Shown here: piece by piece, positions 1 to 44,243 of the stretch
How the letters are laid out: each line of letters opens with the position of its first letter
Position numbering within the stretch: the stretch's first letter is position 1
Assembly (NCBI GenBank): GCA_003567475.1
Contig: PWZL01000074.1
Span: 1 to 44,243 of the forward strand
DNA length: 44,243 nucleotides
Direction of reading: 5' to 3'
Source: Gammaproteobacteria bacterium
GTDB taxonomy: Bacteria > Pseudomonadota > Gammaproteobacteria > Steroidobacterales > PWYM01
Position numbers and translations under genes: made by a program
Notes under the pieces: generated by a model
What the model saw: only the letters and a program-made list of their open reading frames with translations
The model's database searches: none
What the model was told of the DNA's origin: nothing

Positions 1-8
1 CCGCACGC

Positions 9-731
9 TCATGAGCGTGCTCTGCCGGGCTCGGCAGCATCGAAGCGGCGCGCCAGCAGGAACCGGATGGTCGTGAGTATCCCGAGCGCCAGCACGATCT
101 CGCCGAAGTTGCCCGGCGCGGGACCGGTCAGGCTCGGCGGCACAGCCGCGGCGAAAAACATCACCAGTGCCGCCAGCGTGAGCCATGGCCAGCGGCAGCG
201 GATCCAGATGGCGACGCCGGCCACCAGCAGCACGATATTGGTGATGATCGGTGGCGGGGGCGGACCACTGCCGCGCACCACTTCCTGGCCCTCGAAGCAC
301 AGCGCATTGGCGCTCACCGACTGGGCATAGCGCACCGTATCCATGAAGCAGGCCGGGTGCAGCTCCAGCGTCCAGAACAGCGGGATTTCAATGGCGATCA
401 TCGCAACCGCAAGTACGCAGAACGCGCCCATCACCCACTTTGGCTGTACCCAGCGGACCCCGGCGAGGCGCAGCATGCCACCGGCCGCGATGATCCACAG
501 GGGTGTCAGCAGCCAGTGTGCCCAGTAGCGCGGCAGACTGAGCGCCTCGAGCAATTCGCCTGGACCGATGAACCGCCCGATACCGACGATCAGGCAGTCA
601 TACCACAACAGCAACAGCGGCATCATGGCCATGAGCACGGTCGAGGACCGGGTCTCGCGCCAGAAGCGGATCGTCCAGACGAGGATGACCACGTGCACCA
701 CGGCGAACAGCAGGAACAGGGCGCTGAGCAT
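9..731 (-). CDS. Polytopic membrane protein of unknown function (240 aa)
   Basis: I do not recognise the family. The protein is very hydrophobic, with about seven membrane segments that start directly at the N-terminus (MLSALFLLFAVVHVVILVW) and end in a positively charged tail (RFLLARRF). A stretch with several prolines lies between segments 4 and 5. The start at 731 was chosen because it opens the first membrane helix and has GGAG eight bases upstream; the longer frame would add about 40 unlikely residues. It follows the beta-propeller gene on the same strand after 43 bases and is probably co-transcribed with it. Its place behind a TonB-dependent receptor suggests, but does not show, an inner-membrane role in the same uptake pathway. 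Confidence 0.7.
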   Translation of the reverse strand: MLSALFLLFAVVHVVILVWTIRFWRETRSSTVLMAMMPLLLLWYDCLIVGIGRFIGPGELLEALSLPRYWAHWLLTPLWIIAAGGMLRLAGVRWVQPKWVMGAFCVLAVAMIAIEIPLFWTLELHPACFMDTVRYAQSVSANALCFEGQEVVRGSGPPPPPIITNIVLLVAGVAIWIRCRWPWLTLAALVMFFAAAVPPSLTGPAPGNFGEIVLALGILTTIRFLLARRFDAAEPGRARS

Positions 732-774
732 CTGCAGCTCCAGGCAAGTGACAAAAGCGGATTCTACTCGCGAC

Positions 775-1704
775 TCAGTCCGTGGGGGCTTCGGCGACGC
801 CAGCGAGCGAGCGCCGGGCATCCTCGACGAGGGCGCGGGCCAGGACCTCACGCTGCGACAGCGAATAGCGGATCAGTTCACCGGTAAAGAAGTTGGTCGC
901 GAGAATACCGTCGCCGTCGGCGCAGGGACAGAGGGTCGCCCAGCCGAAACCGTCCAGCGGATGGTGCGCCAGGCACTCGCCGCTTTCGGGATCCAGGCGC
1001 TCCAGTCGATCACCGCGCAGCACCGCGAGCGTGCCATCGGCGAGAAATGCGAGATCGAAGAACATCTGCCGACTGTCGTCCGGGAAGCTGACGAGATCAG
1101 GAAGCTGACGATCTTCAGCCAGGTCGTAGCGCATCAGCCGCGAGCCGGTCTCGGAAACGTAGTACAGCACCCGCTCGTCCGACGAGAGCGCGGTCATTGT
1201 GACCCCGAGAAAGCCACCCATCCCGCCATGGGTCTCGGTGGCATACCTCTCCAGAAGCCGGCCCTCGGCGTCGAAACGGAAGACGTGGCCGTCACCGAAG
1301 CGCCCGGTCGCCGGGTCTCGCCGGAATTCCGTGCCCAGCGGCATGCGGCTTTCCGAGCCCACCAGGTGCTCGCCAAGCAGCATGCTGCCGTCGTTGCAGA
1401 ACTGCACGTTCGAGTAGGACCGCCCGCCCAGGTCCGGGACCACGGCACGGCCGCCGTCGCGATCGAAACAGATCACCTTGTACGCCTGGAAATCGAAAGC
1501 CCAGAGCGCACCGTGCGGATCGAAGGCCAGCCCGGCAATGACATGCGTGGCATCGGGGACGGCATGGCTGGCCTTGAAATTCAACGCGGCATCGTAGTGG
1601 AAGATTCGGCCCTCACCGGCGTGGTCATCCTCCGGGTTGTTCAGCCGGGTCGCCCCGACCACGACGTCCCCGGGCGCAAAGGCGGTCGTAGCCTGATCAC
1701 TCAT
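775..1704 (-). CDS. SMP-30/NHL-like beta-propeller protein, cytoplasmic
   Basis: A 309-residue protein without a signal peptide. It contains repeated blade-like stretches of the type 'GLAFDPHGALWAFD', 'DGHVFRFDAEGRLL' and 'DLAFLADGTLAVL', typical of SMP-30/gluconolactonase or NHL beta propellers. Known members hydrolyse lactones or simply bind ligands; I cannot assign metal ligands with confidence. The start at 1704 has AGGAG at good spacing. It lies between the TonB-dependent receptor upstream and a membrane protein downstream, all on the minus strand, with a terminator-like hairpin between receptor and propeller. A lactonase step in catabolism is possible. A non-enzymatic propeller is equally possible. 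Confidence 0.7.
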   Translation of the reverse strand: MSDQATTAFAPGDVVVGATRLNNPEDDHAGEGRIFHYDAALNFKASHAVPDATHVIAGLAFDPHGALWAFDFQAYKVICFDRDGGRAVVPDLGGRSYSNVQFCNDGSMLLGEHLVGSESRMPLGTEFRRDPATGRFGDGHVFRFDAEGRLLERYATETHGGMGGFLGVTMTALSSDERVLYYVSETGSRLMRYDLAEDRQLPDLVSFPDDSRQMFFDLAFLADGTLAVLRGDRLERLDPESGECLAHHPLDGFGWATLCPCADGDGILATNFFTGELIRYSLSQREVLARALVEDARRSLAGVAEAPTD

Positions 1705-1730
1705 GCCCGCAGCTCCTTTCTTGCAGAACT

Positions 1731-1770
1731 CCGAAAAGAACGGGCCGACCGGGTGTCCCAGCCGGCCCGT
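1731..1770 (-). terminator. Rho-independent terminator after the first TonB receptor
   Basis: An eight-base stem (1740-1747 pairing with 1763-1770, ACGGGCCG with CGGCCCGT) encloses a smaller GGG/CCC hairpin. Read on the minus strand it is followed by TTCTTTT. It starts 26 bases after the receptor stop codon and ends before the propeller gene, so it may terminate or attenuate read-through. Confidence 0.65.
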
Positions 1771-1795
1771 AATGCTTACCCTGCCTTGCCGAGGT

Positions 1796-4306
1796 TCAGA
1801 ACCGCGCGCTCAGACGGATCCCGTAGGTTCGCGGCTGCGGCAGGAACACGAGGTATCCTCTGCCAGGCGCGAAGGCGGGGAATCCATCCGGGTTGCCCAG
1901 ATCGACGGTCCGCTGCGCGCTCTTGATCTTGTCGTCGTCGAACAGGTTGTCGATGTAGGCGGTCACGGACACGTTGGCATTTTCCAGGCCGAAACGCAGG
2001 TTGACCAGCGAGTAGGACGGCAGGTAGGCCAGATTCGCCTCGTCCAGAAAACGCTGCGAACGATAGACCCCCGAGACCTGGGTGAACCAGTCCAGATCTC
2101 CCGCGATCTGCTGGCGCCACTCGGCCGAGACATTCCAGGCATTGCGCGGGCTCTTGCCCACCTTGTTGCCCGAGAAATCCCCGTCGATATTGCCCGCCTC
2201 GGCCTTGTTCAGCGCCGACGATCCGGTCTCGCCTTGGATAAACTCCTTGAACTCGGCATCCGTGTAGGAGTAGGCGGCTGACAGCGTGAGATTGTCAGTG
2301 GCCTGCCACAGAGCGCTGAGTTCCAGGCCGAACACCTCGACCCTGCCCGCGTTGGTGATACCGGGGATGTCGGTGATGCTGCCGGCGGGGCGCTGCTGCA
2401 CGCCGATCTGCTGATCCTTGTAGTCGTTGAAGTAGACGGCACCGTTGAGCCGCAGGGTCCCATCCAGCCAGTCCGACTTCGCGCCGATCTCGTAGGCCCA
2501 AACGGTTTCCGGGTCGTAGAACTGCCCTTCCGGTGTGACGGCTTCGTTGGCTGCGATACCGCCGGGCTTGAAGCCCCTCGCCACGGATCCGTAGAACATC
2601 AGATTATCGTTCAGCCGGTAGTCGGCGATGAAGCGCGGCGTGAACACCGTGCTCCGAACCTCCGCCGACCAGGTGCAGTCATACGCGACGTTCGGATACT
2701 TCGCCGCATCCGGCACATCACGATCGTCGGTTTCCGGCGGACAGAACGGCAGCGGGATCTGCTGCAGGAGACTGAGCTGCTGGCGCGAATAGGTCGGCAC
2801 CGTGTAGTCGATGGTGTCACGTGACCACCGCCCCTCAGCGGTCAGCCGCCACTGGTCATTGAGCTGGTAACCAAGCGACAGGAACACGGAATAATGATCG
2901 GTGTCCCGGTGCTGACGGTTGAGCGCGATGGCGCCAGGGTTCGGGCTGGTCGCAATCCCTGTCGGTGACAGCGGCGGAGCGCCCGGGAAGCGCAGGAAGG
3001 TGTTCGGGTTGCGCAGGTAGAACTGCGAGCCGTTGTCCAGCGTCACCCGCTCGCGGTAATTGGCCCCACCGACGATCCATCTCAGCGCACCGGCTTCGCC
3101 GACATGACGCAGTTCATGGGAGTTGGTCTTGAATTCATAGTTGAGGATGTTGACCGCATTGAGCGACAGCGCCAGGTTCTCGGTAAACGGGTAGTTCGTA
3201 TAGTCGGGATCCGATCGGTCCCAGTTGGAGTTGCGCATATAGCCTGACACATAGGTCAGTGTGCCTCCGGCGATGTCGTAGTCCGCCTGCACGGTACCGA
3301 ATCGCATGCGTTGCGACAGGCCGGGAAAGGCCTCGCCGGTCAACGGGTCCGGCGAGAGGTCGATATCGGCCGCAGTCGCGGTCAGCTCACCGATGAAGGT
3401 GCCACGGGTACAGGTGCCGACCACTGGAGGGGGGAACCCCGTGACATCCGGCGGACACCCGGCCACACCCGGCACCGGCACGCGATCACGATGCGTGACG
3501 AGCGCCGTAGCCGGCTCACTGAACTCCTCGTCGGTGTACTGATAGCGCGCATAGATGGACAGCCGGTCATTGGGCGTGAACAGCAGCGCGAGTGACCCCC
3601 CAAGGGCGTCTTCGGTACCGAGTGCTGCACCGGTGTTCGGGTTGGTGTAGTAGCCCCCGAACTCGGACTTGGAGATCCCGACGCGGAACGCCAGACGCTC
3701 ATCGATCAGCGGCCCGGAGAATCCGGCGTTAAGCGCCCACAACCCGCCCCGGCCGGCGTCCAGGCCCGCACGCCCTTCCCATTCGAAACTTGGCCGGCGG
3801 GTGACGTAGTTGATGGCCCCGCCGAAGGCGTTACGCCCGTACAGCACGGTCTGCGGCCCCTTGACCAGCTCGATGCGCTCGACGTCCAGCAGCCGGCTGC
3901 GCAGCGCGCTGCTGCCACCGGCGGTGGCGAGGTTTTCGCTGGACGCGTCGACGTAGTCGATCAGCACGGCCACCGAGGGCCGGCCGCGCTCGTTCTGCAT
4001 GCCGCGGACAGCTGGACGGGTGTCGGAGGCGAAAGCGCCGACATCGAAGGTGAAGCCCGGGATGAGTTGCCCGAGATCCTGCAGCGAACGGATACCCTCG
4101 CGCTCGATGTCCTGAGCGCTCAGCGCCGAGATGGCGATCGGAATGTCCTGGATCCGCTCCTCCGCCTTTCGGGCCGTGACGACGATCTCCTCGAGCATCC
4201 TCGCGCCAGGCTCCTGTGCCAGCACAGGAACGGCAGTGGTGGCGGCCAGCGCCGCGGAAACGGCCAGCGCGAGCTGACTTCCCCTCAGTGTCGGTTTGGT
4301 TTGCAT
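1796..4306 (-). CDS. TonB-dependent outer-membrane receptor (copy 1)
   Basis: An 836-residue outer-membrane beta-barrel receptor for energised uptake of an unknown ligand. A signal peptide runs to about residue 30 (AVPVLAQ). A TonB-box-like segment (EEIVVTARKAEERIQD) and a plug domain follow, with the characteristic VKGPQTVLYGRNAFGGAINY and, before it, RGMQNERGRPSVAVLID. The barrel ends with the aromatic terminal strand YGIRLSARF. The start has GGGGAG seven bases upstream. It is clearly paralogous to the receptor at 30722-33235: the plug segments match almost word for word. Neighbouring oxidative enzymes suggest an organic substrate rather than a siderophore, but no ligand can be read from the sequence. 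Confidence 0.93.
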   Translation of the reverse strand: MQTKPTLRGSQLALAVSAALAATTAVPVLAQEPGARMLEEIVVTARKAEERIQDIPIAISALSAQDIEREGIRSLQDLGQLIPGFTFDVGAFASDTRPAVRGMQNERGRPSVAVLIDYVDASSENLATAGGSSALRSRLLDVERIELVKGPQTVLYGRNAFGGAINYVTRRPSFEWEGRAGLDAGRGGLWALNAGFSGPLIDERLAFRVGISKSEFGGYYTNPNTGAALGTEDALGGSLALLFTPNDRLSIYARYQYTDEEFSEPATALVTHRDRVPVPGVAGCPPDVTGFPPPVVGTCTRGTFIGELTATAADIDLSPDPLTGEAFPGLSQRMRFGTVQADYDIAGGTLTYVSGYMRNSNWDRSDPDYTNYPFTENLALSLNAVNILNYEFKTNSHELRHVGEAGALRWIVGGANYRERVTLDNGSQFYLRNPNTFLRFPGAPPLSPTGIATSPNPGAIALNRQHRDTDHYSVFLSLGYQLNDQWRLTAEGRWSRDTIDYTVPTYSRQQLSLLQQIPLPFCPPETDDRDVPDAAKYPNVAYDCTWSAEVRSTVFTPRFIADYRLNDNLMFYGSVARGFKPGGIAANEAVTPEGQFYDPETVWAYEIGAKSDWLDGTLRLNGAVYFNDYKDQQIGVQQRPAGSITDIPGITNAGRVEVFGLELSALWQATDNLTLSAAYSYTDAEFKEFIQGETGSSALNKAEAGNIDGDFSGNKVGKSPRNAWNVSAEWRQQIAGDLDWFTQVSGVYRSQRFLDEANLAYLPSYSLVNLRFGLENANVSVTAYIDNLFDDDKIKSAQRTVDLGNPDGFPAFAPGRGYLVFLPQPRTYGIRLSARF

Positions 4307-4485
4307 GGCTAACTCCCCAGTGGTGTTGCGTTGTAGTCAGTGATTTGTCGGTCGGCCACGGTCGCGGAACATCAGCTCCGGACCGCCGTCGCCTCCATGT
4401 CGTCGCCGTCACCCGAAGGCCGTGCGATCCGCAATCCCTGCGTTGTTATTCCTCGTCAATACTCCGCCGTTACCCGCCGGCCCGA

Positions 4486-5673
4486 TCATACGGGCTGACT
4501 GATATCGGCAAGATTCGCTCGTGTTCCCAGCACGATCAGCCAGAGCGCCGGCAGACCGAGCAAGGCACCGAGCACGAACGGCGCCCCGCTGCCCAGTTGC
4601 GTGAACAGCACGCCGGACATGGCTGGCCCGACGATGCGCCCGATGCTGCCGGCCGCCTGGTAGGCGCCCATCACGGAGCCGCGCTCTCCGGCAGCGGCAC
4701 GCAACGACACCAGTGTGGTCACGCTCGGGGTAAACAGGCCGAAGCCTGCGCCAATGAGCAACAGCGCCACCAGTACCGCCGCATGGGTTGTCGCCAGGCC
4801 CAGCACCAGCAGTCCCGCGCTGGTGGCCAGGACACCGAACAGCGCAATCCGCCGCGCACCAAAGCGCCGATCCAGCGGACCGATCAGAGTGGCCTGACAG
4901 ATCACCGCCAGGATCCCCAGGACGAAGAACGCCATGCCGACGGTCTGCGGACCGAAATCGAACTCGTGACTGGCCCAGATCGGGAAAATGGCCTGCATCA
5001 TCGCGGTAGCGGCCGACATGAGCAGCCCGGCCGTGACCAGACTGCCGAGATCGATGCGCGTCGCAAGGCCCCGGAAGGGCATCGGGATCCCGCCTGCGCC
5101 ACTGCCGAGCGGCTTGCGCTGATCCCGCGGCAGGCTCTCGTCGAGAAACCACCACGCGCCGAGGAAGGCCACCAGACTGAGCACCGCAGCGACGACGGCC
5201 GGCAGCATGATCCGCCAGGAATCGGGATCGTTGCCGGCCAGGAGACCACCAAGCGCAGGCCCGACGGTAAAGCCCAGGCCGAAGGCCGCGCCGATCAGGC
5301 CCAGACTGCGGGCCCGGTTCTGCTCGTCGCTGATGTCGGTGACATAGGCGAAGGCCGCCGACAGGTTGCCCGCCATCAGCCCGCCCAGCGCGCGGGCGAC
5401 AAACAGCATCCACAGCGTGTCCGCGGTGGCCAACAGTACGTAACCGACCACGGCACCGAGCATGCTCATCATGAGGATCGGCCGACGCCCGTAAGCATCG
5501 CTCAGCCGTCCCCAGAAGGGCGTGGAAATCAGCTGCGCGAGCGAATAGATCGCAATCGCCCACGTGATCAACACCGGCGAGGCACCAAGGCGCTCGCCGT
5601 AAAAGGGAAACAATGGAACGATCAGCCCGAAGCCGAGCAGGTCGATGAAGACGATGAGCAGGAGAACCGGCAT
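4486..5673 (-). CDS. MFS transporter, TetA-like (395 aa)
   Basis: A twelve-helix major facilitator permease of the inner membrane. It opens with MPVLLLIVFIDLLGFGLIVP, typical of the TetA/DHA1 drug:proton antiporter branch, and carries motif A in the loop after helix 2 (GRLSDAYGRRPIL). The start at 5673 was preferred over 5727 because it matches the usual family N-terminus and leaves 13 bases to the upstream stop; the Shine-Dalgarno is weak, so translational coupling is likely. It is the last gene of a Rieske-MFS-MFS run. It may export the substrate or toxic intermediates, or import the substrate; sequence does not decide. Confidence 0.85.
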   Translation of the reverse strand: MPVLLLIVFIDLLGFGLIVPLFPFYGERLGASPVLITWAIAIYSLAQLISTPFWGRLSDAYGRRPILMMSMLGAVVGYVLLATADTLWMLFVARALGGLMAGNLSAAFAYVTDISDEQNRARSLGLIGAAFGLGFTVGPALGGLLAGNDPDSWRIMLPAVVAAVLSLVAFLGAWWFLDESLPRDQRKPLGSGAGGIPMPFRGLATRIDLGSLVTAGLLMSAATAMMQAIFPIWASHEFDFGPQTVGMAFFVLGILAVICQATLIGPLDRRFGARRIALFGVLATSAGLLVLGLATTHAAVLVALLLIGAGFGLFTPSVTTLVSLRAAAGERGSVMGAYQAAGSIGRIVGPAMSGVLFTQLGSGAPFVLGALLGLPALWLIVLGTRANLADISQPV

Positions 5674-5686
5674 CCGGGTGACGCAC

Positions 5687-6991
5687 TCAGCCGCCCGCTT
5701 CGGCAGGCTGGTTCGCGGGAGGCACACCCATCAGCCTGACCACCAGCGCCCAGACGGCCAGCAGCAGATTGCCCACCGCGACCAAAATGAACGGCGCAGC
5801 GGGGGTCCAACTGTCGAACAGGTTCCCGCCGACCACGGCCACGAAGAGAATCCCCAGCGCACCAAAGAAGCTGTAGACCCCCAGCACCGAGCCGCGCCGG
5901 GCCTCGGGCGCCTCCTGGCCGATCAGGGTCTGACTGGCGAGGATCGCGCTCATCTGACCAATACCGAGCAGGATCGCCAATGGAATGGCCGCCGCCCCGA
6001 TCGGGTTGCTGGTGGTCGCCATCAGCCCATAGCCGACGGTGGCCAGCAACATCGCGATAATGGTCAGCGTCACCCGATCGAGGCGGTCGGCGAGCGTACC
6101 AAAGATCGGCGCCCAGACCAGCGCAGCCGTCTGCACCACCGCGAACAGGATGCCGGCCCGAGCCGTGGCCTCGGCCGGTGTGGCCCCCTGGGCGATCCCC
6201 ACCTGCACGGCCCAGAGCAGCAGAAAGGTGCCGACGACGGCGAGATCGCCGCGCGAGACAAAGGCCGTGCCATACGCAAGGCTGATGCGGGCATTTTTCG
6301 CGGCCACCATACCCTGCGTCAGTAATGACACGAGGCTGTCGGTGCTTTTGGCCGCCTCGGGTACGCCACCCCGGAGCCCGCGCAGCACCAATGCCCCGAC
6401 AATGGCGATACCCGCCACCACCAGCAGCGAATACTGACCGGCCGTCCGGGGGTCGCCGGCGAGACCGGCGAACCACGTCGGCAAGCGCGTGAGTACGATC
6501 GCGAAGATCAGCACGCCGACGCCGTTGAGCATATAGGCGACGGCGACGAACTTGCCCCGTGACTGTTCCTGGGGGTAGTCGGCCAGCACGGTGGCCAGCA
6601 TCGCGGTGACTGCCGCGGCCCCGACCGCGAACACGACGCGCGCGCCGATCAGTTCGTTCACCGTACTGGCATACGGGTATAGACCGTAGCCCAGCCCGAT
6701 CAGGAAAAAGCCGCCCATGTAGACCGCGCGGCGACCGATCCGGTCGGACAACGCACCGAGCGGTCCCACCAGGAGCAGGATGACCAGTTCCTGCCACAGC
6801 AACAGCTGACCACTGACGCGACCGTGGATCGATTCCGGCAGCCCGAGATGCTCGGTCAGGATGTACGGCTGGATGGTATTGATGAAGGTGAACAGGCCGA
6901 TGCTCAGCAGCGCGGCGAAAAAGAACACCAGCGCATTTCCCCGGCTGACGCCGGGGGAGAGATGGAACGGCCCTAACTTTTCGGTCTGCAT
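5687..6991 (-). CDS. MFS transporter (434 aa)
   Basis: A second major facilitator permease with about twelve membrane helices and motif A in the first cytoplasmic loop (GALSDRIGRRAVYMGG). It diverges strongly from the neighbour at 4486-5673, so this is not a recent tandem duplication. The gene starts 27 bases after the Rieske oxygenase stop and ends 13 bases before the next transporter, which supports one operon. Its N-terminus before the first helix (MQTEKLGPFHLSPGVSRGNA) is cytoplasmic. A role in moving the oxygenase substrate or product across the inner membrane is inferred from position only. Confidence 0.85.
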   Translation of the reverse strand: MQTEKLGPFHLSPGVSRGNALVFFFAALLSIGLFTFINTIQPYILTEHLGLPESIHGRVSGQLLLWQELVILLLVGPLGALSDRIGRRAVYMGGFFLIGLGYGLYPYASTVNELIGARVVFAVGAAAVTAMLATVLADYPQEQSRGKFVAVAYMLNGVGVLIFAIVLTRLPTWFAGLAGDPRTAGQYSLLVVAGIAIVGALVLRGLRGGVPEAAKSTDSLVSLLTQGMVAAKNARISLAYGTAFVSRGDLAVVGTFLLLWAVQVGIAQGATPAEATARAGILFAVVQTAALVWAPIFGTLADRLDRVTLTIIAMLLATVGYGLMATTSNPIGAAAIPLAILLGIGQMSAILASQTLIGQEAPEARRGSVLGVYSFFGALGILFVAVVGGNLFDSWTPAAPFILVAVGNLLLAVWALVVRLMGVPPANQPAEAGG

Positions 6992-7018
6992 GTGTGCGCC
7001 CCCTGCACGTCGCCGGCG

Positions 7019-8179
7019 TCAGCCGGCGAGTTCCTCGGCCGAGCCAGTCTCGTCATCCTGTCCCGATCGCGTCGCACGCGCCTGGCGCGCGGTGAGTGGG
7101 ACATTGTCGAGCACCCATGGGCGGTGCTCGTGGCGCATCGGGCAGGGCAGGGTCGCGGCGCGTTTGCCGGTGAACTCGGCCGCAAGCCGATCGCTGTCGA
7201 TAAGCCAGCCGCGCGCCTCGAGCTTGCGCACCATGCGCCGGAATTCCATCTGCAGCTGATCCGAGCGCACTGTCACTTCCTCGAGAAAATTCTCCGGCAC
7301 ATGAATCGGTCGGATGTTTTCAATGATGTGGGCGTCCTGCTCGAAAATCCGGATGTTCCGCTTGACGGTGTTCTTGTCGAACATCGGCAGGCGCAGGAAG
7401 TTACGCCCCATCATCCACCAGCTGCGGGTGTTGTTCTCGTCGACCGGGGTATGCGCGTTGTAGATCCAGATGGCCATCTTCGGCGTGATGTCCAGCCGCA
7501 GACCGACGATCGGCCCGCACATATGGAAGAAGGGCTTGGTGGCGACCGGCGGGCGGTCGGGGGTCGTCAAGGCCCAGACACCTCGCGGCTTGGGTGGATG
7601 CATGATGATCTCGCCGCTGGCGCCCCACTCGTGGACATCGATCGAGAAATCCATGACCTCCGGGCGGTCCGGGTCGCCGAAGGCCGTGCCGTGCACAAAG
7701 GGCGCATGCGAGGCATCCAGGCCATTCTCCACGACCCGCTCCCAGTTCATCTTGAACTCCCAGACCCCGTGCACGAAGCGCCAGTCGGCGTTGTCGACGT
7801 CCGGGAGTTCCGGCAGCGGCGGGCGCTCGGCTTCGGGCAGGTCCCCGAGAAACACCCAGACCCAGCCATAGCGCTCGGCGACCGGGTAGCTGTCGACCCG
7901 CGCGCGACCGGGCACTTTCATGTCCGGATGCGCGGGAATGCGCGTGCACCGGCCGTCGCCGCCGTAACGCCAGCCGTGGAACGGGCACTCGACCGTGCCC
8001 TCCACCACACGGCCCTGGGAGAGCGAGGCACCGCGATGCACGCAGATGTCGCTGAGACAGGCCACGTCGCCGCGCTGGTCGCGGAACAGCACGAGATCCT
8101 GGCCAAGCAGCCTGACGAAAACAGGCTTGTCGGTGACGTTGCGCGACTGCTGCGCGACATACCAGAGATTCACCAGCAT
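7019..8179 (-). CDS. Rieske non-haem iron oxygenase, oxygenase component
   Basis: A 386-residue oxygenase alpha subunit. The Rieske [2Fe-2S] site is complete: Cys46-x-His48 and Cys65-x2-His68 (CPFHGWRY). The mononuclear iron site is seen in NGLDASHAPFVH, with Asp155, His158 and His163 as the expected bridging Asp and two ligands. Enzymes of this type (phthalate dioxygenase, PaO/CAO, demethylase-like) hydroxylate or demethylate aromatic or terpenoid compounds with electrons from a separate reductase. No reductase or ferredoxin is encoded in the window. The start has AGGAGAG upstream. It leads a Rieske-MFS-MFS operon with a GACC-N4-GGTC site about 150 bases upstream. The substrate is not predictable here. 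Confidence 0.92.
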   Translation of the reverse strand: MLVNLWYVAQQSRNVTDKPVFVRLLGQDLVLFRDQRGDVACLSDICVHRGASLSQGRVVEGTVECPFHGWRYGGDGRCTRIPAHPDMKVPGRARVDSYPVAERYGWVWVFLGDLPEAERPPLPELPDVDNADWRFVHGVWEFKMNWERVVENGLDASHAPFVHGTAFGDPDRPEVMDFSIDVHEWGASGEIIMHPPKPRGVWALTTPDRPPVATKPFFHMCGPIVGLRLDITPKMAIWIYNAHTPVDENNTRSWWMMGRNFLRLPMFDKNTVKRNIRIFEQDAHIIENIRPIHVPENFLEEVTVRSDQLQMEFRRMVRKLEARGWLIDSDRLAAEFTGKRAATLPCPMRHEHRPWVLDNVPLTARQARATRSGQDDETGSAEELAG

Positions 8180-8312
8180 CGCTCTCTCCTGGTTCTATTT
8201 AGAGGTGACGCGGCCAGCACCATTCGCCATGAGGGACTCGGCTAGGGGGCTGACGAAGAGGGCGTTGGCCGCGTCGTTGACCTTCCCCGGGACATCCCCG
8301 GGCCCTGTCTGC

Positions 8313-8339
8313 ACAGTATCAAAATGACCGGTCGGTCCA
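8313..8339 (-). promoter_or_regulatory. Putative promoter and TetR operator of the Rieske operon
   Basis: The inverted repeat GACC-ggtc-GGTC occupies 8326-8337. Read on the minus strand, its distal half forms a possible -35 (TGGACC, 8334-8339), with a possible -10 TACTGT (8313-8318) after a rather short 15-base spacer. It implies a leader of about 130 bases before the oxygenase start. The repeat is clear; the promoter hexamers are tentative. Confidence 0.5.
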
Positions 8340-8354
8340 TTAAGTCATGAAGCC

Positions 8355-9140
8355 TCAATCCGCAGAGTGGCCACGCGGACGCTTACCCGCCTGCCGCGGC
8401 CGACTCTGGCGCATCCAGCGACGCGCGCGATCACCCCGCCGGCGCCCCCCTTCCGCTTCGCCGGCCATGACCCGCTCGACAATCAGCTCGATCATCTCGT
8501 TGATGTCCTGCCAGTCCTCGTCCTGATCGAGCGCGTACCAGAAATACCGGGGCGCGCTGTGCGCCCGCAGGGCGAGGTAGGTGACCGCCGCATTCAGGAT
8601 GACCAGCAAGGCAATCGTGCCCTCGCGGCTGTATTCATCGGGCCGCGTGAAATACTTGCGCAGGTCCTTGCCGAAACCGGTGCGAACCTCTTCCAGCGCC
8701 TCGGTCAGCTGGTTGGGCCGCAGCAGCTCGTTGGCGAGGATCTCGAGCGTGCGGGGCCGACGGCGCAGTGCCGCCGCGTAGGCGGCGTAGTTGTGCGAGA
8801 TCTGTTCGGCCGTGGACAGGCGCGCATAGGCGTCGAGATCGTCGCCGGCCAGCTCGCCCTCTCCCGGCATGAAGTCACTCTGCTCACCCCAGGCCCGCGC
8901 GAGACCCTGGAGGCCGCCGAAATACTTGTAGAGAAGATTCTTGCCGACGCCGGATTCCTTGATCACGGCATTGACGCCGATGCCCTGCACCCCGTCGCGG
9001 TGCAGCACCTTGTCGAACGCACGGATCAGCGCCTGCTCCTTGGCCTCCGGATCGCGTGTCCAGCTGCGCCGGCGAGGCGCACGCTGTGCGCCTCCACCCG
9101 CCGTCACCCGGCGTGCCGGTTTGGTCGTTTCCCGCGCCAT
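8355..9140 (-). CDS. TetR-family transcriptional regulator 1
   Basis: A 261-residue TetR/AcrR-type repressor. After a basic, disordered N-terminus of about 25 residues comes the helix-turn-helix domain (VQGIGVNAVIKESGVGKN, then LLYKYFGGLQGLARAW). The C-terminal ligand domain carries LRRRPRTLEILANELL and FTRPDEYSREG. A second basic tail (GRRRGDRARRWMRQSRPR) is unusual and absent from the paralogue at 11264-11947, with which it shares most HTH residues. The gene has its own operator-bearing promoter just upstream, which fits autorepression. Its flanking position suggests control of the Rieske operon on one side and the SDR-DoxX operon on the other. The effector is unknown, likely a pathway substrate. 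Confidence 0.9.
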   Translation of the reverse strand: MARETTKPARRVTAGGGAQRAPRRRSWTRDPEAKEQALIRAFDKVLHRDGVQGIGVNAVIKESGVGKNLLYKYFGGLQGLARAWGEQSDFMPGEGELAGDDLDAYARLSTAEQISHNYAAYAAALRRRPRTLEILANELLRPNQLTEALEEVRTGFGKDLRKYFTRPDEYSREGTIALLVILNAAVTYLALRAHSAPRYFWYALDQDEDWQDINEMIELIVERVMAGEAEGGRRRGDRARRWMRQSRPRQAGKRPRGHSAD

Positions 9141-9164
9141 GACCTCTCCCCCGCTCCGGTCATC

Positions 9165-9192
9165 AGCATAGCATTTTGGACCGTTTGGTCAA
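9165..9192 (-). promoter_or_regulatory. Promoter and operator of TetR 1
   Basis: On the minus strand TTGACC (9187-9192), a 16-base spacer and TATGCT (9165-9170) form a good sigma-70 promoter; the expected transcript start is about 18 bases before the regulator's ATG. The inverted repeat GACC-gttt-GGTC (9179-9190) covers most of the -35 and part of the spacer, a classic position for autorepression. Confidence 0.65.
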
Positions 9193-9235
9193 TTTATTTT
9201 TTCAGCCTTTTGACCGCCTTCGACCCCCGCGAGAC

Positions 9236-9757
9236 TCAACGAAACAGGATGTTGCCCGGGTAGCGGCGGGCCAGCCGTCGATCCAGCCCCATCCAGCGCC
9301 CGGAGGGCGTGAGGATGAACATCAGGGCGATGGCGCCGAGCACGATCAGCGAGGCGTCGTAGAACCCGCCGATGGCGAACATGACGATGAAAAACAGGGC
9401 CGCTGCCCCTGCCCAACGCGTGCACAGGCCCAGCAGCAGACCGACACCGGCAGCCAGCTCACCCCAGGCGATCAGCCAGGAGATCGGCACATAAAACGGC
9501 ACCGCAAAGGCCTCGATAAAGGTCACCGCGAAAGACCCCGGATCGAGTTCCGGCAGGCGCTGCTCCAGCGTGACCTTGAGCTTGTCGGTGAACAGATAGC
9601 CGCCCCGGAATTTGTTGATCGACGCGAACAGGTAAAACAGCCCGAATACCCAGCGGTTGAACAGTACGAACACCCGCCCCAGCGAACGAAACGGCTGGGT
9701 ACGAAAATTGTTCCAGCGGAAAGGATCGACATCCTGAAGCGGGGCTAGGGTACTCAT
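9236..9757 (-). CDS. DoxX/DoxD-like membrane protein
   Basis: A 173-residue integral membrane protein with four hydrophobic segments. It has the DoxX-family layout: an N-terminal helix ending in FASINKF, a middle segment LIAWGELAAGVGLLLGLCTRWAG and a last helix LIVLGAIALMFILTPSGRWMGLDRRL. Members occur as the small subunit of thiosulfate:quinone oxidoreductase or in redox-linked membrane complexes; many have unknown roles. Its ATG overlaps the stop of the upstream secreted-protein gene by four bases (ATGA), so translation is coupled. It ends the SDR/secreted-protein/DoxX operon. A periplasmic redox function together with the cysteine-containing partner is an inference. Confidence 0.8.
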   Translation of the reverse strand: MSTLAPLQDVDPFRWNNFRTQPFRSLGRVFVLFNRWVFGLFYLFASINKFRGGYLFTDKLKVTLEQRLPELDPGSFAVTFIEAFAVPFYVPISWLIAWGELAAGVGLLLGLCTRWAGAAALFFIVMFAIGGFYDASLIVLGAIALMFILTPSGRWMGLDRRLARRYPGNILFR

Positions 9758-10275
9758 GGCTTTTCACTCGTTGAACCTGCAAGAAGATCACGACCATTCA
9801 CGGCAGTACAACGACCCATACGTCGGTCCTGATCGTCATGCCATGCCCCGTCGCCGCGGTCGATCCAGGCGCCGGGATACTCAATCCGGTTGCTGCCCAT
9901 GTCGAGCACCGCACGCGCCTCGGCGACCGCCTGCCAGCCACCCTCGGCGCCCGGGTGATAGAGCGTCACCGTGCGGGTTTCAGGCCGCACCGGCGCGAAC
10001 AGGTGCCGCAGCCAGGACCAGATGGTGCCGATCTGCTGCCAGAAATTGAGGCGTTGCACATGCAGCAGTACGGCCTGCACGTCAGCCGCGCCCGCATCGG
10101 GCTCGCACAGGGCAAAGCCCTCGCAGGTGGTGCAGAGTTCGCCATAGGGGGAACTGAGTAACGGGCGCTCATCCGCGCGCAGTGCCGTGGACACCAGCAG
10201 CAACGCCAGCCCCAGCACTGCAGCCAGACGCGACCAAACGCTATGGACGGGACTCGACAAGGTGACAGCGGTCAT
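9754..10275 (-). CDS. Exported cysteine-containing protein of unknown function
   Basis: A 173-residue protein I do not recognise. The N-terminus has a basic-hydrophobic signal sequence (VWSRLAAVLGLALLLVSTALRA in part), probably cleaved after ALRA. The mature start holds a compact cysteine motif, ELCTTCEGFALC, i.e. CxxC followed by another Cys six residues later; a further Cys is near the C-terminus (GRCTAVNG). This could bind a metal or cofactor or form disulfides. A strong ribosome site (GGAGGAGGG) lies inside the end of the SDR gene, four bases separate the genes, and the DoxX-like gene overlaps it by four bases. Tight coupling suggests it works with the DoxX-like membrane protein. Confidence 0.75.
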   Translation of the reverse strand: MTAVTLSSPVHSVWSRLAAVLGLALLLVSTALRADERPLLSSPYGELCTTCEGFALCEPDAGAADVQAVLLHVQRLNFWQQIGTIWSWLRHLFAPVRPETRTVTLYHPGAEGGWQAVAEARAVLDMGSNRIEYPGAWIDRGDGAWHDDQDRRMGRCTAVNGRDLLAGSTSEKP

Positions 10276-10279
10276 GTGC

Positions 10280-11113
10280 TCAACCCTCCTCCGGGCGAGC
10301 CTGCGGCTCGAAGGGACTTGGCCGGCGGCGGCGCAACACCCCCGCGGCCAGGAATCGGCCGATCGCCTTGCTACGGGTCAGCCAGGCAATCCGCGCACCA
10401 TGGGTCCGATTCGACAGCACCTGATCCACCAGCCAGGGGGCCACGGTCTCCACGCGGTCGCCAAGAATCTCGTACATGCGCTGCGAACGCTGCCATTGCG
10501 CCTCGCTGACGTGTTCGCGCTCACCGGTGATCATTTCGGTGATGACGATGCCGGGAAACAAGGTGCCGGTGTAGATCGGCCCGTCGGCGAATTCCTTGGC
10601 CAGACTGCGCCCGAAATAGCGGATCGCCGCTTTCGTCGTCCCATAGACCGAAAAGCCGGGCGTGGCCGTGCCGTCGCTCCCGAAGCCCTCGAAATTGAAC
10701 ACCTGGCCACCGTCGGGCTGCTGGCGCATCCCCGCGATCGCGATCCGCGTGGCAGCCATGGCACCCACCACGTTGGTGCGCACCACCGCCTCGATGGTGT
10801 CCAGTGACTGTTGCGCAAACGGCTGACGTGGCGACATCAACGCCGCATTGTTGATCCAGTAGTCCACCCGCCCGAAGCGCTCGACCGCCGCATCCCACAG
10901 CCCCTGCAGCGCCGCAGGATCGGCAGAATCGCAGGCCACACCCAGCACCCGCGCGGGCTGATCCGCATACGGCGGGCCGGCGAGCGCCTGCGCCACGCTG
11001 GCGTCGGTTCGCCCGGTGAACACCAGGCGGCAGTCACGCGCGAGAAAGGCCGCCGCCATACCCCGACCGATGCCCCGGGTTCCGCCTGTCAGCACCACGA
11101 CCTTGCCCGTCAT
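10280..11113 (-). CDS. Short-chain dehydrogenase/reductase
   Basis: A 277-residue classical-length SDR. The dinucleotide-binding motif is TGGTRGIG (residues 9-16), NNA is at 88-90, and the catalytic YGTTK gives Tyr157 and Lys161; a serine at 146 may complete the triad. Arg at the motif (TGRTD) suggests NADP(H) preference, which is weak evidence. The C-terminal stretch (LTRSKAIGRFLAAGVLRRRR) is hydrophobic-basic and could be membrane-associated. It is the first gene of the SDR/secreted-protein/DoxX operon, with an operator-covered promoter upstream. The reaction is probably oxidation of a secondary alcohol or reduction of a ketone in the local catabolic route. Confidence 0.88.
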   Translation of the reverse strand: MTGKVVVLTGGTRGIGRGMAAAFLARDCRLVFTGRTDASVAQALAGPPYADQPARVLGVACDSADPAALQGLWDAAVERFGRVDYWINNAALMSPRQPFAQQSLDTIEAVVRTNVVGAMAATRIAIAGMRQQPDGGQVFNFEGFGSDGTATPGFSVYGTTKAAIRYFGRSLAKEFADGPIYTGTLFPGIVITEMITGEREHVSEAQWQRSQRMYEILGDRVETVAPWLVDQVLSNRTHGARIAWLTRSKAIGRFLAAGVLRRRRPSPFEPQARPEEG

Positions 11114-11170
11114 TCAGCATCCGCTCCGTGACCCGCCCGATACCCTGGCGCAACCGCCAGGTCGAGAGTG

Positions 11171-11199
11171 AAGCTAGCAGTACCTGACCGTTAGGTCAA
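11171..11199 (-). promoter_or_regulatory. Promoter and operator of the SDR-DoxX operon
   Basis: On the minus strand TTGACC (11194-11199), a 17-base spacer and TAGCTT (11171-11176) form a standard sigma-70 promoter. The perfect inverted repeat TGACC-gtta-GGTCA (11185-11198) overlaps the -35 and the spacer. A TetR dimer bound there would block polymerase. The leader to the SDR start is about 50 bases. Confidence 0.65.
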
Positions 11200-11263
11200 T
11201 TACTATCTGAACGGCGGGAGCGTCAGTCCGCCAGGCAGTCAAGGGCTGGCGCGGGCGGTGTGC

Positions 11264-11947
11264 TCAGGACTCCGGCTCATCATCAAGCACGCGGTGGGCC
11301 ACCAGCTCGATCATGCGGTCGATCGCTGCCCAGTCTTCTTCGGTGTCGAGCGCGAGGTGCAGGTAGCGCGGCGAGGTGCGCGTGCGCAGTGCAAGGTAGT
11401 TGACCGCCGCATACAACAGGACCTGCAGCGCCACCGCCTCGTCGCTTGCATACTCCTCCGGCCGGGTGAAAAACCGTGTCAGCCCGCGACCATATTCGCT
11501 GCGTACGGTTTCCAGCGTGCGGGTCAGCGCAGTCGGCTGGGTCAGTTCATTCGCCAGGATTTCCAGGGTCCGCGGCCGACGGCGCAGCGCCCGCGCGAAC
11601 CGCTGATAGTTGCCGGCCAACTGTTCGGCCGTACTTTGTTCGGCATACGCCGCGGCATCACCCCCACCGATTTCATCGTCGGTCGGCAGGAAGTCCGTGT
11701 TGCGCGCCCAGGCCGCGGCCAGCCCCTGCAGGCCACCGAAATACTCGTATAACAGCCACTTGCCGACGCCGGCTTCCTTGACCACCTCGTTGACACCGAT
11801 GCCCTGAACGCCATGACGCTGAAGCACACGGTCAAACGCCGCGATCAGCTGTTGTTCCTTGCCCGCCCGATCCCGACGCCAGGCCTTCTTCTTGTGCTTG
11901 TTTCCAGCCCCACGGCTTGTGGTCGTCTTCTCTGGCACGCAATTCAC
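11264..11947 (-). CDS. TetR-family transcriptional regulator 2 (paralogue)
   Basis: A 227-residue TetR-type regulator, clearly paralogous to the one at 8355-9140. The HTH region reads VQGIGVNEVVKEAGVGKW then LLYEYFGGLQGLAAAW, differing from its sister at only a few positions; the ligand domain keeps LRRRPRTLEILANEL and RPEEYASDE. It lacks the long basic C-terminal tail of the sister. The N-terminus is lysine/arginine rich (KHKKKAWRRDRAGKEQQ). The near-identical recognition helices predict that both proteins bind the same GACC-N4-GGTC sites, while the more divergent C-terminal halves allow different effectors. A site of this type lies about 270 bases upstream. Confidence 0.9.
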   Translation of the reverse strand: MNCVPEKTTTSRGAGNKHKKKAWRRDRAGKEQQLIAAFDRVLQRHGVQGIGVNEVVKEAGVGKWLLYEYFGGLQGLAAAWARNTDFLPTDDEIGGGDAAAYAEQSTAEQLAGNYQRFARALRRRPRTLEILANELTQPTALTRTLETVRSEYGRGLTRFFTRPEEYASDEAVALQVLLYAAVNYLALRTRTSPRYLHLALDTEEDWAAIDRMIELVAHRVLDDEPES

Positions 11948-11974
11948 TCCCCGGCGCGCGACGGGCGCCCCTGA

Positions 11975-12157
11975 TCACACCTGGGGCAGGACGTGCAGAC
12001 CGATCTGCAACGCCTGAAAACACAGCAACCCGCTCAACAGGCCAGCCCGCAGCATGCCACGAAAGACATTGATCCGTCCTCGCCAGCGCGCCACCAGTCC
12101 GCCGCCCACCAGCAGCCAGGTCAACACCCCAAGCGGCGCACCCAGGTGGCAGGCCAT
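11975..12157 (-). CDS. Small hydrophobic open frame, possibly a gene remnant
   Basis: A 60-residue frame with two predicted membrane helices (LGVLTWLLVGGGLVARW and LRAGLLSGLLCFQALQIGL). It occupies most of the 330-base gap between TetR 2 and the racemase-like gene. No good Shine-Dalgarno precedes the ATG, and the same frame stays open and protein-like for at least 20 codons upstream without a usual start, so it may be the tail of a decayed gene or a small protein with a non-standard start. It lies just downstream of the operator at 12218-12231. Apart from this frame and the operator I see nothing else in the gap. Confidence 0.3.
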   Translation of the reverse strand: MACHLGAPLGVLTWLLVGGGLVARWRGRINVFRGMLRAGLLSGLLCFQALQIGLHVLPQV

Positions 12158-12217
12158 GTTACGACCCGTGGCCTGGAAGGTTAAGGCCTCGACGCCGAAC
12201 AGCGTGCGACTAATTCT

Positions 12218-12231
12218 TGACCAATCGGTCA
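12218..12231. promoter_or_regulatory. Putative TetR operator upstream of TetR 2
   Basis: A perfect inverted repeat TGACC-aatc-GGTCA, identical in arms to the site before the SDR operon. I cannot match convincing -10 and -35 elements around it. It is about 60 bases before the small hydrophobic frame and 270 bases before the TetR 2 start, so it probably serves that transcription unit. Confidence 0.55.
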
Positions 12232-12277
12232 GCTTCTACCGGCGCCCTTTGGTTGGCAAAATTGCCGGGCTCAGAAT

Positions 12278-13021
12278 TCAGAATTCCTCGAGCAGCCTGC
12301 CGAAGCCGCGCATGCGATCCTGGATGCCGTTATGACGCAGCGCATGCCAATAGGTCGCCGTATTGATCGCGATCACCGGCTTGGCCAGAAACAGCTCCGC
12401 GGCGGCGGCGAGTCGGACCATGCTGAGATTGGTCCCCACCTGGACGATGGCGTCGACGTCGTCCCCGTCGAGCTCGAGGATGGTGTCGCGCAACCTGGGG
12501 GTCGGCACCTGGGCAATTGCGGTCCAGGACGGACATTGCAGTGGAATGTCCCGCACCACAGTGAAGCCGCATTCCTCATAGTAGCGCCGGACCTCGTCGT
12601 TGGCCGCGGGGAAATACGGCGAGAGAAACGCCACCCGCTTCACCCCATAAGTCTCGAGCGCCGCGCGGGTGGCGGCCGCGCCGGTGCTGACGCTCACGCC
12701 CGAGGCCTCCTCGACCTTGCGCTCGAAGGCCGCGTTGCCCTCGACGCCGCCATAGAACGTGATCGCCGACATGCCCATCACGAGATACTGGGGGCTGCAG
12801 GTCATCACCGACTCGACGGCCGCGAGCACGTTGTCGGAAATCTTCTGGGTCCCGGCAAGAAAGGTCTCGTTGCTGATCGCCTGGCTGTCCGGGGTGAAGA
12901 TCCGGCTGTAGTGATTGGTCACGCCGGGCGGGCGCATGTCATCGAAATCCGGCTGGACGATGGTGTTGGTGGAAGGCCCCAGCACGCCGAACAGCCGGCG
13001 CCACCCTTGTACATCGGTCAT
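12278..13021 (-). CDS. Maleate isomerase/Asp-Glu racemase-fold protein lacking catalytic Cys
   Basis: A 247-residue member of the maleate cis-trans isomerase/arylmalonate decarboxylase group. The start region (LFGVLGPSTNTIVQPDFDDM) and HYSRI are typical. Family enzymes use cysteines in two symmetric motifs, of the form ACTSG and SCTNL. Here the first motif reads VMGMSAITFYGG (residues 81-92) and the second reads VGTNLS (195-200), so both cysteine positions appear replaced. The remaining cysteines (75, 151, 163) are outside these motifs. It may be a decarboxylase, hydratase or lyase with altered chemistry, or a binding protein. It follows the FAD monooxygenase by 48 bases with its own CAGGAG site and is probably co-transcribed. 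Confidence 0.8.
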   Translation of the reverse strand: MTDVQGWRRLFGVLGPSTNTIVQPDFDDMRPPGVTNHYSRIFTPDSQAISNETFLAGTQKISDNVLAAVESVMTCSPQYLVMGMSAITFYGGVEGNAAFERKVEEASGVSVSTGAAATRAALETYGVKRVAFLSPYFPAANDEVRRYYEECGFTVVRDIPLQCPSWTAIAQVPTPRLRDTILELDGDDVDAIVQVGTNLSMVRLAAAAELFLAKPVIAINTATYWHALRHNGIQDRMRGFGRLLEEF

Positions 13022-13069
13022 GTCCCCACTCCTGTGTCGGTGTCGTGCGTCGAATCCAGCGCGGCGGCG

Positions 13070-14263
13070 TCAGGCCACTGCGGCGGCATCCTCGAGACTG
13101 GTGAACAGCGACTGGCGCAGCAGGAAATCGCGGCGCAGCGCATCGTCGGCCAGCGTCCGGCGCATCTGCTCGCGCTGGCGCGCCTGCTCGTCGGCGTCAC
13201 GCGCCTCCATCGCCTGCTTGTTGGCAATGGTCTGGGCCTGGACGTAGCGGTGCATCACCGTGCGCCGCTGGCGATCGTAGAGATCGAGCAGACTCTCGGG
13301 CGCGCCGTCACGAAGAATCTCGATGAGCTTGTGACACAGGTCCCAGGCGTCGTGAATGCCTGAGTTCATGCCCATGCCGCCCAGCGGATTGTTCAGGTGC
13401 GCGGCATCGCCGGCCAGCAGCACCCGCCCGACCCGGTAGGTGTTGGCGACCCGCTGATGGACCCGGTAGATCGTGCGGTGCTCGGTGCGCACCTGCGCGC
13501 CCTCGCCGACCAGCCCGTCGAACACGCGGTTCTTCTTCTCCTCGCTGAGCAGCCACTCGTCGGACTCCTCGTCGCGCGAGGGCACCAGCACCCGCCAGAG
13601 ACTCGGCACCCGCAGCAGCACCACCCACTCCTGGGGATCGGAGACATAGTTGACGTAGGCCAGGTCCTCGAAGTGCGCCTCCAGCGCCAGCTTGGTGGAC
13701 AGACACAGGAAGCGCTCGGGGTAGGTGAACCCGGAGAACTCCACGCCCAGCCACTTGCGCACGATGCTGTTGGCACCGTCGGCGGCGATCAGGTAATCGG
13801 CCTGGTAGTGATCGATGCCATAGGGGGTCTCCAGAGCCACGTTCACCCCGGCGGAGTCCTCGGTGAAGTGCACCACGCGATGGTTGAACAGCAGCCGCGC
13901 GTTGTCCTGCTGCGCCAGCAGGCCGGTGAGGTGGCGGGCGAGCTTCCACTGCTCGCACTGCACCCGGTAGGGATGCGCGGTGACGTCGGCGAGCTCGGAG
14001 AGATCGAAGGAGAAGACCTCGTCGGTGCTGCGGTCGCGGTACTGGTAGATCGGCGCCTTCAGCCCCTGATCGAACAGCAGATCGACCACACCGAGCTCAT
14101 CGAGCATCTCGATGGTTGGCGGGTGGAAGGTCGAGGCGCGCAGATCGCGTGGGCACTCCGGCGCCGCCTCCGCCACCACCACATCGATGCCCTGGCGGGC
14201 GAGAATATAGCCCGCCACCGATCCCACCGGCCCCGCGCCGGAAATCAATACCTGTGTTTTCAA
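13070..14263 (-). CDS. FAD-dependent aromatic monooxygenase (TTG start)
   Basis: A 397-residue class A flavoprotein hydroxylase related to MhpA/PheA-type enzymes, which hydroxylate phenolic rings with NAD(P)H and O2. All three FAD signatures are present: GAGPVG (residues 9-14) near the N-terminus, the DG motif (AADGANSIVRKWLG) and the GD motif (GRVLLAGDAAHLNNPLGGMGMN). I place the start at a TTG because AGGAGG lies eight bases before it and the first residues then lead straight into the Rossmann strand; the upstream ATG at 14365 would add 34 residues of unlikely sequence. It heads a two-gene unit with the racemase-like gene and is divergent from the deacetylase-like gene. Confidence 0.9.
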   Translation of the reverse strand: MKTQVLISGAGPVGSVAGYILARQGIDVVVAEAAPECPRDLRASTFHPPTIEMLDELGVVDLLFDQGLKAPIYQYRDRSTDEVFSFDLSELADVTAHPYRVQCEQWKLARHLTGLLAQQDNARLLFNHRVVHFTEDSAGVNVALETPYGIDHYQADYLIAADGANSIVRKWLGVEFSGFTYPERFLCLSTKLALEAHFEDLAYVNYVSDPQEWVVLLRVPSLWRVLVPSRDEESDEWLLSEEKKNRVFDGLVGEGAQVRTEHRTIYRVHQRVANTYRVGRVLLAGDAAHLNNPLGGMGMNSGIHDAWDLCHKLIEILRDGAPESLLDLYDRQRRTVMHRYVQAQTIANKQAMEARDADEQARQREQMRRTLADDALRRDFLLRQSLFTSLEDAAAVA

Positions 14264-14391
14264 GACCCCGGCCTCCTGCCTCGCCCTGGTGATGGTCTGA
14301 GCATACCCGGCGGATTGGCCTCCGGCGCAGGGCGCACCCGGCACGTCCGACTGGCGAATACCCACTCAGCGGCCCACGCGCCCGGCCCCCT

Positions 14392-14408
14392 TGACCACCC
14401 AGCGGTCA
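14392..14408. promoter_or_regulatory. Inverted repeat TGACC-N7-GGTCA in a divergent promoter region
   Basis: The 237 bases between the FAD monooxygenase and the deacetylase-like gene contain TGACC and GGTCA arms separated by seven bases. The arms equal those of the TetR operators, but the spacer is three bases longer. It lies 128 bases before the TTG start and 92 bases before the ATG on the other side. It may bind another regulator or be chance. Confidence 0.3.
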
Positions 14409-14500
14409 TGACGTCGCCGGACCTACGCACCCCGCCGCTGATCTTCTAGGTTTGCCGCTGGTGCGGCCATCGCGGCCGCGACGGCGCAGGATCCAAGCCC

Positions 14501-15412
14501 ATGCACTACGACTACGTCCCCTTTCCCGAGCGCGGCCCGCTGGTGTTTCCAGACGGCAAGCGCATCGCCCTGATCCTCACCTTCAATCTCGAATACTGGG
14601 ACATGGTCAAGGACTATTCCCGGCCCTACTACGCCGGCGGTCCGCCCATCCTCCCGGACCTGCTGCCCGGCGACGTCGCCGACTTCCCCAACTTCACCTG
14701 GCGCGAGTACGGCCAGCGGGTGGGCATCTGGCGGCTGTTCGAGCTGTTCACCGAGCTGGGCGTGCCCGCCAGCTGCACCTTCAACGCCAAGACCGCGCTT
14801 GAACGCCGGGCGATGGTCGACTACCCGCTCAAGCAGGGCTGGGAGCTGCTGGCGCACAACTACGAGCAGGGTGAGCTGCTCACCGAGTTCGCCAAGGATC
14901 CCGCGCGCGAGCGCGAGATCGTGCTGAAGACCCTGGAGGTGTTCGAGCAGACCACCGGGCGCAAGGCCCGTGGCTGGTTGTCCTCCTCGCTGCGCGGCAC
15001 GCCCAACACCCCGGCCATCCTCGCCGAGGCGGGCTGCCTGTTCTACTGCGACCTGATGAACGACGACCAGCCCTACCTGGTCCAGACCCCGGCCGGGCCG
15101 ATCGTCTCCACCCCCTACAGCAATGAAATCAACGACTTCACCATCCTCACCCGCCGCGGCCATACCACCGACGAGTTTCGCGATATCCTGATCGAGGAAC
15201 TCGATGTGCTCTACGCGGAGGCCGCGCAGACCGGCAAGATGATGAACGTCGGCATCCACCCGCACGTCAGCGGCCGCGCCTATCGTGTGCGCGCGCTGCG
15301 CGAGTTCCTGGAACACGCCAAATCGCTGCCCGGCGTCTGGTTCACCACCCGCGAGGAACTCGCCCGCTGGTATCTTGAAAACCACCAACAGCACATCCCG
15401 GCCGGGCACTGA
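14501..15412 (+). CDS. Polysaccharide deacetylase-fold (NodB/PuuE-like) hydrolase
   Basis: A 303-residue cytoplasmic protein with the NodB-homology TIM-barrel-like fold. Recognisable parts are RIALILTFNLEYWDM (strand 1), ASCTFNAKTALERR, the segment WELLAHNYEQGELL that corresponds to the family's 'GHEIASHG' motif, and RGWLSSSLRGTPNTPAILAE. The arrangement is that of the PuuE/allantoinase-like branch, which hydrolyses C-N bonds in small molecules, rather than of peptidoglycan or chitin deacetylases; there is no signal peptide. It opens a plus-strand operon with an aldehyde dehydrogenase and an MDR enzyme. In this setting a hydrolytic or decarboxylating step on a ring-cleavage product is plausible but unproven. 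Confidence 0.8.
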   Translation: MHYDYVPFPERGPLVFPDGKRIALILTFNLEYWDMVKDYSRPYYAGGPPILPDLLPGDVADFPNFTWREYGQRVGIWRLFELFTELGVPASCTFNAKTALERRAMVDYPLKQGWELLAHNYEQGELLTEFAKDPAREREIVLKTLEVFEQTTGRKARGWLSSSLRGTPNTPAILAEAGCLFYCDLMNDDQPYLVQTPAGPIVSTPYSNEINDFTILTRRGHTTDEFRDILIEELDVLYAEAAQTGKMMNVGIHPHVSGRAYRVRALREFLEHAKSLPGVWFTTREELARWYLENHQQHIPAGH

Positions 15413-15454
15413 TCCGCCCGGCAGCCACGTCCCACACCGACTGAGGAGATTGCG

Positions 15455-16969
15455 ATGAGCCTGGATATTCAGCCCGTTGAGCCAACGACGGAGGGCGCCC
15501 GGAAGTTCCTGGCCAGCCCCGAGCGCCAGATGTTCATTGGCGGCAGCTGGGTGGATGCCGCCTCCGGTGAACGCATCGACGCGATCGATCCCGCCAGCGG
15601 CAGACGGCTCGGCAGCGTCCCTGCCGCCGATGCCGGCGATGTGGACCGCGCCGTGGCTGCCGCACGGGCAGCCTTCGATACCGGACCGTGGCCGAAAATG
15701 ACGCCGATGGAACGTGCCGCGATCCTCTGGCGAGTGGCGGATCTCATGGAGGCGAATATCGACGAGCTGGCCGAACTCGAAACCCTCGACCAGGGGAAAC
15801 CGCTCGGCGTGGGCCGCTGGGCGGAAATCCCCGGCGCCATCGGACAGTTCCGTTACTTTTCCGGGCAGACGCTGCGCACCGAGGGCAGCACCATCCCCAC
15901 CTCGATCAATTACCAACCGCCGGGCAAGGAGGTTTTCGCCTACACGCTCAAGCAGCCGGTGGGCGTGGTGGCGGCGATCGTGCCCTGGAACTCGCCGATC
16001 ATCATGGCGGCGATGAAGCTCGCACCGGCGCTCGCTGCCGGTTGCACAGTGGTGCTCAAGCCGGCGGAAGACACCTCGCTGACGGCCCTGCGCATGGCCG
16101 AGCTCATGCAGGAGGCCGGCCTTCCCGATGGCGTGCTGAACGTCGTCACCGGCTATGGTCCCGCCGCAGGCGCGGCCCTCGCGGCCCACCCACACGTCAA
16201 CAAGGTCGCCTTCACCGGCTCCACGGCCACCGGGCGGGCCATCCTCGACGCCGCCAAAGGTAACCTCAAGCGCGTGCACCTGGAGCTGGGGGGGAAATCC
16301 CCGATGATCATCCTGCCGGATGCCGATCTGAGCCTCGCCATTCCCGGTGCGGCCAATGGTATTTTCTTCAATGCCGGCCAGGTCTGCGTCGCCGGCTCGC
16401 GGCTGTATGCCCACCGCAGCATTTATGACCAGGTCCTCGAAGGGGTCGCCGAGGCTGGTAACGGCCTGAAGCTCGGCCATGGCCTCGATCCCACCACGCA
16501 GCTCGGCCCGGTCGTGAGCGCACGCCAGGCAGAGCGCATCATGGGCTATGTCGAGGGCAGCCGGCGCGACGGCGCCAGCGTCGTCAGTGGCGGCAGCCAG
16601 GAGGGGCCGACCGGCTGCTTCATCCGTCCCACCGTGGTCGCCGACGTGCGTGCCGACATGTCCATCGTTCGCGAGGAGGTCTTCGGCCCGGTACTGGTGT
16701 GCACGCGATTCGACGAGATCGACGAGGTGATCGCCCAGGCCAACGATTCCGATTACGGCCTGGCCGCCAGCGTCTGGACCGAGCACCTCGGCACGGCCCA
16801 CCGGATGGCCGAGCGCATCCAGTCCGGGACCGTCTGGGTCAACTGCCACCTGATGTTCGATCCCTCGCTGCCCATCGGCGGGGTGAAACAGTCCGGCTGG
16901 GGTCGCGACAGCGGTCAGCAGGCCATCGACAACTATCTCGAAACCAAGTCCGTATGCATGGTGCTGTGA
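15455..16969 (+). CDS. NAD(P)-dependent aldehyde dehydrogenase
   Basis: A 504-residue ALDH-superfamily enzyme of normal length. It has the cofactor-binding segment GVVAAIVPWNSPIIMA, the general base Glu277 in LELGGKSPMI and the catalytic nucleophile Cys311 in FNAGQVCVAG. The start has GAGGAG eight bases upstream, 42 bases after the deacetylase-like gene. It should oxidise an aldehyde to the acid, with overall resemblance to betaine- or phenylacetaldehyde-type enzymes. The following MDR gene starts inside its last codons, so the three genes from 14501 form one operon. The true aldehyde cannot be told from sequence. Confidence 0.92.
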   Translation: MSLDIQPVEPTTEGARKFLASPERQMFIGGSWVDAASGERIDAIDPASGRRLGSVPAADAGDVDRAVAAARAAFDTGPWPKMTPMERAAILWRVADLMEANIDELAELETLDQGKPLGVGRWAEIPGAIGQFRYFSGQTLRTEGSTIPTSINYQPPGKEVFAYTLKQPVGVVAAIVPWNSPIIMAAMKLAPALAAGCTVVLKPAEDTSLTALRMAELMQEAGLPDGVLNVVTGYGPAAGAALAAHPHVNKVAFTGSTATGRAILDAAKGNLKRVHLELGGKSPMIILPDADLSLAIPGAANGIFFNAGQVCVAGSRLYAHRSIYDQVLEGVAEAGNGLKLGHGLDPTTQLGPVVSARQAERIMGYVEGSRRDGASVVSGGSQEGPTGCFIRPTVVADVRADMSIVREEVFGPVLVCTRFDEIDEVIAQANDSDYGLAASVWTEHLGTAHRMAERIQSGTVWVNCHLMFDPSLPIGGVKQSGWGRDSGQQAIDNYLETKSVCMVL

Positions 16970-17991
16970 TCGCGCGCGAGCCGGCGCTGCCCGCGCGGTA
17001 CCGACGGCTGGTGCTGCAGCGGTTCGCCGAGACCTTCGTCGAGGCGACGCAGATCGTGGCGTCGCCCCTCAGCCTCCCGGGTCCGGGTGAGCTGCTGGTG
17101 CGCAACCACTGGGCCGGCGTGAATGGCGTGTTCGACGACCGGCTGGCCCGCAACCGGGTGGAGTATCTCGACATCCACCCGCCATGCGACATCGGCATCG
17201 AGTGTGTTGGCGAGGTGGTCGCCATCGGTGAGGGCGTCACAGGCTTCCAGCTCGGCGATGCCGTTGCCACCACCCGTCTGGGCAACGGCTATCGCGAATA
17301 CCTCTGCACCCCGGCCGATCGCGCGATCCCGATCGCAGCCGCCACACCCGAAATTCTGACGCTGATTCCCACCGGTATCTCAGCGCTCGTGGCCCTCGAG
17401 CAGGTCGCGGAGCTGCGTCCTGGCGAACGCATCGTGATCTCGGCGGCGGCCGGAGGCCTGGGGCACCTGCTGGTGCAACTGGCCCGCCTGAAAGGCGCGC
17501 ATGTGGTCGGGCTGGCCGGCACCGCCGAGAAATGCGCGGCGGTCGCCTCGCTGGGCGCGCACCAGGTGTTCAATTACCGCGAGGCCGATCTCGATGCGAT
17601 CTTCCGCCAGGCGTATCCGCAGGGCTTCGACGTGGCCTACGACACCGTCGGCGGACCGATTTTCGACCTGTTCCTGGAGCATGTGGCGGTGCGCGGCAGG
17701 GTGATCTGCAGCGGCTACACCGCGGACATCGAGCGTCCCGAGCCGGTCACCCGACCACGCATCTACACCAAGCTCTACTGGAAGGCCGCCTCGGTGCGTG
17801 GCTTCATGAATCCGCTGTTCAGTGAGCACCACGCTGACGCCGCCCGCCGACTGCTGCAGATGTATGCCGACGGGAGTCTGCGGGTGCTGGTGGATGCCCG
17901 CGAATTTCGCGGGCTCGAAGCCGTCCCGCAGGCCATCGAGCACCTGCTCGCCGGGCGCAATCTCGGGAAGGTGGTGGTCAGGCTGACCTGA
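16954..17991 (+). CDS. Zinc-less MDR oxidoreductase (quinone/enone reductase-like)
   Basis: A 345-residue medium-chain dehydrogenase/reductase. It has the GroES-like N-terminal domain (LVRNHWAGVNGVFDDR) and a Rossmann domain with the NADP-type AAAGGLGHLLVQLARLKGA. Zinc ligands are missing, as in quinone reductase, leukotriene/prostaglandin reductase 3 (ZADH2-like) and enoyl reductases, so a double-bond reduction is more likely than alcohol oxidation. The start at ATG 16954 overlaps the aldehyde dehydrogenase by 16 bases; GTG 16966 is an alternative. No clear Shine-Dalgarno is seen, which fits translational coupling. It is the last gene of the plus-strand operon and converges on rplY. Confidence 0.87.
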   Translation: MHGAVIAREPALPARYRRLVLQRFAETFVEATQIVASPLSLPGPGELLVRNHWAGVNGVFDDRLARNRVEYLDIHPPCDIGIECVGEVVAIGEGVTGFQLGDAVATTRLGNGYREYLCTPADRAIPIAAATPEILTLIPTGISALVALEQVAELRPGERIVISAAAGGLGHLLVQLARLKGAHVVGLAGTAEKCAAVASLGAHQVFNYREADLDAIFRQAYPQGFDVAYDTVGGPIFDLFLEHVAVRGRVICSGYTADIERPEPVTRPRIYTKLYWKAASVRGFMNPLFSEHHADAARRLLQMYADGSLRVLVDAREFRGLEAVPQAIEHLLAGRNLGKVVVRLT

Positions 17992-17996
17992 GGCGC

Positions 17997-18023
17997 ATCC
18001 GCGGGCGGGCCTGGCCCGCGGAT
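17997..18023. terminator. Bidirectional hairpin between convergent genes
   Basis: A perfect ten-base stem (ATCCGCGGGC, 17997-18006, with GCCCGCGGAT, 18014-18023) and a seven-base loop lie between the stops of the MDR gene and rplY. There is no long T-run; TTTG follows on the plus side only. Position and stability make a shared terminator likely. Confidence 0.55.
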
Positions 18024-18034
18024 ACGCCGTTTGC

Positions 18035-18682
18035 TCAGGCGCCGTCGTCCGTCGGCTCGTCAGCCTCCGGGGCTTCCGGCGCGTCGTCCTCGACCTTCTC
18101 CACTCGCGGGCGCACGATCGCCACCACCGGCTGGTCGTGGTCCTCGCCATATTGCAGCTGGATGATTTCGACCCCCTCGGGCAGCGGAATCTCCGAGAGA
18201 TGCAGGCTGTCATCGACGTCCAGCCCGCTGATGTCGAGTTCGAGATACTCGGGCAGATTCCCCGGCAGACAGCTGATCTCGACTTCATTCATGAGGTGCG
18301 ACACCAGACCGCCGCCGGTGCGGATGCCTGGGGACTCGTTTTCCCCCCTGAGATGCACCGGCACACTCATGCGGATCTTCTCGTCGGCGACGATGCGCTG
18401 GAAGTCCAGGTGCATGGCGAATCCCCTGGCGGGATGACGCTGGACATCCTTGAGGATGACCGGCTGCTGGCGCTCACCGACGCGGATCTGGATGACCGAG
18501 GAATAGAAGGCTTCCTGATCCAGCGCCTTCTTCACGGCGTTCTGATCGAGGGCGACGGCCCGGGCGGGACGACCGGCCCCGTAGACGACAGCAGGCACTT
18601 TGCCCGTGCGACGCAGGCGGCGGCTCGCACCTTTGCCCTGATCGTCACGGATGTCGGCCTGCAGCACGAAATCGATGCTCAT
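18035..18682 (-). CDS. rplY: 50S ribosomal protein L25, long form (Ctc/TL5 type)
   Basis: A 215-residue L25 that binds 5S rRNA in the large ribosomal subunit. The N-terminal L25 domain (QGKGASRRLRRTGKVPAVVY, about residues 16-35) is followed by the TL5/Ctc C-terminal beta domain (VPVHLRGENESPGIRTGG) and an acidic tail (EAPEADEPTDDG). This is the two-domain form, much longer than the 94-residue E. coli L25. It sits 145 bases after prs, as in many Gammaproteobacteria. The pth and ychF genes that usually follow rplY are absent; instead the gene converges on the catabolic operon. Confidence 0.97.
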   Translation of the reverse strand: MSIDFVLQADIRDDQGKGASRRLRRTGKVPAVVYGAGRPARAVALDQNAVKKALDQEAFYSSVIQIRVGERQQPVILKDVQRHPARGFAMHLDFQRIVADEKIRMSVPVHLRGENESPGIRTGGGLVSHLMNEVEISCLPGNLPEYLELDISGLDVDDSLHLSEIPLPEGVEIIQLQYGEDHDQPVVAIVRPRVEKVEDDAPEAPEADEPTDDGA

Positions 18683-18827
18683 GGCGAATACTCCGAAAAA
18701 CTGATGAAAGGCGTGCTCCGCACACCAGAGTCTAGCGACGCGAGTCCACCCCCGGGGCCGCGACCAGCCCAGAGAGGGAGCCGCGCAGTATAGCCCGGGC
18801 CTGTGCCGTGCGCCAGAGCCCGCCGGG

Positions 18828-19781
18828 TCAGTCGAGATACAGAGAGCTCACCGACTCGGCATCGGAGATGCGGCGAATGGTTTCCCCGAGCAGCTCCGCC
18901 ACCGAGAGCTGGCGGATCTTCGAACACTCTTGCGCGGCGTCATTCAGGGCGATGGTATCGGTCACCACCAGCTCATCAAGCACCGAGGCGCCAATGCGCT
19001 CGACGGCAGGTCCCGAGAGTACCGGGTGGGTGATGTAGGCCAGGACCTTGGCCGCCCCATGATCCTTCAGGGCAGCGGCCGCCTGGCAGAGCGTGCCCGC
19101 GGTGTCGACCAGGTCGTCGACCAGCACGCAGGTTCGCCCCTCGACGTCGCCGATGATGTTCATCACCTCCGAGACGTTCGCACGCGGCCGACGCTTGTCG
19201 ATGATGGCCAGGTCGGCATTGTCCAGCCGCCGAGCCAGCGCCCGCGCGCGGACCACACCACCGACGTCGGGCGAGACCACGATCATGTCGGGATATTCCT
19301 GCTTCCACACATCGCCCAGCAGCACCGGCGAGGCGTAGACATTGTCGACCGGCACGTCGAAAAAACCCTGGATCTGATCGGCATGCAGGTCGACCGTCAG
19401 CACCCGGTGAACCCCGGACACGCTGATCAGGTTGGCTGCCAGCTTGGCGGTGATGGGCACCCGACTGGCGCGCGGCCGACGATCCTGCCGTGCATAACCC
19501 ATATAGGGAATCACGGCGGTGATGCGCGCGGCTGACGCCCGATGCACCGCATCGGCCATGATGAGCAATTCCATCAGGTTGTCGTTGACCGGCGGGCTGG
19601 TCGACTGGACCAGAAAGACATCCTTGCCCCGGATGTTCTCCATGACCTCGACGTTGATCTCGCCGTCACTGAATCGGCCCGCCTGCATCTTGCCAAGCGG
19701 GACCTGCAGATGGCGGGCAATGGCTCGGGCCAGCCGCGGATTCGCGTTGCCCGAGAACAGGGTCAGGCTGGCCGGATCCAA
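18828..19781 (-). CDS. prs: Ribose-phosphate pyrophosphokinase (TTG start)
   Basis: A 317-residue PRPP synthetase, which makes phosphoribosyl pyrophosphate from ribose 5-phosphate and ATP for nucleotide, histidine and tryptophan synthesis. Diagnostic segments are [22 protein letters not shown], the [11 protein letters not shown] motif and the PRPP-binding loop [12 protein letters not shown]. Length and N-terminus ([13 protein letters not shown]) match the family when the start is the TTG at 19781, preceded by AAGGGG at about nine bases. An ATG eight bases further upstream is in another frame. It lies after tRNA-Gln and before rplY in the conserved ispE-tRNA-prs-rplY order. Confidence 0.97.
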
Positions 19782-19868
19782 CGCGTCATCCCCTTTTCCT
19801 TGATCTTGTCGTTAGCGATGGCCGGCCACCTCCAGGGTGACCACCGGCCGACGTATGTGCTGCAGAAA

Positions 19869-19943
19869 TGGCTGGGGTGGCAGGATTCGAACCTGCGAAT
19901 GACGGGATCAAAACCCGCTGCCTTACCACTTGGCTACACCCCA
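19869..19943 (-). tRNA. tRNA-Gln (anticodon UUG), CCA encoded
   Basis: A 75-base cloverleaf on the minus strand. The acceptor arm pairs TGGGGTG with CACCCCA, followed by discriminator G and an encoded CCA. The T arm is GCAGGTTCGAATCCTGC, and the anticodon stem GCGGG/CCCGT encloses a loop containing TTG. Its 5' ten bases overlap the 3' end of ispE, whose TAG stop lies inside the tRNA. It reads 5' to prs in the same direction, and co-transcription with ispE is likely. Confidence 0.96.
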
Positions 19944-20833
19944 GCAGTGCCTTTTCCCATCTCCGGCCGACGCTGCGCCCGCTCCAGACAGGCGCGCAGG
20001 GGCGACAGCGAAAGTCCCCTGACCGCCCAGCCTCGCCAGCGTGCCGGCAAGGCCGCCAGCAGCGCTCGCGCCTCGGCGAGGGAACACGGCAGGAACACAC
20101 AGGCCCCGGTGCCGCTCAGTCCTGGCTGGCCGTACCGGCCAAGCCAGGCCAGTGCCTCGCCCACTTCGGGGTGCCGCCGCACGACCGGCGCGGCACAATC
20201 GTTGTGTCCCTTGCCGGCCAGGAAGTCATTTATTGTCAGTGGCGGTGTGGAACGTGTCAAATCATCTGCGTGGAAGATTTCCGCGGTGGACACCGCGCAA
20301 TCGGGCTGCACGACAAGATAACTCGCCGGCGGCAGCTCAAGCGCCACGAGACGTTCGCCCACCCCTTCGGCCCAGGCGTTGCGACCGGCCACGAACACCG
20401 GCACATCCGCGCCGAGCTGCACGCCCAGCGAGATCAATGTCGCGTCCCCCAGACCCAGCTGCCAGAGATGATCGAGCGCACAGAGGACGGTCGCGGCATC
20501 CGAGCTGCCGCCACCCAGACCGCCCTGCATGGGAATACGCTTGTGCAGGGTGATGTCCACGCCGTCGCGGACGCCGGCGTGGGCGCGCAGCAGTTCAGCA
20601 GCCCGCACGCACAGGTCCTGGGTGGCCGGGACGCCGGGAATATCATTGACCCGACAGACCCGACCATCCTGCCGCGGCGTGAAGCTCAGTGCGTCGCAGA
20701 GATCGATCAGGCGAAACACCGTCTGCAGCTCATGGTAACCGTCAGCTCGCCGGCCCAGCACATGCAGCATCAGGTTGAGTTTGGCGGGCGCGGGCCAAGC
20801 GCTCCCCCAGCCCGGGGTCGGGGCGGCACTCAT
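19934..20833 (-). CDS. ispE: 4-diphosphocytidyl-2-C-methyl-D-erythritol kinase
   Basis: A 299-residue GHMP kinase of the MEP isoprenoid pathway that phosphorylates CDP-methylerythritol. It shows the N-terminal PAPAKLNLMLHVLGRRADGY signature and the ATP-binding glycine loop MQGGLGGGSSDAATVL. Its ATG overlaps the lolB stop by four bases (ATGA). The C-terminus runs into the tRNA-Gln gene: the last codons (GTAGV, stop TAG) use the first ten bases of the tRNA. The order lolB-ispE-tRNA-prs is standard in pseudomonads and relatives. Confidence 0.96.
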   Translation of the reverse strand: MSAAPTPGWGSAWPAPAKLNLMLHVLGRRADGYHELQTVFRLIDLCDALSFTPRQDGRVCRVNDIPGVPATQDLCVRAAELLRAHAGVRDGVDITLHKRIPMQGGLGGGSSDAATVLCALDHLWQLGLGDATLISLGVQLGADVPVFVAGRNAWAEGVGERLVALELPPASYLVVQPDCAVSTAEIFHADDLTRSTPPLTINDFLAGKGHNDCAAPVVRRHPEVGEALAWLGRYGQPGLSGTGACVFLPCSLAEARALLAALPARWRGWAVRGLSLSPLRACLERAQRRPEMGKGTAGV

Positions 20834-21432
20834 GGCTCATCCAGCCCCGGCGACCAGCGATCGAGGACGATGCGGATGGACAGGTTCTCGCCCGTCAGGT
20901 CCACACGCCGCGGCAGCAACTGGCCCCCGAGTTCACGCCACCCGGTGTAGTGAAGCTGCCAGCCGCGCTGCATGAGGCTGTCCGGACGCCCGAAGGCATC
21001 GAACTCCCAGGCCTGGCGATAGCGGCTGTCGGCCATGCCGAGCAGCCAGTAAGGCAGACTCTGGACGGGCAGTCCAAAGCCGAACAGCCCCTCCAGATCG
21101 ACTTCCGGGTCGCCGAGCAGGGTGCGCTCGCCATCCCGACCGATGGCGGTCAGCTCGCCCGGTGGCCCGTAGACGAACAGACCGCCCAGTCCGACAGGTC
21201 CCCGGAAGCGGATTTCAACCCAGTCCGGGCGCTGGCGCCATTCGAAACTGCCCTGCACGCTGTCGGCGGAACTGGTCAGCGAGAGTCGCCCACGCGCCTG
21301 CCACTCCGCCACGGCCGCGAGCTGCTCGCTGCGCACCTGCCAAGGCTCGACGGGCACGGCCGGCGGTCGCGCGGCACACGCCCCCAGCAGCGCCAGCAGC
21401 GCGGCAAGCGCCGTCGCACGCAGTGTGTTCAC
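20830..21432 (-). CDS. lolB: Outer-membrane lipoprotein insertion protein LolB
   Basis: A 200-residue lipoprotein, the outer-membrane acceptor that inserts lipoproteins delivered by LolA. The N-terminal signal ends in a lipobox (LLGAC), and the mature part has the LolB pattern: WQARGRLSLTSSADSVQGSF, WRQRPDWVEIRFRGPVGLGG and LPYWLLGM. I chose a GTG start at 21432, which overlaps the stop of the upstream TPR gene as GTGA; a start at ATG 21453 would give a less typical signal. It overlaps ispE by four bases at its other end, so TPR-lolB-ispE form a tightly coupled operon. Confidence 0.93.
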   Translation of the reverse strand: MNTLRATALAALLALLGACAARPPAVPVEPWQVRSEQLAAVAEWQARGRLSLTSSADSVQGSFEWRQRPDWVEIRFRGPVGLGGLFVYGPPGELTAIGRDGERTLLGDPEVDLEGLFGFGLPVQSLPYWLLGMADSRYRQAWEFDAFGRPDSLMQRGWQLHYTGWRELGGQLLPRRVDLTGENLSIRIVLDRWSPGLDEP

Positions 21433-23228
21433 GGCATCAGGCGCTCGCGCCAAGGCTCCAGATGCCGGTCGCCTGGCCAGCGCTCGAGCGCCTCCTGCAG
21501 CATTTCCAGCGCCTCGCCCTCTTCGCCGCGTGCAAGACGGACTTCGACGATGTGGGCGGCCACTTCGGGATCGCGCATCAAGGACCAGGCGTGCAGCAGA
21601 TACTCCAGCGCACCGTCCAGATCGCCGAGCCGGAACAGCACCCAGCCGAGGCTGTCGATAATGGCCGCGTTGTCCGGCGCCCGCTCCAGTGCCTGCTCGA
21701 TCAGCGCCCGCGCACGCACGAAATCCCGGGTGCGGTCGGCCAGGGTATACCCGAGGGCATTGAGAAACACCGGGGACTCCGGGTCCATGCGCACCAGGCG
21801 TTCGAATTCCCGGATCGCCTGGCGGACGCGGTCCATCCGCTCGTAGAGCAGCGCCCGCTGGTAGAGCAGCAGTGGCTCGTCCGGATGTGCCGCCAGGCCG
21901 CGACGATAGGTCGACAGCGCGTCGCGGTAGGCCCCCTCGTCGATCTGGCGCTGGGCCACCAGGCCGAACACCCCGGCGCGCGCCTCGAGCAGGCGTTCGT
22001 CGCCCGGACGCTCGGCCAGTGGCGTGTCGAACAGGGCCAGCGCCTCCTCGTCACGACCGGCATCGACCAGCAGCCGGGCGGAGGCGATGCGCATCGCGTC
22101 AGCATGCCTTGGGCTCGCGGTCGCGAAATCGCGCAGATGCTGCAAGGCCGCCTCAAGATCGCCGGAGGCCTCGTAGATCAACGCCACCAGCACCTGCGCA
22201 GCCACGGTCTGCGGACCGGTCGTCACCCGCGAGAGGCTGCGGATCGCCTGGAAATCACGACCCTGCTCGCGGGCGATCTGCCCCAGGTAATAGGAGGCCT
22301 CGACACTGTGCCGGAAGCCCTGGCGCAACTGGCTCCAGAGCTGCTCCGCGGCCTCCAGCTCACCGGTGCGCAGACGCACCAGGGCCAGCGCACGCACGAC
22401 GTCTTCATTGCCGGGCTCGGCCGCGCGCAGGGCCTCGAGCTGCGCCAGGGCCTCGTCCTCCAGGCCGGCAGCCGTCAACAGCCCCGCCAGCTCCAGACGC
22501 AGCTCGGTGTCCGTCTCGGCAGCGAGGCTGATCCGGCGCGCCAGCGTCAGCGCAGCCTCCGGTTCACCCGCGGCCAGCAGAGCCTGGGCGAGCGTCAACT
22601 GCCCGCGCGGCCAGTCCGCGTCCAGCGTGGACAGGCGCTCAGCCGCCGTCAGCGCCAGCCGTGGCCGGGCCGCCATCAGCGCCAGCCGGGCCAGGGCAAA
22701 CTGCGCCATGGGCTCGTCCGGATAGTCCGCCACCAGGACCTCCATGACCTCGGCCGCACTGCGCCGGCGCTCTTCCGCGCCGAGGATGGTCAGCAGTTCG
22801 TCGAAGGCGACGGCGGTATCTTCGGTCAGCAGCAGCACCGAGGTGAAGGCCTCGGTGGCGCCGTCCAGATCGCCCCGACGCAGGCGCAGAACCGCAAGAT
22901 AGCGGTTGGCCGCAAGGCTCTGCGGGGCCAGCGTGCGCCAGCGCTCGGCCGACTCGAGCGCAACATCCTCACGCCCAGCCTGAAACGCCACCGCAGTGGC
23001 ACGCTGCGAGATTTCACTGCTGTCGCTGCGTGCCGCCGCCTCGGCGTAATGCAGCGCCGCCTCGCCGAGCTGGTTGCGCTGCAGGGCGATCTCGCCCAGC
23101 AACAGGGCCAGTTCGAGCTCGTTATCCGGCCCTCCGGGCAGCCCGGCCTCCGGTGACTCGCTCTCCGGGAGGGCCGCGCAGGCCGCCAAACCGAGACAGA
23201 ACATCAGGGGAACGAGGCGTCGCAGCAC
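21429..23228 (-). CDS. TPR-repeat lipoprotein
   Basis: A 599-residue protein made almost entirely of tetratricopeptide repeats. The signal peptide ends in a lipobox (LGLAAC) near residue 17, so it should be anchored in the outer membrane facing the periplasm. Repeat units such as 'NELELALLLGEIALQRNQLG' and 'ALEYLLHAWSLMRDPEVAAH' are visible throughout. I chose the GTG at 23228 (GGAG seven bases upstream); the ATG at 23261 would put eleven extra residues before the signal. An equivalent gene lies between hemA and lolB in Pseudomonas (PA4667 position). The function is not established; an assembly scaffold for outer-membrane complexes is a reasonable guess. Confidence 0.85.
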   Translation of the reverse strand: MLRRLVPLMFCLGLAACAALPESESPEAGLPGGPDNELELALLLGEIALQRNQLGEAALHYAEAAARSDSSEISQRATAVAFQAGREDVALESAERWRTLAPQSLAANRYLAVLRLRRGDLDGATEAFTSVLLLTEDTAVAFDELLTILGAEERRRSAAEVMEVLVADYPDEPMAQFALARLALMAARPRLALTAAERLSTLDADWPRGQLTLAQALLAAGEPEAALTLARRISLAAETDTELRLELAGLLTAAGLEDEALAQLEALRAAEPGNEDVVRALALVRLRTGELEAAEQLWSQLRQGFRHSVEASYYLGQIAREQGRDFQAIRSLSRVTTGPQTVAAQVLVALIYEASGDLEAALQHLRDFATASPRHADAMRIASARLLVDAGRDEEALALFDTPLAERPGDERLLEARAGVFGLVAQRQIDEGAYRDALSTYRRGLAAHPDEPLLLYQRALLYERMDRVRQAIREFERLVRMDPESPVFLNALGYTLADRTRDFVRARALIEQALERAPDNAAIIDSLGWVLFRLGDLDGALEYLLHAWSLMRDPEVAAHIVEVRLARGEEGEALEMLQEALERWPGDRHLEPWRERLMP

Positions 23229-23259
23229 GCGCACACTCCGAAAACAGCAGGTTGGCGGC

Positions 23260-23265
23260 ACTATA
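23260..23265 (-). promoter_or_regulatory. Possible -10 element of the TPR-lolB-ispE operon
   Basis: TATAGT read on the minus strand, about 30 bases before the chosen GTG start, in the 110-base divergent gap with hemA. The -35 is weak (CATAAC at 17 bases). I see no equally clear promoter for hemA. Confidence 0.35.
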
Positions 23266-23338
23266 CCGCAGGTCAGCGACTTGTTATGACCGACGCCATG
23301 CCGGAGAATTCAGCGCCCATGAAGCGACACTCAGGCCC

Positions 23339-24607
23339 ATGCCGGTACATCTGCTCGGCATCAACCACCGCACGGCACCCGTAGCGATCCGCGAATCCGT
23401 CGTGTTCGAGCCCGAGGCGCTGCTCCGGGCCCTGCCCGATGTACTGCGAATCCCGGGGGTGACGGAGGCGGTCATCGTCTCGACCTGCAATCGAACCGAG
23501 CTCTATGCGGAACTCGAGGGCGATGCGGGCAGACGCGTGGCGGACTGGCTGAGCAGCTGGCACAGCCTCGGCGAGGATGTGCGGCGGTGTTTTTATACGC
23601 TGGACAACGCGCGCGCCGCCCGCCACCTCTTTGCCGTCGCCTGCGGACTGGACTCGGTGGTCCTGGGCGAGCCCCAGATTCTCGGCCAGCTGAAGGAAGC
23701 CTATCGTGCCGCTGAGGAGCAGAGCAGTGTCGGCCCCGGCCTGAACCGGTTGTTTCAGCAGGCCTTCGGTGTCGCCAAGCAGGTCCGCAGCGAAACCGGC
23801 ATCGGTGCCAGCCCGGTCTCCGTGGCCTATGCCGCCGTGGTGCTGGCCCGCAAACTGTTCGGTGGTTTCAACCGCCATACCGCGCTGCTGGTGGGTGCCG
23901 GCGACACCATCGAGCTCGCCGCCCGTCACCTCCACCGCCAGGGTATCCGCAAACTGGTGATCGCCAACCGCAGCCTGAGCCGCGCCGCAGATCTGGCAGC
24001 GCAGTTCAACGCCGAAGCGATCTCGCTCGCCGAGCTCGACGAGCGTCTGGCCGAAGCCGATCTGGTGATCACCGCCACCCGCGCGAACACCCCGATCCTG
24101 GGCAAGGCGCAGCTCAGCGAAGCCCTGCGCCGCCGCCGACGCCAGCCCATGTGCGTCGTCGACGTCGGCGTGCCGCGCGATGTCGATCCCGCGGTGGCCG
24201 AACTGGAAGACGCCTATCTCTACACCGTGGATGACCTCGAGACGGTGATTGAGGAAGGCTGGCGCTCGCGCCGACAGGCCGCCGCTCAGGCTGAGCAGAT
24301 CATCGATTTCGCGGTTGAACAGTACGAACGGCTGCTGCGGACGCTGGATGCCGTACCGACGATCCGCGCCCTGCGCGGCGACACCGAGAAGCTGCGCGAC
24401 GAGGCGCTTGAGCATGCCCGTCGCCTGCTGCAGGCCGGCCGCCCCCCCGAGGAGGTGCTCGAGCAGCTGGCGCATACCCTGACGCAGAAATTCCTGCACG
24501 GCCCGAGCACCCGGCTGCGGGCGGCCGGGGAAGACACCGACACCGATCTGATCGCGGCAGCCGCCGAGCTGTTCGGGCTCGAAGAGCACCCGGCGCGCGA
24601 GGACTGA
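23339..24607 (+). CDS. hemA: Glutamyl-tRNA reductase
   Basis: A 422-residue NADPH-dependent enzyme that reduces glutamyl-tRNA to glutamate-1-semialdehyde, the first committed step of tetrapyrrole synthesis by the C5 route. The catalytic Cys50 is in VSTCNRTELYAE, and the N-terminus MPVHLLGINHRTAPV is typical. The NADPH domain has LLVGAGDTIELAARHL, and the C-terminal dimerisation helix is present. The start at 23339 gives the expected family length; a long upstream open stretch is not part of the gene. It is divergent from the TPR-lolB operon and followed after three bases by prfA, so prfA is translationally coupled. Confidence 0.97.
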   Translation: MPVHLLGINHRTAPVAIRESVVFEPEALLRALPDVLRIPGVTEAVIVSTCNRTELYAELEGDAGRRVADWLSSWHSLGEDVRRCFYTLDNARAARHLFAVACGLDSVVLGEPQILGQLKEAYRAAEEQSSVGPGLNRLFQQAFGVAKQVRSETGIGASPVSVAYAAVVLARKLFGGFNRHTALLVGAGDTIELAARHLHRQGIRKLVIANRSLSRAADLAAQFNAEAISLAELDERLAEADLVITATRANTPILGKAQLSEALRRRRRQPMCVVDVGVPRDVDPAVAELEDAYLYTVDDLETVIEEGWRSRRQAAAQAEQIIDFAVEQYERLLRTLDAVPTIRALRGDTEKLRDEALEHARRLLQAGRPPEEVLEQLAHTLTQKFLHGPSTRLRAAGEDTDTDLIAAAAELFGLEEHPARED

Positions 24608-24610
24608 CGC

Positions 24611-25702
24611 ATGGCGCTGTCCACCAGTCTCGAGACCCGCCTCGAACGCCTGCTGGAGCGTTTCGAGGAAATCGAACAGTTGCTGGCCGATCCGGAGGTG
24701 ATCGGTGATCAGGCCCGCTTCCGCGAACTCTCCCGCGAGTATGCCCGCCTCGAAGCGGTGGCGGGCGATGTCCGCACGTATCGCCAGCTCGGCGATGAAC
24801 TGGCGGCGGCCAGGACCATGGCTGGCGAAGACGACCCGGAACTGGCCCGGCTGGCTCGCGACGAGGCCGACACGCTGGCGGCGCGACTGGAGGCGATGCT
24901 GCCCACGCTGACCCGCCATCTCGTGCCGGTGGATCCGCGCGACGACGGGAACGTGTTTCTCGAGATACGCGCGGGCACCGGCGGCGACGAGGCAGCGCTG
25001 TTCGCAGGCGATCTGTTCCGCATGTACGGGCGTTACGCGGAACTCCGCGGCTGGCAGGTGGAGATCCTCAGTTGCAGCCACGGTGAGCACGGTGGCTACC
25101 GTGAGGTCATCGCCCGGATCGCTGGCCAGGGGGTGTATTCGCGCCTGAAATTCGAGTCCGGCGCGCATCGGGTACAGCGGGTCCCGGCGACGGAGTCCCA
25201 GGGCCGCATCCACACCTCCGCCTGCACGGTCGCCGTCCTGGCTGAGCTCGACGAGGTCGAGGATGTCGCCATCGGTGACAAGGACCTGCGGGTCGACACC
25301 TACCGCGCCGCAGGGGCCGGCGGCCAGCATGTCAACAAGACCGACTCGGCCGTGCGGATCACTCATCTGCCGAGCGGCCTCGTCGTCGAGTGCCAGGACG
25401 AGCGCAGCCAGCACAAAAATCGTGCCCGCGCCATGGCGCTGCTCAAGGCCAAACTGCGTGACGCTGAGGAAGCGCGCCAGCGCAGCGAACGGGCGCTCGA
25501 ACGCAAGCTGCTGGTCGGTTCCGGCGACCGCTCGGAACGCATCCGCACCTACAACTTCCCGCAAGGCCGCGTCACCGATCACCGGATCAACCTGACCCTC
25601 TACCGGCTCGAAGAGCTGCTCGAGGGCGCGCTCGACGCGGTGATCGACCCGCTGATCGCCGAGGACCAGGCCGAGCAGCTCTCACGGCTCGCGGTGCAGT
25701 GA
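24611..25702 (+). CDS. prfA: Peptide chain release factor 1
   Basis: A 363-residue class I release factor that reads UAA and UAG. The codon-recognition motif is Pro192-Ala193-Thr194 ([14 protein letters not shown]), which distinguishes RF1 from RF2 (SPF), and the peptidyl-hydrolysis GGQ is at 237-239 ([16 protein letters not shown]). The N-terminal coiled-coil domain and the C-terminal [13 protein letters not shown] segment are complete. It starts three bases after hemA and ends ten bases before prmC, whose product methylates the GGQ glutamine. Confidence 0.97.
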
Positions 25703-25711
25703 GCGGCGACC

Positions 25712-26608
25712 GTGACGCCGCATGAGCTGACCGCCGCAACGCGGATCGACAGCCTGCTGGTTGCGGGGGCAGCGGCCCTTGCCCCCCTGGACGATGCACC
25801 GCGTCTGGAAGCGGAAACCCTGCTCTGCAAGGTGCTCGGCTGGCGGCGCGCGAAACTGTATGCGTTCCCCGAGCATTCTCCGAGCCCGCCCGAACGCGCG
25901 GCGTATGCGGCACTGATCGCGCGGCGCGCGGCGGGTGAGCCGCTGGCCTACCTGCTGGGCAACCAGCCGTTCCTTGATTTCACCGTAGTCGTCACGCCGG
26001 CGGTTCTCATTCCCCGCGCAGATACCGAAACCCTGGTGGCCGCCGCGCTGGCCACCGGACAGTCCCGTGAGGAACCGCTGGAGGTGCTCGACCTCGGCAC
26101 CGGCAGCGGCGCCGTGGCGCTGGCGCTGGCGCGGGCCAGACCCCCCTGGCGGCTGACGGCGACCGACCGCAGCGAGGCGGCGCTTGAGGTCGCCCGCAGC
26201 AACGCCCTGCGGCTGGGGCTGACCGACATCGACTTCCGCCTGGCGGACTGGTTCGAAGGCCTGCCGAGCCACCAGCGCTATGACCTGGTCGTGAGCAACC
26301 CTCCCTATATCGCCGAGGACGATCCACACCTGATGCAGCCCGGGCTCGCGAGCGAACCGCGACAGGCGCTGGTCGCCGGCCCCGATGGGCTGGTCCACCT
26401 GCGCCGGATCGCAGCGCAGGCCCGCCATCGACTCAAAGCCGGGGGCTGGCTATGGCTGGAACACGGCCACGAGCAGGGGGCCCCCGTGCGCGACCTGCTG
26501 GGTCGCCTGGGCTACCATGCCATCAGCACCCGGCAGGATGCCGGTGGACGCGAGCGCGTCACCGGCGGCTGCACCAGCCCATCTGCCCCGAGCCCTGACC
26601 CTCCCTGA
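25712..26608 (+). CDS. prmC: Release factor glutamine methyltransferase (GTG start)
   Basis: A 298-residue SAM-dependent N5-glutamine methyltransferase that modifies the GGQ motif of RF1 and RF2. It has the PrmC helical N-terminus, the SAM-binding LDLGTGSGAVALALARARP and the catalytic NPPY (residues 196-199, VVSNPPYIAEDD). The start is a GTG ten bases after the prfA stop; the Shine-Dalgarno is poor, so coupling to prfA is likely. The alternative GTG 13 bases upstream overlaps prfA. The last residues (about 280-298) are proline/serine rich and may be non-conserved. Confidence 0.95.
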   Translation: MTPHELTAATRIDSLLVAGAAALAPLDDAPRLEAETLLCKVLGWRRAKLYAFPEHSPSPPERAAYAALIARRAAGEPLAYLLGNQPFLDFTVVVTPAVLIPRADTETLVAAALATGQSREEPLEVLDLGTGSGAVALALARARPPWRLTATDRSEAALEVARSNALRLGLTDIDFRLADWFEGLPSHQRYDLVVSNPPYIAEDDPHLMQPGLASEPRQALVAGPDGLVHLRRIAAQARHRLKAGGWLWLEHGHEQGAPVRDLLGRLGYHAISTRQDAGGRERVTGGCTSPSAPSPDPP

Positions 26609-26631
26609 ACAATGACCATTAAGGAGTTGAC

Positions 26632-27123
26632 ATGACCATTCGGTTCTCCACCAGCCTCGGCGACATCGATATCAGCCTGCACGAAGACACCGCGCCGCTC
26701 ACGGCGCAGAACTTTCGCGAGTACGTCGAGGACGGCTTCTTTGACGGCACCATCTTCCATCGGGTCATTCCCGGCTTCGTGATCCAGGGGGGCGGATTCA
26801 CGGCAGACATGGAGCAGAAATCGACCCGTGCGCCGATCCGTAACGAGGCTGACAACGGCATCAAGAACCTGCGGGGCTCCCTATCGATGGCGCGCACGGC
26901 CGACGTCAACAGCGCCACCTCGCAGTTTTTCATCAACCTCGCCGACAACGCCTTCCTCGACCACGGTTCGCGGGATTTCGGTTACGCGGTGTTCGGCGAG
27001 GTGGTCGCCGGCATGGACGTGATCGATCGCATCGCCCAACTGCCGACCGGGCGGCATGGTCCCCACGCCGACGTGCCGAAGGAGCCCGTGGTGGTGACCC
27101 GCGCGAGCGTGGTGGAAGACTGA
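26632..27123 (+). CDS. ppiB: Cytoplasmic cyclophilin peptidyl-prolyl isomerase
   Basis: A 163-residue cyclophilin without a signal peptide, of PpiB type. The active-site and core segments are [53 protein letters not shown] and [16 protein letters not shown]. It assists folding by isomerising proline bonds in the cytoplasm. An excellent ribosome site (AAGGAG) precedes the ATG. It lies between prmC and the MoeB/ThiF-like gene, an extra gene compared with the common prfA-prmC-moeB order. Confidence 0.95.
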
Positions 27124-27137
27124 GACCGGAGCGGCGC

Positions 27138-27914
27138 ATGCACTCGGCTCGCCATGCCCGCCATCTGGCCCTGCCCGCGCTGGGCGGTGAGGGCATCGCG
27201 CGGCTGGCCGCGGCGCGGGTGCTGCTGATCGGCCTGGGCGGCCTCGGCTGTCCGGCGGCACAGTACCTCGCCGCGGCTGGCGTCGGCACGCTCGTGCTGA
27301 ACGACTTCGATCGCGTCGACCTGTCGAATCTCGCCCGCCAAGTCCTCTACACCCCGGCTGACGAGGGCCGGCGCAAGGTGGAGGTCGCCGCCGAGCGGTT
27401 GGCCGCACTGAACCCCGATATCACCCTGGAGCGGTGCGACCGGCGACTGGCGCCTGCCCAGCTGCAGGCCCTCGCCGGCGGCTGCGACCTGGTGCTGGAC
27501 GCCAGCGACAACCTGGCCACGCGCCTGGCGGTGAATGCCGCCTGCGTGGCGGCACACCGCCCGCTGGTGACCGCGTCGGTGATCCGTCTGGAGGGCCAGT
27601 TGCTGGTCTGCCCCAATGACGGTGGCCAGGCGCCCTGCTATCAGTGCGTCTACGACGAGACCGACGAGAGCCTCGGCGACTGCCGCGGCGCGGGCGTGCT
27701 CGGTCCGGTCGCTGGCATCCTGGGCGCACTGATGGCCACCGAGGCCCTGAAGCTCCTGGCCGGCCTGCCGCCCGCCCCGGGCATGCTGCTGGTCGATGCT
27801 GCCGGCGGACACTTTCGCCGCCTGCGCGCCCGCCGCGATCCCGACTGTTCCGCCTGTGGGACTGAGCCCCATCACGGCGCCCCCCTCAACACCCTGCACG
27901 CCCACGGAGGCTGA
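27138..27914 (+). CDS. MoeB/ThiF/HesA-family sulfur-carrier adenylyltransferase
   Basis: A 258-residue E1-like enzyme that adenylates the C-terminal glycine of a sulfur-carrier protein (MoaD or ThiS). The ATP-binding motif is VLLIGLGGLGCPAAQYL, followed by the Asp-containing DFDRVDLSNLARQVLY. Two CxxC pairs that bind structural zinc are present: CYQC and CSAC near the end. The conserved Cys in GDCRGAGVLGP, after the first pair, is also family-typical. The position after hemA-prfA-prmC is the usual place of moeB in Gammaproteobacteria. I leave the symbol blank because MoeB and ThiF cannot be separated here. Confidence 0.9.
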   Translation: MHSARHARHLALPALGGEGIARLAAARVLLIGLGGLGCPAAQYLAAAGVGTLVLNDFDRVDLSNLARQVLYTPADEGRRKVEVAAERLAALNPDITLERCDRRLAPAQLQALAGGCDLVLDASDNLATRLAVNAACVAAHRPLVTASVIRLEGQLLVCPNDGGQAPCYQCVYDETDESLGDCRGAGVLGPVAGILGALMATEALKLLAGLPPAPGMLLVDAAGGHFRRLRARRDPDCSACGTEPHHGAPLNTLHAHGG

Positions 27915-27917
27915 ACC

Positions 27918-28643
27918 ATGCCGTTACACACCCGCGCGCTGCCGAGCCTGTGCCTGCTGCTGCTCACCATGACATCGACGGGCGCGGCCTTCGGGCAGGA
28001 GGAGTCGAAGGCCCTGCCCGAGCGCGAACGCATCGCCATCATCGGCACGGGCAATGTCGGCAGTGCGCTCGGACGCCGCTGGGCGGCAACCGGACACGGG
28101 ATCATCTACGGCAGCCGCACACCGGACAGTGACCGGGTGCAGGAATTGCTTGCCGCCACCGGCCCTGCGGCCCGGGCGGCAACACCTGCCGAGGCGGCCC
28201 GCGAGGCCGACATCGTGGTGCTCGCCATCCCTTGGCGAGTGGCTGAGGACACGCTGCGCGAACTTGGCGACCTGTCCGGTCGGGTGGTCATCGACCCGAT
28301 CAACCCTTCGCGGTTCACAGACGGTCGGGTGGAGCTCGGCCACCCCTCACTCGGCGAGGCCCTTGCCGAACTGGCGCCGGAAGCGGCCTTCGTGAAAACC
28401 CTGAACACCACGAGTTATCAGAACATGCTCGAGCCGCCATCCGATCGAAGCATTACGATGCCACTGGCAGGGGACGATGCCCAGGCCCTGGCGCGCGTCG
28501 CGCGTCTGGTCGCGGAGCTCGGGCTGTCACCACGCGTGGTCGGTCCGTTCTATAACGCCCGCTATCTCGAGGCGATGGGCAACCTGTACATCTACGTCAA
28601 CGTGATCCAGCAACCCGACCTGCGGCTGGAATACCACTTCTGA
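27918..28643 (+). CDS. Exported NADP oxidoreductase, F420-reductase-like
   Basis: A 241-residue protein with a Sec-type signal (LPSLCLLLLTMTSTGAAFGQ) followed by a Rossmann domain. The dinucleotide loop is IAIIGTGNVGSALGRRWAAT, then YGSRTPDS, whose arginine suggests NADP(H). The rest matches the NADPH-dependent F420 reductase/FNO-like family: DIVVLAIPWRVAEDTL, VVIDPINP and KTLNTTSYQNML. The family is normally cytoplasmic, so the signal peptide is odd; a lipoprotein is less likely as no lipobox is seen. Its start is four bases after the MoeB-like gene. It is the first of three exported dehydrogenase-type proteins in a row. Confidence 0.85.
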   Translation: MPLHTRALPSLCLLLLTMTSTGAAFGQEESKALPERERIAIIGTGNVGSALGRRWAATGHGIIYGSRTPDSDRVQELLAATGPAARAATPAEAAREADIVVLAIPWRVAEDTLRELGDLSGRVVIDPINPSRFTDGRVELGHPSLGEALAELAPEAAFVKTLNTTSYQNMLEPPSDRSITMPLAGDDAQALARVARLVAELGLSPRVVGPFYNARYLEAMGNLYIYVNVIQQPDLRLEYHF

Positions 28644-28766
28644 CCCAGCCGCGCGCCGACAGGCCACCGAGGGCGGCGGCTGAGCGTGGCGGCGAGTGGC
28701 GGCATTTCGCCTGCCACGCCCGCTCCGGTACGATGGCGCGTCGTGTCTTTTCAGGAGAACAGGAGC

Positions 28767-29723
28767 ATGCGTGATCCTTCACTCCGCCGCCGGGGTCTTC
28801 TCAAGGCGGCGCTGGCCGGGACGACGGCACTGGCCGCAGGCAGGATGCTGCCTGCGTTGGCCCATGAACACGCCTCCTCGGCGCCGATCACCCGCGCCAT
28901 CCCCACCACGGGCGAGCCCTTGCCGGTCATCGGCCTGGGGACCAATGCCTATGGCGTGCAGACCGCCGAGGACATGGCCCCGCTGCGCGAAGTGCTTCGC
29001 GACATGTCGCGGCTTGGGGGTACGGTCATCGATACCGCCCATGCCTACGGACGCTCGGAAGAAGTCATCGGTGAACTGCTCGAGTCACTGGGTAACCGCG
29101 ATGACTATTTCCTCGCCACCAAGACACCGATCCGCGGTGAACTCCCCGATGTCGATGCCGCCATCCGGAGCTGCCTGGAGCGCCTGCGCGTCTCGCAGCT
29201 CGACCTCCTGCAGGTCCACAACCTCCACGAGATCGACCGCCAGTACCCCTACTTCCTCGCGGCCCGAGACGCAGGACTGACGCGCTACATCGGGGCCAGT
29301 GTCTCCTCGCCGGGGCAGTACGATGACTTCATCTCGGCCACGCGCAGGAATCGCTTCGACTTCATCCAGGTGAATTACTCGATCGATGATCGCGGCGCCG
29401 CAGAGCGAATCCTGCCCATGGCCGAAGACCACGGGATCGCGGTGCTGATCAACATGCCCTTCGGCGGTCGGCGCGGCGCGGCCGGGGTCTTCGCGCGGGT
29501 CGCCGACCGACCGCTGCCGAATTGGGCGGCAGAGATCGATGCCGAGAGCTGGGCTCAGGTCTTTCTCAAGTACGTGGTTTCGCATCCCGCCGTCACCGCG
29601 GCCATCCCGGGCACCACACGGCTGCGTCACCTGCTCGACAACCAGGCGGCCGGCCGAGGGCGACTCCCGGATGAGGCACTGCGACGCGACATCGAGCGTT
29701 ACTGGGATGCGCTGCCCTCATGA
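28767..29723 (+). CDS. Tat-exported aldo/keto reductase
   Basis: A 318-residue AKR-superfamily protein with a twin-arginine signal (RRRGLLKAALAGTTALAAG, cleavage probably near LPALAH). The fold's catalytic tetrad is in place: Asp in VIDTAHAYG, Tyr in the same segment, Lys in FLATKTP and His in LLQVHNLHEI. The C-terminal PGTTRLRHLLDNQAAGRG is a typical cofactor segment. The start at 28767 puts the Tat motif in the right place and follows AGGAG elements. Tat export of a folded protein allows cofactor to be loaded in the cytoplasm. Its stop overlaps the next gene's ATG (ATGA), so the two are coupled. Confidence 0.9.
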   Translation: MRDPSLRRRGLLKAALAGTTALAAGRMLPALAHEHASSAPITRAIPTTGEPLPVIGLGTNAYGVQTAEDMAPLREVLRDMSRLGGTVIDTAHAYGRSEEVIGELLESLGNRDDYFLATKTPIRGELPDVDAAIRSCLERLRVSQLDLLQVHNLHEIDRQYPYFLAARDAGLTRYIGASVSSPGQYDDFISATRRNRFDFIQVNYSIDDRGAAERILPMAEDHGIAVLINMPFGGRRGAAGVFARVADRPLPNWAAEIDAESWAQVFLKYVVSHPAVTAAIPGTTRLRHLLDNQAAGRGRLPDEALRRDIERYWDALPS

Positions 29724-30658
29724 GAGTCGGGCACTGGAACAGACGCCAACTGCTGGCGGCGCTGGGCTCGGCAGCCACGACCGCCCTGGTGCCGGCCGCG
29801 TTCGCCGCGCCGCGTGACGGCTGGTTTGGCCTCGATCGCGGGACGTTGACCGGCCAGGTCGCACTGGTCACCGGGTCCACAGACGGACTGGGGCGGCAGG
29901 TCGCCCTGGAGCTCGCAGGCCTTGGCGCCACCGTACTGGTGCACGGCAGAAACCGTGAACGCGGCGAGGCCGTGCTGCAGGACATCCGTGAGTCGGGGGG
30001 CGACGCGGCCTTCTACCAGGCGGATTTCGCCGCCCTTGCCGGCGTCCGCGGGCTGGCCGAGGCCGTGCGCAGCGACCACGAGCGACTCGATCTGCTGATC
30101 AACAACGCCGGCATCTGGCGCCGCGAAGGCGACGACACGCGCCACCTCAGCGAAGATGGCCATGAACTGATGTTCGCGGTGAACTACCTCGCCGGGTTCC
30201 TTCTGACCCATGCGTTGCGACCGCTGCTGGCGGCCTCAGCGCCCTCACGCGTCATCAACGTCGCCTCGGGCGCCCAGACGCCCCTCGATTTCGATGATCC
30301 CATGCTCGAGCAGGCATTCTCACCGAGACGCGCCTACGCCCAGAGCAAACTCGCCCAGATCACCTTCACCATGGACATCGCCGAGGCCTTCGCAGCTGAT
30401 GGGATTACGGTCAACAGTCTGCATCCGGCCACCCTGATGGACACCACCATGGTGCGCCTGGCAGGGATGGCCCCGCGGGCTACCGTGGCAGAAGGCGTGG
30501 AGGCGGTGATGCAGCTGGCGGTGTCCCCCGCCTATGCCGAGCGCGGCGGGCTTTACCTGGAAGGCACTGAAGAGGCTCGCGCCCATCCGCAAGCCTACGA
30601 TGAGGCCGCCCAGGCGGCGCTCCGCGCGCTCAGCGAGGCCCTGGTCGCCGCCGACTGA
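29720..30658 (+). CDS. Tat-exported short-chain dehydrogenase/reductase
   Basis: A 312-residue SDR with a twin-arginine signal (NRRQLLAALGSAATTALVP, ending AAFA). The mature part has the cofactor loop TGSTDGLGRQVALELA, NNAG in the active-site region, VINVASGAQ and the catalytic YAQSK. The motif and arrangement resemble retinol dehydrogenase/WWOX-like SDRs. Both this gene and its coupled AKR neighbour carry Tat signals, which is unusual for nicotinamide-dependent enzymes. It converges on the second TonB-dependent receptor with a hairpin in between. The substrate is unknown; lipophilic alcohols or ketones are plausible. Confidence 0.9.
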   Translation: MRVGHWNRRQLLAALGSAATTALVPAAFAAPRDGWFGLDRGTLTGQVALVTGSTDGLGRQVALELAGLGATVLVHGRNRERGEAVLQDIRESGGDAAFYQADFAALAGVRGLAEAVRSDHERLDLLINNAGIWRREGDDTRHLSEDGHELMFAVNYLAGFLLTHALRPLLAASAPSRVINVASGAQTPLDFDDPMLEQAFSPRRAYAQSKLAQITFTMDIAEAFAADGITVNSLHPATLMDTTMVRLAGMAPRATVAEGVEAVMQLAVSPAYAERGGLYLEGTEEARAHPQAYDEAAQAALRALSEALVAAD

Positions 30659-30679
30659 CCGCCGCCTGGACGACGGACC

Positions 30680-30702
30680 GGGGTGACCCACCGGGTCTCC
30701 CC
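30680..30702. terminator. Hairpin between the exported SDR and the second TonB receptor
   Basis: GGGG-T-GACCC pairs with GGGTC-T-CCCC around a three-base loop (four plus five base pairs with one T-T mismatch). It sits between two convergent stops. There is no T-run, so intrinsic termination is uncertain. Confidence 0.4.
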
Positions 30703-30721
30703 GCCGCCGCCCGCGGCCGGC

Positions 30722-33235
30722 TCAGTTGAAGTTCATCGCGAAACGCAGACCATAGAGCCGTGGTGCCGGCAGATAGGCGTTGAACGCACGGCTTGGCGCG
30801 AAACCATCCGGCCGACCGAAATCCACATTGCGTTGCGCGGTGATGATCCGGTCGTTATCGAATACGTTGTCGACATAGGCCGTCAGCGTCCAGCGGTCAC
30901 TTTCCACGCCCGCCTGGAGATCGACGAGCACATAGCCGGGCAACCACGTCAGATTCGACTCGTCCACGTAGCGACGCGAGCGGTAGGCCGAGGACGCCTG
31001 GGCAAACCAGTGATTCCCGGTCGCCCCGAGCGGTCGACGGTGGAAGGCGCTGGCATTGACCGCATGGCGGGGACTTTTGGCGACGCGATTGCCAGAGAAA
31101 TCTCCACAGGCGTTACCAGCCTCCACCCGCACGATCGGCGAGGACGTCTGACCCGCCGGTACCCCGCAGGCAGCGAAGATTGCCAGGGCATCCTCCAGCG
31201 GCAGATCTGCCGGTGGCGCCCCCGGCCCCTGGATGAACTCTTTGAACTCCGCATCCGTCCAGGCGTAAGCCAGCCCCAGCGTGGTGGTGTCACTCAGCCG
31301 CCAGTTCGCGACCAGTTCCAGGCCCATCACCTCGACCTTGCCCGCGTTGGTGATACGCGAGGTCGCAAACCCCGTGTCGAGATCGATCTGCTGTACGCCG
31401 ATCTGCTGATCGGTGTAGTCGTTGAAGTAGACATCGGCGTTGACCACCAGCCGATTGTCCAGCCAACTGGATTTCAGCCCGGCCTCGTAAGCCTTGAGCT
31501 TCTCGGGACGGAACTGCCGACCCTCGAAATCGGTGATCTCCAGCGTCTCGTAGCCGCCAGGCTTGAAACCGCGCGCGTGACTCACATAGAACAGCACCTG
31601 CTCGCTGGCACGATATTCGAGCGTCGCACGTGGTGTCACCTGCCGGCTCGAATGCGTCGCGGTCTGCGGGCAGGCATTGATCACGCCGGGTGACAGCGGC
31701 ACGCGCTGAGGCAGGGCGGGATCGCAGCCAGGTTCCACGCGCAGCAGGGTGATGTCTTCGAGCCCCCATCCCGAGGTGAAGTAATCCACTTCGTCGCGGT
31801 TCCAGCGCGCCTGCAATGAGACGCGGAAGCGATCGCCGAGGTCACGATTCACTCCGGCGAAAACCCCGAGATAGTCGGTCTTGCGCTGGGTAAACACTGG
31901 GAATTCGACATCCTGCAGTGGCTGGGTGGGCAGAAAGAACGGCGGCCCCCCAAGGAAAGAATCGGGATTACGCAGCCAGTACTGACTGTCGTTGACCAGT
32001 TCCGCCGTTTCGTCGAATTTCTGTACCCCGGCGATCCAGTTGAACGGACCGGTGACGTGGGTCCAACGCAGCTCATGGTTGAGGTGACGGGTGGTGTAAT
32101 CCAGGCTCTGGTAAGCCGAGATCGCAAACGCGAAAGGATCGTCGACCGGAAAGTCGGTGAAGTCCCCATCCTGCTTGATGAGCGTGTCGTTCTGCAGCCA
32201 GCTGCCCATGTACACGAAGGTGCCGGCCTCGGTGGCCCAATCCAGCTCCCAACTGCCGATATGCTGGCGCATCGCCATGCCGGCTGGGGGTTCACCGGTG
32301 ATCGGATCAAGCCCCATCTGCACGTCCTGGACGCCCGCCCGGATCGGCCCGGTGAAGGTGGCACGGGTCAGCTCGGTGCCAGGCACCGGCAGCCGGGTGT
32401 TCGAGGGGATGAAGGCCGTCGGGTTGTCCGATTCCTCGCGATCGATGTACTGGTATCGGGTGGTCAGCGAGAGCGTCGCCGAAGGCTCGAAACGAAACCC
32501 CAGCGCGACCCCGGTCGACTCCTCGGCGCCCAGCGGCCCGCCGTTGACCGGGTTGGTGTAGTGACCGTCGCTCTCGAGATGGGCGGCATTCAGGCGAAAC
32601 GCGACGGTCTCGCCGACCAGGGGCCCCGTGAGCGAGGCGGTGTACTCGCGGCGACCGTCGTTGCCGAGGTCCAGACCCGCCCGGCCGCCGAACTCGAACG
32701 CCGGCGCACGGGTGATGTAGTTGATCGCCCCGCCGAAGGCGTTGCGACCATACAGCGTGGACTGAGGGCCTTTGACGATTTCGATCCTCTCGAGGTCGTG
32801 CAGCGCGAGGTTCAGCGTGCCTGACCCCCCTGGCAAGGCGAGGTTGGAACTGGACAGATCATGCCCATCGATCAGCACCGCGACACTAGGACGCCCGCGC
32901 TCGTTTTGCATCCCCCGCATGGCGGGACGGGTATCGTTCGGGAAGGCGCCCCGATCGAACGTGATCCCCGGCGTCAGGCGCGCGACGTCTTCGGTGCGCA
33001 GCAGGCGCTCACGCTCGATGCGCACGGTGTCATAGACGACGATCGACAAGGGCACGTCCTGCGCCCGTTCATCGACTTTGCGCACCGTGACGATGATCTC
33101 GTCGATGACACGCACGCCATCGGCGCGGGTTCCGGTCTGCGCCAGCGCCAGTGACCCTGCGCCCATGCCAGCAAGTGCCAGGCAGACGCCCATGGCGACA
33201 GGCCCGCGCGTCTGTGGGTGGTGTTGAGTATTCAT
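30722..33235 (-). CDS. TonB-dependent outer-membrane receptor (copy 2)
   Basis: An 837-residue receptor, paralogous to 1796-4306. A signal peptide (MGVCLALAGMGAGSLALAQ) precedes a TonB-box-like segment (DEIIVTVRKVDERAQD), the plug (RGMQNERGRPSVAVLIDG, VKGPQSTLYGRNAFGG) and a barrel ending in LYGLRFAMNFN. The plug and barrel signatures DVYFNDYTDQQIGVQQ and YTDAEFKEFIQG also occur, with small changes, in the first copy. The start has GAGGGA upstream. It follows the membrane protein gene by 66 bases, downstream of an operator-bearing region. The two receptors likely handle related ligands. Confidence 0.93.
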   Translation of the reverse strand: MNTQHHPQTRGPVAMGVCLALAGMGAGSLALAQTGTRADGVRVIDEIIVTVRKVDERAQDVPLSIVVYDTVRIERERLLRTEDVARLTPGITFDRGAFPNDTRPAMRGMQNERGRPSVAVLIDGHDLSSSNLALPGGSGTLNLALHDLERIEIVKGPQSTLYGRNAFGGAINYITRAPAFEFGGRAGLDLGNDGRREYTASLTGPLVGETVAFRLNAAHLESDGHYTNPVNGGPLGAEESTGVALGFRFEPSATLSLTTRYQYIDREESDNPTAFIPSNTRLPVPGTELTRATFTGPIRAGVQDVQMGLDPITGEPPAGMAMRQHIGSWELDWATEAGTFVYMGSWLQNDTLIKQDGDFTDFPVDDPFAFAISAYQSLDYTTRHLNHELRWTHVTGPFNWIAGVQKFDETAELVNDSQYWLRNPDSFLGGPPFFLPTQPLQDVEFPVFTQRKTDYLGVFAGVNRDLGDRFRVSLQARWNRDEVDYFTSGWGLEDITLLRVEPGCDPALPQRVPLSPGVINACPQTATHSSRQVTPRATLEYRASEQVLFYVSHARGFKPGGYETLEITDFEGRQFRPEKLKAYEAGLKSSWLDNRLVVNADVYFNDYTDQQIGVQQIDLDTGFATSRITNAGKVEVMGLELVANWRLSDTTTLGLAYAWTDAEFKEFIQGPGAPPADLPLEDALAIFAACGVPAGQTSSPIVRVEAGNACGDFSGNRVAKSPRHAVNASAFHRRPLGATGNHWFAQASSAYRSRRYVDESNLTWLPGYVLVDLQAGVESDRWTLTAYVDNVFDNDRIITAQRNVDFGRPDGFAPSRAFNAYLPAPRLYGLRFAMNFN

Positions 33236-33301
33236 AGCCGAAGTCCCTCATGACGAATGTGCCCGCCCCCCGGGCAACAGCCAAACGACCGCCGGTGGGT
33301 G

Positions 33302-34180
33302 CTAGCTGGACGCCTGCACCCCGCCGGAAGCCACCGGGTGCGAGCCTGACGGGCGCCGCACCAATACACCGAGTGAAAAAAGGAAAACCGCCAGCACCGT
33401 GAGACTGGCCAGCGGCCATTCCAGCGGCCGCTGCCAGAACGCCGGCAGCAGTCCGAACTGAGCCGGAAGCTCGACCAGAATCCAGGCGATCAGTCCCACC
33501 GGGATGCCGTAACGCAGCGCATAGGCCGGCCGGGAAATCCGCAGCTGGCGGCCCACCAGGTAGAGCGCCCAGACGCCGTAGACCGCGAAGATGGTCCAGA
33601 GTAAGGCACCGAAGCCGACCGCCCAGTACACCAGCAGCCACAGCACGTTCAGTGCCCAGATGATGACCAGGGTTTCCATGGCGACGACCCGTGCAACCTT
33701 GCGCCGCAGCCCGGGCGTCGGCTGTCCCGGGGACAGCCGGCCATGGCGCATCACGAAACGCATGAACGCACAGCGCGTCTCGCGATTGAGCATCCCGTAG
33801 AGCAGCAGGACCGCGAGCAGCGCCGGACCACTGGCCAGCAGCAACCCGTTGGCGCCGGGCAGCGCCACCCCGGGGGCGATCTCCAGCGGCGGTACCGAGA
33901 GTTGCTCGGCAAACAGTTGGAAGCCGAACTGGAACCAACCGCCCCAGATCATCCAGCCGCCCAGGAACCCCAGCACCCCGGCGCGCATCTCCTCAGCCCG
34001 CAAGCCAAAGGCAACCAGCGCAATGCCGAGACCGCCCCACGCGGCGGCCAGCCCGTACTGGAGACTGCCGCCCCCCTGGTAGTGGTTCAGGGACCACAGA
34101 CCTGTGCCCACAGGCGTGCACAGAAAGGCGGCCGCGAGCGCCGCGACCACCAGGATTTGCCTGTCAACTATGCGTGACAT
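33302..34180 (-). CDS. Polytopic membrane protein of unknown function (292 aa)
   Basis: A 292-residue inner-membrane protein with about eight hydrophobic segments, for example QILVVAALAAAFLC, LLLASGPALLAVLLLYGML and VVAMETLVIIWALNVLWLL. I do not recognise its family, and it does not resemble the membrane protein at 9-731. It is the first gene of a unit with TonB receptor 2, so it may be the inner-membrane half of the same uptake step. A promoter with its -10 almost at the ATG suggests a leaderless message. There is no good Shine-Dalgarno before the start. Confidence 0.72.
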   Translation of the reverse strand: MSRIVDRQILVVAALAAAFLCTPVGTGLWSLNHYQGGGSLQYGLAAAWGGLGIALVAFGLRAEEMRAGVLGFLGGWMIWGGWFQFGFQLFAEQLSVPPLEIAPGVALPGANGLLLASGPALLAVLLLYGMLNRETRCAFMRFVMRHGRLSPGQPTPGLRRKVARVVAMETLVIIWALNVLWLLVYWAVGFGALLWTIFAVYGVWALYLVGRQLRISRPAYALRYGIPVGLIAWILVELPAQFGLLPAFWQRPLEWPLASLTVLAVFLFSLGVLVRRPSGSHPVASGGVQASS

Positions 34181-34188
34181 AGGGCGGG

Positions 34189-34218
34189 CTTATACTGTAA
34201 GCCGCGCTTGACTGTAAA
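34189..34218 (-). promoter_or_regulatory. Sigma-70 promoter with a near-zero leader
   Basis: On the minus strand TTTACA (34213-34218), an 18-base spacer and TATAAG (34189-34194) lie upstream of the membrane protein gene. The expected start of transcription is within about two bases of the ATG at 34180. Confidence 0.5.
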
Positions 34219-34240
34219 CAGGGGAATCGCCCGGAATGTC

Positions 34241-34254
34241 AGACCGGTTGGTCA
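34241..34254. promoter_or_regulatory. Putative TetR operator before the membrane-protein/TonB-receptor operon
   Basis: AGACC-ggtt-GGTCA, with the core GACC-N4-GGTC shared with sites near 8.3, 9.2, 11.2 and 12.2 kb. Here it lies about 60 bases upstream of the predicted transcript start rather than over the -35, so a role in activation, looping or an unseen second promoter is possible. Confidence 0.5.
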
Positions 34255-34318
34255 GTAACTTCAGATAGTTACCGTGAATCCGACAGTTCCAGTCTGGTGC
34301 CGCCTCGGCACGGCAGCC

Positions 34319-35446
34319 TCAGTCGCTCGCCGCTTCCAGCAGTCCCGCGCCCAGTTCGCGCTCGCGTGCGACCGTGATCAGCGCGTGTTGAGCCACGCCG
34401 TGGACGTCACGCCACGCCTGGCTGAAGGTGTCGTGGCGCGCCAGCAGGCGCATCCCGGCGATCTCCGCGAGTCCGTCCACCGCGGCCACCGCCTGGCGCG
34501 TCGCCTCGACGGCCGCCAGGCGTACATCGAGCACCCGCTCAGGCGGCAGCGTCGGGCGCTCTTCGAGCAGCGCCCAGGCCGCGACGACACTGGCCTGGAG
34601 CGCTCGCCAGGCCGCCCGCTGGCAGGCCGTTGCCCGCGCCAGGCGTGCGACGCCCTCGCCCTCGACCTGACCCAGCCCGAGCAGCCTCTCCTGGACGTGT
34701 TCTACGGCGCCGCGGGCAATCCCGACGGCGACCGCGGCGAATGCCGTCGCGGCCAGCGCCATGAAATCGAAGCGATACAGGGTGCCGTCCAGGCGCGGTG
34801 GCGAGGCCAGATCGAAAATCCGCGCCGCCGGCACCCGCACGTCGCGCATCCGGATGTCCTGACTGTCCGTCCCGGCCAGGGCGTCGGCCTGCCAGCGCGG
34901 CAGAATCTCCACCTCGCTGGCTGGGACCGCCACAGCCACGACTCCCGCACGGTCGACCAGCCGCACGCTCGCCGTCACCCAGGTCGCCGCGTGGATCAGC
35001 GAGGCATACCGCCACTCCCCTTCCACGAGTACCCCGGTCGCCAGGGGCCGGGCCGTGCCGGTCGGTGCCCCGGAACCCGCGATCAGCGCCGCCTCGGGAG
35101 TGAAGATTTCGCGCGCGGTCGCCTCGGGCAGCCAGGCCGCAAACAGGCCTCCGCCGGTGCCGATCGCCAAAGCGAAGCCCAGGCTGCCATCGACAGCGGC
35201 CGCCCGCTCGAACAGCGCCAGCGCGGTGGGGAGGTCCTGTTCCAGACCGCCATACGCCCGCGGCACCCACAACTTCCAGAGACCTGAAGCCACCAGCGCG
35301 GCATGTACGGATGCAGGCAGGCGATCGGCGGGGCGATGGTCAGGACTGACGGCAGAAAGGGCCTCGACCACCGGCGCGAGCCGTTCGACCGGACCGCCTG
35401 CCAGGGCCGCCCCCGACGCCTGCCAGGCCTCCGGACGGGCCACCAT
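34319..35446 (-). CDS. Acyl-CoA dehydrogenase-fold flavoenzyme (HsaA/DszC-like)
   Basis: A 375-residue protein of the acyl-CoA dehydrogenase superfamily. N-terminal helices (HAALVASGLWKLWVPRAYGG) lead into the FAD-binding middle domain (GSLGFALAIGTGGG, IAGSGAPTGTARPL, WRYASLIHAATWVT) and a C-terminal helical domain of the Acyl-CoA_dh_2 type ending RDVHGVAQHALITVARER. That C-terminus is shared with flavin-dependent monooxygenases (DszC, HsaA, SfnC) rather than true acyl-CoA dehydrogenases, and no catalytic Glu is evident, so FMNH2-dependent hydroxylation is an option. The start at 35446 follows the YbhB-like stop by two bases, with GAGGG upstream. The flavin reductase partner is not in the window. 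Confidence 0.8.
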   Translation of the reverse strand: MVARPEAWQASGAALAGGPVERLAPVVEALSAVSPDHRPADRLPASVHAALVASGLWKLWVPRAYGGLEQDLPTALALFERAAAVDGSLGFALAIGTGGGLFAAWLPEATAREIFTPEAALIAGSGAPTGTARPLATGVLVEGEWRYASLIHAATWVTASVRLVDRAGVVAVAVPASEVEILPRWQADALAGTDSQDIRMRDVRVPAARIFDLASPPRLDGTLYRFDFMALAATAFAAVAVGIARGAVEHVQERLLGLGQVEGEGVARLARATACQRAAWRALQASVVAAWALLEERPTLPPERVLDVRLAAVEATRQAVAAVDGLAEIAGMRLLARHDTFSQAWRDVHGVAQHALITVARERELGAGLLEAASD

Positions 35447-35448
35447 GC

Positions 35449-35928
35449 TCAATCCCTCTGGTAGGTCCCGACCAGACGGTTCATGCCGATGACCAGCGGC
35501 TCGACCCGCTCGAGCAGCTCGCACATCGTCAGGCCTGCCGGCAATTCGGTGGCCTGGTTGAGCGCCAGCACCCAGAAATAGTAATGGTGGATGCCGTGGC
35601 CATTCGGCGGCATGGGCCCACCGTAGCCGGGACGGCCAAAATCAGTCGTCCCGGAGGTATAGGCTTCGTTGCCTTCGGACAGCTCGGTGACCGCGGCCGG
35701 AATGTTGTAGAGCACCCAGTGAACGTAGCCATACGTCCCGTTCGGCGCGATCAGGGGCGCATCCGGATCGTGGCAGATCACCGCATAGGACTGCGTGCCT
35801 TCGGGCGCATCGTGCCAGCGCAGCTGCGGTGAGACATCCTCCCCTTCGCCGGTGTGACGACTGGGAATGCGCCCTCCGTGCAGGAAAGCTGTGCTACTCA
35901 ATTGCATGTTCGACAGGGCAAATCCCAT
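35449..35928 (-). CDS. YbhB/YbcL-like (Raf kinase inhibitor/PEBP family) protein
   Basis: A 159-residue PEBP-fold protein. The conserved ligand-site segments are seen: PQLRWHDAPEGTQSYAVICH, DPDAPLIAPNGTYGYVHWVL and GIHHYYFWVLALNQ. Bacterial members of this family have no firmly established role. The gene precedes the flavoenzyme gene by two bases, so both form an operon. Upstream lies a gap of 83 bases to metH, with nothing clear in it apart from a CTGACCGGTTCAG palindrome-like stretch. Confidence 0.88.
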   Translation of the reverse strand: MGFALSNMQLSSTAFLHGGRIPSRHTGEGEDVSPQLRWHDAPEGTQSYAVICHDPDAPLIAPNGTYGYVHWVLYNIPAAVTELSEGNEAYTSGTTDFGRPGYGGPMPPNGHGIHHYYFWVLALNQATELPAGLTMCELLERVEPLVIGMNRLVGTYQRD

Positions 35929-36011
35929 GACGGCTCCTTTTCAGATCTGACCGGTTCAGCACCCTAACATAGCGCCTGTTGTCATCGAACTGAAGACACG
36001 CTGGCGCGGCG

Positions 36012-39000
36012 TCAGGCAGCCGCGGACGCACCAGTCTCGTATCCGAGCACCGGCGCCAGCCAGCGCTCGATGTCCTCGACGCTCATGCCCTTGCGCGCCG
36101 CGTAGTCCTCGACCTGGTCGCGCCCGATCTTGCCGAGAGCGAAATAGCGAGCCTCGGGATGAGAGAAGTAAAACCCGGACACCGACGCCGCCGGCCACAT
36201 CGCCAGGCTCTCCGTCAGGCGCATGCCGATCCGCGGCTCGACGTCGAGTAAATTCCACAGCAGGCGTTTCTCCGTGTGATCCGGACATGCCGGATAGCCA
36301 GGCGCCGGGCGAATGCCCCGGTAGGCCTCGCGGATGAGTTCGAGGTTGGACAGCCCTTCGTCGGCAGCATAGCCCCAGAACTCTCGACGCACCCGGGCAT
36401 GCAGGCCTTCGGCAAACGCCTCGGCAAGCCGATCTGCCAGGGCCTCGACCAGGATCGCGTTGTAATCGTCGTTGGCCTGCTTGAAGGCCTCGACCCGCTC
36501 GGCGAGCTCGTGCCCGGCGGTGACCGCAAACGCGCCCACCCAGTCGGCCACGCCACTGCCCTCCGGGGCGATATAGTCGGCCAGGCAGAGCTGGGCGTCG
36601 TCGCGGCGTTTGTCTTTCTGCTGTCGCAGGTGGTGCAGCACCATGCGGGTCTCGGCACGGGTCTCGTCGGTATAGACCACGATGTCGTCGCCGCGGGCGT
36701 TGGCCGGGAACAGGCCCACCACAGCCTTGGGGCTCAACCAGCGTTCAGCGATGATGCGCTCGAGCATGGCGCGGGCATCGGCGTAGAGGCTGCTTGCCGA
36801 TTCACCCACCACTGGATCGCTCAGAATGTCAGGGAACTTGCCCGCAAACTCCCAGGCGTTGAAGAACGGCATCCAGTCGATGTACTCGGCCAACTCGCCG
36901 AGATCGTAGTCCTCGAAGACGCGAATACCGGAAAGCGCCGGCGCAGGCGGCACGTAAGCGGACCAATCGAGTGCCGGCGCACGCTCACGGGCGTCCGCGA
37001 GGCTCATGCCCGCCGTCTGCGACTTGCGCCCGGCATGCCGCGCGCGGCGCTGCGCACATTCCGCCTTGACCTTGCGGGTGAAGACCGCGCGACTCTCCGC
37101 CGAGGCCAGCGACTGGGCCACACCCACCGCGCGCGAGGCGTCTTTCACGTACACCACGGCATGCGGATACTCGGGGTCGATCTTCACACTGGTATGCGCC
37201 GGCGAGGTGGTCGCCCCCCCGATCAGCAGCGGGATCTCGAAACCGGCGCGGGCCATCTCGCGCGCGACGTTGACCATTTCGTCGAGTGAGGGTGTGATCA
37301 GCCCGGACAGCCCGATGATATCCGCCTCCTCATCGCGCGCCACCTGCAGGATTTTCTCGCAGGGCACCATCACGCCAAGATCGACCACATCGAAGTCATT
37401 GCACTGCAACACCACGCCGACAATGTTTTTGCCGATGTCGTGCACATCGCCCTTCACCGTCGCCAACACGATCTTGCCCTTCTTGCGCACCTCGCCCTGC
37501 TGGGCGGCCTCGATGAACGGGATCAGGTGGGCCACGGCTTTCTTCATCACCCGCGCGGATTTCACCACCTGGGGCAGGAACATCTTGCCGGCGCCGAAGA
37601 GGTCGCCGACGACGTTCATGCCGTCCATCAACGGCCCCTCGATCACCTCCAGGGGTGCGTCGGCTTCCTGACGGGCAAGCTCGGTATCCTCGACCACGTA
37701 TTCGTCAATGCCGTGCACCAGCGCATGTTCCAGTCGCTTGGTCACGGGCAGCTCGCGCCAGGTCAGATCGGCCTTGCGCACCGTACCCCCACCGCTCGCC
37801 CGATATCTCTCGGCCAGGGTGAGCAGTCGCTCGGTCGCATCACTGCGGCGATTGAGGATGACGTCCTCGACCGCATCGCGCAGCTCGGCGGGAATGTTGT
37901 CATAGACGGCCAACTGCCCGGCGTTGACGATGCCCATATCCATGCCCGCTGCGATGGCGTGGTAGAGGAACACCGAGTGCATCGCCTCGCGCACGGCGTC
38001 GTTGCCCCGGAACGAGAAAGAGACATTGGACAGTCCGCCGGAGACCAGTGCATGCGTCAACTCCGCCTTGATCCGGCGGGTGGCCTCGATGAAGGCCACC
38101 CCGTAGCCATCATGTTCCTCGATCCCGGTGGCCACCGCGAAGATGTTGGGGTCGAAAATGATGTCCTCGGCCGGGAAGCCCGCCTGTTCGGTCAGCAGCC
38201 GGTAGGCGCGGGTACAGATGTCCACCTTGCGCTCGACCGTATCCGCCTGACCCCTCTCGTCAAAGGCCATGACGACGACAGCGGCACCATAGCGCCGACA
38301 CTTGCCCGCCAGTTCCAGAAAGCTCTCTTCGCCTTCCTTCAGGCTGATCGAGTTGACCACCGACTTGCCCTGAACGCATTTCAGTCCCGCCTCGATGACC
38401 TCCCATTTGGACGAGTCGATCATTACCGGGACGCGCGAGATGTCGGGCTCGGAGGCGACCAGGTTGAGGAAGGTGCGCATGGCGGCCACCGAGTCCAGCA
38501 TGCCCTCGTCCATGTTGATGTCGATCACCTGCGCGCCGTTCTCGACCTGCTGACGTGCCACGTCCAGTGCGGCGTCATAGTCGTCGGCTTCGATCAGCTT
38601 GCGGAATCTGGCTGATCCGGTGACATTGGTACGCTCGCCGACGTTCACGAACAGCGACTCGGTATCGATGGACAGCGGCTCGAGCCCGGAAAGCAGACAG
38701 GCGGGCTTGCGCTCGGGGACGACGCGCGGCGCGAGCCCGGCCACAGCGTCGCGAATCGCGGCGATGTGCTCCGGGGTCGTGCCGCAGCAGCCACCGACCA
38801 GGTTCACCAGACCGCTCTCGGCGAATTCACGCACCACGCTGGCCATGCTTTCCGGCGACTCGTCGTATTCGCCGAAAGCGTTCGGCAGTCCGGCATTGGG
38901 ATGCGCGGACACAAAAGTATCGGCGACGCGGGAGAGTTCCTTCACGTAGGGGCGCATCTCGGCGGCGCCCAGCGCGCAGTTCAGGCCCACGAACAGCGGG

Positions 39001-39722
39001 CGGGCATGGCGGATCGAGGCCCAGAAGGCCTCGGTGGTCTGGCCGGACAGCGTGCGCCCGGAGGCGTCAGTGATCGTGCCCGAGACCATGATCGGCACTT
39101 CATCGCCGGTGGCCTCGAAGAGATCGAGAATGGCGTATAGCGCAGCCTTGGCATTCAGGGTGTCGAAGACAGTCTCCACCATGAGCAGGTCGGCGCCGCC
39201 GTCGAGCAGGGCGGCCGCGGCCTCACGATAGGTCTCGAACAGCTCGTCGAAGGTAACGTTGCGGCGGCCGGGATCGTTCACGTCCGGTGAGATCGAGGCG
39301 GTACGGCTGGTCGGTCCGAGCACCCCCGCGACCAGGCGGGGACGCTCGGCGGTGGCGTAGTCGTCGGCGACCCGCCGCGCCAGGCGCGCAGCCTCGGTAT
39401 TGAGTTCGACCACCAGTTCCGACATGCCATAGTCGGCCAGCGACGGGGCCGTGGAATTGAAGGTGTTGGTCTCGATGATGTCGCAGCCGGCCTCGAGGAA
39501 GGCGCGGTGGATGTCCTCGATGACTGCCGGCCGCGTCAGCACCAGCAGATCGTTGTTGCCCTTGAGGTCGCTTGGCCAGTCGGTGAACCGTTCGCCGCGG
39601 TAGTCCTCTTCGGCAAGCCGCCGGCGCTGGATCATCGTCCCCATGGCGCCGTCGAGGCAGAGAATGCGCTCGGCGAGCGCCTGTTTCAGCCAGTCGATAC
39701 GGCTGGATCGGTCTGTAGTCAT
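36012..39722 (-). CDS. metH: Cobalamin-dependent methionine synthase
   Basis: A 1236-residue four-module enzyme that transfers a methyl group from methyltetrahydrofolate to homocysteine through methylcobalamin. The homocysteine domain has [12 protein letters not shown] and the zinc ligands Cys312-Cys313 in [12 protein letters not shown] pterin domain follows ([18 protein letters not shown]). The B12 domain has the lower-ligand motif DVHDIG with His761, and the C-terminal activation domain (SAM-binding) is complete up to [13 protein letters not shown]. Numbering matches E. coli MetH within two residues. The start at 39722 has AGGA upstream and leaves 19 bases to metF. No cobalamin riboswitch is visible upstream. 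Confidence 0.97.
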
Positions 39723-39741
39723 CACGACATCCTGAAGCGGC

Positions 39742-40653
<912 letters not shown>

Positions 40654-41577
40654 TCAGGCGGCACGCTCGGCGGCGGCCGGTGCGCGGGTCAACCCGATCA
40701 CCGCCGTGCCGCGCGGCAGTGCCAGGCGTTCTTCCTGGGCCAGCCGTAATCCGGCGTCACCCAGCCAGTCGTAAAGCGAGCGACACCAGGCTTCGACCGG
40801 CACGCCGTCGGGCAGCAGGTCCATCACCAGCAGATGCCCGCCGGGACGCAGTACGCGTGCGGCCTCGCGCGTGACATCCCAGGGCTGTTGCGCCCCGGTC
40901 AGCACCCGCGCCAGCACCACGGTGTCGAAACTCGCGCGGGCGAACGGCAGCGCGTACATGTCGGCGTCACGCACACTGCAATGCGCAAGGCCAGCATCAC
41001 GCAGCGTGTTGCGCGCCGCAAGACGCGCCGGGCGGGAGGTGTCGACACCGATCGCTCGACGGGCATCCGGCCCCAGCAGACGCAACATCCGTCCGGCACC
41101 GGTCCCGATATCCAGAAGCTCGCCATATCCGGCCACGCCGAGCGCCGCGCGCGCCACCTCGCGCGTGGTCTGTTCCAGCCGAGCCCAGGCCACCGGCGGC
41201 AACGCCGCCTCGCTGTCCCCGCCCGCCGCCGCCCGCGCTTCGCGCGCTCGCGCGGCGAGGACTTCGTCGAGCCGACGGGCATCCGCCCGCAGCGCCTCGT
41301 CGGCGGCATCCAGCCCGGCGAGGACTTCCTGCACCAGGCGCGCGGGCTCACCTTCGCCGGACAGCCGGTAGTACACCCAATGGGCTTCCCGGAACCGCCG
41401 CAGGGCCTGGGCCTCGACCAGAATGCGCAGATGCCGTGACACGCGTGGCTGGCTCATGCCGCTGGCCGTGGTGAGTTCGTTGACGGACAGTTCGCCGCGG
41501 CGGCACAGGGCAAGCAGCCGCAGCCTCGCCGGATCGGCCAGTGCATGGAGGAGGCGGGACAGCGCGTCGAGAGTCAT
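40654..41577 (-). CDS. ArsR-family regulator fused to a SAM methyltransferase
   Basis: A 307-residue two-domain protein. The first ~90 residues form an ArsR winged helix (ALADPARLRLLALCRRGELS, then ELTTASGMSQPRVSRHLRIL); there is no clear metal-site Cys pair. Residues from about 150 form a class I SAM methyltransferase (LLDIGTGAGRMLRLLGPDA, ending PRGTAVIGLTRAP). ArsR-type regulators of the methionine cycle, such as SahR, respond to S-adenosylhomocysteine; a fused SAM-binding domain would suit such sensing. It heads the metF-metH operon and has a palindrome 30 bases upstream. The start codon directly follows ACGGAG, with no usual spacing. Confidence 0.88.
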   Translation of the reverse strand: MTLDALSRLLHALADPARLRLLALCRRGELSVNELTTASGMSQPRVSRHLRILVEAQALRRFREAHWVYYRLSGEGEPARLVQEVLAGLDAADEALRADARRLDEVLAARAREARAAAGGDSEAALPPVAWARLEQTTREVARAALGVAGYGELLDIGTGAGRMLRLLGPDARRAIGVDTSRPARLAARNTLRDAGLAHCSVRDADMYALPFARASFDTVVLARVLTGAQQPWDVTREAARVLRPGGHLLVMDLLPDGVPVEAWCRSLYDWLGDAGLRLAQEERLALPRGTAVIGLTRAPAAAERAA

Positions 41578-41607
41578 CTCCGTAGTATGGACCGCGAGAC
41601 CTAAAAA

Positions 41608-41623
41608 ATAAAGCTTGCTTTAT
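41608..41623. promoter_or_regulatory. Putative operator of the metF-metH operon
   Basis: A perfect inverted repeat ATAAAG-CTTG-CTTTAT, strikingly AT-rich in a GC-rich region. On the minus strand it lies between a possible -35 (TTGAAT, 41624-41629) and a TTTTAG -10, so a bound ArsR-type dimer could repress. It overlaps nothing coded except the last bases of the neighbouring gene. Confidence 0.6.
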
Positions 41624-41625
41624 AT

Positions 41626-42882
41626 TCAAGCTCTGAAGGTGCCAGGCCGCTGGCGGTGGCGCATCACGAGGTCGATGGCCAGGCTCGCCACCAGCGCCAG
41701 GAGAAAGACCAGCAGCACGCCCTGCAGCTCATTCATCACGGCCGGGGCGAACACCAGCACGCCGGCTAACGCGAGCATCACCCCGCCACCGACCAGCTTG
41801 AGGACCTGGCCATGGCGCTCACCCAGCCGTCCCATGCGCAGGGTGACCAGCGCCACGCCCAGTATCAGCAACTCCAACCCGAGGTACACCAGCAGATACA
41901 GGCCGAGCAGGCCCGCAAACTCGCCAGGCGCCGGCTGCGCCGCAGCGACCAGGCTGCTCCACACCACCGGGAACCCCGCAGTGCACGGCAGCTCGACCAG
42001 CGCAATGCCTAGGGCCATGAACACCGTGGCACCGAGGACGGCCGGGATGGACAGGCGGGCCTCACGTAGGGCACGCATCCGCCGATAGATCCACGGCTTG
42101 CGACGCTCGGGAATGGTCAACGACAGACCCCGCCGGAACCAGAAGTAATCCTTGATATTGATGAGCGCAAAACCCGCCGCCAGGGCGGCGACCGCCCAGC
42201 GGACCCAGTCGTGATAGAGCACGTAGGCGAGCGTGCCGAACAGCCCGAGCATGAACAGCCCGTAGACGGCAGCCGTGGTGACCAGAAAGGTGATCCCCAC
42301 CAGCAGCACCCGCGCCCGCGAACCCAGCTGCACGACCAGCGCCAGCAGCAGCGTCAGCACCCATAGTGAACAGGGATTGAACCCGTCGACCGCGGCGATC
42401 AGTACGGTGGCGAGCACCAGCGGTTGGCGGGCGAGGTCGATGTCGCCCACCCCGGGCAGCGACAGCCTGCCCACCGCGGCCGGGGGCGACGGGGCCGCCA
42501 GCCGCGCACGCGGATCGTCGCAACCGTGTTCAAGGCAGTGCAGGACCCGTGCGAGCAGCTCGGCCCGGCGCCGAGGTGAGTCGCCGATCACGACCTCGCC
42601 ACCGATGAATACGGTCGGGACCGATCCGGCACGGACACCATGCACCTCGGCCAGAGCGCGAAACAGGGCATGGTGCTCGCCGCTGCGCCAGATCTCGTAA
42701 CGCTCGATCCGCAGCGCGGGATACCGCGCGTCCAGATCATCCAGAAACGCTGCCTGATCTTCGCAGTGCGGACAGCCTTCGCCGTGAAACACCAGCATGA
42801 GCGCCGGCGGCTCCGCCGCGGCCGCGGCGAGCCCGGGCGACATGAGCAGCGCCACCCCCACCAGCACGATGGCAACCCGCAT
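41626..42882 (-). CDS. Thioredoxin-fold/DsbD-like transmembrane fusion protein
   Basis: A 417-residue protein. A signal or first helix (MRVAIVLVGVALLMSPGLA) precedes a periplasmic thioredoxin-fold domain with the redox motif CPHC (residues 37-40). After about residue 145 comes a CcdA/DsbD-like membrane domain with roughly seven helices and two Cys motifs, GFNPCSLW and VELPCTAGFP, that resemble the DsbD electron-relay cysteines. The layout is thioredoxin first, then membrane relay, so it may pass reducing power into the periplasm or act in disulfide handling. The start at 42882 follows GGCGGG. It ends right beside the operator of the metF-metH operon and follows the universal stress gene by 53 bases. 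Confidence 0.8.
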   Translation of the reverse strand: MRVAIVLVGVALLMSPGLAAAAAEPPALMLVFHGEGCPHCEDQAAFLDDLDARYPALRIERYEIWRSGEHHALFRALAEVHGVRAGSVPTVFIGGEVVIGDSPRRRAELLARVLHCLEHGCDDPRARLAAPSPPAAVGRLSLPGVGDIDLARQPLVLATVLIAAVDGFNPCSLWVLTLLLALVVQLGSRARVLLVGITFLVTTAAVYGLFMLGLFGTLAYVLYHDWVRWAVAALAAGFALINIKDYFWFRRGLSLTIPERRKPWIYRRMRALREARLSIPAVLGATVFMALGIALVELPCTAGFPVVWSSLVAAAQPAPGEFAGLLGLYLLVYLGLELLILGVALVTLRMGRLGERHGQVLKLVGGGVMLALAGVLVFAPAVMNELQGVLLVFLLALVASLAIDLVMRHRQRPGTFRA

Positions 42883-42935
42883 CACCCGCCAGCGCACGCC
42901 CGCGCGGCGCCGTGCTGCCGGTCGGCTGCGACGGG

Positions 42936-43379
42936 TTACTCCTCGTCGTTGCGCACCGAAAGCACCGGACATGGCGCCTGCCGCAGAACCGCCTCGGTGG
43001 TGCTGCCGAGCAGCACGTGACGGATGCCGCTATAGCCGTGCGTGGTCATGATGATCAACTCGGCAGCATGCTTGGCGGCGTAGTCGGTCAGCTCCTGGGC
43101 TGGCCGGCCGACCAGCACCACACTGGTCACGCCGCTCACTGCAGCGAGATGCTCGGCAATGAAGGCATCGAGCCGGGTCTTGGCCTGGTCTGCCAGCTCC
43201 TTCGGGGAAGGCAGGGTCACCGGCCCCATGTCGAGTGCGGCATACATCTGCGGCTCCTCGACCACGAAGACACAATGCACTGGACACTGCAGCGATTCGG
43301 CCATCCGGCGCACCCAAGGCAGCGCCTTCAGCGACAGCTTCGAGAAATCAGTGGGGAATACGATGATCTTGTCGGCCAT
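42936..43379 (-). CDS. Universal stress protein (UspA family)
   Basis: A 147-residue UspA domain. The opening strand DKIIVFPTDFSKLSLKAL and the ATP-binding loop GYSGIRHVLLGSTTEAVLRQ are the family hallmarks; the Gly-x2-Gly...Gly-Ser pattern suggests an ATP-binding type. The start at 43379 was chosen because it gives the usual N-terminus; AGGAG lies about eleven bases upstream. It precedes the thioredoxin/DsbD-like gene on the same strand and is divergent from the CBS-domain gene. Confidence 0.92.
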   Translation of the reverse strand: MADKIIVFPTDFSKLSLKALPWVRRMAESLQCPVHCVFVVEEPQMYAALDMGPVTLPSPKELADQAKTRLDAFIAEHLAAVSGVTSVVLVGRPAQELTDYAAKHAAELIIMTTHGYSGIRHVLLGSTTEAVLRQAPCPVLSVRNDEE

Positions 43380-43546
43380 GGTTGCTTGTTCTCCTGTGAG
43401 CGCCCTCCACGGCATGGTACGCCGACGGATGGGGGAGCGGGCTATAAGGAATGTCCGATGCCCGGGTGGCGGTCGTGTCCGGCGATCCCTTGGGGCTATA
43501 CTGACCGGGTGTTCGGTGGGGATGCACTCGGGGGAGACGCACGATC

Positions 43547-43975
43547 ATGCACAGCGTACGTGACATTCTGAAACACAAGAACGGTGAACTCTGGTCCGTG
43601 CCACCGTCAGAAAGCGTACTCGAGGCTGTCCGCGAGATGGCGCGACGCGGCGTGGGCGCACTGCTGGTGATGCGCGACGGCCAGCTCGAAGGCATTCTTT
43701 CGGAGCGCGATTACGCCCGCAAGGTGATTCTTCAGGGTCGTCGCTCCGACACCACCACGGTGGAGGAAATCATGTCGCGAGAGGTGATCAGCATCGACCC
43801 GGACACCATGGCCCGGCAGGGTCTCGAACTGATGACCGAAAAGTTCATCCGCCATCTGCCTGTGGTCGAGGACGGCCGCGTGATCGGCGTGGTCTCGATC
43901 GGCGATCTGGTGAAATCCGTGATCCAGGAGCAGCAGAGCACCATCGAGGAACTCGAGCGCTACGTTACCGGCTGA
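43547..43975 (+). CDS. Tandem CBS-domain protein
   Basis: A 142-residue stand-alone protein made of two CBS motifs (residues about 10-65, GVGALLVMRDGQLEGILSER, and about 75-130, HLPVVEDGRVIGVVSIGDLV). Such proteins bind adenine nucleotides and sense energy state. It is divergent from the universal stress gene, another nucleotide-binding protein, and the two may serve a common stress response. A TATACT -10-like hexamer lies about 45 bases upstream at 43497-43502. Confidence 0.92.
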   Translation: MHSVRDILKHKNGELWSVPPSESVLEAVREMARRGVGALLVMRDGQLEGILSERDYARKVILQGRRSDTTTVEEIMSREVISIDPDTMARQGLELMTEKFIRHLPVVEDGRVIGVVSIGDLVKSVIQEQQSTIEELERYVTG

Positions 43976-44013
43976 CCCCCGACACCGCGCGGCAGCCCTG
44001 TCCCCGAGCTCGC

Positions 44014-44243
44014 ATGTCTACCGCGCCCGCAGCACTGGCGGCCTGGTGCCGCGTTCCCCTCGAGGACGTCGCCACCGCCCTGGCGCGTCAGGGCAGCGCC
44101 GTACTGGTCGCGCCGCCTGGCGCCGGCAAGAGCACCGGCGTGCCCCTCGCACTGCTGGCCGCGCCCTGGCTCCAGGGCCAGACGATTCTGATGCTGCAGC
44201 CGCGCCGGCTGGCCGCCCGGGCGGTCGCCGAGCGGATGGCGAG
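44014..44243 (+). CDS. hrpB: ATP-dependent helicase HrpB, N-terminal part
   Basis: The first 76 codons of a DEAH-type RNA helicase; the window ends inside the gene. The Walker A motif is APPGAGKSTGVPLALL, and motif Ia reads LQPRRLAARAVAERMA, both close to HrpB. The start follows CBS-gene sequence by 38 bases; no strong Shine-Dalgarno is visible. The HrpA family is an alternative, but HrpA has a longer N-terminus before Walker A. Confidence 0.85.
   Translation, partial: MSTAPAALAAWCRVPLEDVATALARQGSAVLVAPPGAGKSTGVPLALLAAPWLQGQTILMLQPRRLAARAVAERMA

Follow-up and report, generated by a model that had tools for sequence, protein, structure and literature searches.

The window, by which we mean the whole stretch of 44,243 bp that was analyzed, carries two separate gene clusters in which copies of one short palindrome stand between genes. 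The larger cluster encodes two paralogous TetR-type regulators, here called TetR1 and TetR2. Every one of the genes concerned lies on the minus strand:

1796-4306, minus strand: first TonB-dependent receptor (family match)
5687-6991, minus strand: MFS transporter (family match)
7019-8179, minus strand: Rieske oxygenase (Pfam families Rieske and VanA_C)
8355-9140, minus strand: TetR1, 261 aa (TetR_N 23.0 bits, slightly under the cut-off of 24; 56% identity to TetR2)
9236-9757, minus strand: DoxX-family membrane protein (family match)
10280-11113, minus strand: short-chain dehydrogenase, SDR (family match)
11264-11947, minus strand: TetR2, 227 aa (TetR_N 28.9 bits, over the cut-off of 24; TetR fold)
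30722-33235, minus strand: second TonB-dependent receptor (family match)
33302-34180, minus strand: membrane protein without a Pfam family (Pfam search)

In the direction of transcription, the larger cluster begins with genes for a FAD monooxygenase and an arylmalonate-decarboxylase-like protein, followed by the palindrome at 12219, TetR2, the palindrome at 11186, SDR, a 173-aa protein, DoxX and the palindrome at 9179. It continues with TetR1, the palindrome at 8326, the Rieske oxygenase, the MFS transporter, a 425-aa protein and the first TonB receptor. The separate cluster consists of the palindrome at 34242, the membrane protein and the second TonB receptor. Gene-family searches agree with the units that the first-pass annotation had drawn behind these sites. 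The predicted operators are listed below without strand, and their scores refer to the matrix of foreign sites described later:

8326-8337: operator 1, GACCGGTCGGTC, 5' of the Rieske unit; score 20.5
9179-9190: operator 2, GACCGTTTGGTC, 5' of TetR1; score 24.2
11186-11197: operator 3, GACCGTTAGGTC, 5' of the SDR/DoxX unit; score 20.6
12219-12230: operator 4, GACCAATCGGTC, 5' of the TetR2 unit; score 21.3
34242-34253: operator 5, GACCGGTTGGTC, 5' of the membrane-protein/TonB-receptor unit; score 13.9

A pattern count over all 44 kb returned six matches to GACC-N4-GGTC. The five sites that the first-pass annotation had reported, with identical arms and a four-base spacer, were all recovered in place and are intergenic as it had said; they fall in the 6.4% of bases that are non-coding within the gene-assigned stretches (1796-14365 and 30722-35928). 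The sixth match, at 25283 within coding DNA, was absent from its list. The estimate of one or two chance matches for this 12-mer was fair; window shuffles yielded a mean of 1.35 matches and reached six in 1 of 100 cases.

Both regulators belong to the TetR family by their TetR_N domain, TetR2 through its own score and TetR1 through its identity to TetR2. The model of TetR2 (pLDDT 84.6) shows the all-helical TetR fold. Its top PDB matches are TetR-family proteins of low identity with TM-scores of about 0.5-0.6, the best being Bacillus FadR at 16% identity; the nearest solved relative by sequence is a weak match (E 0.00058). Each of the two genes has the palindrome in its own promoter, as the conserved predicted operators at 9179 and 12219.

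The palindrome is conserved within the genus. Of the four congeners, G001, G003 and G004 have orthologues of both regulators, and none was found in G002 (87% complete). Contigs of the congeners match metagenome-assembled gammaproteobacterial genomes, DLM2.Bin61 and CSSed162cmB_305 among them, which presumably come from soda-lake samples. Both arms are intact at all 12 readable orthologous places (4/4 in G003, 5/5 in G004, 3/3 in G001). Two places lie beyond contig ends and do not enter this count, those before the TetR2 gene of G003 and the TetR1 gene of G001. The arms were kept in all congeners read for operators 1 (3/3), 2 (2/2), 3 (3/3) and 4 (2/2), and for operator 5 in both congeners possessing the membrane-protein gene, for which neither G001 nor G002 gave a match. 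At six of the 12 places the spacer has changed while the arms were kept (GGTC to AAGC; GTTT to ATAT; GTTA to ATTA; AATC to ATTC or TCTC; GGTT to GGGT). The other six are less telling because they are unchanged; the nearest congener, G003, accounts for four. G001 also has a site 5' of a TonB-receptor gene, at the place that follows DoxX.

The bare palindrome is not enriched genome-wide. The first-pass annotation had proposed counting it across the genome, and in the own genome (G000; 3.06 Mb, 102 contigs) this gave 169 places for GACC-N4-GGTC and 317 for the reversed-pattern control. The lack of excess reflects that the bare 12-mer is too weak as a motif; enrichment was therefore dropped from the arguments and the case built on other tests. 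The longer pattern GACCGNYNGGTCA, in one orientation, fits all five sites and occurs at 15 places in 3.06 Mb, five of them within this 44-kb contig, a count that is partly circular because the pattern was derived from the same five sites. Requiring TGACC-N4-GGTCA on both sides was rejected as too strict (seven genome places, two in the window).

Stronger evidence comes from TetR relatives outside the genus. Relatives were taken as the best 80 of 128 from a scan of named genomes, and the first 43 of these (L081-L123) were examined upstream. They include four congener records (L081, L082, L083, L085), a Steroidobacteraceae metagenome-assembled genome (L084) and near-copies, for example two strains of Microbulbifer agarilyticus. 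All combinations of 256 four-base arms and 13 spacers (0 to 12) were ranked over up to 400 bp upstream, some stretches being short. Among these 43, TGAC-N6-GTCA ranked first (16/43) and GACC-N4-GGTC second (11/43), followed by a GC-rich pattern (9/43). As a control, TGAC-N6-GTCA was found in 42 of 1978 windows of 400 bp drawn at random from these loci. The form AATTGACC-N4-GGTCA stands in the own promoters of many, not all, relatives of TetR1 and TetR2 in other families. TGAC-N6-GTCA is absent upstream of 27 of the 43, some with short stretches; L086 and L093 are without it though they group with the genus's own regulators in the tree. Likewise, six loci of another family with Rieske, DoxX or TonB neighbours (L066, L067, L069, L072, L073, L076) have no such site just 5' of the TetR gene. 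The Microbulbifer relatives have a drifted form, TTGACT-N4-AGTCA. In L084, the nearest relative outside the genus, the site lies between the TetR gene and an SDR gene; among the loci examined, no others combine the operator with catabolic genes than those of this genus and, as regards SDR, L084.

A matrix built from foreign sites recovers the operators of the window. It was derived from 12 sites outside the genus, nine from the 43 loci and three others; the L105 site was omitted because its flanks do not fit. The five highest-scoring places in the window are exactly the five sites (24.2, 21.3, 20.6, 20.5 and 13.9, with operator 5 lowest), and the next scores 8.6. Across 200 simulated windows, the fifth-best score averaged 4.7 and reached at most 8.8. 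One simulated window held a single best site of 22.3; what is exceptional is therefore the five sites together, not any one of them. A matrix from the eight unique 20-mers placed the same five on top (24.4 to 14.6; next 9.2), and none of 1000 column-permuted matrices reached 14.6 at fifth place (highest 14.2).

The distribution of the site was also compared with the phylogeny of the regulators. In a TetR tree of 42 rows, where all eight genus rows were labelled site-bearing (two by assumption, TetR2 of G003 and TetR1 of G001), the site label requires 5 changes compared with 14.5 in shuffles, a control that is lenient because there are close relatives among the rows. A clade of 11 rows (98/98) from Alpha- and Gammaproteobacteria has the site in 11 of 11. 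The neighbours tested in this clade are ABC-2 exporters, MFS carriers and hydrolases; hence DNA specificity appears to follow the regulator, not the target genes. That TetR relatives from other families and classes have this motif upstream links it to the TetR proteins. The proposal of one regulon over both regions of the window is supported by this finding and by the conservation of the sites, including the distant one at 34242.

In the distant gammaproteobacterium L110, the operator at 5932 separates a TetR relative from a divergently oriented ABC-2 exporter set (2139-5836), which comprises an ATPase and two DUF3526 permeases; the L068 frames are similar.

Candidate sites outside the window were sought in the own genome. 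TGACC-N4-GGTC gave 74 rows, in which some palindromic places appear twice, and matrix scoring covered 80 distinct GACC-N4-GGTC sites of the 169. Four places were checked in the congeners and one was accepted. This site, G000:C38:5757, reads TTGACC-N4-GGTCC and is kept in all three congeners having the gene, with spacers ATCC (G000), GCCC (G003), GGCC (G004) and GAGC (G001). It precedes a gene for a membrane protein of 460 aa that contains a CxxCH haem motif and gave no Pfam match at 1e-5. Within the genus, the full-length protein occurs only in the four TetR-bearing genomes and not in G002. Distant homologues covering both halves occur in family f15 (G031, G042, G076, G081), and none of the loci of the four best homologues in another family (L255-L258) has such a site. 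Of the four places, this one makes a convincing case for placing the predicted cytochrome unit in the regulon. The regulon is thus probably somewhat larger than the first-pass annotation described, reaching beyond the window to at least this site.

The other places are less clear. The site at G000:C98:20075 (L228 position 2078), TTGACCGCTCGGTC, lies on the stop codon of a gene that we take to be alaS, followed by csrA; its arms are kept in G003 and G004, the palindrome is shifted in G001, and the place lacks coverage in G002. It is possible that this is a further member or a chance match. For C25:44836, G003 keeps the site, G004 has it displaced, G001 shows a degenerate form and G002 lacks it. 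C48:19995 was rejected for now as a member, being kept in G003 and absent in G004 (G001 and G002 are unaligned there). C90:37838 scores 16.2 with the matrix and lies inside a 484-codon open frame.

The position of the palindrome relative to promoters suggests how it may act. At all 12 foreign sites, TTGACC faces the TetR gene; the hexamer 16-18 bp further on matches TATAAT at three or more of six positions in 11 of 12, a count that has no control. In the window, operator 2 overlaps TTGACC-16-TATGCT before TetR1 and operator 3 overlaps TTGACC-17-TAGCTT before SDR, both with a weak -10 and likewise uncontrolled. The Rieske site of G001 reads TTGACC-16-TATCTT in the alignment. By the same promoter scan, the TetR2 site at 12219 has no good -10. 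The best candidate promoter that can be read at 34242 and at C38:5757 lies downstream of the operator; activation, or another promoter, is therefore possible at these two places.

Read jointly, the palindromes are probably operators of the TetR1/TetR2 subfamily, at several of which the bound protein would obstruct the -35 box and repress the units until a ligand relieves it. From the computed sites, their conservation and their computed tie to the TetR subfamily, we infer binding, repression, a ligand and co-transcription. A TetR dimer would occupy both arms of an operator whose full form is about AATTGACC-N4-GGTCA. Its TTGACC half would serve as a good -35 box at the TetR1, SDR and, most clearly in G001, Rieske units. 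Because the operator covers the -35 box, the bound protein should block RNA polymerase, causing autorepression as well as co-repression. The repressed genes would be the regulator's own gene and the Rieske/MFS/TonB, SDR/DoxX and membrane/TonB units, and the regulon would include at least one more unit, the membrane cytochrome gene (G000:C38). A small molecule, probably a substrate or intermediate of the Rieske/SDR pathway, would release the TetR protein, and both TonB receptors, the MFS carrier, the oxygenase and the dehydrogenase would then be induced jointly. Blocking of the polymerase with ligand-lifted repression is the simplest mechanism.

The strongest rival explanation is that only one TetR protein uses the operator, the other having drifted to another site or being merely controlled. 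Two residues differ between the predicted recognition helices (GVGKNLLYKYF and GVGKWLLYEYF), and a single regulator could explain a site upstream of each TetR gene. However, foreign relatives with the same operator have yet other residues in these places, commonly A and R, so the two differences need not alter specificity, and the paralogues are 56% identical. We regard this explanation as a serious possibility, though not the probable one. A more elaborate scheme is rather unlikely: the sister regulators, sharing one operator, would repress at the -35 boxes of TetR1, SDR and Rieske, whereas at the membrane/TonB and cytochrome units, where it lies upstream of the promoter, they would act as activators or oppose each other. 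This would impose an order of uptake and then catabolism, with a specificity kept across classes of Pseudomonadota as its targets moved from exporters to catabolism.

It is very improbable that some other, unlinked regulator acts at the sites and that their closeness to the TetR genes is accidental. The link rests on sequence comparison; nevertheless, the same palindrome precedes TetR relatives in unlike neighbourhoods of other families and classes, and G002, the 87% complete genome lacking both regulators, also lacks a match to the membrane protein and a full-length match to the cytochrome gene. Chance, or a compositional or terminator-like palindrome with no regulatory role, would fit the 169 genome places without excess and the one window shuffle in 100 that reaches six, but it is hardly credible, being largely refuted by arms that are conserved while spacers vary, by the foreign matrix that puts the five sites on top, and by inspection and an Rfam scan of the window, which found no T-run 3' of the sites and no Rfam element at them.

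With its operators of the TetR1/TetR2 subfamily, the probable regulon is a new instance of a familiar type of gene switch. In PMC6790063, TetR-family autorepressors are described as acting at a short palindrome over the promoter of their own gene and its neighbours. The present system resembles them in its TetR-type DNA-binding domain, its fold and a palindrome over own and neighbour promoters. It differs from them in having two paralogues and at least five units under one palindrome, spread over two clusters and a further contig.

Two Escherichia coli regulators have similar sites. We take the consensus of RutR, the pyrimidine-utilisation regulator, to be TTGACCAnnTGGTCAA, with the same arms and spacing as here. 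The likeness of the proteins is limited to the TetR-type fold: 4jyk_B is at rank 22 with 15% identity to the TetR2 model, and no RutR-labelled chain is among the 19 sequence matches (E <=0.1). RutR responds to uracil and thymine, according to PMC6790063. Uracil-degradation genes are absent among the families found in the window, and the fifth arm base is not fixed here. The operator of NemR, the electrophile sensor, presumably also has GACC...GGTC arms. No NemR-labelled chain is among the 19 sequence matches. NemR senses through cysteines, as stated in PMC9342713, whereas cysteine is absent from TetR1 and limited to Cys3 in TetR2, so that NemR-type sensing cysteines are lacking here.

A functional parallel is PheR of Sphingobium sp. 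SHPJ-2, which PMC13273656 presents as a repressor linking the uptake of an aromatic compound to its first oxidation. Uptake and oxidation are there under one repressor, as proposed here; unlike TetR1 and TetR2, PheR belongs to the IclR family and recognises another sequence (PMC13273656). Neither the operator nor the regulon was found in the open-licence literature, including under four written forms of the motif.

These results provide a testable operator and a list of candidate genes for a TetR subfamily of Gamma- and Alphaproteobacteria that is so far uncharacterised. They join the Rieske/TonB cluster, the membrane/TonB cluster and the cytochrome gene in one probable pathway. In addition, an operator common to two paralogues offers a direct way to test how a regulon is partitioned between duplicated repressors.

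Some minor features of the window accompany the sites. A second palindrome, GTAACTTCAGATAGTTAC (GTAACT-N6-AGTTAC, 34255-34272), adjoins operator 5 and has the same sequence in G003 and G004. It is the sole match in the window even at two mismatches (0.08 expected) and may be where a further regulator of the membrane/TonB unit binds. A small membrane-protein frame at about 11975-12215 (minus strand), which lies between operator 4 and TetR2, is complete in G004 and lacks its first part in the window; none was seen in G001. The stretch from operator 1 to the Rieske gene (8195-8314, minus strand) contains a 30-nt block invariant in four genomes, in a frame for a short peptide that contains FVSPLAESLM in each of them and, read from a GTG, is 39 aa long in the window. 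No Rfam family matches it in the scan of the window, and it is possibly a small protein or leader peptide. The sole Rfam match in the window is a tRNA gene at 19872-19943 (minus strand).

Follow-up and report, generated by a model that had tools for sequence, protein, structure and literature searches.

Three consecutive genes on one strand of a 44,243-nucleotide stretch of gammaproteobacterial DNA (the window, by which we mean the whole of the DNA analyzed) encode a protein like F420H2:NADP oxidoreductase (FNO), an aldo/keto reductase (AKR), and a short-chain dehydrogenase/reductase (SDR), each of which begins with an export signal; the trio is predicted to be exported, and there is support for a redox route based on NAD(P) in the periplasm. 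Enzymes of these kinds ordinarily use their NADP in the cytoplasm. To our knowledge, nicotinamide chemistry is held to be confined to the cytoplasm, rare pre-loaded enzymes excepted. Our leading but tentative reading, to which we give slightly less than an even chance, is that the trio forms an extracytoplasmic NADP(H) module and that a carrier resembling the NTTs (the ATP/ADP, or nucleotide, translocase family) provides at least part of its cofactor.

As read from the ORF list and the sequence, the trio occupies positions 27918-30658 (Table 1) and is preceded by a housekeeping run comprising hemA, prfA, and prmC (by ORF reading) together with two genes whose products Pfam and NCBIfam identify as a cyclophilin and a ThiF/MoeB-like protein. 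An earlier sequence-only reading had described three consecutive nicotinamide-type oxidoreductases, the last two of them translationally coupled, and both statements are confirmed: the ORFs lie where they had been placed and have Pfam matches and intact motifs, and the stop codon of the AKR gene overlaps the SDR start. For the AKR gene, the preferred start is ATG 28767, which has AGGAGA in front of it, rather than GTG 28686, the more upstream start given to the ORF mechanically. In the AKR, the Pfam match spans residues 55-305, and the motifs DTAHAYG, ATKT, QVHN, and IPGTT are intact (the first three aligned to 6kik); the SDR is of the classical type, with TGSTDGLG, NNAG, and YAQSK intact (aligned to 7djs); and the FNO, whose closest PDB relatives are the FNO 1jax and STEAP4, has intact GTGNVG and GSR motifs. 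The basic residue that follows the second strand in the SDR and the GSR motif of the FNO suggest NADP rather than NAD as the cofactor of these two enzymes. For the mature parts of the trio, dN/dS is about 0.08-0.16 in comparison with the related genome G002, indicating purifying selection.

Table 1. Positions in the window of the trio, its start signals, and the adjacent receptor gene
Feature	Position	Strand	Evidence and remarks
FNO-like NADP-binding Rossmann protein, 241 aa	27918..28643	+	PF03807, E 1.1e-21; Sec-type signal at about residues 1-27
Likely ribosome-binding site (AGGAGA) for the AKR gene	28753..28758	+	Read in sequence; 8 bases upstream of ATG 28767
Aldo/keto reductase (AKR), 318 aa	28767..29723	+	PF00248, E 2.3e-34; Tat signal RRRGLLKAAL
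ATGA, AKR stop/SDR start, 4-bp overlap	29720..29723	+	Read in sequence; translational coupling
Short-chain dehydrogenase/reductase (SDR), 312 aa	29720..30658	+	PF00106, E 3.6e-35; Tat signal NRRQLLAALG
TonB-dependent receptor	30722..33235	-	PF00593, E 1.9e-41; convergent, 63 bp from the trio

The genome that contains the window has a second AKR-SDR pair (G000:C65; L092 720-2644), whose products are 74% and about 70% identical to those of the window and whose genes overlap in the same way, as they do in G002. Because both the pair and its overlap recur in this paralogue, the idea that AKR and SDR are chance neighbors is ruled out. In the second pair, the AKR has a Tat signal and the SDR a Sec-type signal, no FNO adjoins them, and a small ORF (173-679), PIN-domain-like by reading, precedes the two genes.

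The N terminus of the FNO (MPLHTRALPSLCLLLLTMTSTGAAFGQ) reads as Sec-like, and those of the AKR (MRDPSLRRRGLLKAALAGTTALAAGRMLPALAHE) and the SDR (MRVGHWNRRQLLAALGSAATTALVPAAFAA) read as Tat-like, each with an RR motif and, after it, a hydrophobic stretch free of charged residues; TatC is encoded in the same genome (E 9e-66). All fetched homologues were scanned for signals by a mechanical rule, with RRR motifs excluded from the Tat score. By this rule, a Tat signal is scored in 53 of the 70 close AKR homologues and only a hydrophobic signal in 12 more (many of these miss the Tat score because of the exclusion of RRR motifs), so that about 65 of the 70 count as exported. Of 10 SDR homologues that do not belong to the exported group, by contrast, 9 score for neither signal type, and the same holds for seven more distant FNO homologues. 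The orthologues of the trio in G002, G003, and G004 likewise start with signals. The SDR signal is of the Tat type in the window, G002, and G003 and of the Sec type in G004 and in the paralogue on G000:C65; that its type differs between orthologues indicates that export has been kept while the route has changed. The signals first read from the letters are thus borne out, if by mechanical scoring, and mis-predicted starts, of which orthologues lacking signals would have been the sign, are ruled out by this conservation.

The trio is syntenic in G002 and G003, two genomes of the same genus, and all readable N termini there are signals (in G003 the trio is split across two contigs). G004 keeps the trio with a 3-kb insert between the FNO gene and the AKR-SDR pair, in which the ORFs read as a large gene for a penicillin-binding-protein-like product and a small one for a lipoprotein-like product. 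Synteny of the TonB-dependent receptor, to which the sequence-only reading had drawn attention, extends only to G002 and G003. The receptor gene is missing at the G004 locus, where an acyl-CoA-dehydrogenase-like gene follows the trio in the place where the receptor would stand. Lying on the other strand in convergent orientation, the receptor is a neighbor outside the operon; given this and its absence from G004, we set it aside as a functional partner and regard it as probably a bystander rather than a member of the module. Both the export of the set and the periplasmic redox route at which the sequence-only reading had hinted are supported, as the signals are conserved and similar sets recur elsewhere (see below); the link to the receptor is weak. 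An HsaA-like acyl-CoA-dehydrogenase-type protein is also encoded near the trio (window 34319-35524), and a distant relative of it adjoins an exported FNO in another genome (G171; L114 2853-3890).

As the non-standard cofactor suggested earlier, F420 is unlikely because cofH has no match in the window's genome, which is 98.4% complete, and because the FNO scores 69.8 bits against NpdG (TIGR01915), below the equivalog cut-off of 149.8.

Of the 369 gammaproteobacterial genomes sampled, 69 encode Tat-type AKRs of the window clade. At many of these loci the neighbor is the same, a membrane protein about 430-480 aa long with a match to MFS_1 and sometimes, in several instances, also to the TLC ATP/ADP transporter family (PF03219). 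When one AKR-linked carrier was used as a query against the same 369 genomes, 57 strong matches were obtained in 50 of them; 30 of these 57 NTT-type carriers have one of 78 AKR genes on their own strand no more than about 260 bp away, an adjacency that spans 24 families (our own count from the tables). Both AKR and carrier occur in 38 genomes (Fisher p 1.6e-22 over the 369 genomes, kinship ignored). It should be noted that the neighbor caller was crude, that only the carrier was tallied among AKR neighbors, and that about half of the AKR loci are without an adjacent carrier. An NTT is found in all seven genomes of the gammaproteobacterial sample that encode an exported FNO and, above 150 bits, in none of the six that encode only unexported FNO, both being small and partly related sets. 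The genome of the window has a single NTT (G000:C40:10536-11786), unlinked to the trio, and four congeners each also keep one; all five genomes of the genus thus have the carrier, in no case beside the trio. An MFS protein beside an AKR of Rhizobium etli was considered as an NTT and rejected as not NTT-like. Other neighbors were seen as well: in two genomes of one family, an HD-domain/DUF3391 signaling protein occupies the carrier's usual place (L066 4910-6172; L079 4994-6256), and a PQQ-dependent dehydrogenase, another periplasmic redox enzyme, adjoins the AKR in G336 (L059 1922-3868). On Pantoea pPAT9B03, a PQQ-dependent dehydrogenase (L191 2402-4801) adjoins an NTT carrier and an AKR that has no signal.

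Adjacency of exported oxidoreductases and NTTs is found across classes. AKR, FNO, and NTT stand in one run in five genomes from a single family of another class (G499, G522, G625, G393, and G507), and the FNOs of these runs carry Tat- or Sec-type signals. On Azotobacter chroococcum pAcX50f, the order is Tat SDR, MBL-fold protein, NTT, and Tat-type FNO; on Pantoea pPAT9B04, an NTT is followed by a Tat-type FNO; on a Catenovulum plasmid, a Sec-type SDR adjoins an NTT; and in Cupriavidus metallidurans, a Tat AKR does so. The deposited start of the Azotobacter SDR (L189 3026-3787) is probably wrong, as it is internal to a longer frame whose upstream part encodes a Tat signal (DRRKFLTASAGLGSGLVAGSLIAATTVLAQA). 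In the AKR tree, the window clade falls inside a supported group of 21 rows together with NTT-linked AKRs and those of the AKR-FNO-NTT runs. In the FNO tree, the window FNO and the FNOs of these runs are in separate groups; a single inherited AKR-FNO-NTT operon is therefore unsupported, and exported FNOs came into this setting more than once, in different lineages, so that the link is one of recurrence. In the open-access literature searched, we found no report of an exported AKR/SDR/FNO set or of its linkage to NTT carriers, and nothing on point for an exported AKR or SDR, for periplasmic NADPH, for an NTT with an AKR, or for a Tat-exported F420 reductase.

How could such enzymes come by their cofactor? 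The sequence-only reading had mentioned a pre-loaded cofactor. On such an account, each enzyme would fold in the cytoplasm around tightly held NADP(H), leave by Tat, and, like glucose-fructose oxidoreductase (GFOR), cycle the same cofactor molecule between an oxidized and a reduced substrate, the linkage to carriers then reflecting a substrate or some other need. The Tat signals of the AKR and the SDR, shared by nearly all close AKR homologues, are as expected on this account, as are the many AKR loci without an adjoining carrier. The Sec pathway, however, exports unfolded protein, and pre-loading therefore fails for the Sec-type FNO and for the Sec-type orthologues of the SDR; it also leaves unexplained why NTT-family carriers stand beside exported AKR, FNO, and SDR genes in separate lineages. 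We consider pre-loading possible for the Tat substrates, for which there is a precedent (GFOR, exported by Tat with pre-loaded cofactor according to a reference in PMC7317946), and unlikely, if deserving of some weight as the main rival of our reading, as the explanation of the whole.

A nucleotide carrier of the NTT type is the better lead. A family profile built from 14 carriers and searched against all PDB chains matches only NTTs (9j3n, E 3.6e-16; 9j3j, E 1e-11). The AlphaFold2 model of the carrier encoded in the window's own genome (mean pLDDT 87) aligns with NTTs at Z scores of 37.1, 35.2, and 35.0 (412-416 residues aligned); the next family, that of LacY, reaches 29.5. In Pfam, MFS_1 outscores TLC for most of the carriers; several linked carriers are above the PF03219 cut-off, and the own-genome carrier has no match at E 0.01. 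On the profile matches and the fold alignment, we place the linked carriers as distant members of the NTT family, for which nucleotides would be the cargo. Within that family, PamNTT4 is an NAD carrier that stands outside the main ATP/ADP clade and groups with uncharacterized bacterial NTTs, and a 2017 survey left the role of NTTs in free-living bacteria open (PMC5381601).

The carriers might instead move another solute, importing a product or exporting a substrate, with no part in the traffic of nicotinamide nucleotides; the cofactor would then come from lysed cells or pre-loading, or dependence on it would have been lost. Their distance from characterized NTTs (16% identity to those with solved structures) and the better scores of MFS_1 leave room for such a cargo. 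Against it, fold and profile are nearest to NTTs, the three unrelated enzyme families linked to the carrier share only one ligand, the nicotinamide nucleotide, and the cofactor motifs of AKR, SDR, and FNO are all intact; we judge it rather improbable. That the trio proteins are cytoplasmic or membrane-tethered, their N termini being non-working signals or lying upstream of the true starts, is very improbable: the signal calls do rest on mechanical scoring, but signals of conserved type and diverged sequence are present in the orthologues, the paralogue, and homologues from other classes, TatC is encoded, and the unexported homologues lack such stretches.

Three unrelated families with one common ligand are thus found exported and beside NTTs, some of them by way of Sec, and the simplest reading is that the cofactor is outside the cytoplasm and is brought there by the carrier. 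In the module that we favor, the AKR and the SDR would be exported by Tat and the FNO by Sec, and all three would use NADP(H) in the periplasm, drawing on a common cofactor pool. The AKR and the SDR would act on carbonyl/alcohol substrates. The FNO would probably exchange hydride between NADP(H) and a partner of the flavin type, as its STEAP relatives do with flavin, and could in this way recycle the cofactor. The NTT-type carrier encoded elsewhere in the genome would sit in the inner membrane and exchange nicotinamide nucleotide with the cytoplasm, thereby providing at least part of the supply. Counting against this scheme are the lack of linkage between carrier and trio throughout the genus, the AKR loci (about half) that have no carrier next to them, the separation of the FNOs in their tree, and the possibility that distant NTTs move another solute. 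The component families are each known, and exported nicotinamide oxidoreductases are a known kind of protein; transport of NAD(P) by the carrier, however, would make the system categorically new. We entertain, as a possibility about which we are somewhat doubtful, the more general proposal that free-living proteobacteria keep an NTT-fed periplasmic NAD(P)(H) pool that drives exported AKR, SDR, and FNO enzymes. If so, cofactor delivery to the periplasm by some bacteria would be what the widespread pairing of exported oxidoreductases and nucleotide-type carriers signifies, and the uncharacterized NTTs of free-living bacteria would gain a testable function.

Among known systems, GFOR of Zymomonas mobilis is comparable in being a nicotinamide-dependent oxidoreductase that is sent to the periplasm by Tat, the location of the trio being predicted from its signals. 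GFOR, however, belongs to the Gfo/Idh/MocA proteins, binds its NADP tightly, and acts alone, whereas the trio is an AKR/SDR/FNO set with relatives paired with a nucleotide-type carrier, and its members are not all exported folded by Tat as GFOR is, the FNO and some SDR orthologues being Sec-type. The AKR-linked carriers resemble the NTT/TLC translocases (AtNTT1, Chlamydia NTT1, and PamNTT4) in PDB profile and fold; they differ from these three in belonging to free-living hosts, in their length of about 430 aa and low identity, and in standing beside exported oxidoreductases. Like FNO/NpdG and the FNO domain of STEAP proteins, the window FNO has an NADP-binding domain with GSR after the second strand; unlike FNO/NpdG, it is predicted to be exported, scores below the NpdG cut-off, and comes from a host without cofH. 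Finally, the window AKR shares the AKR domain, the tetrad motifs, and the C-terminal NADP-site motif with DkgA, DkgB, and 6kik but, in contrast to these cytoplasmic enzymes, belongs to a Tat-type clade with a conserved neighbor of its own.
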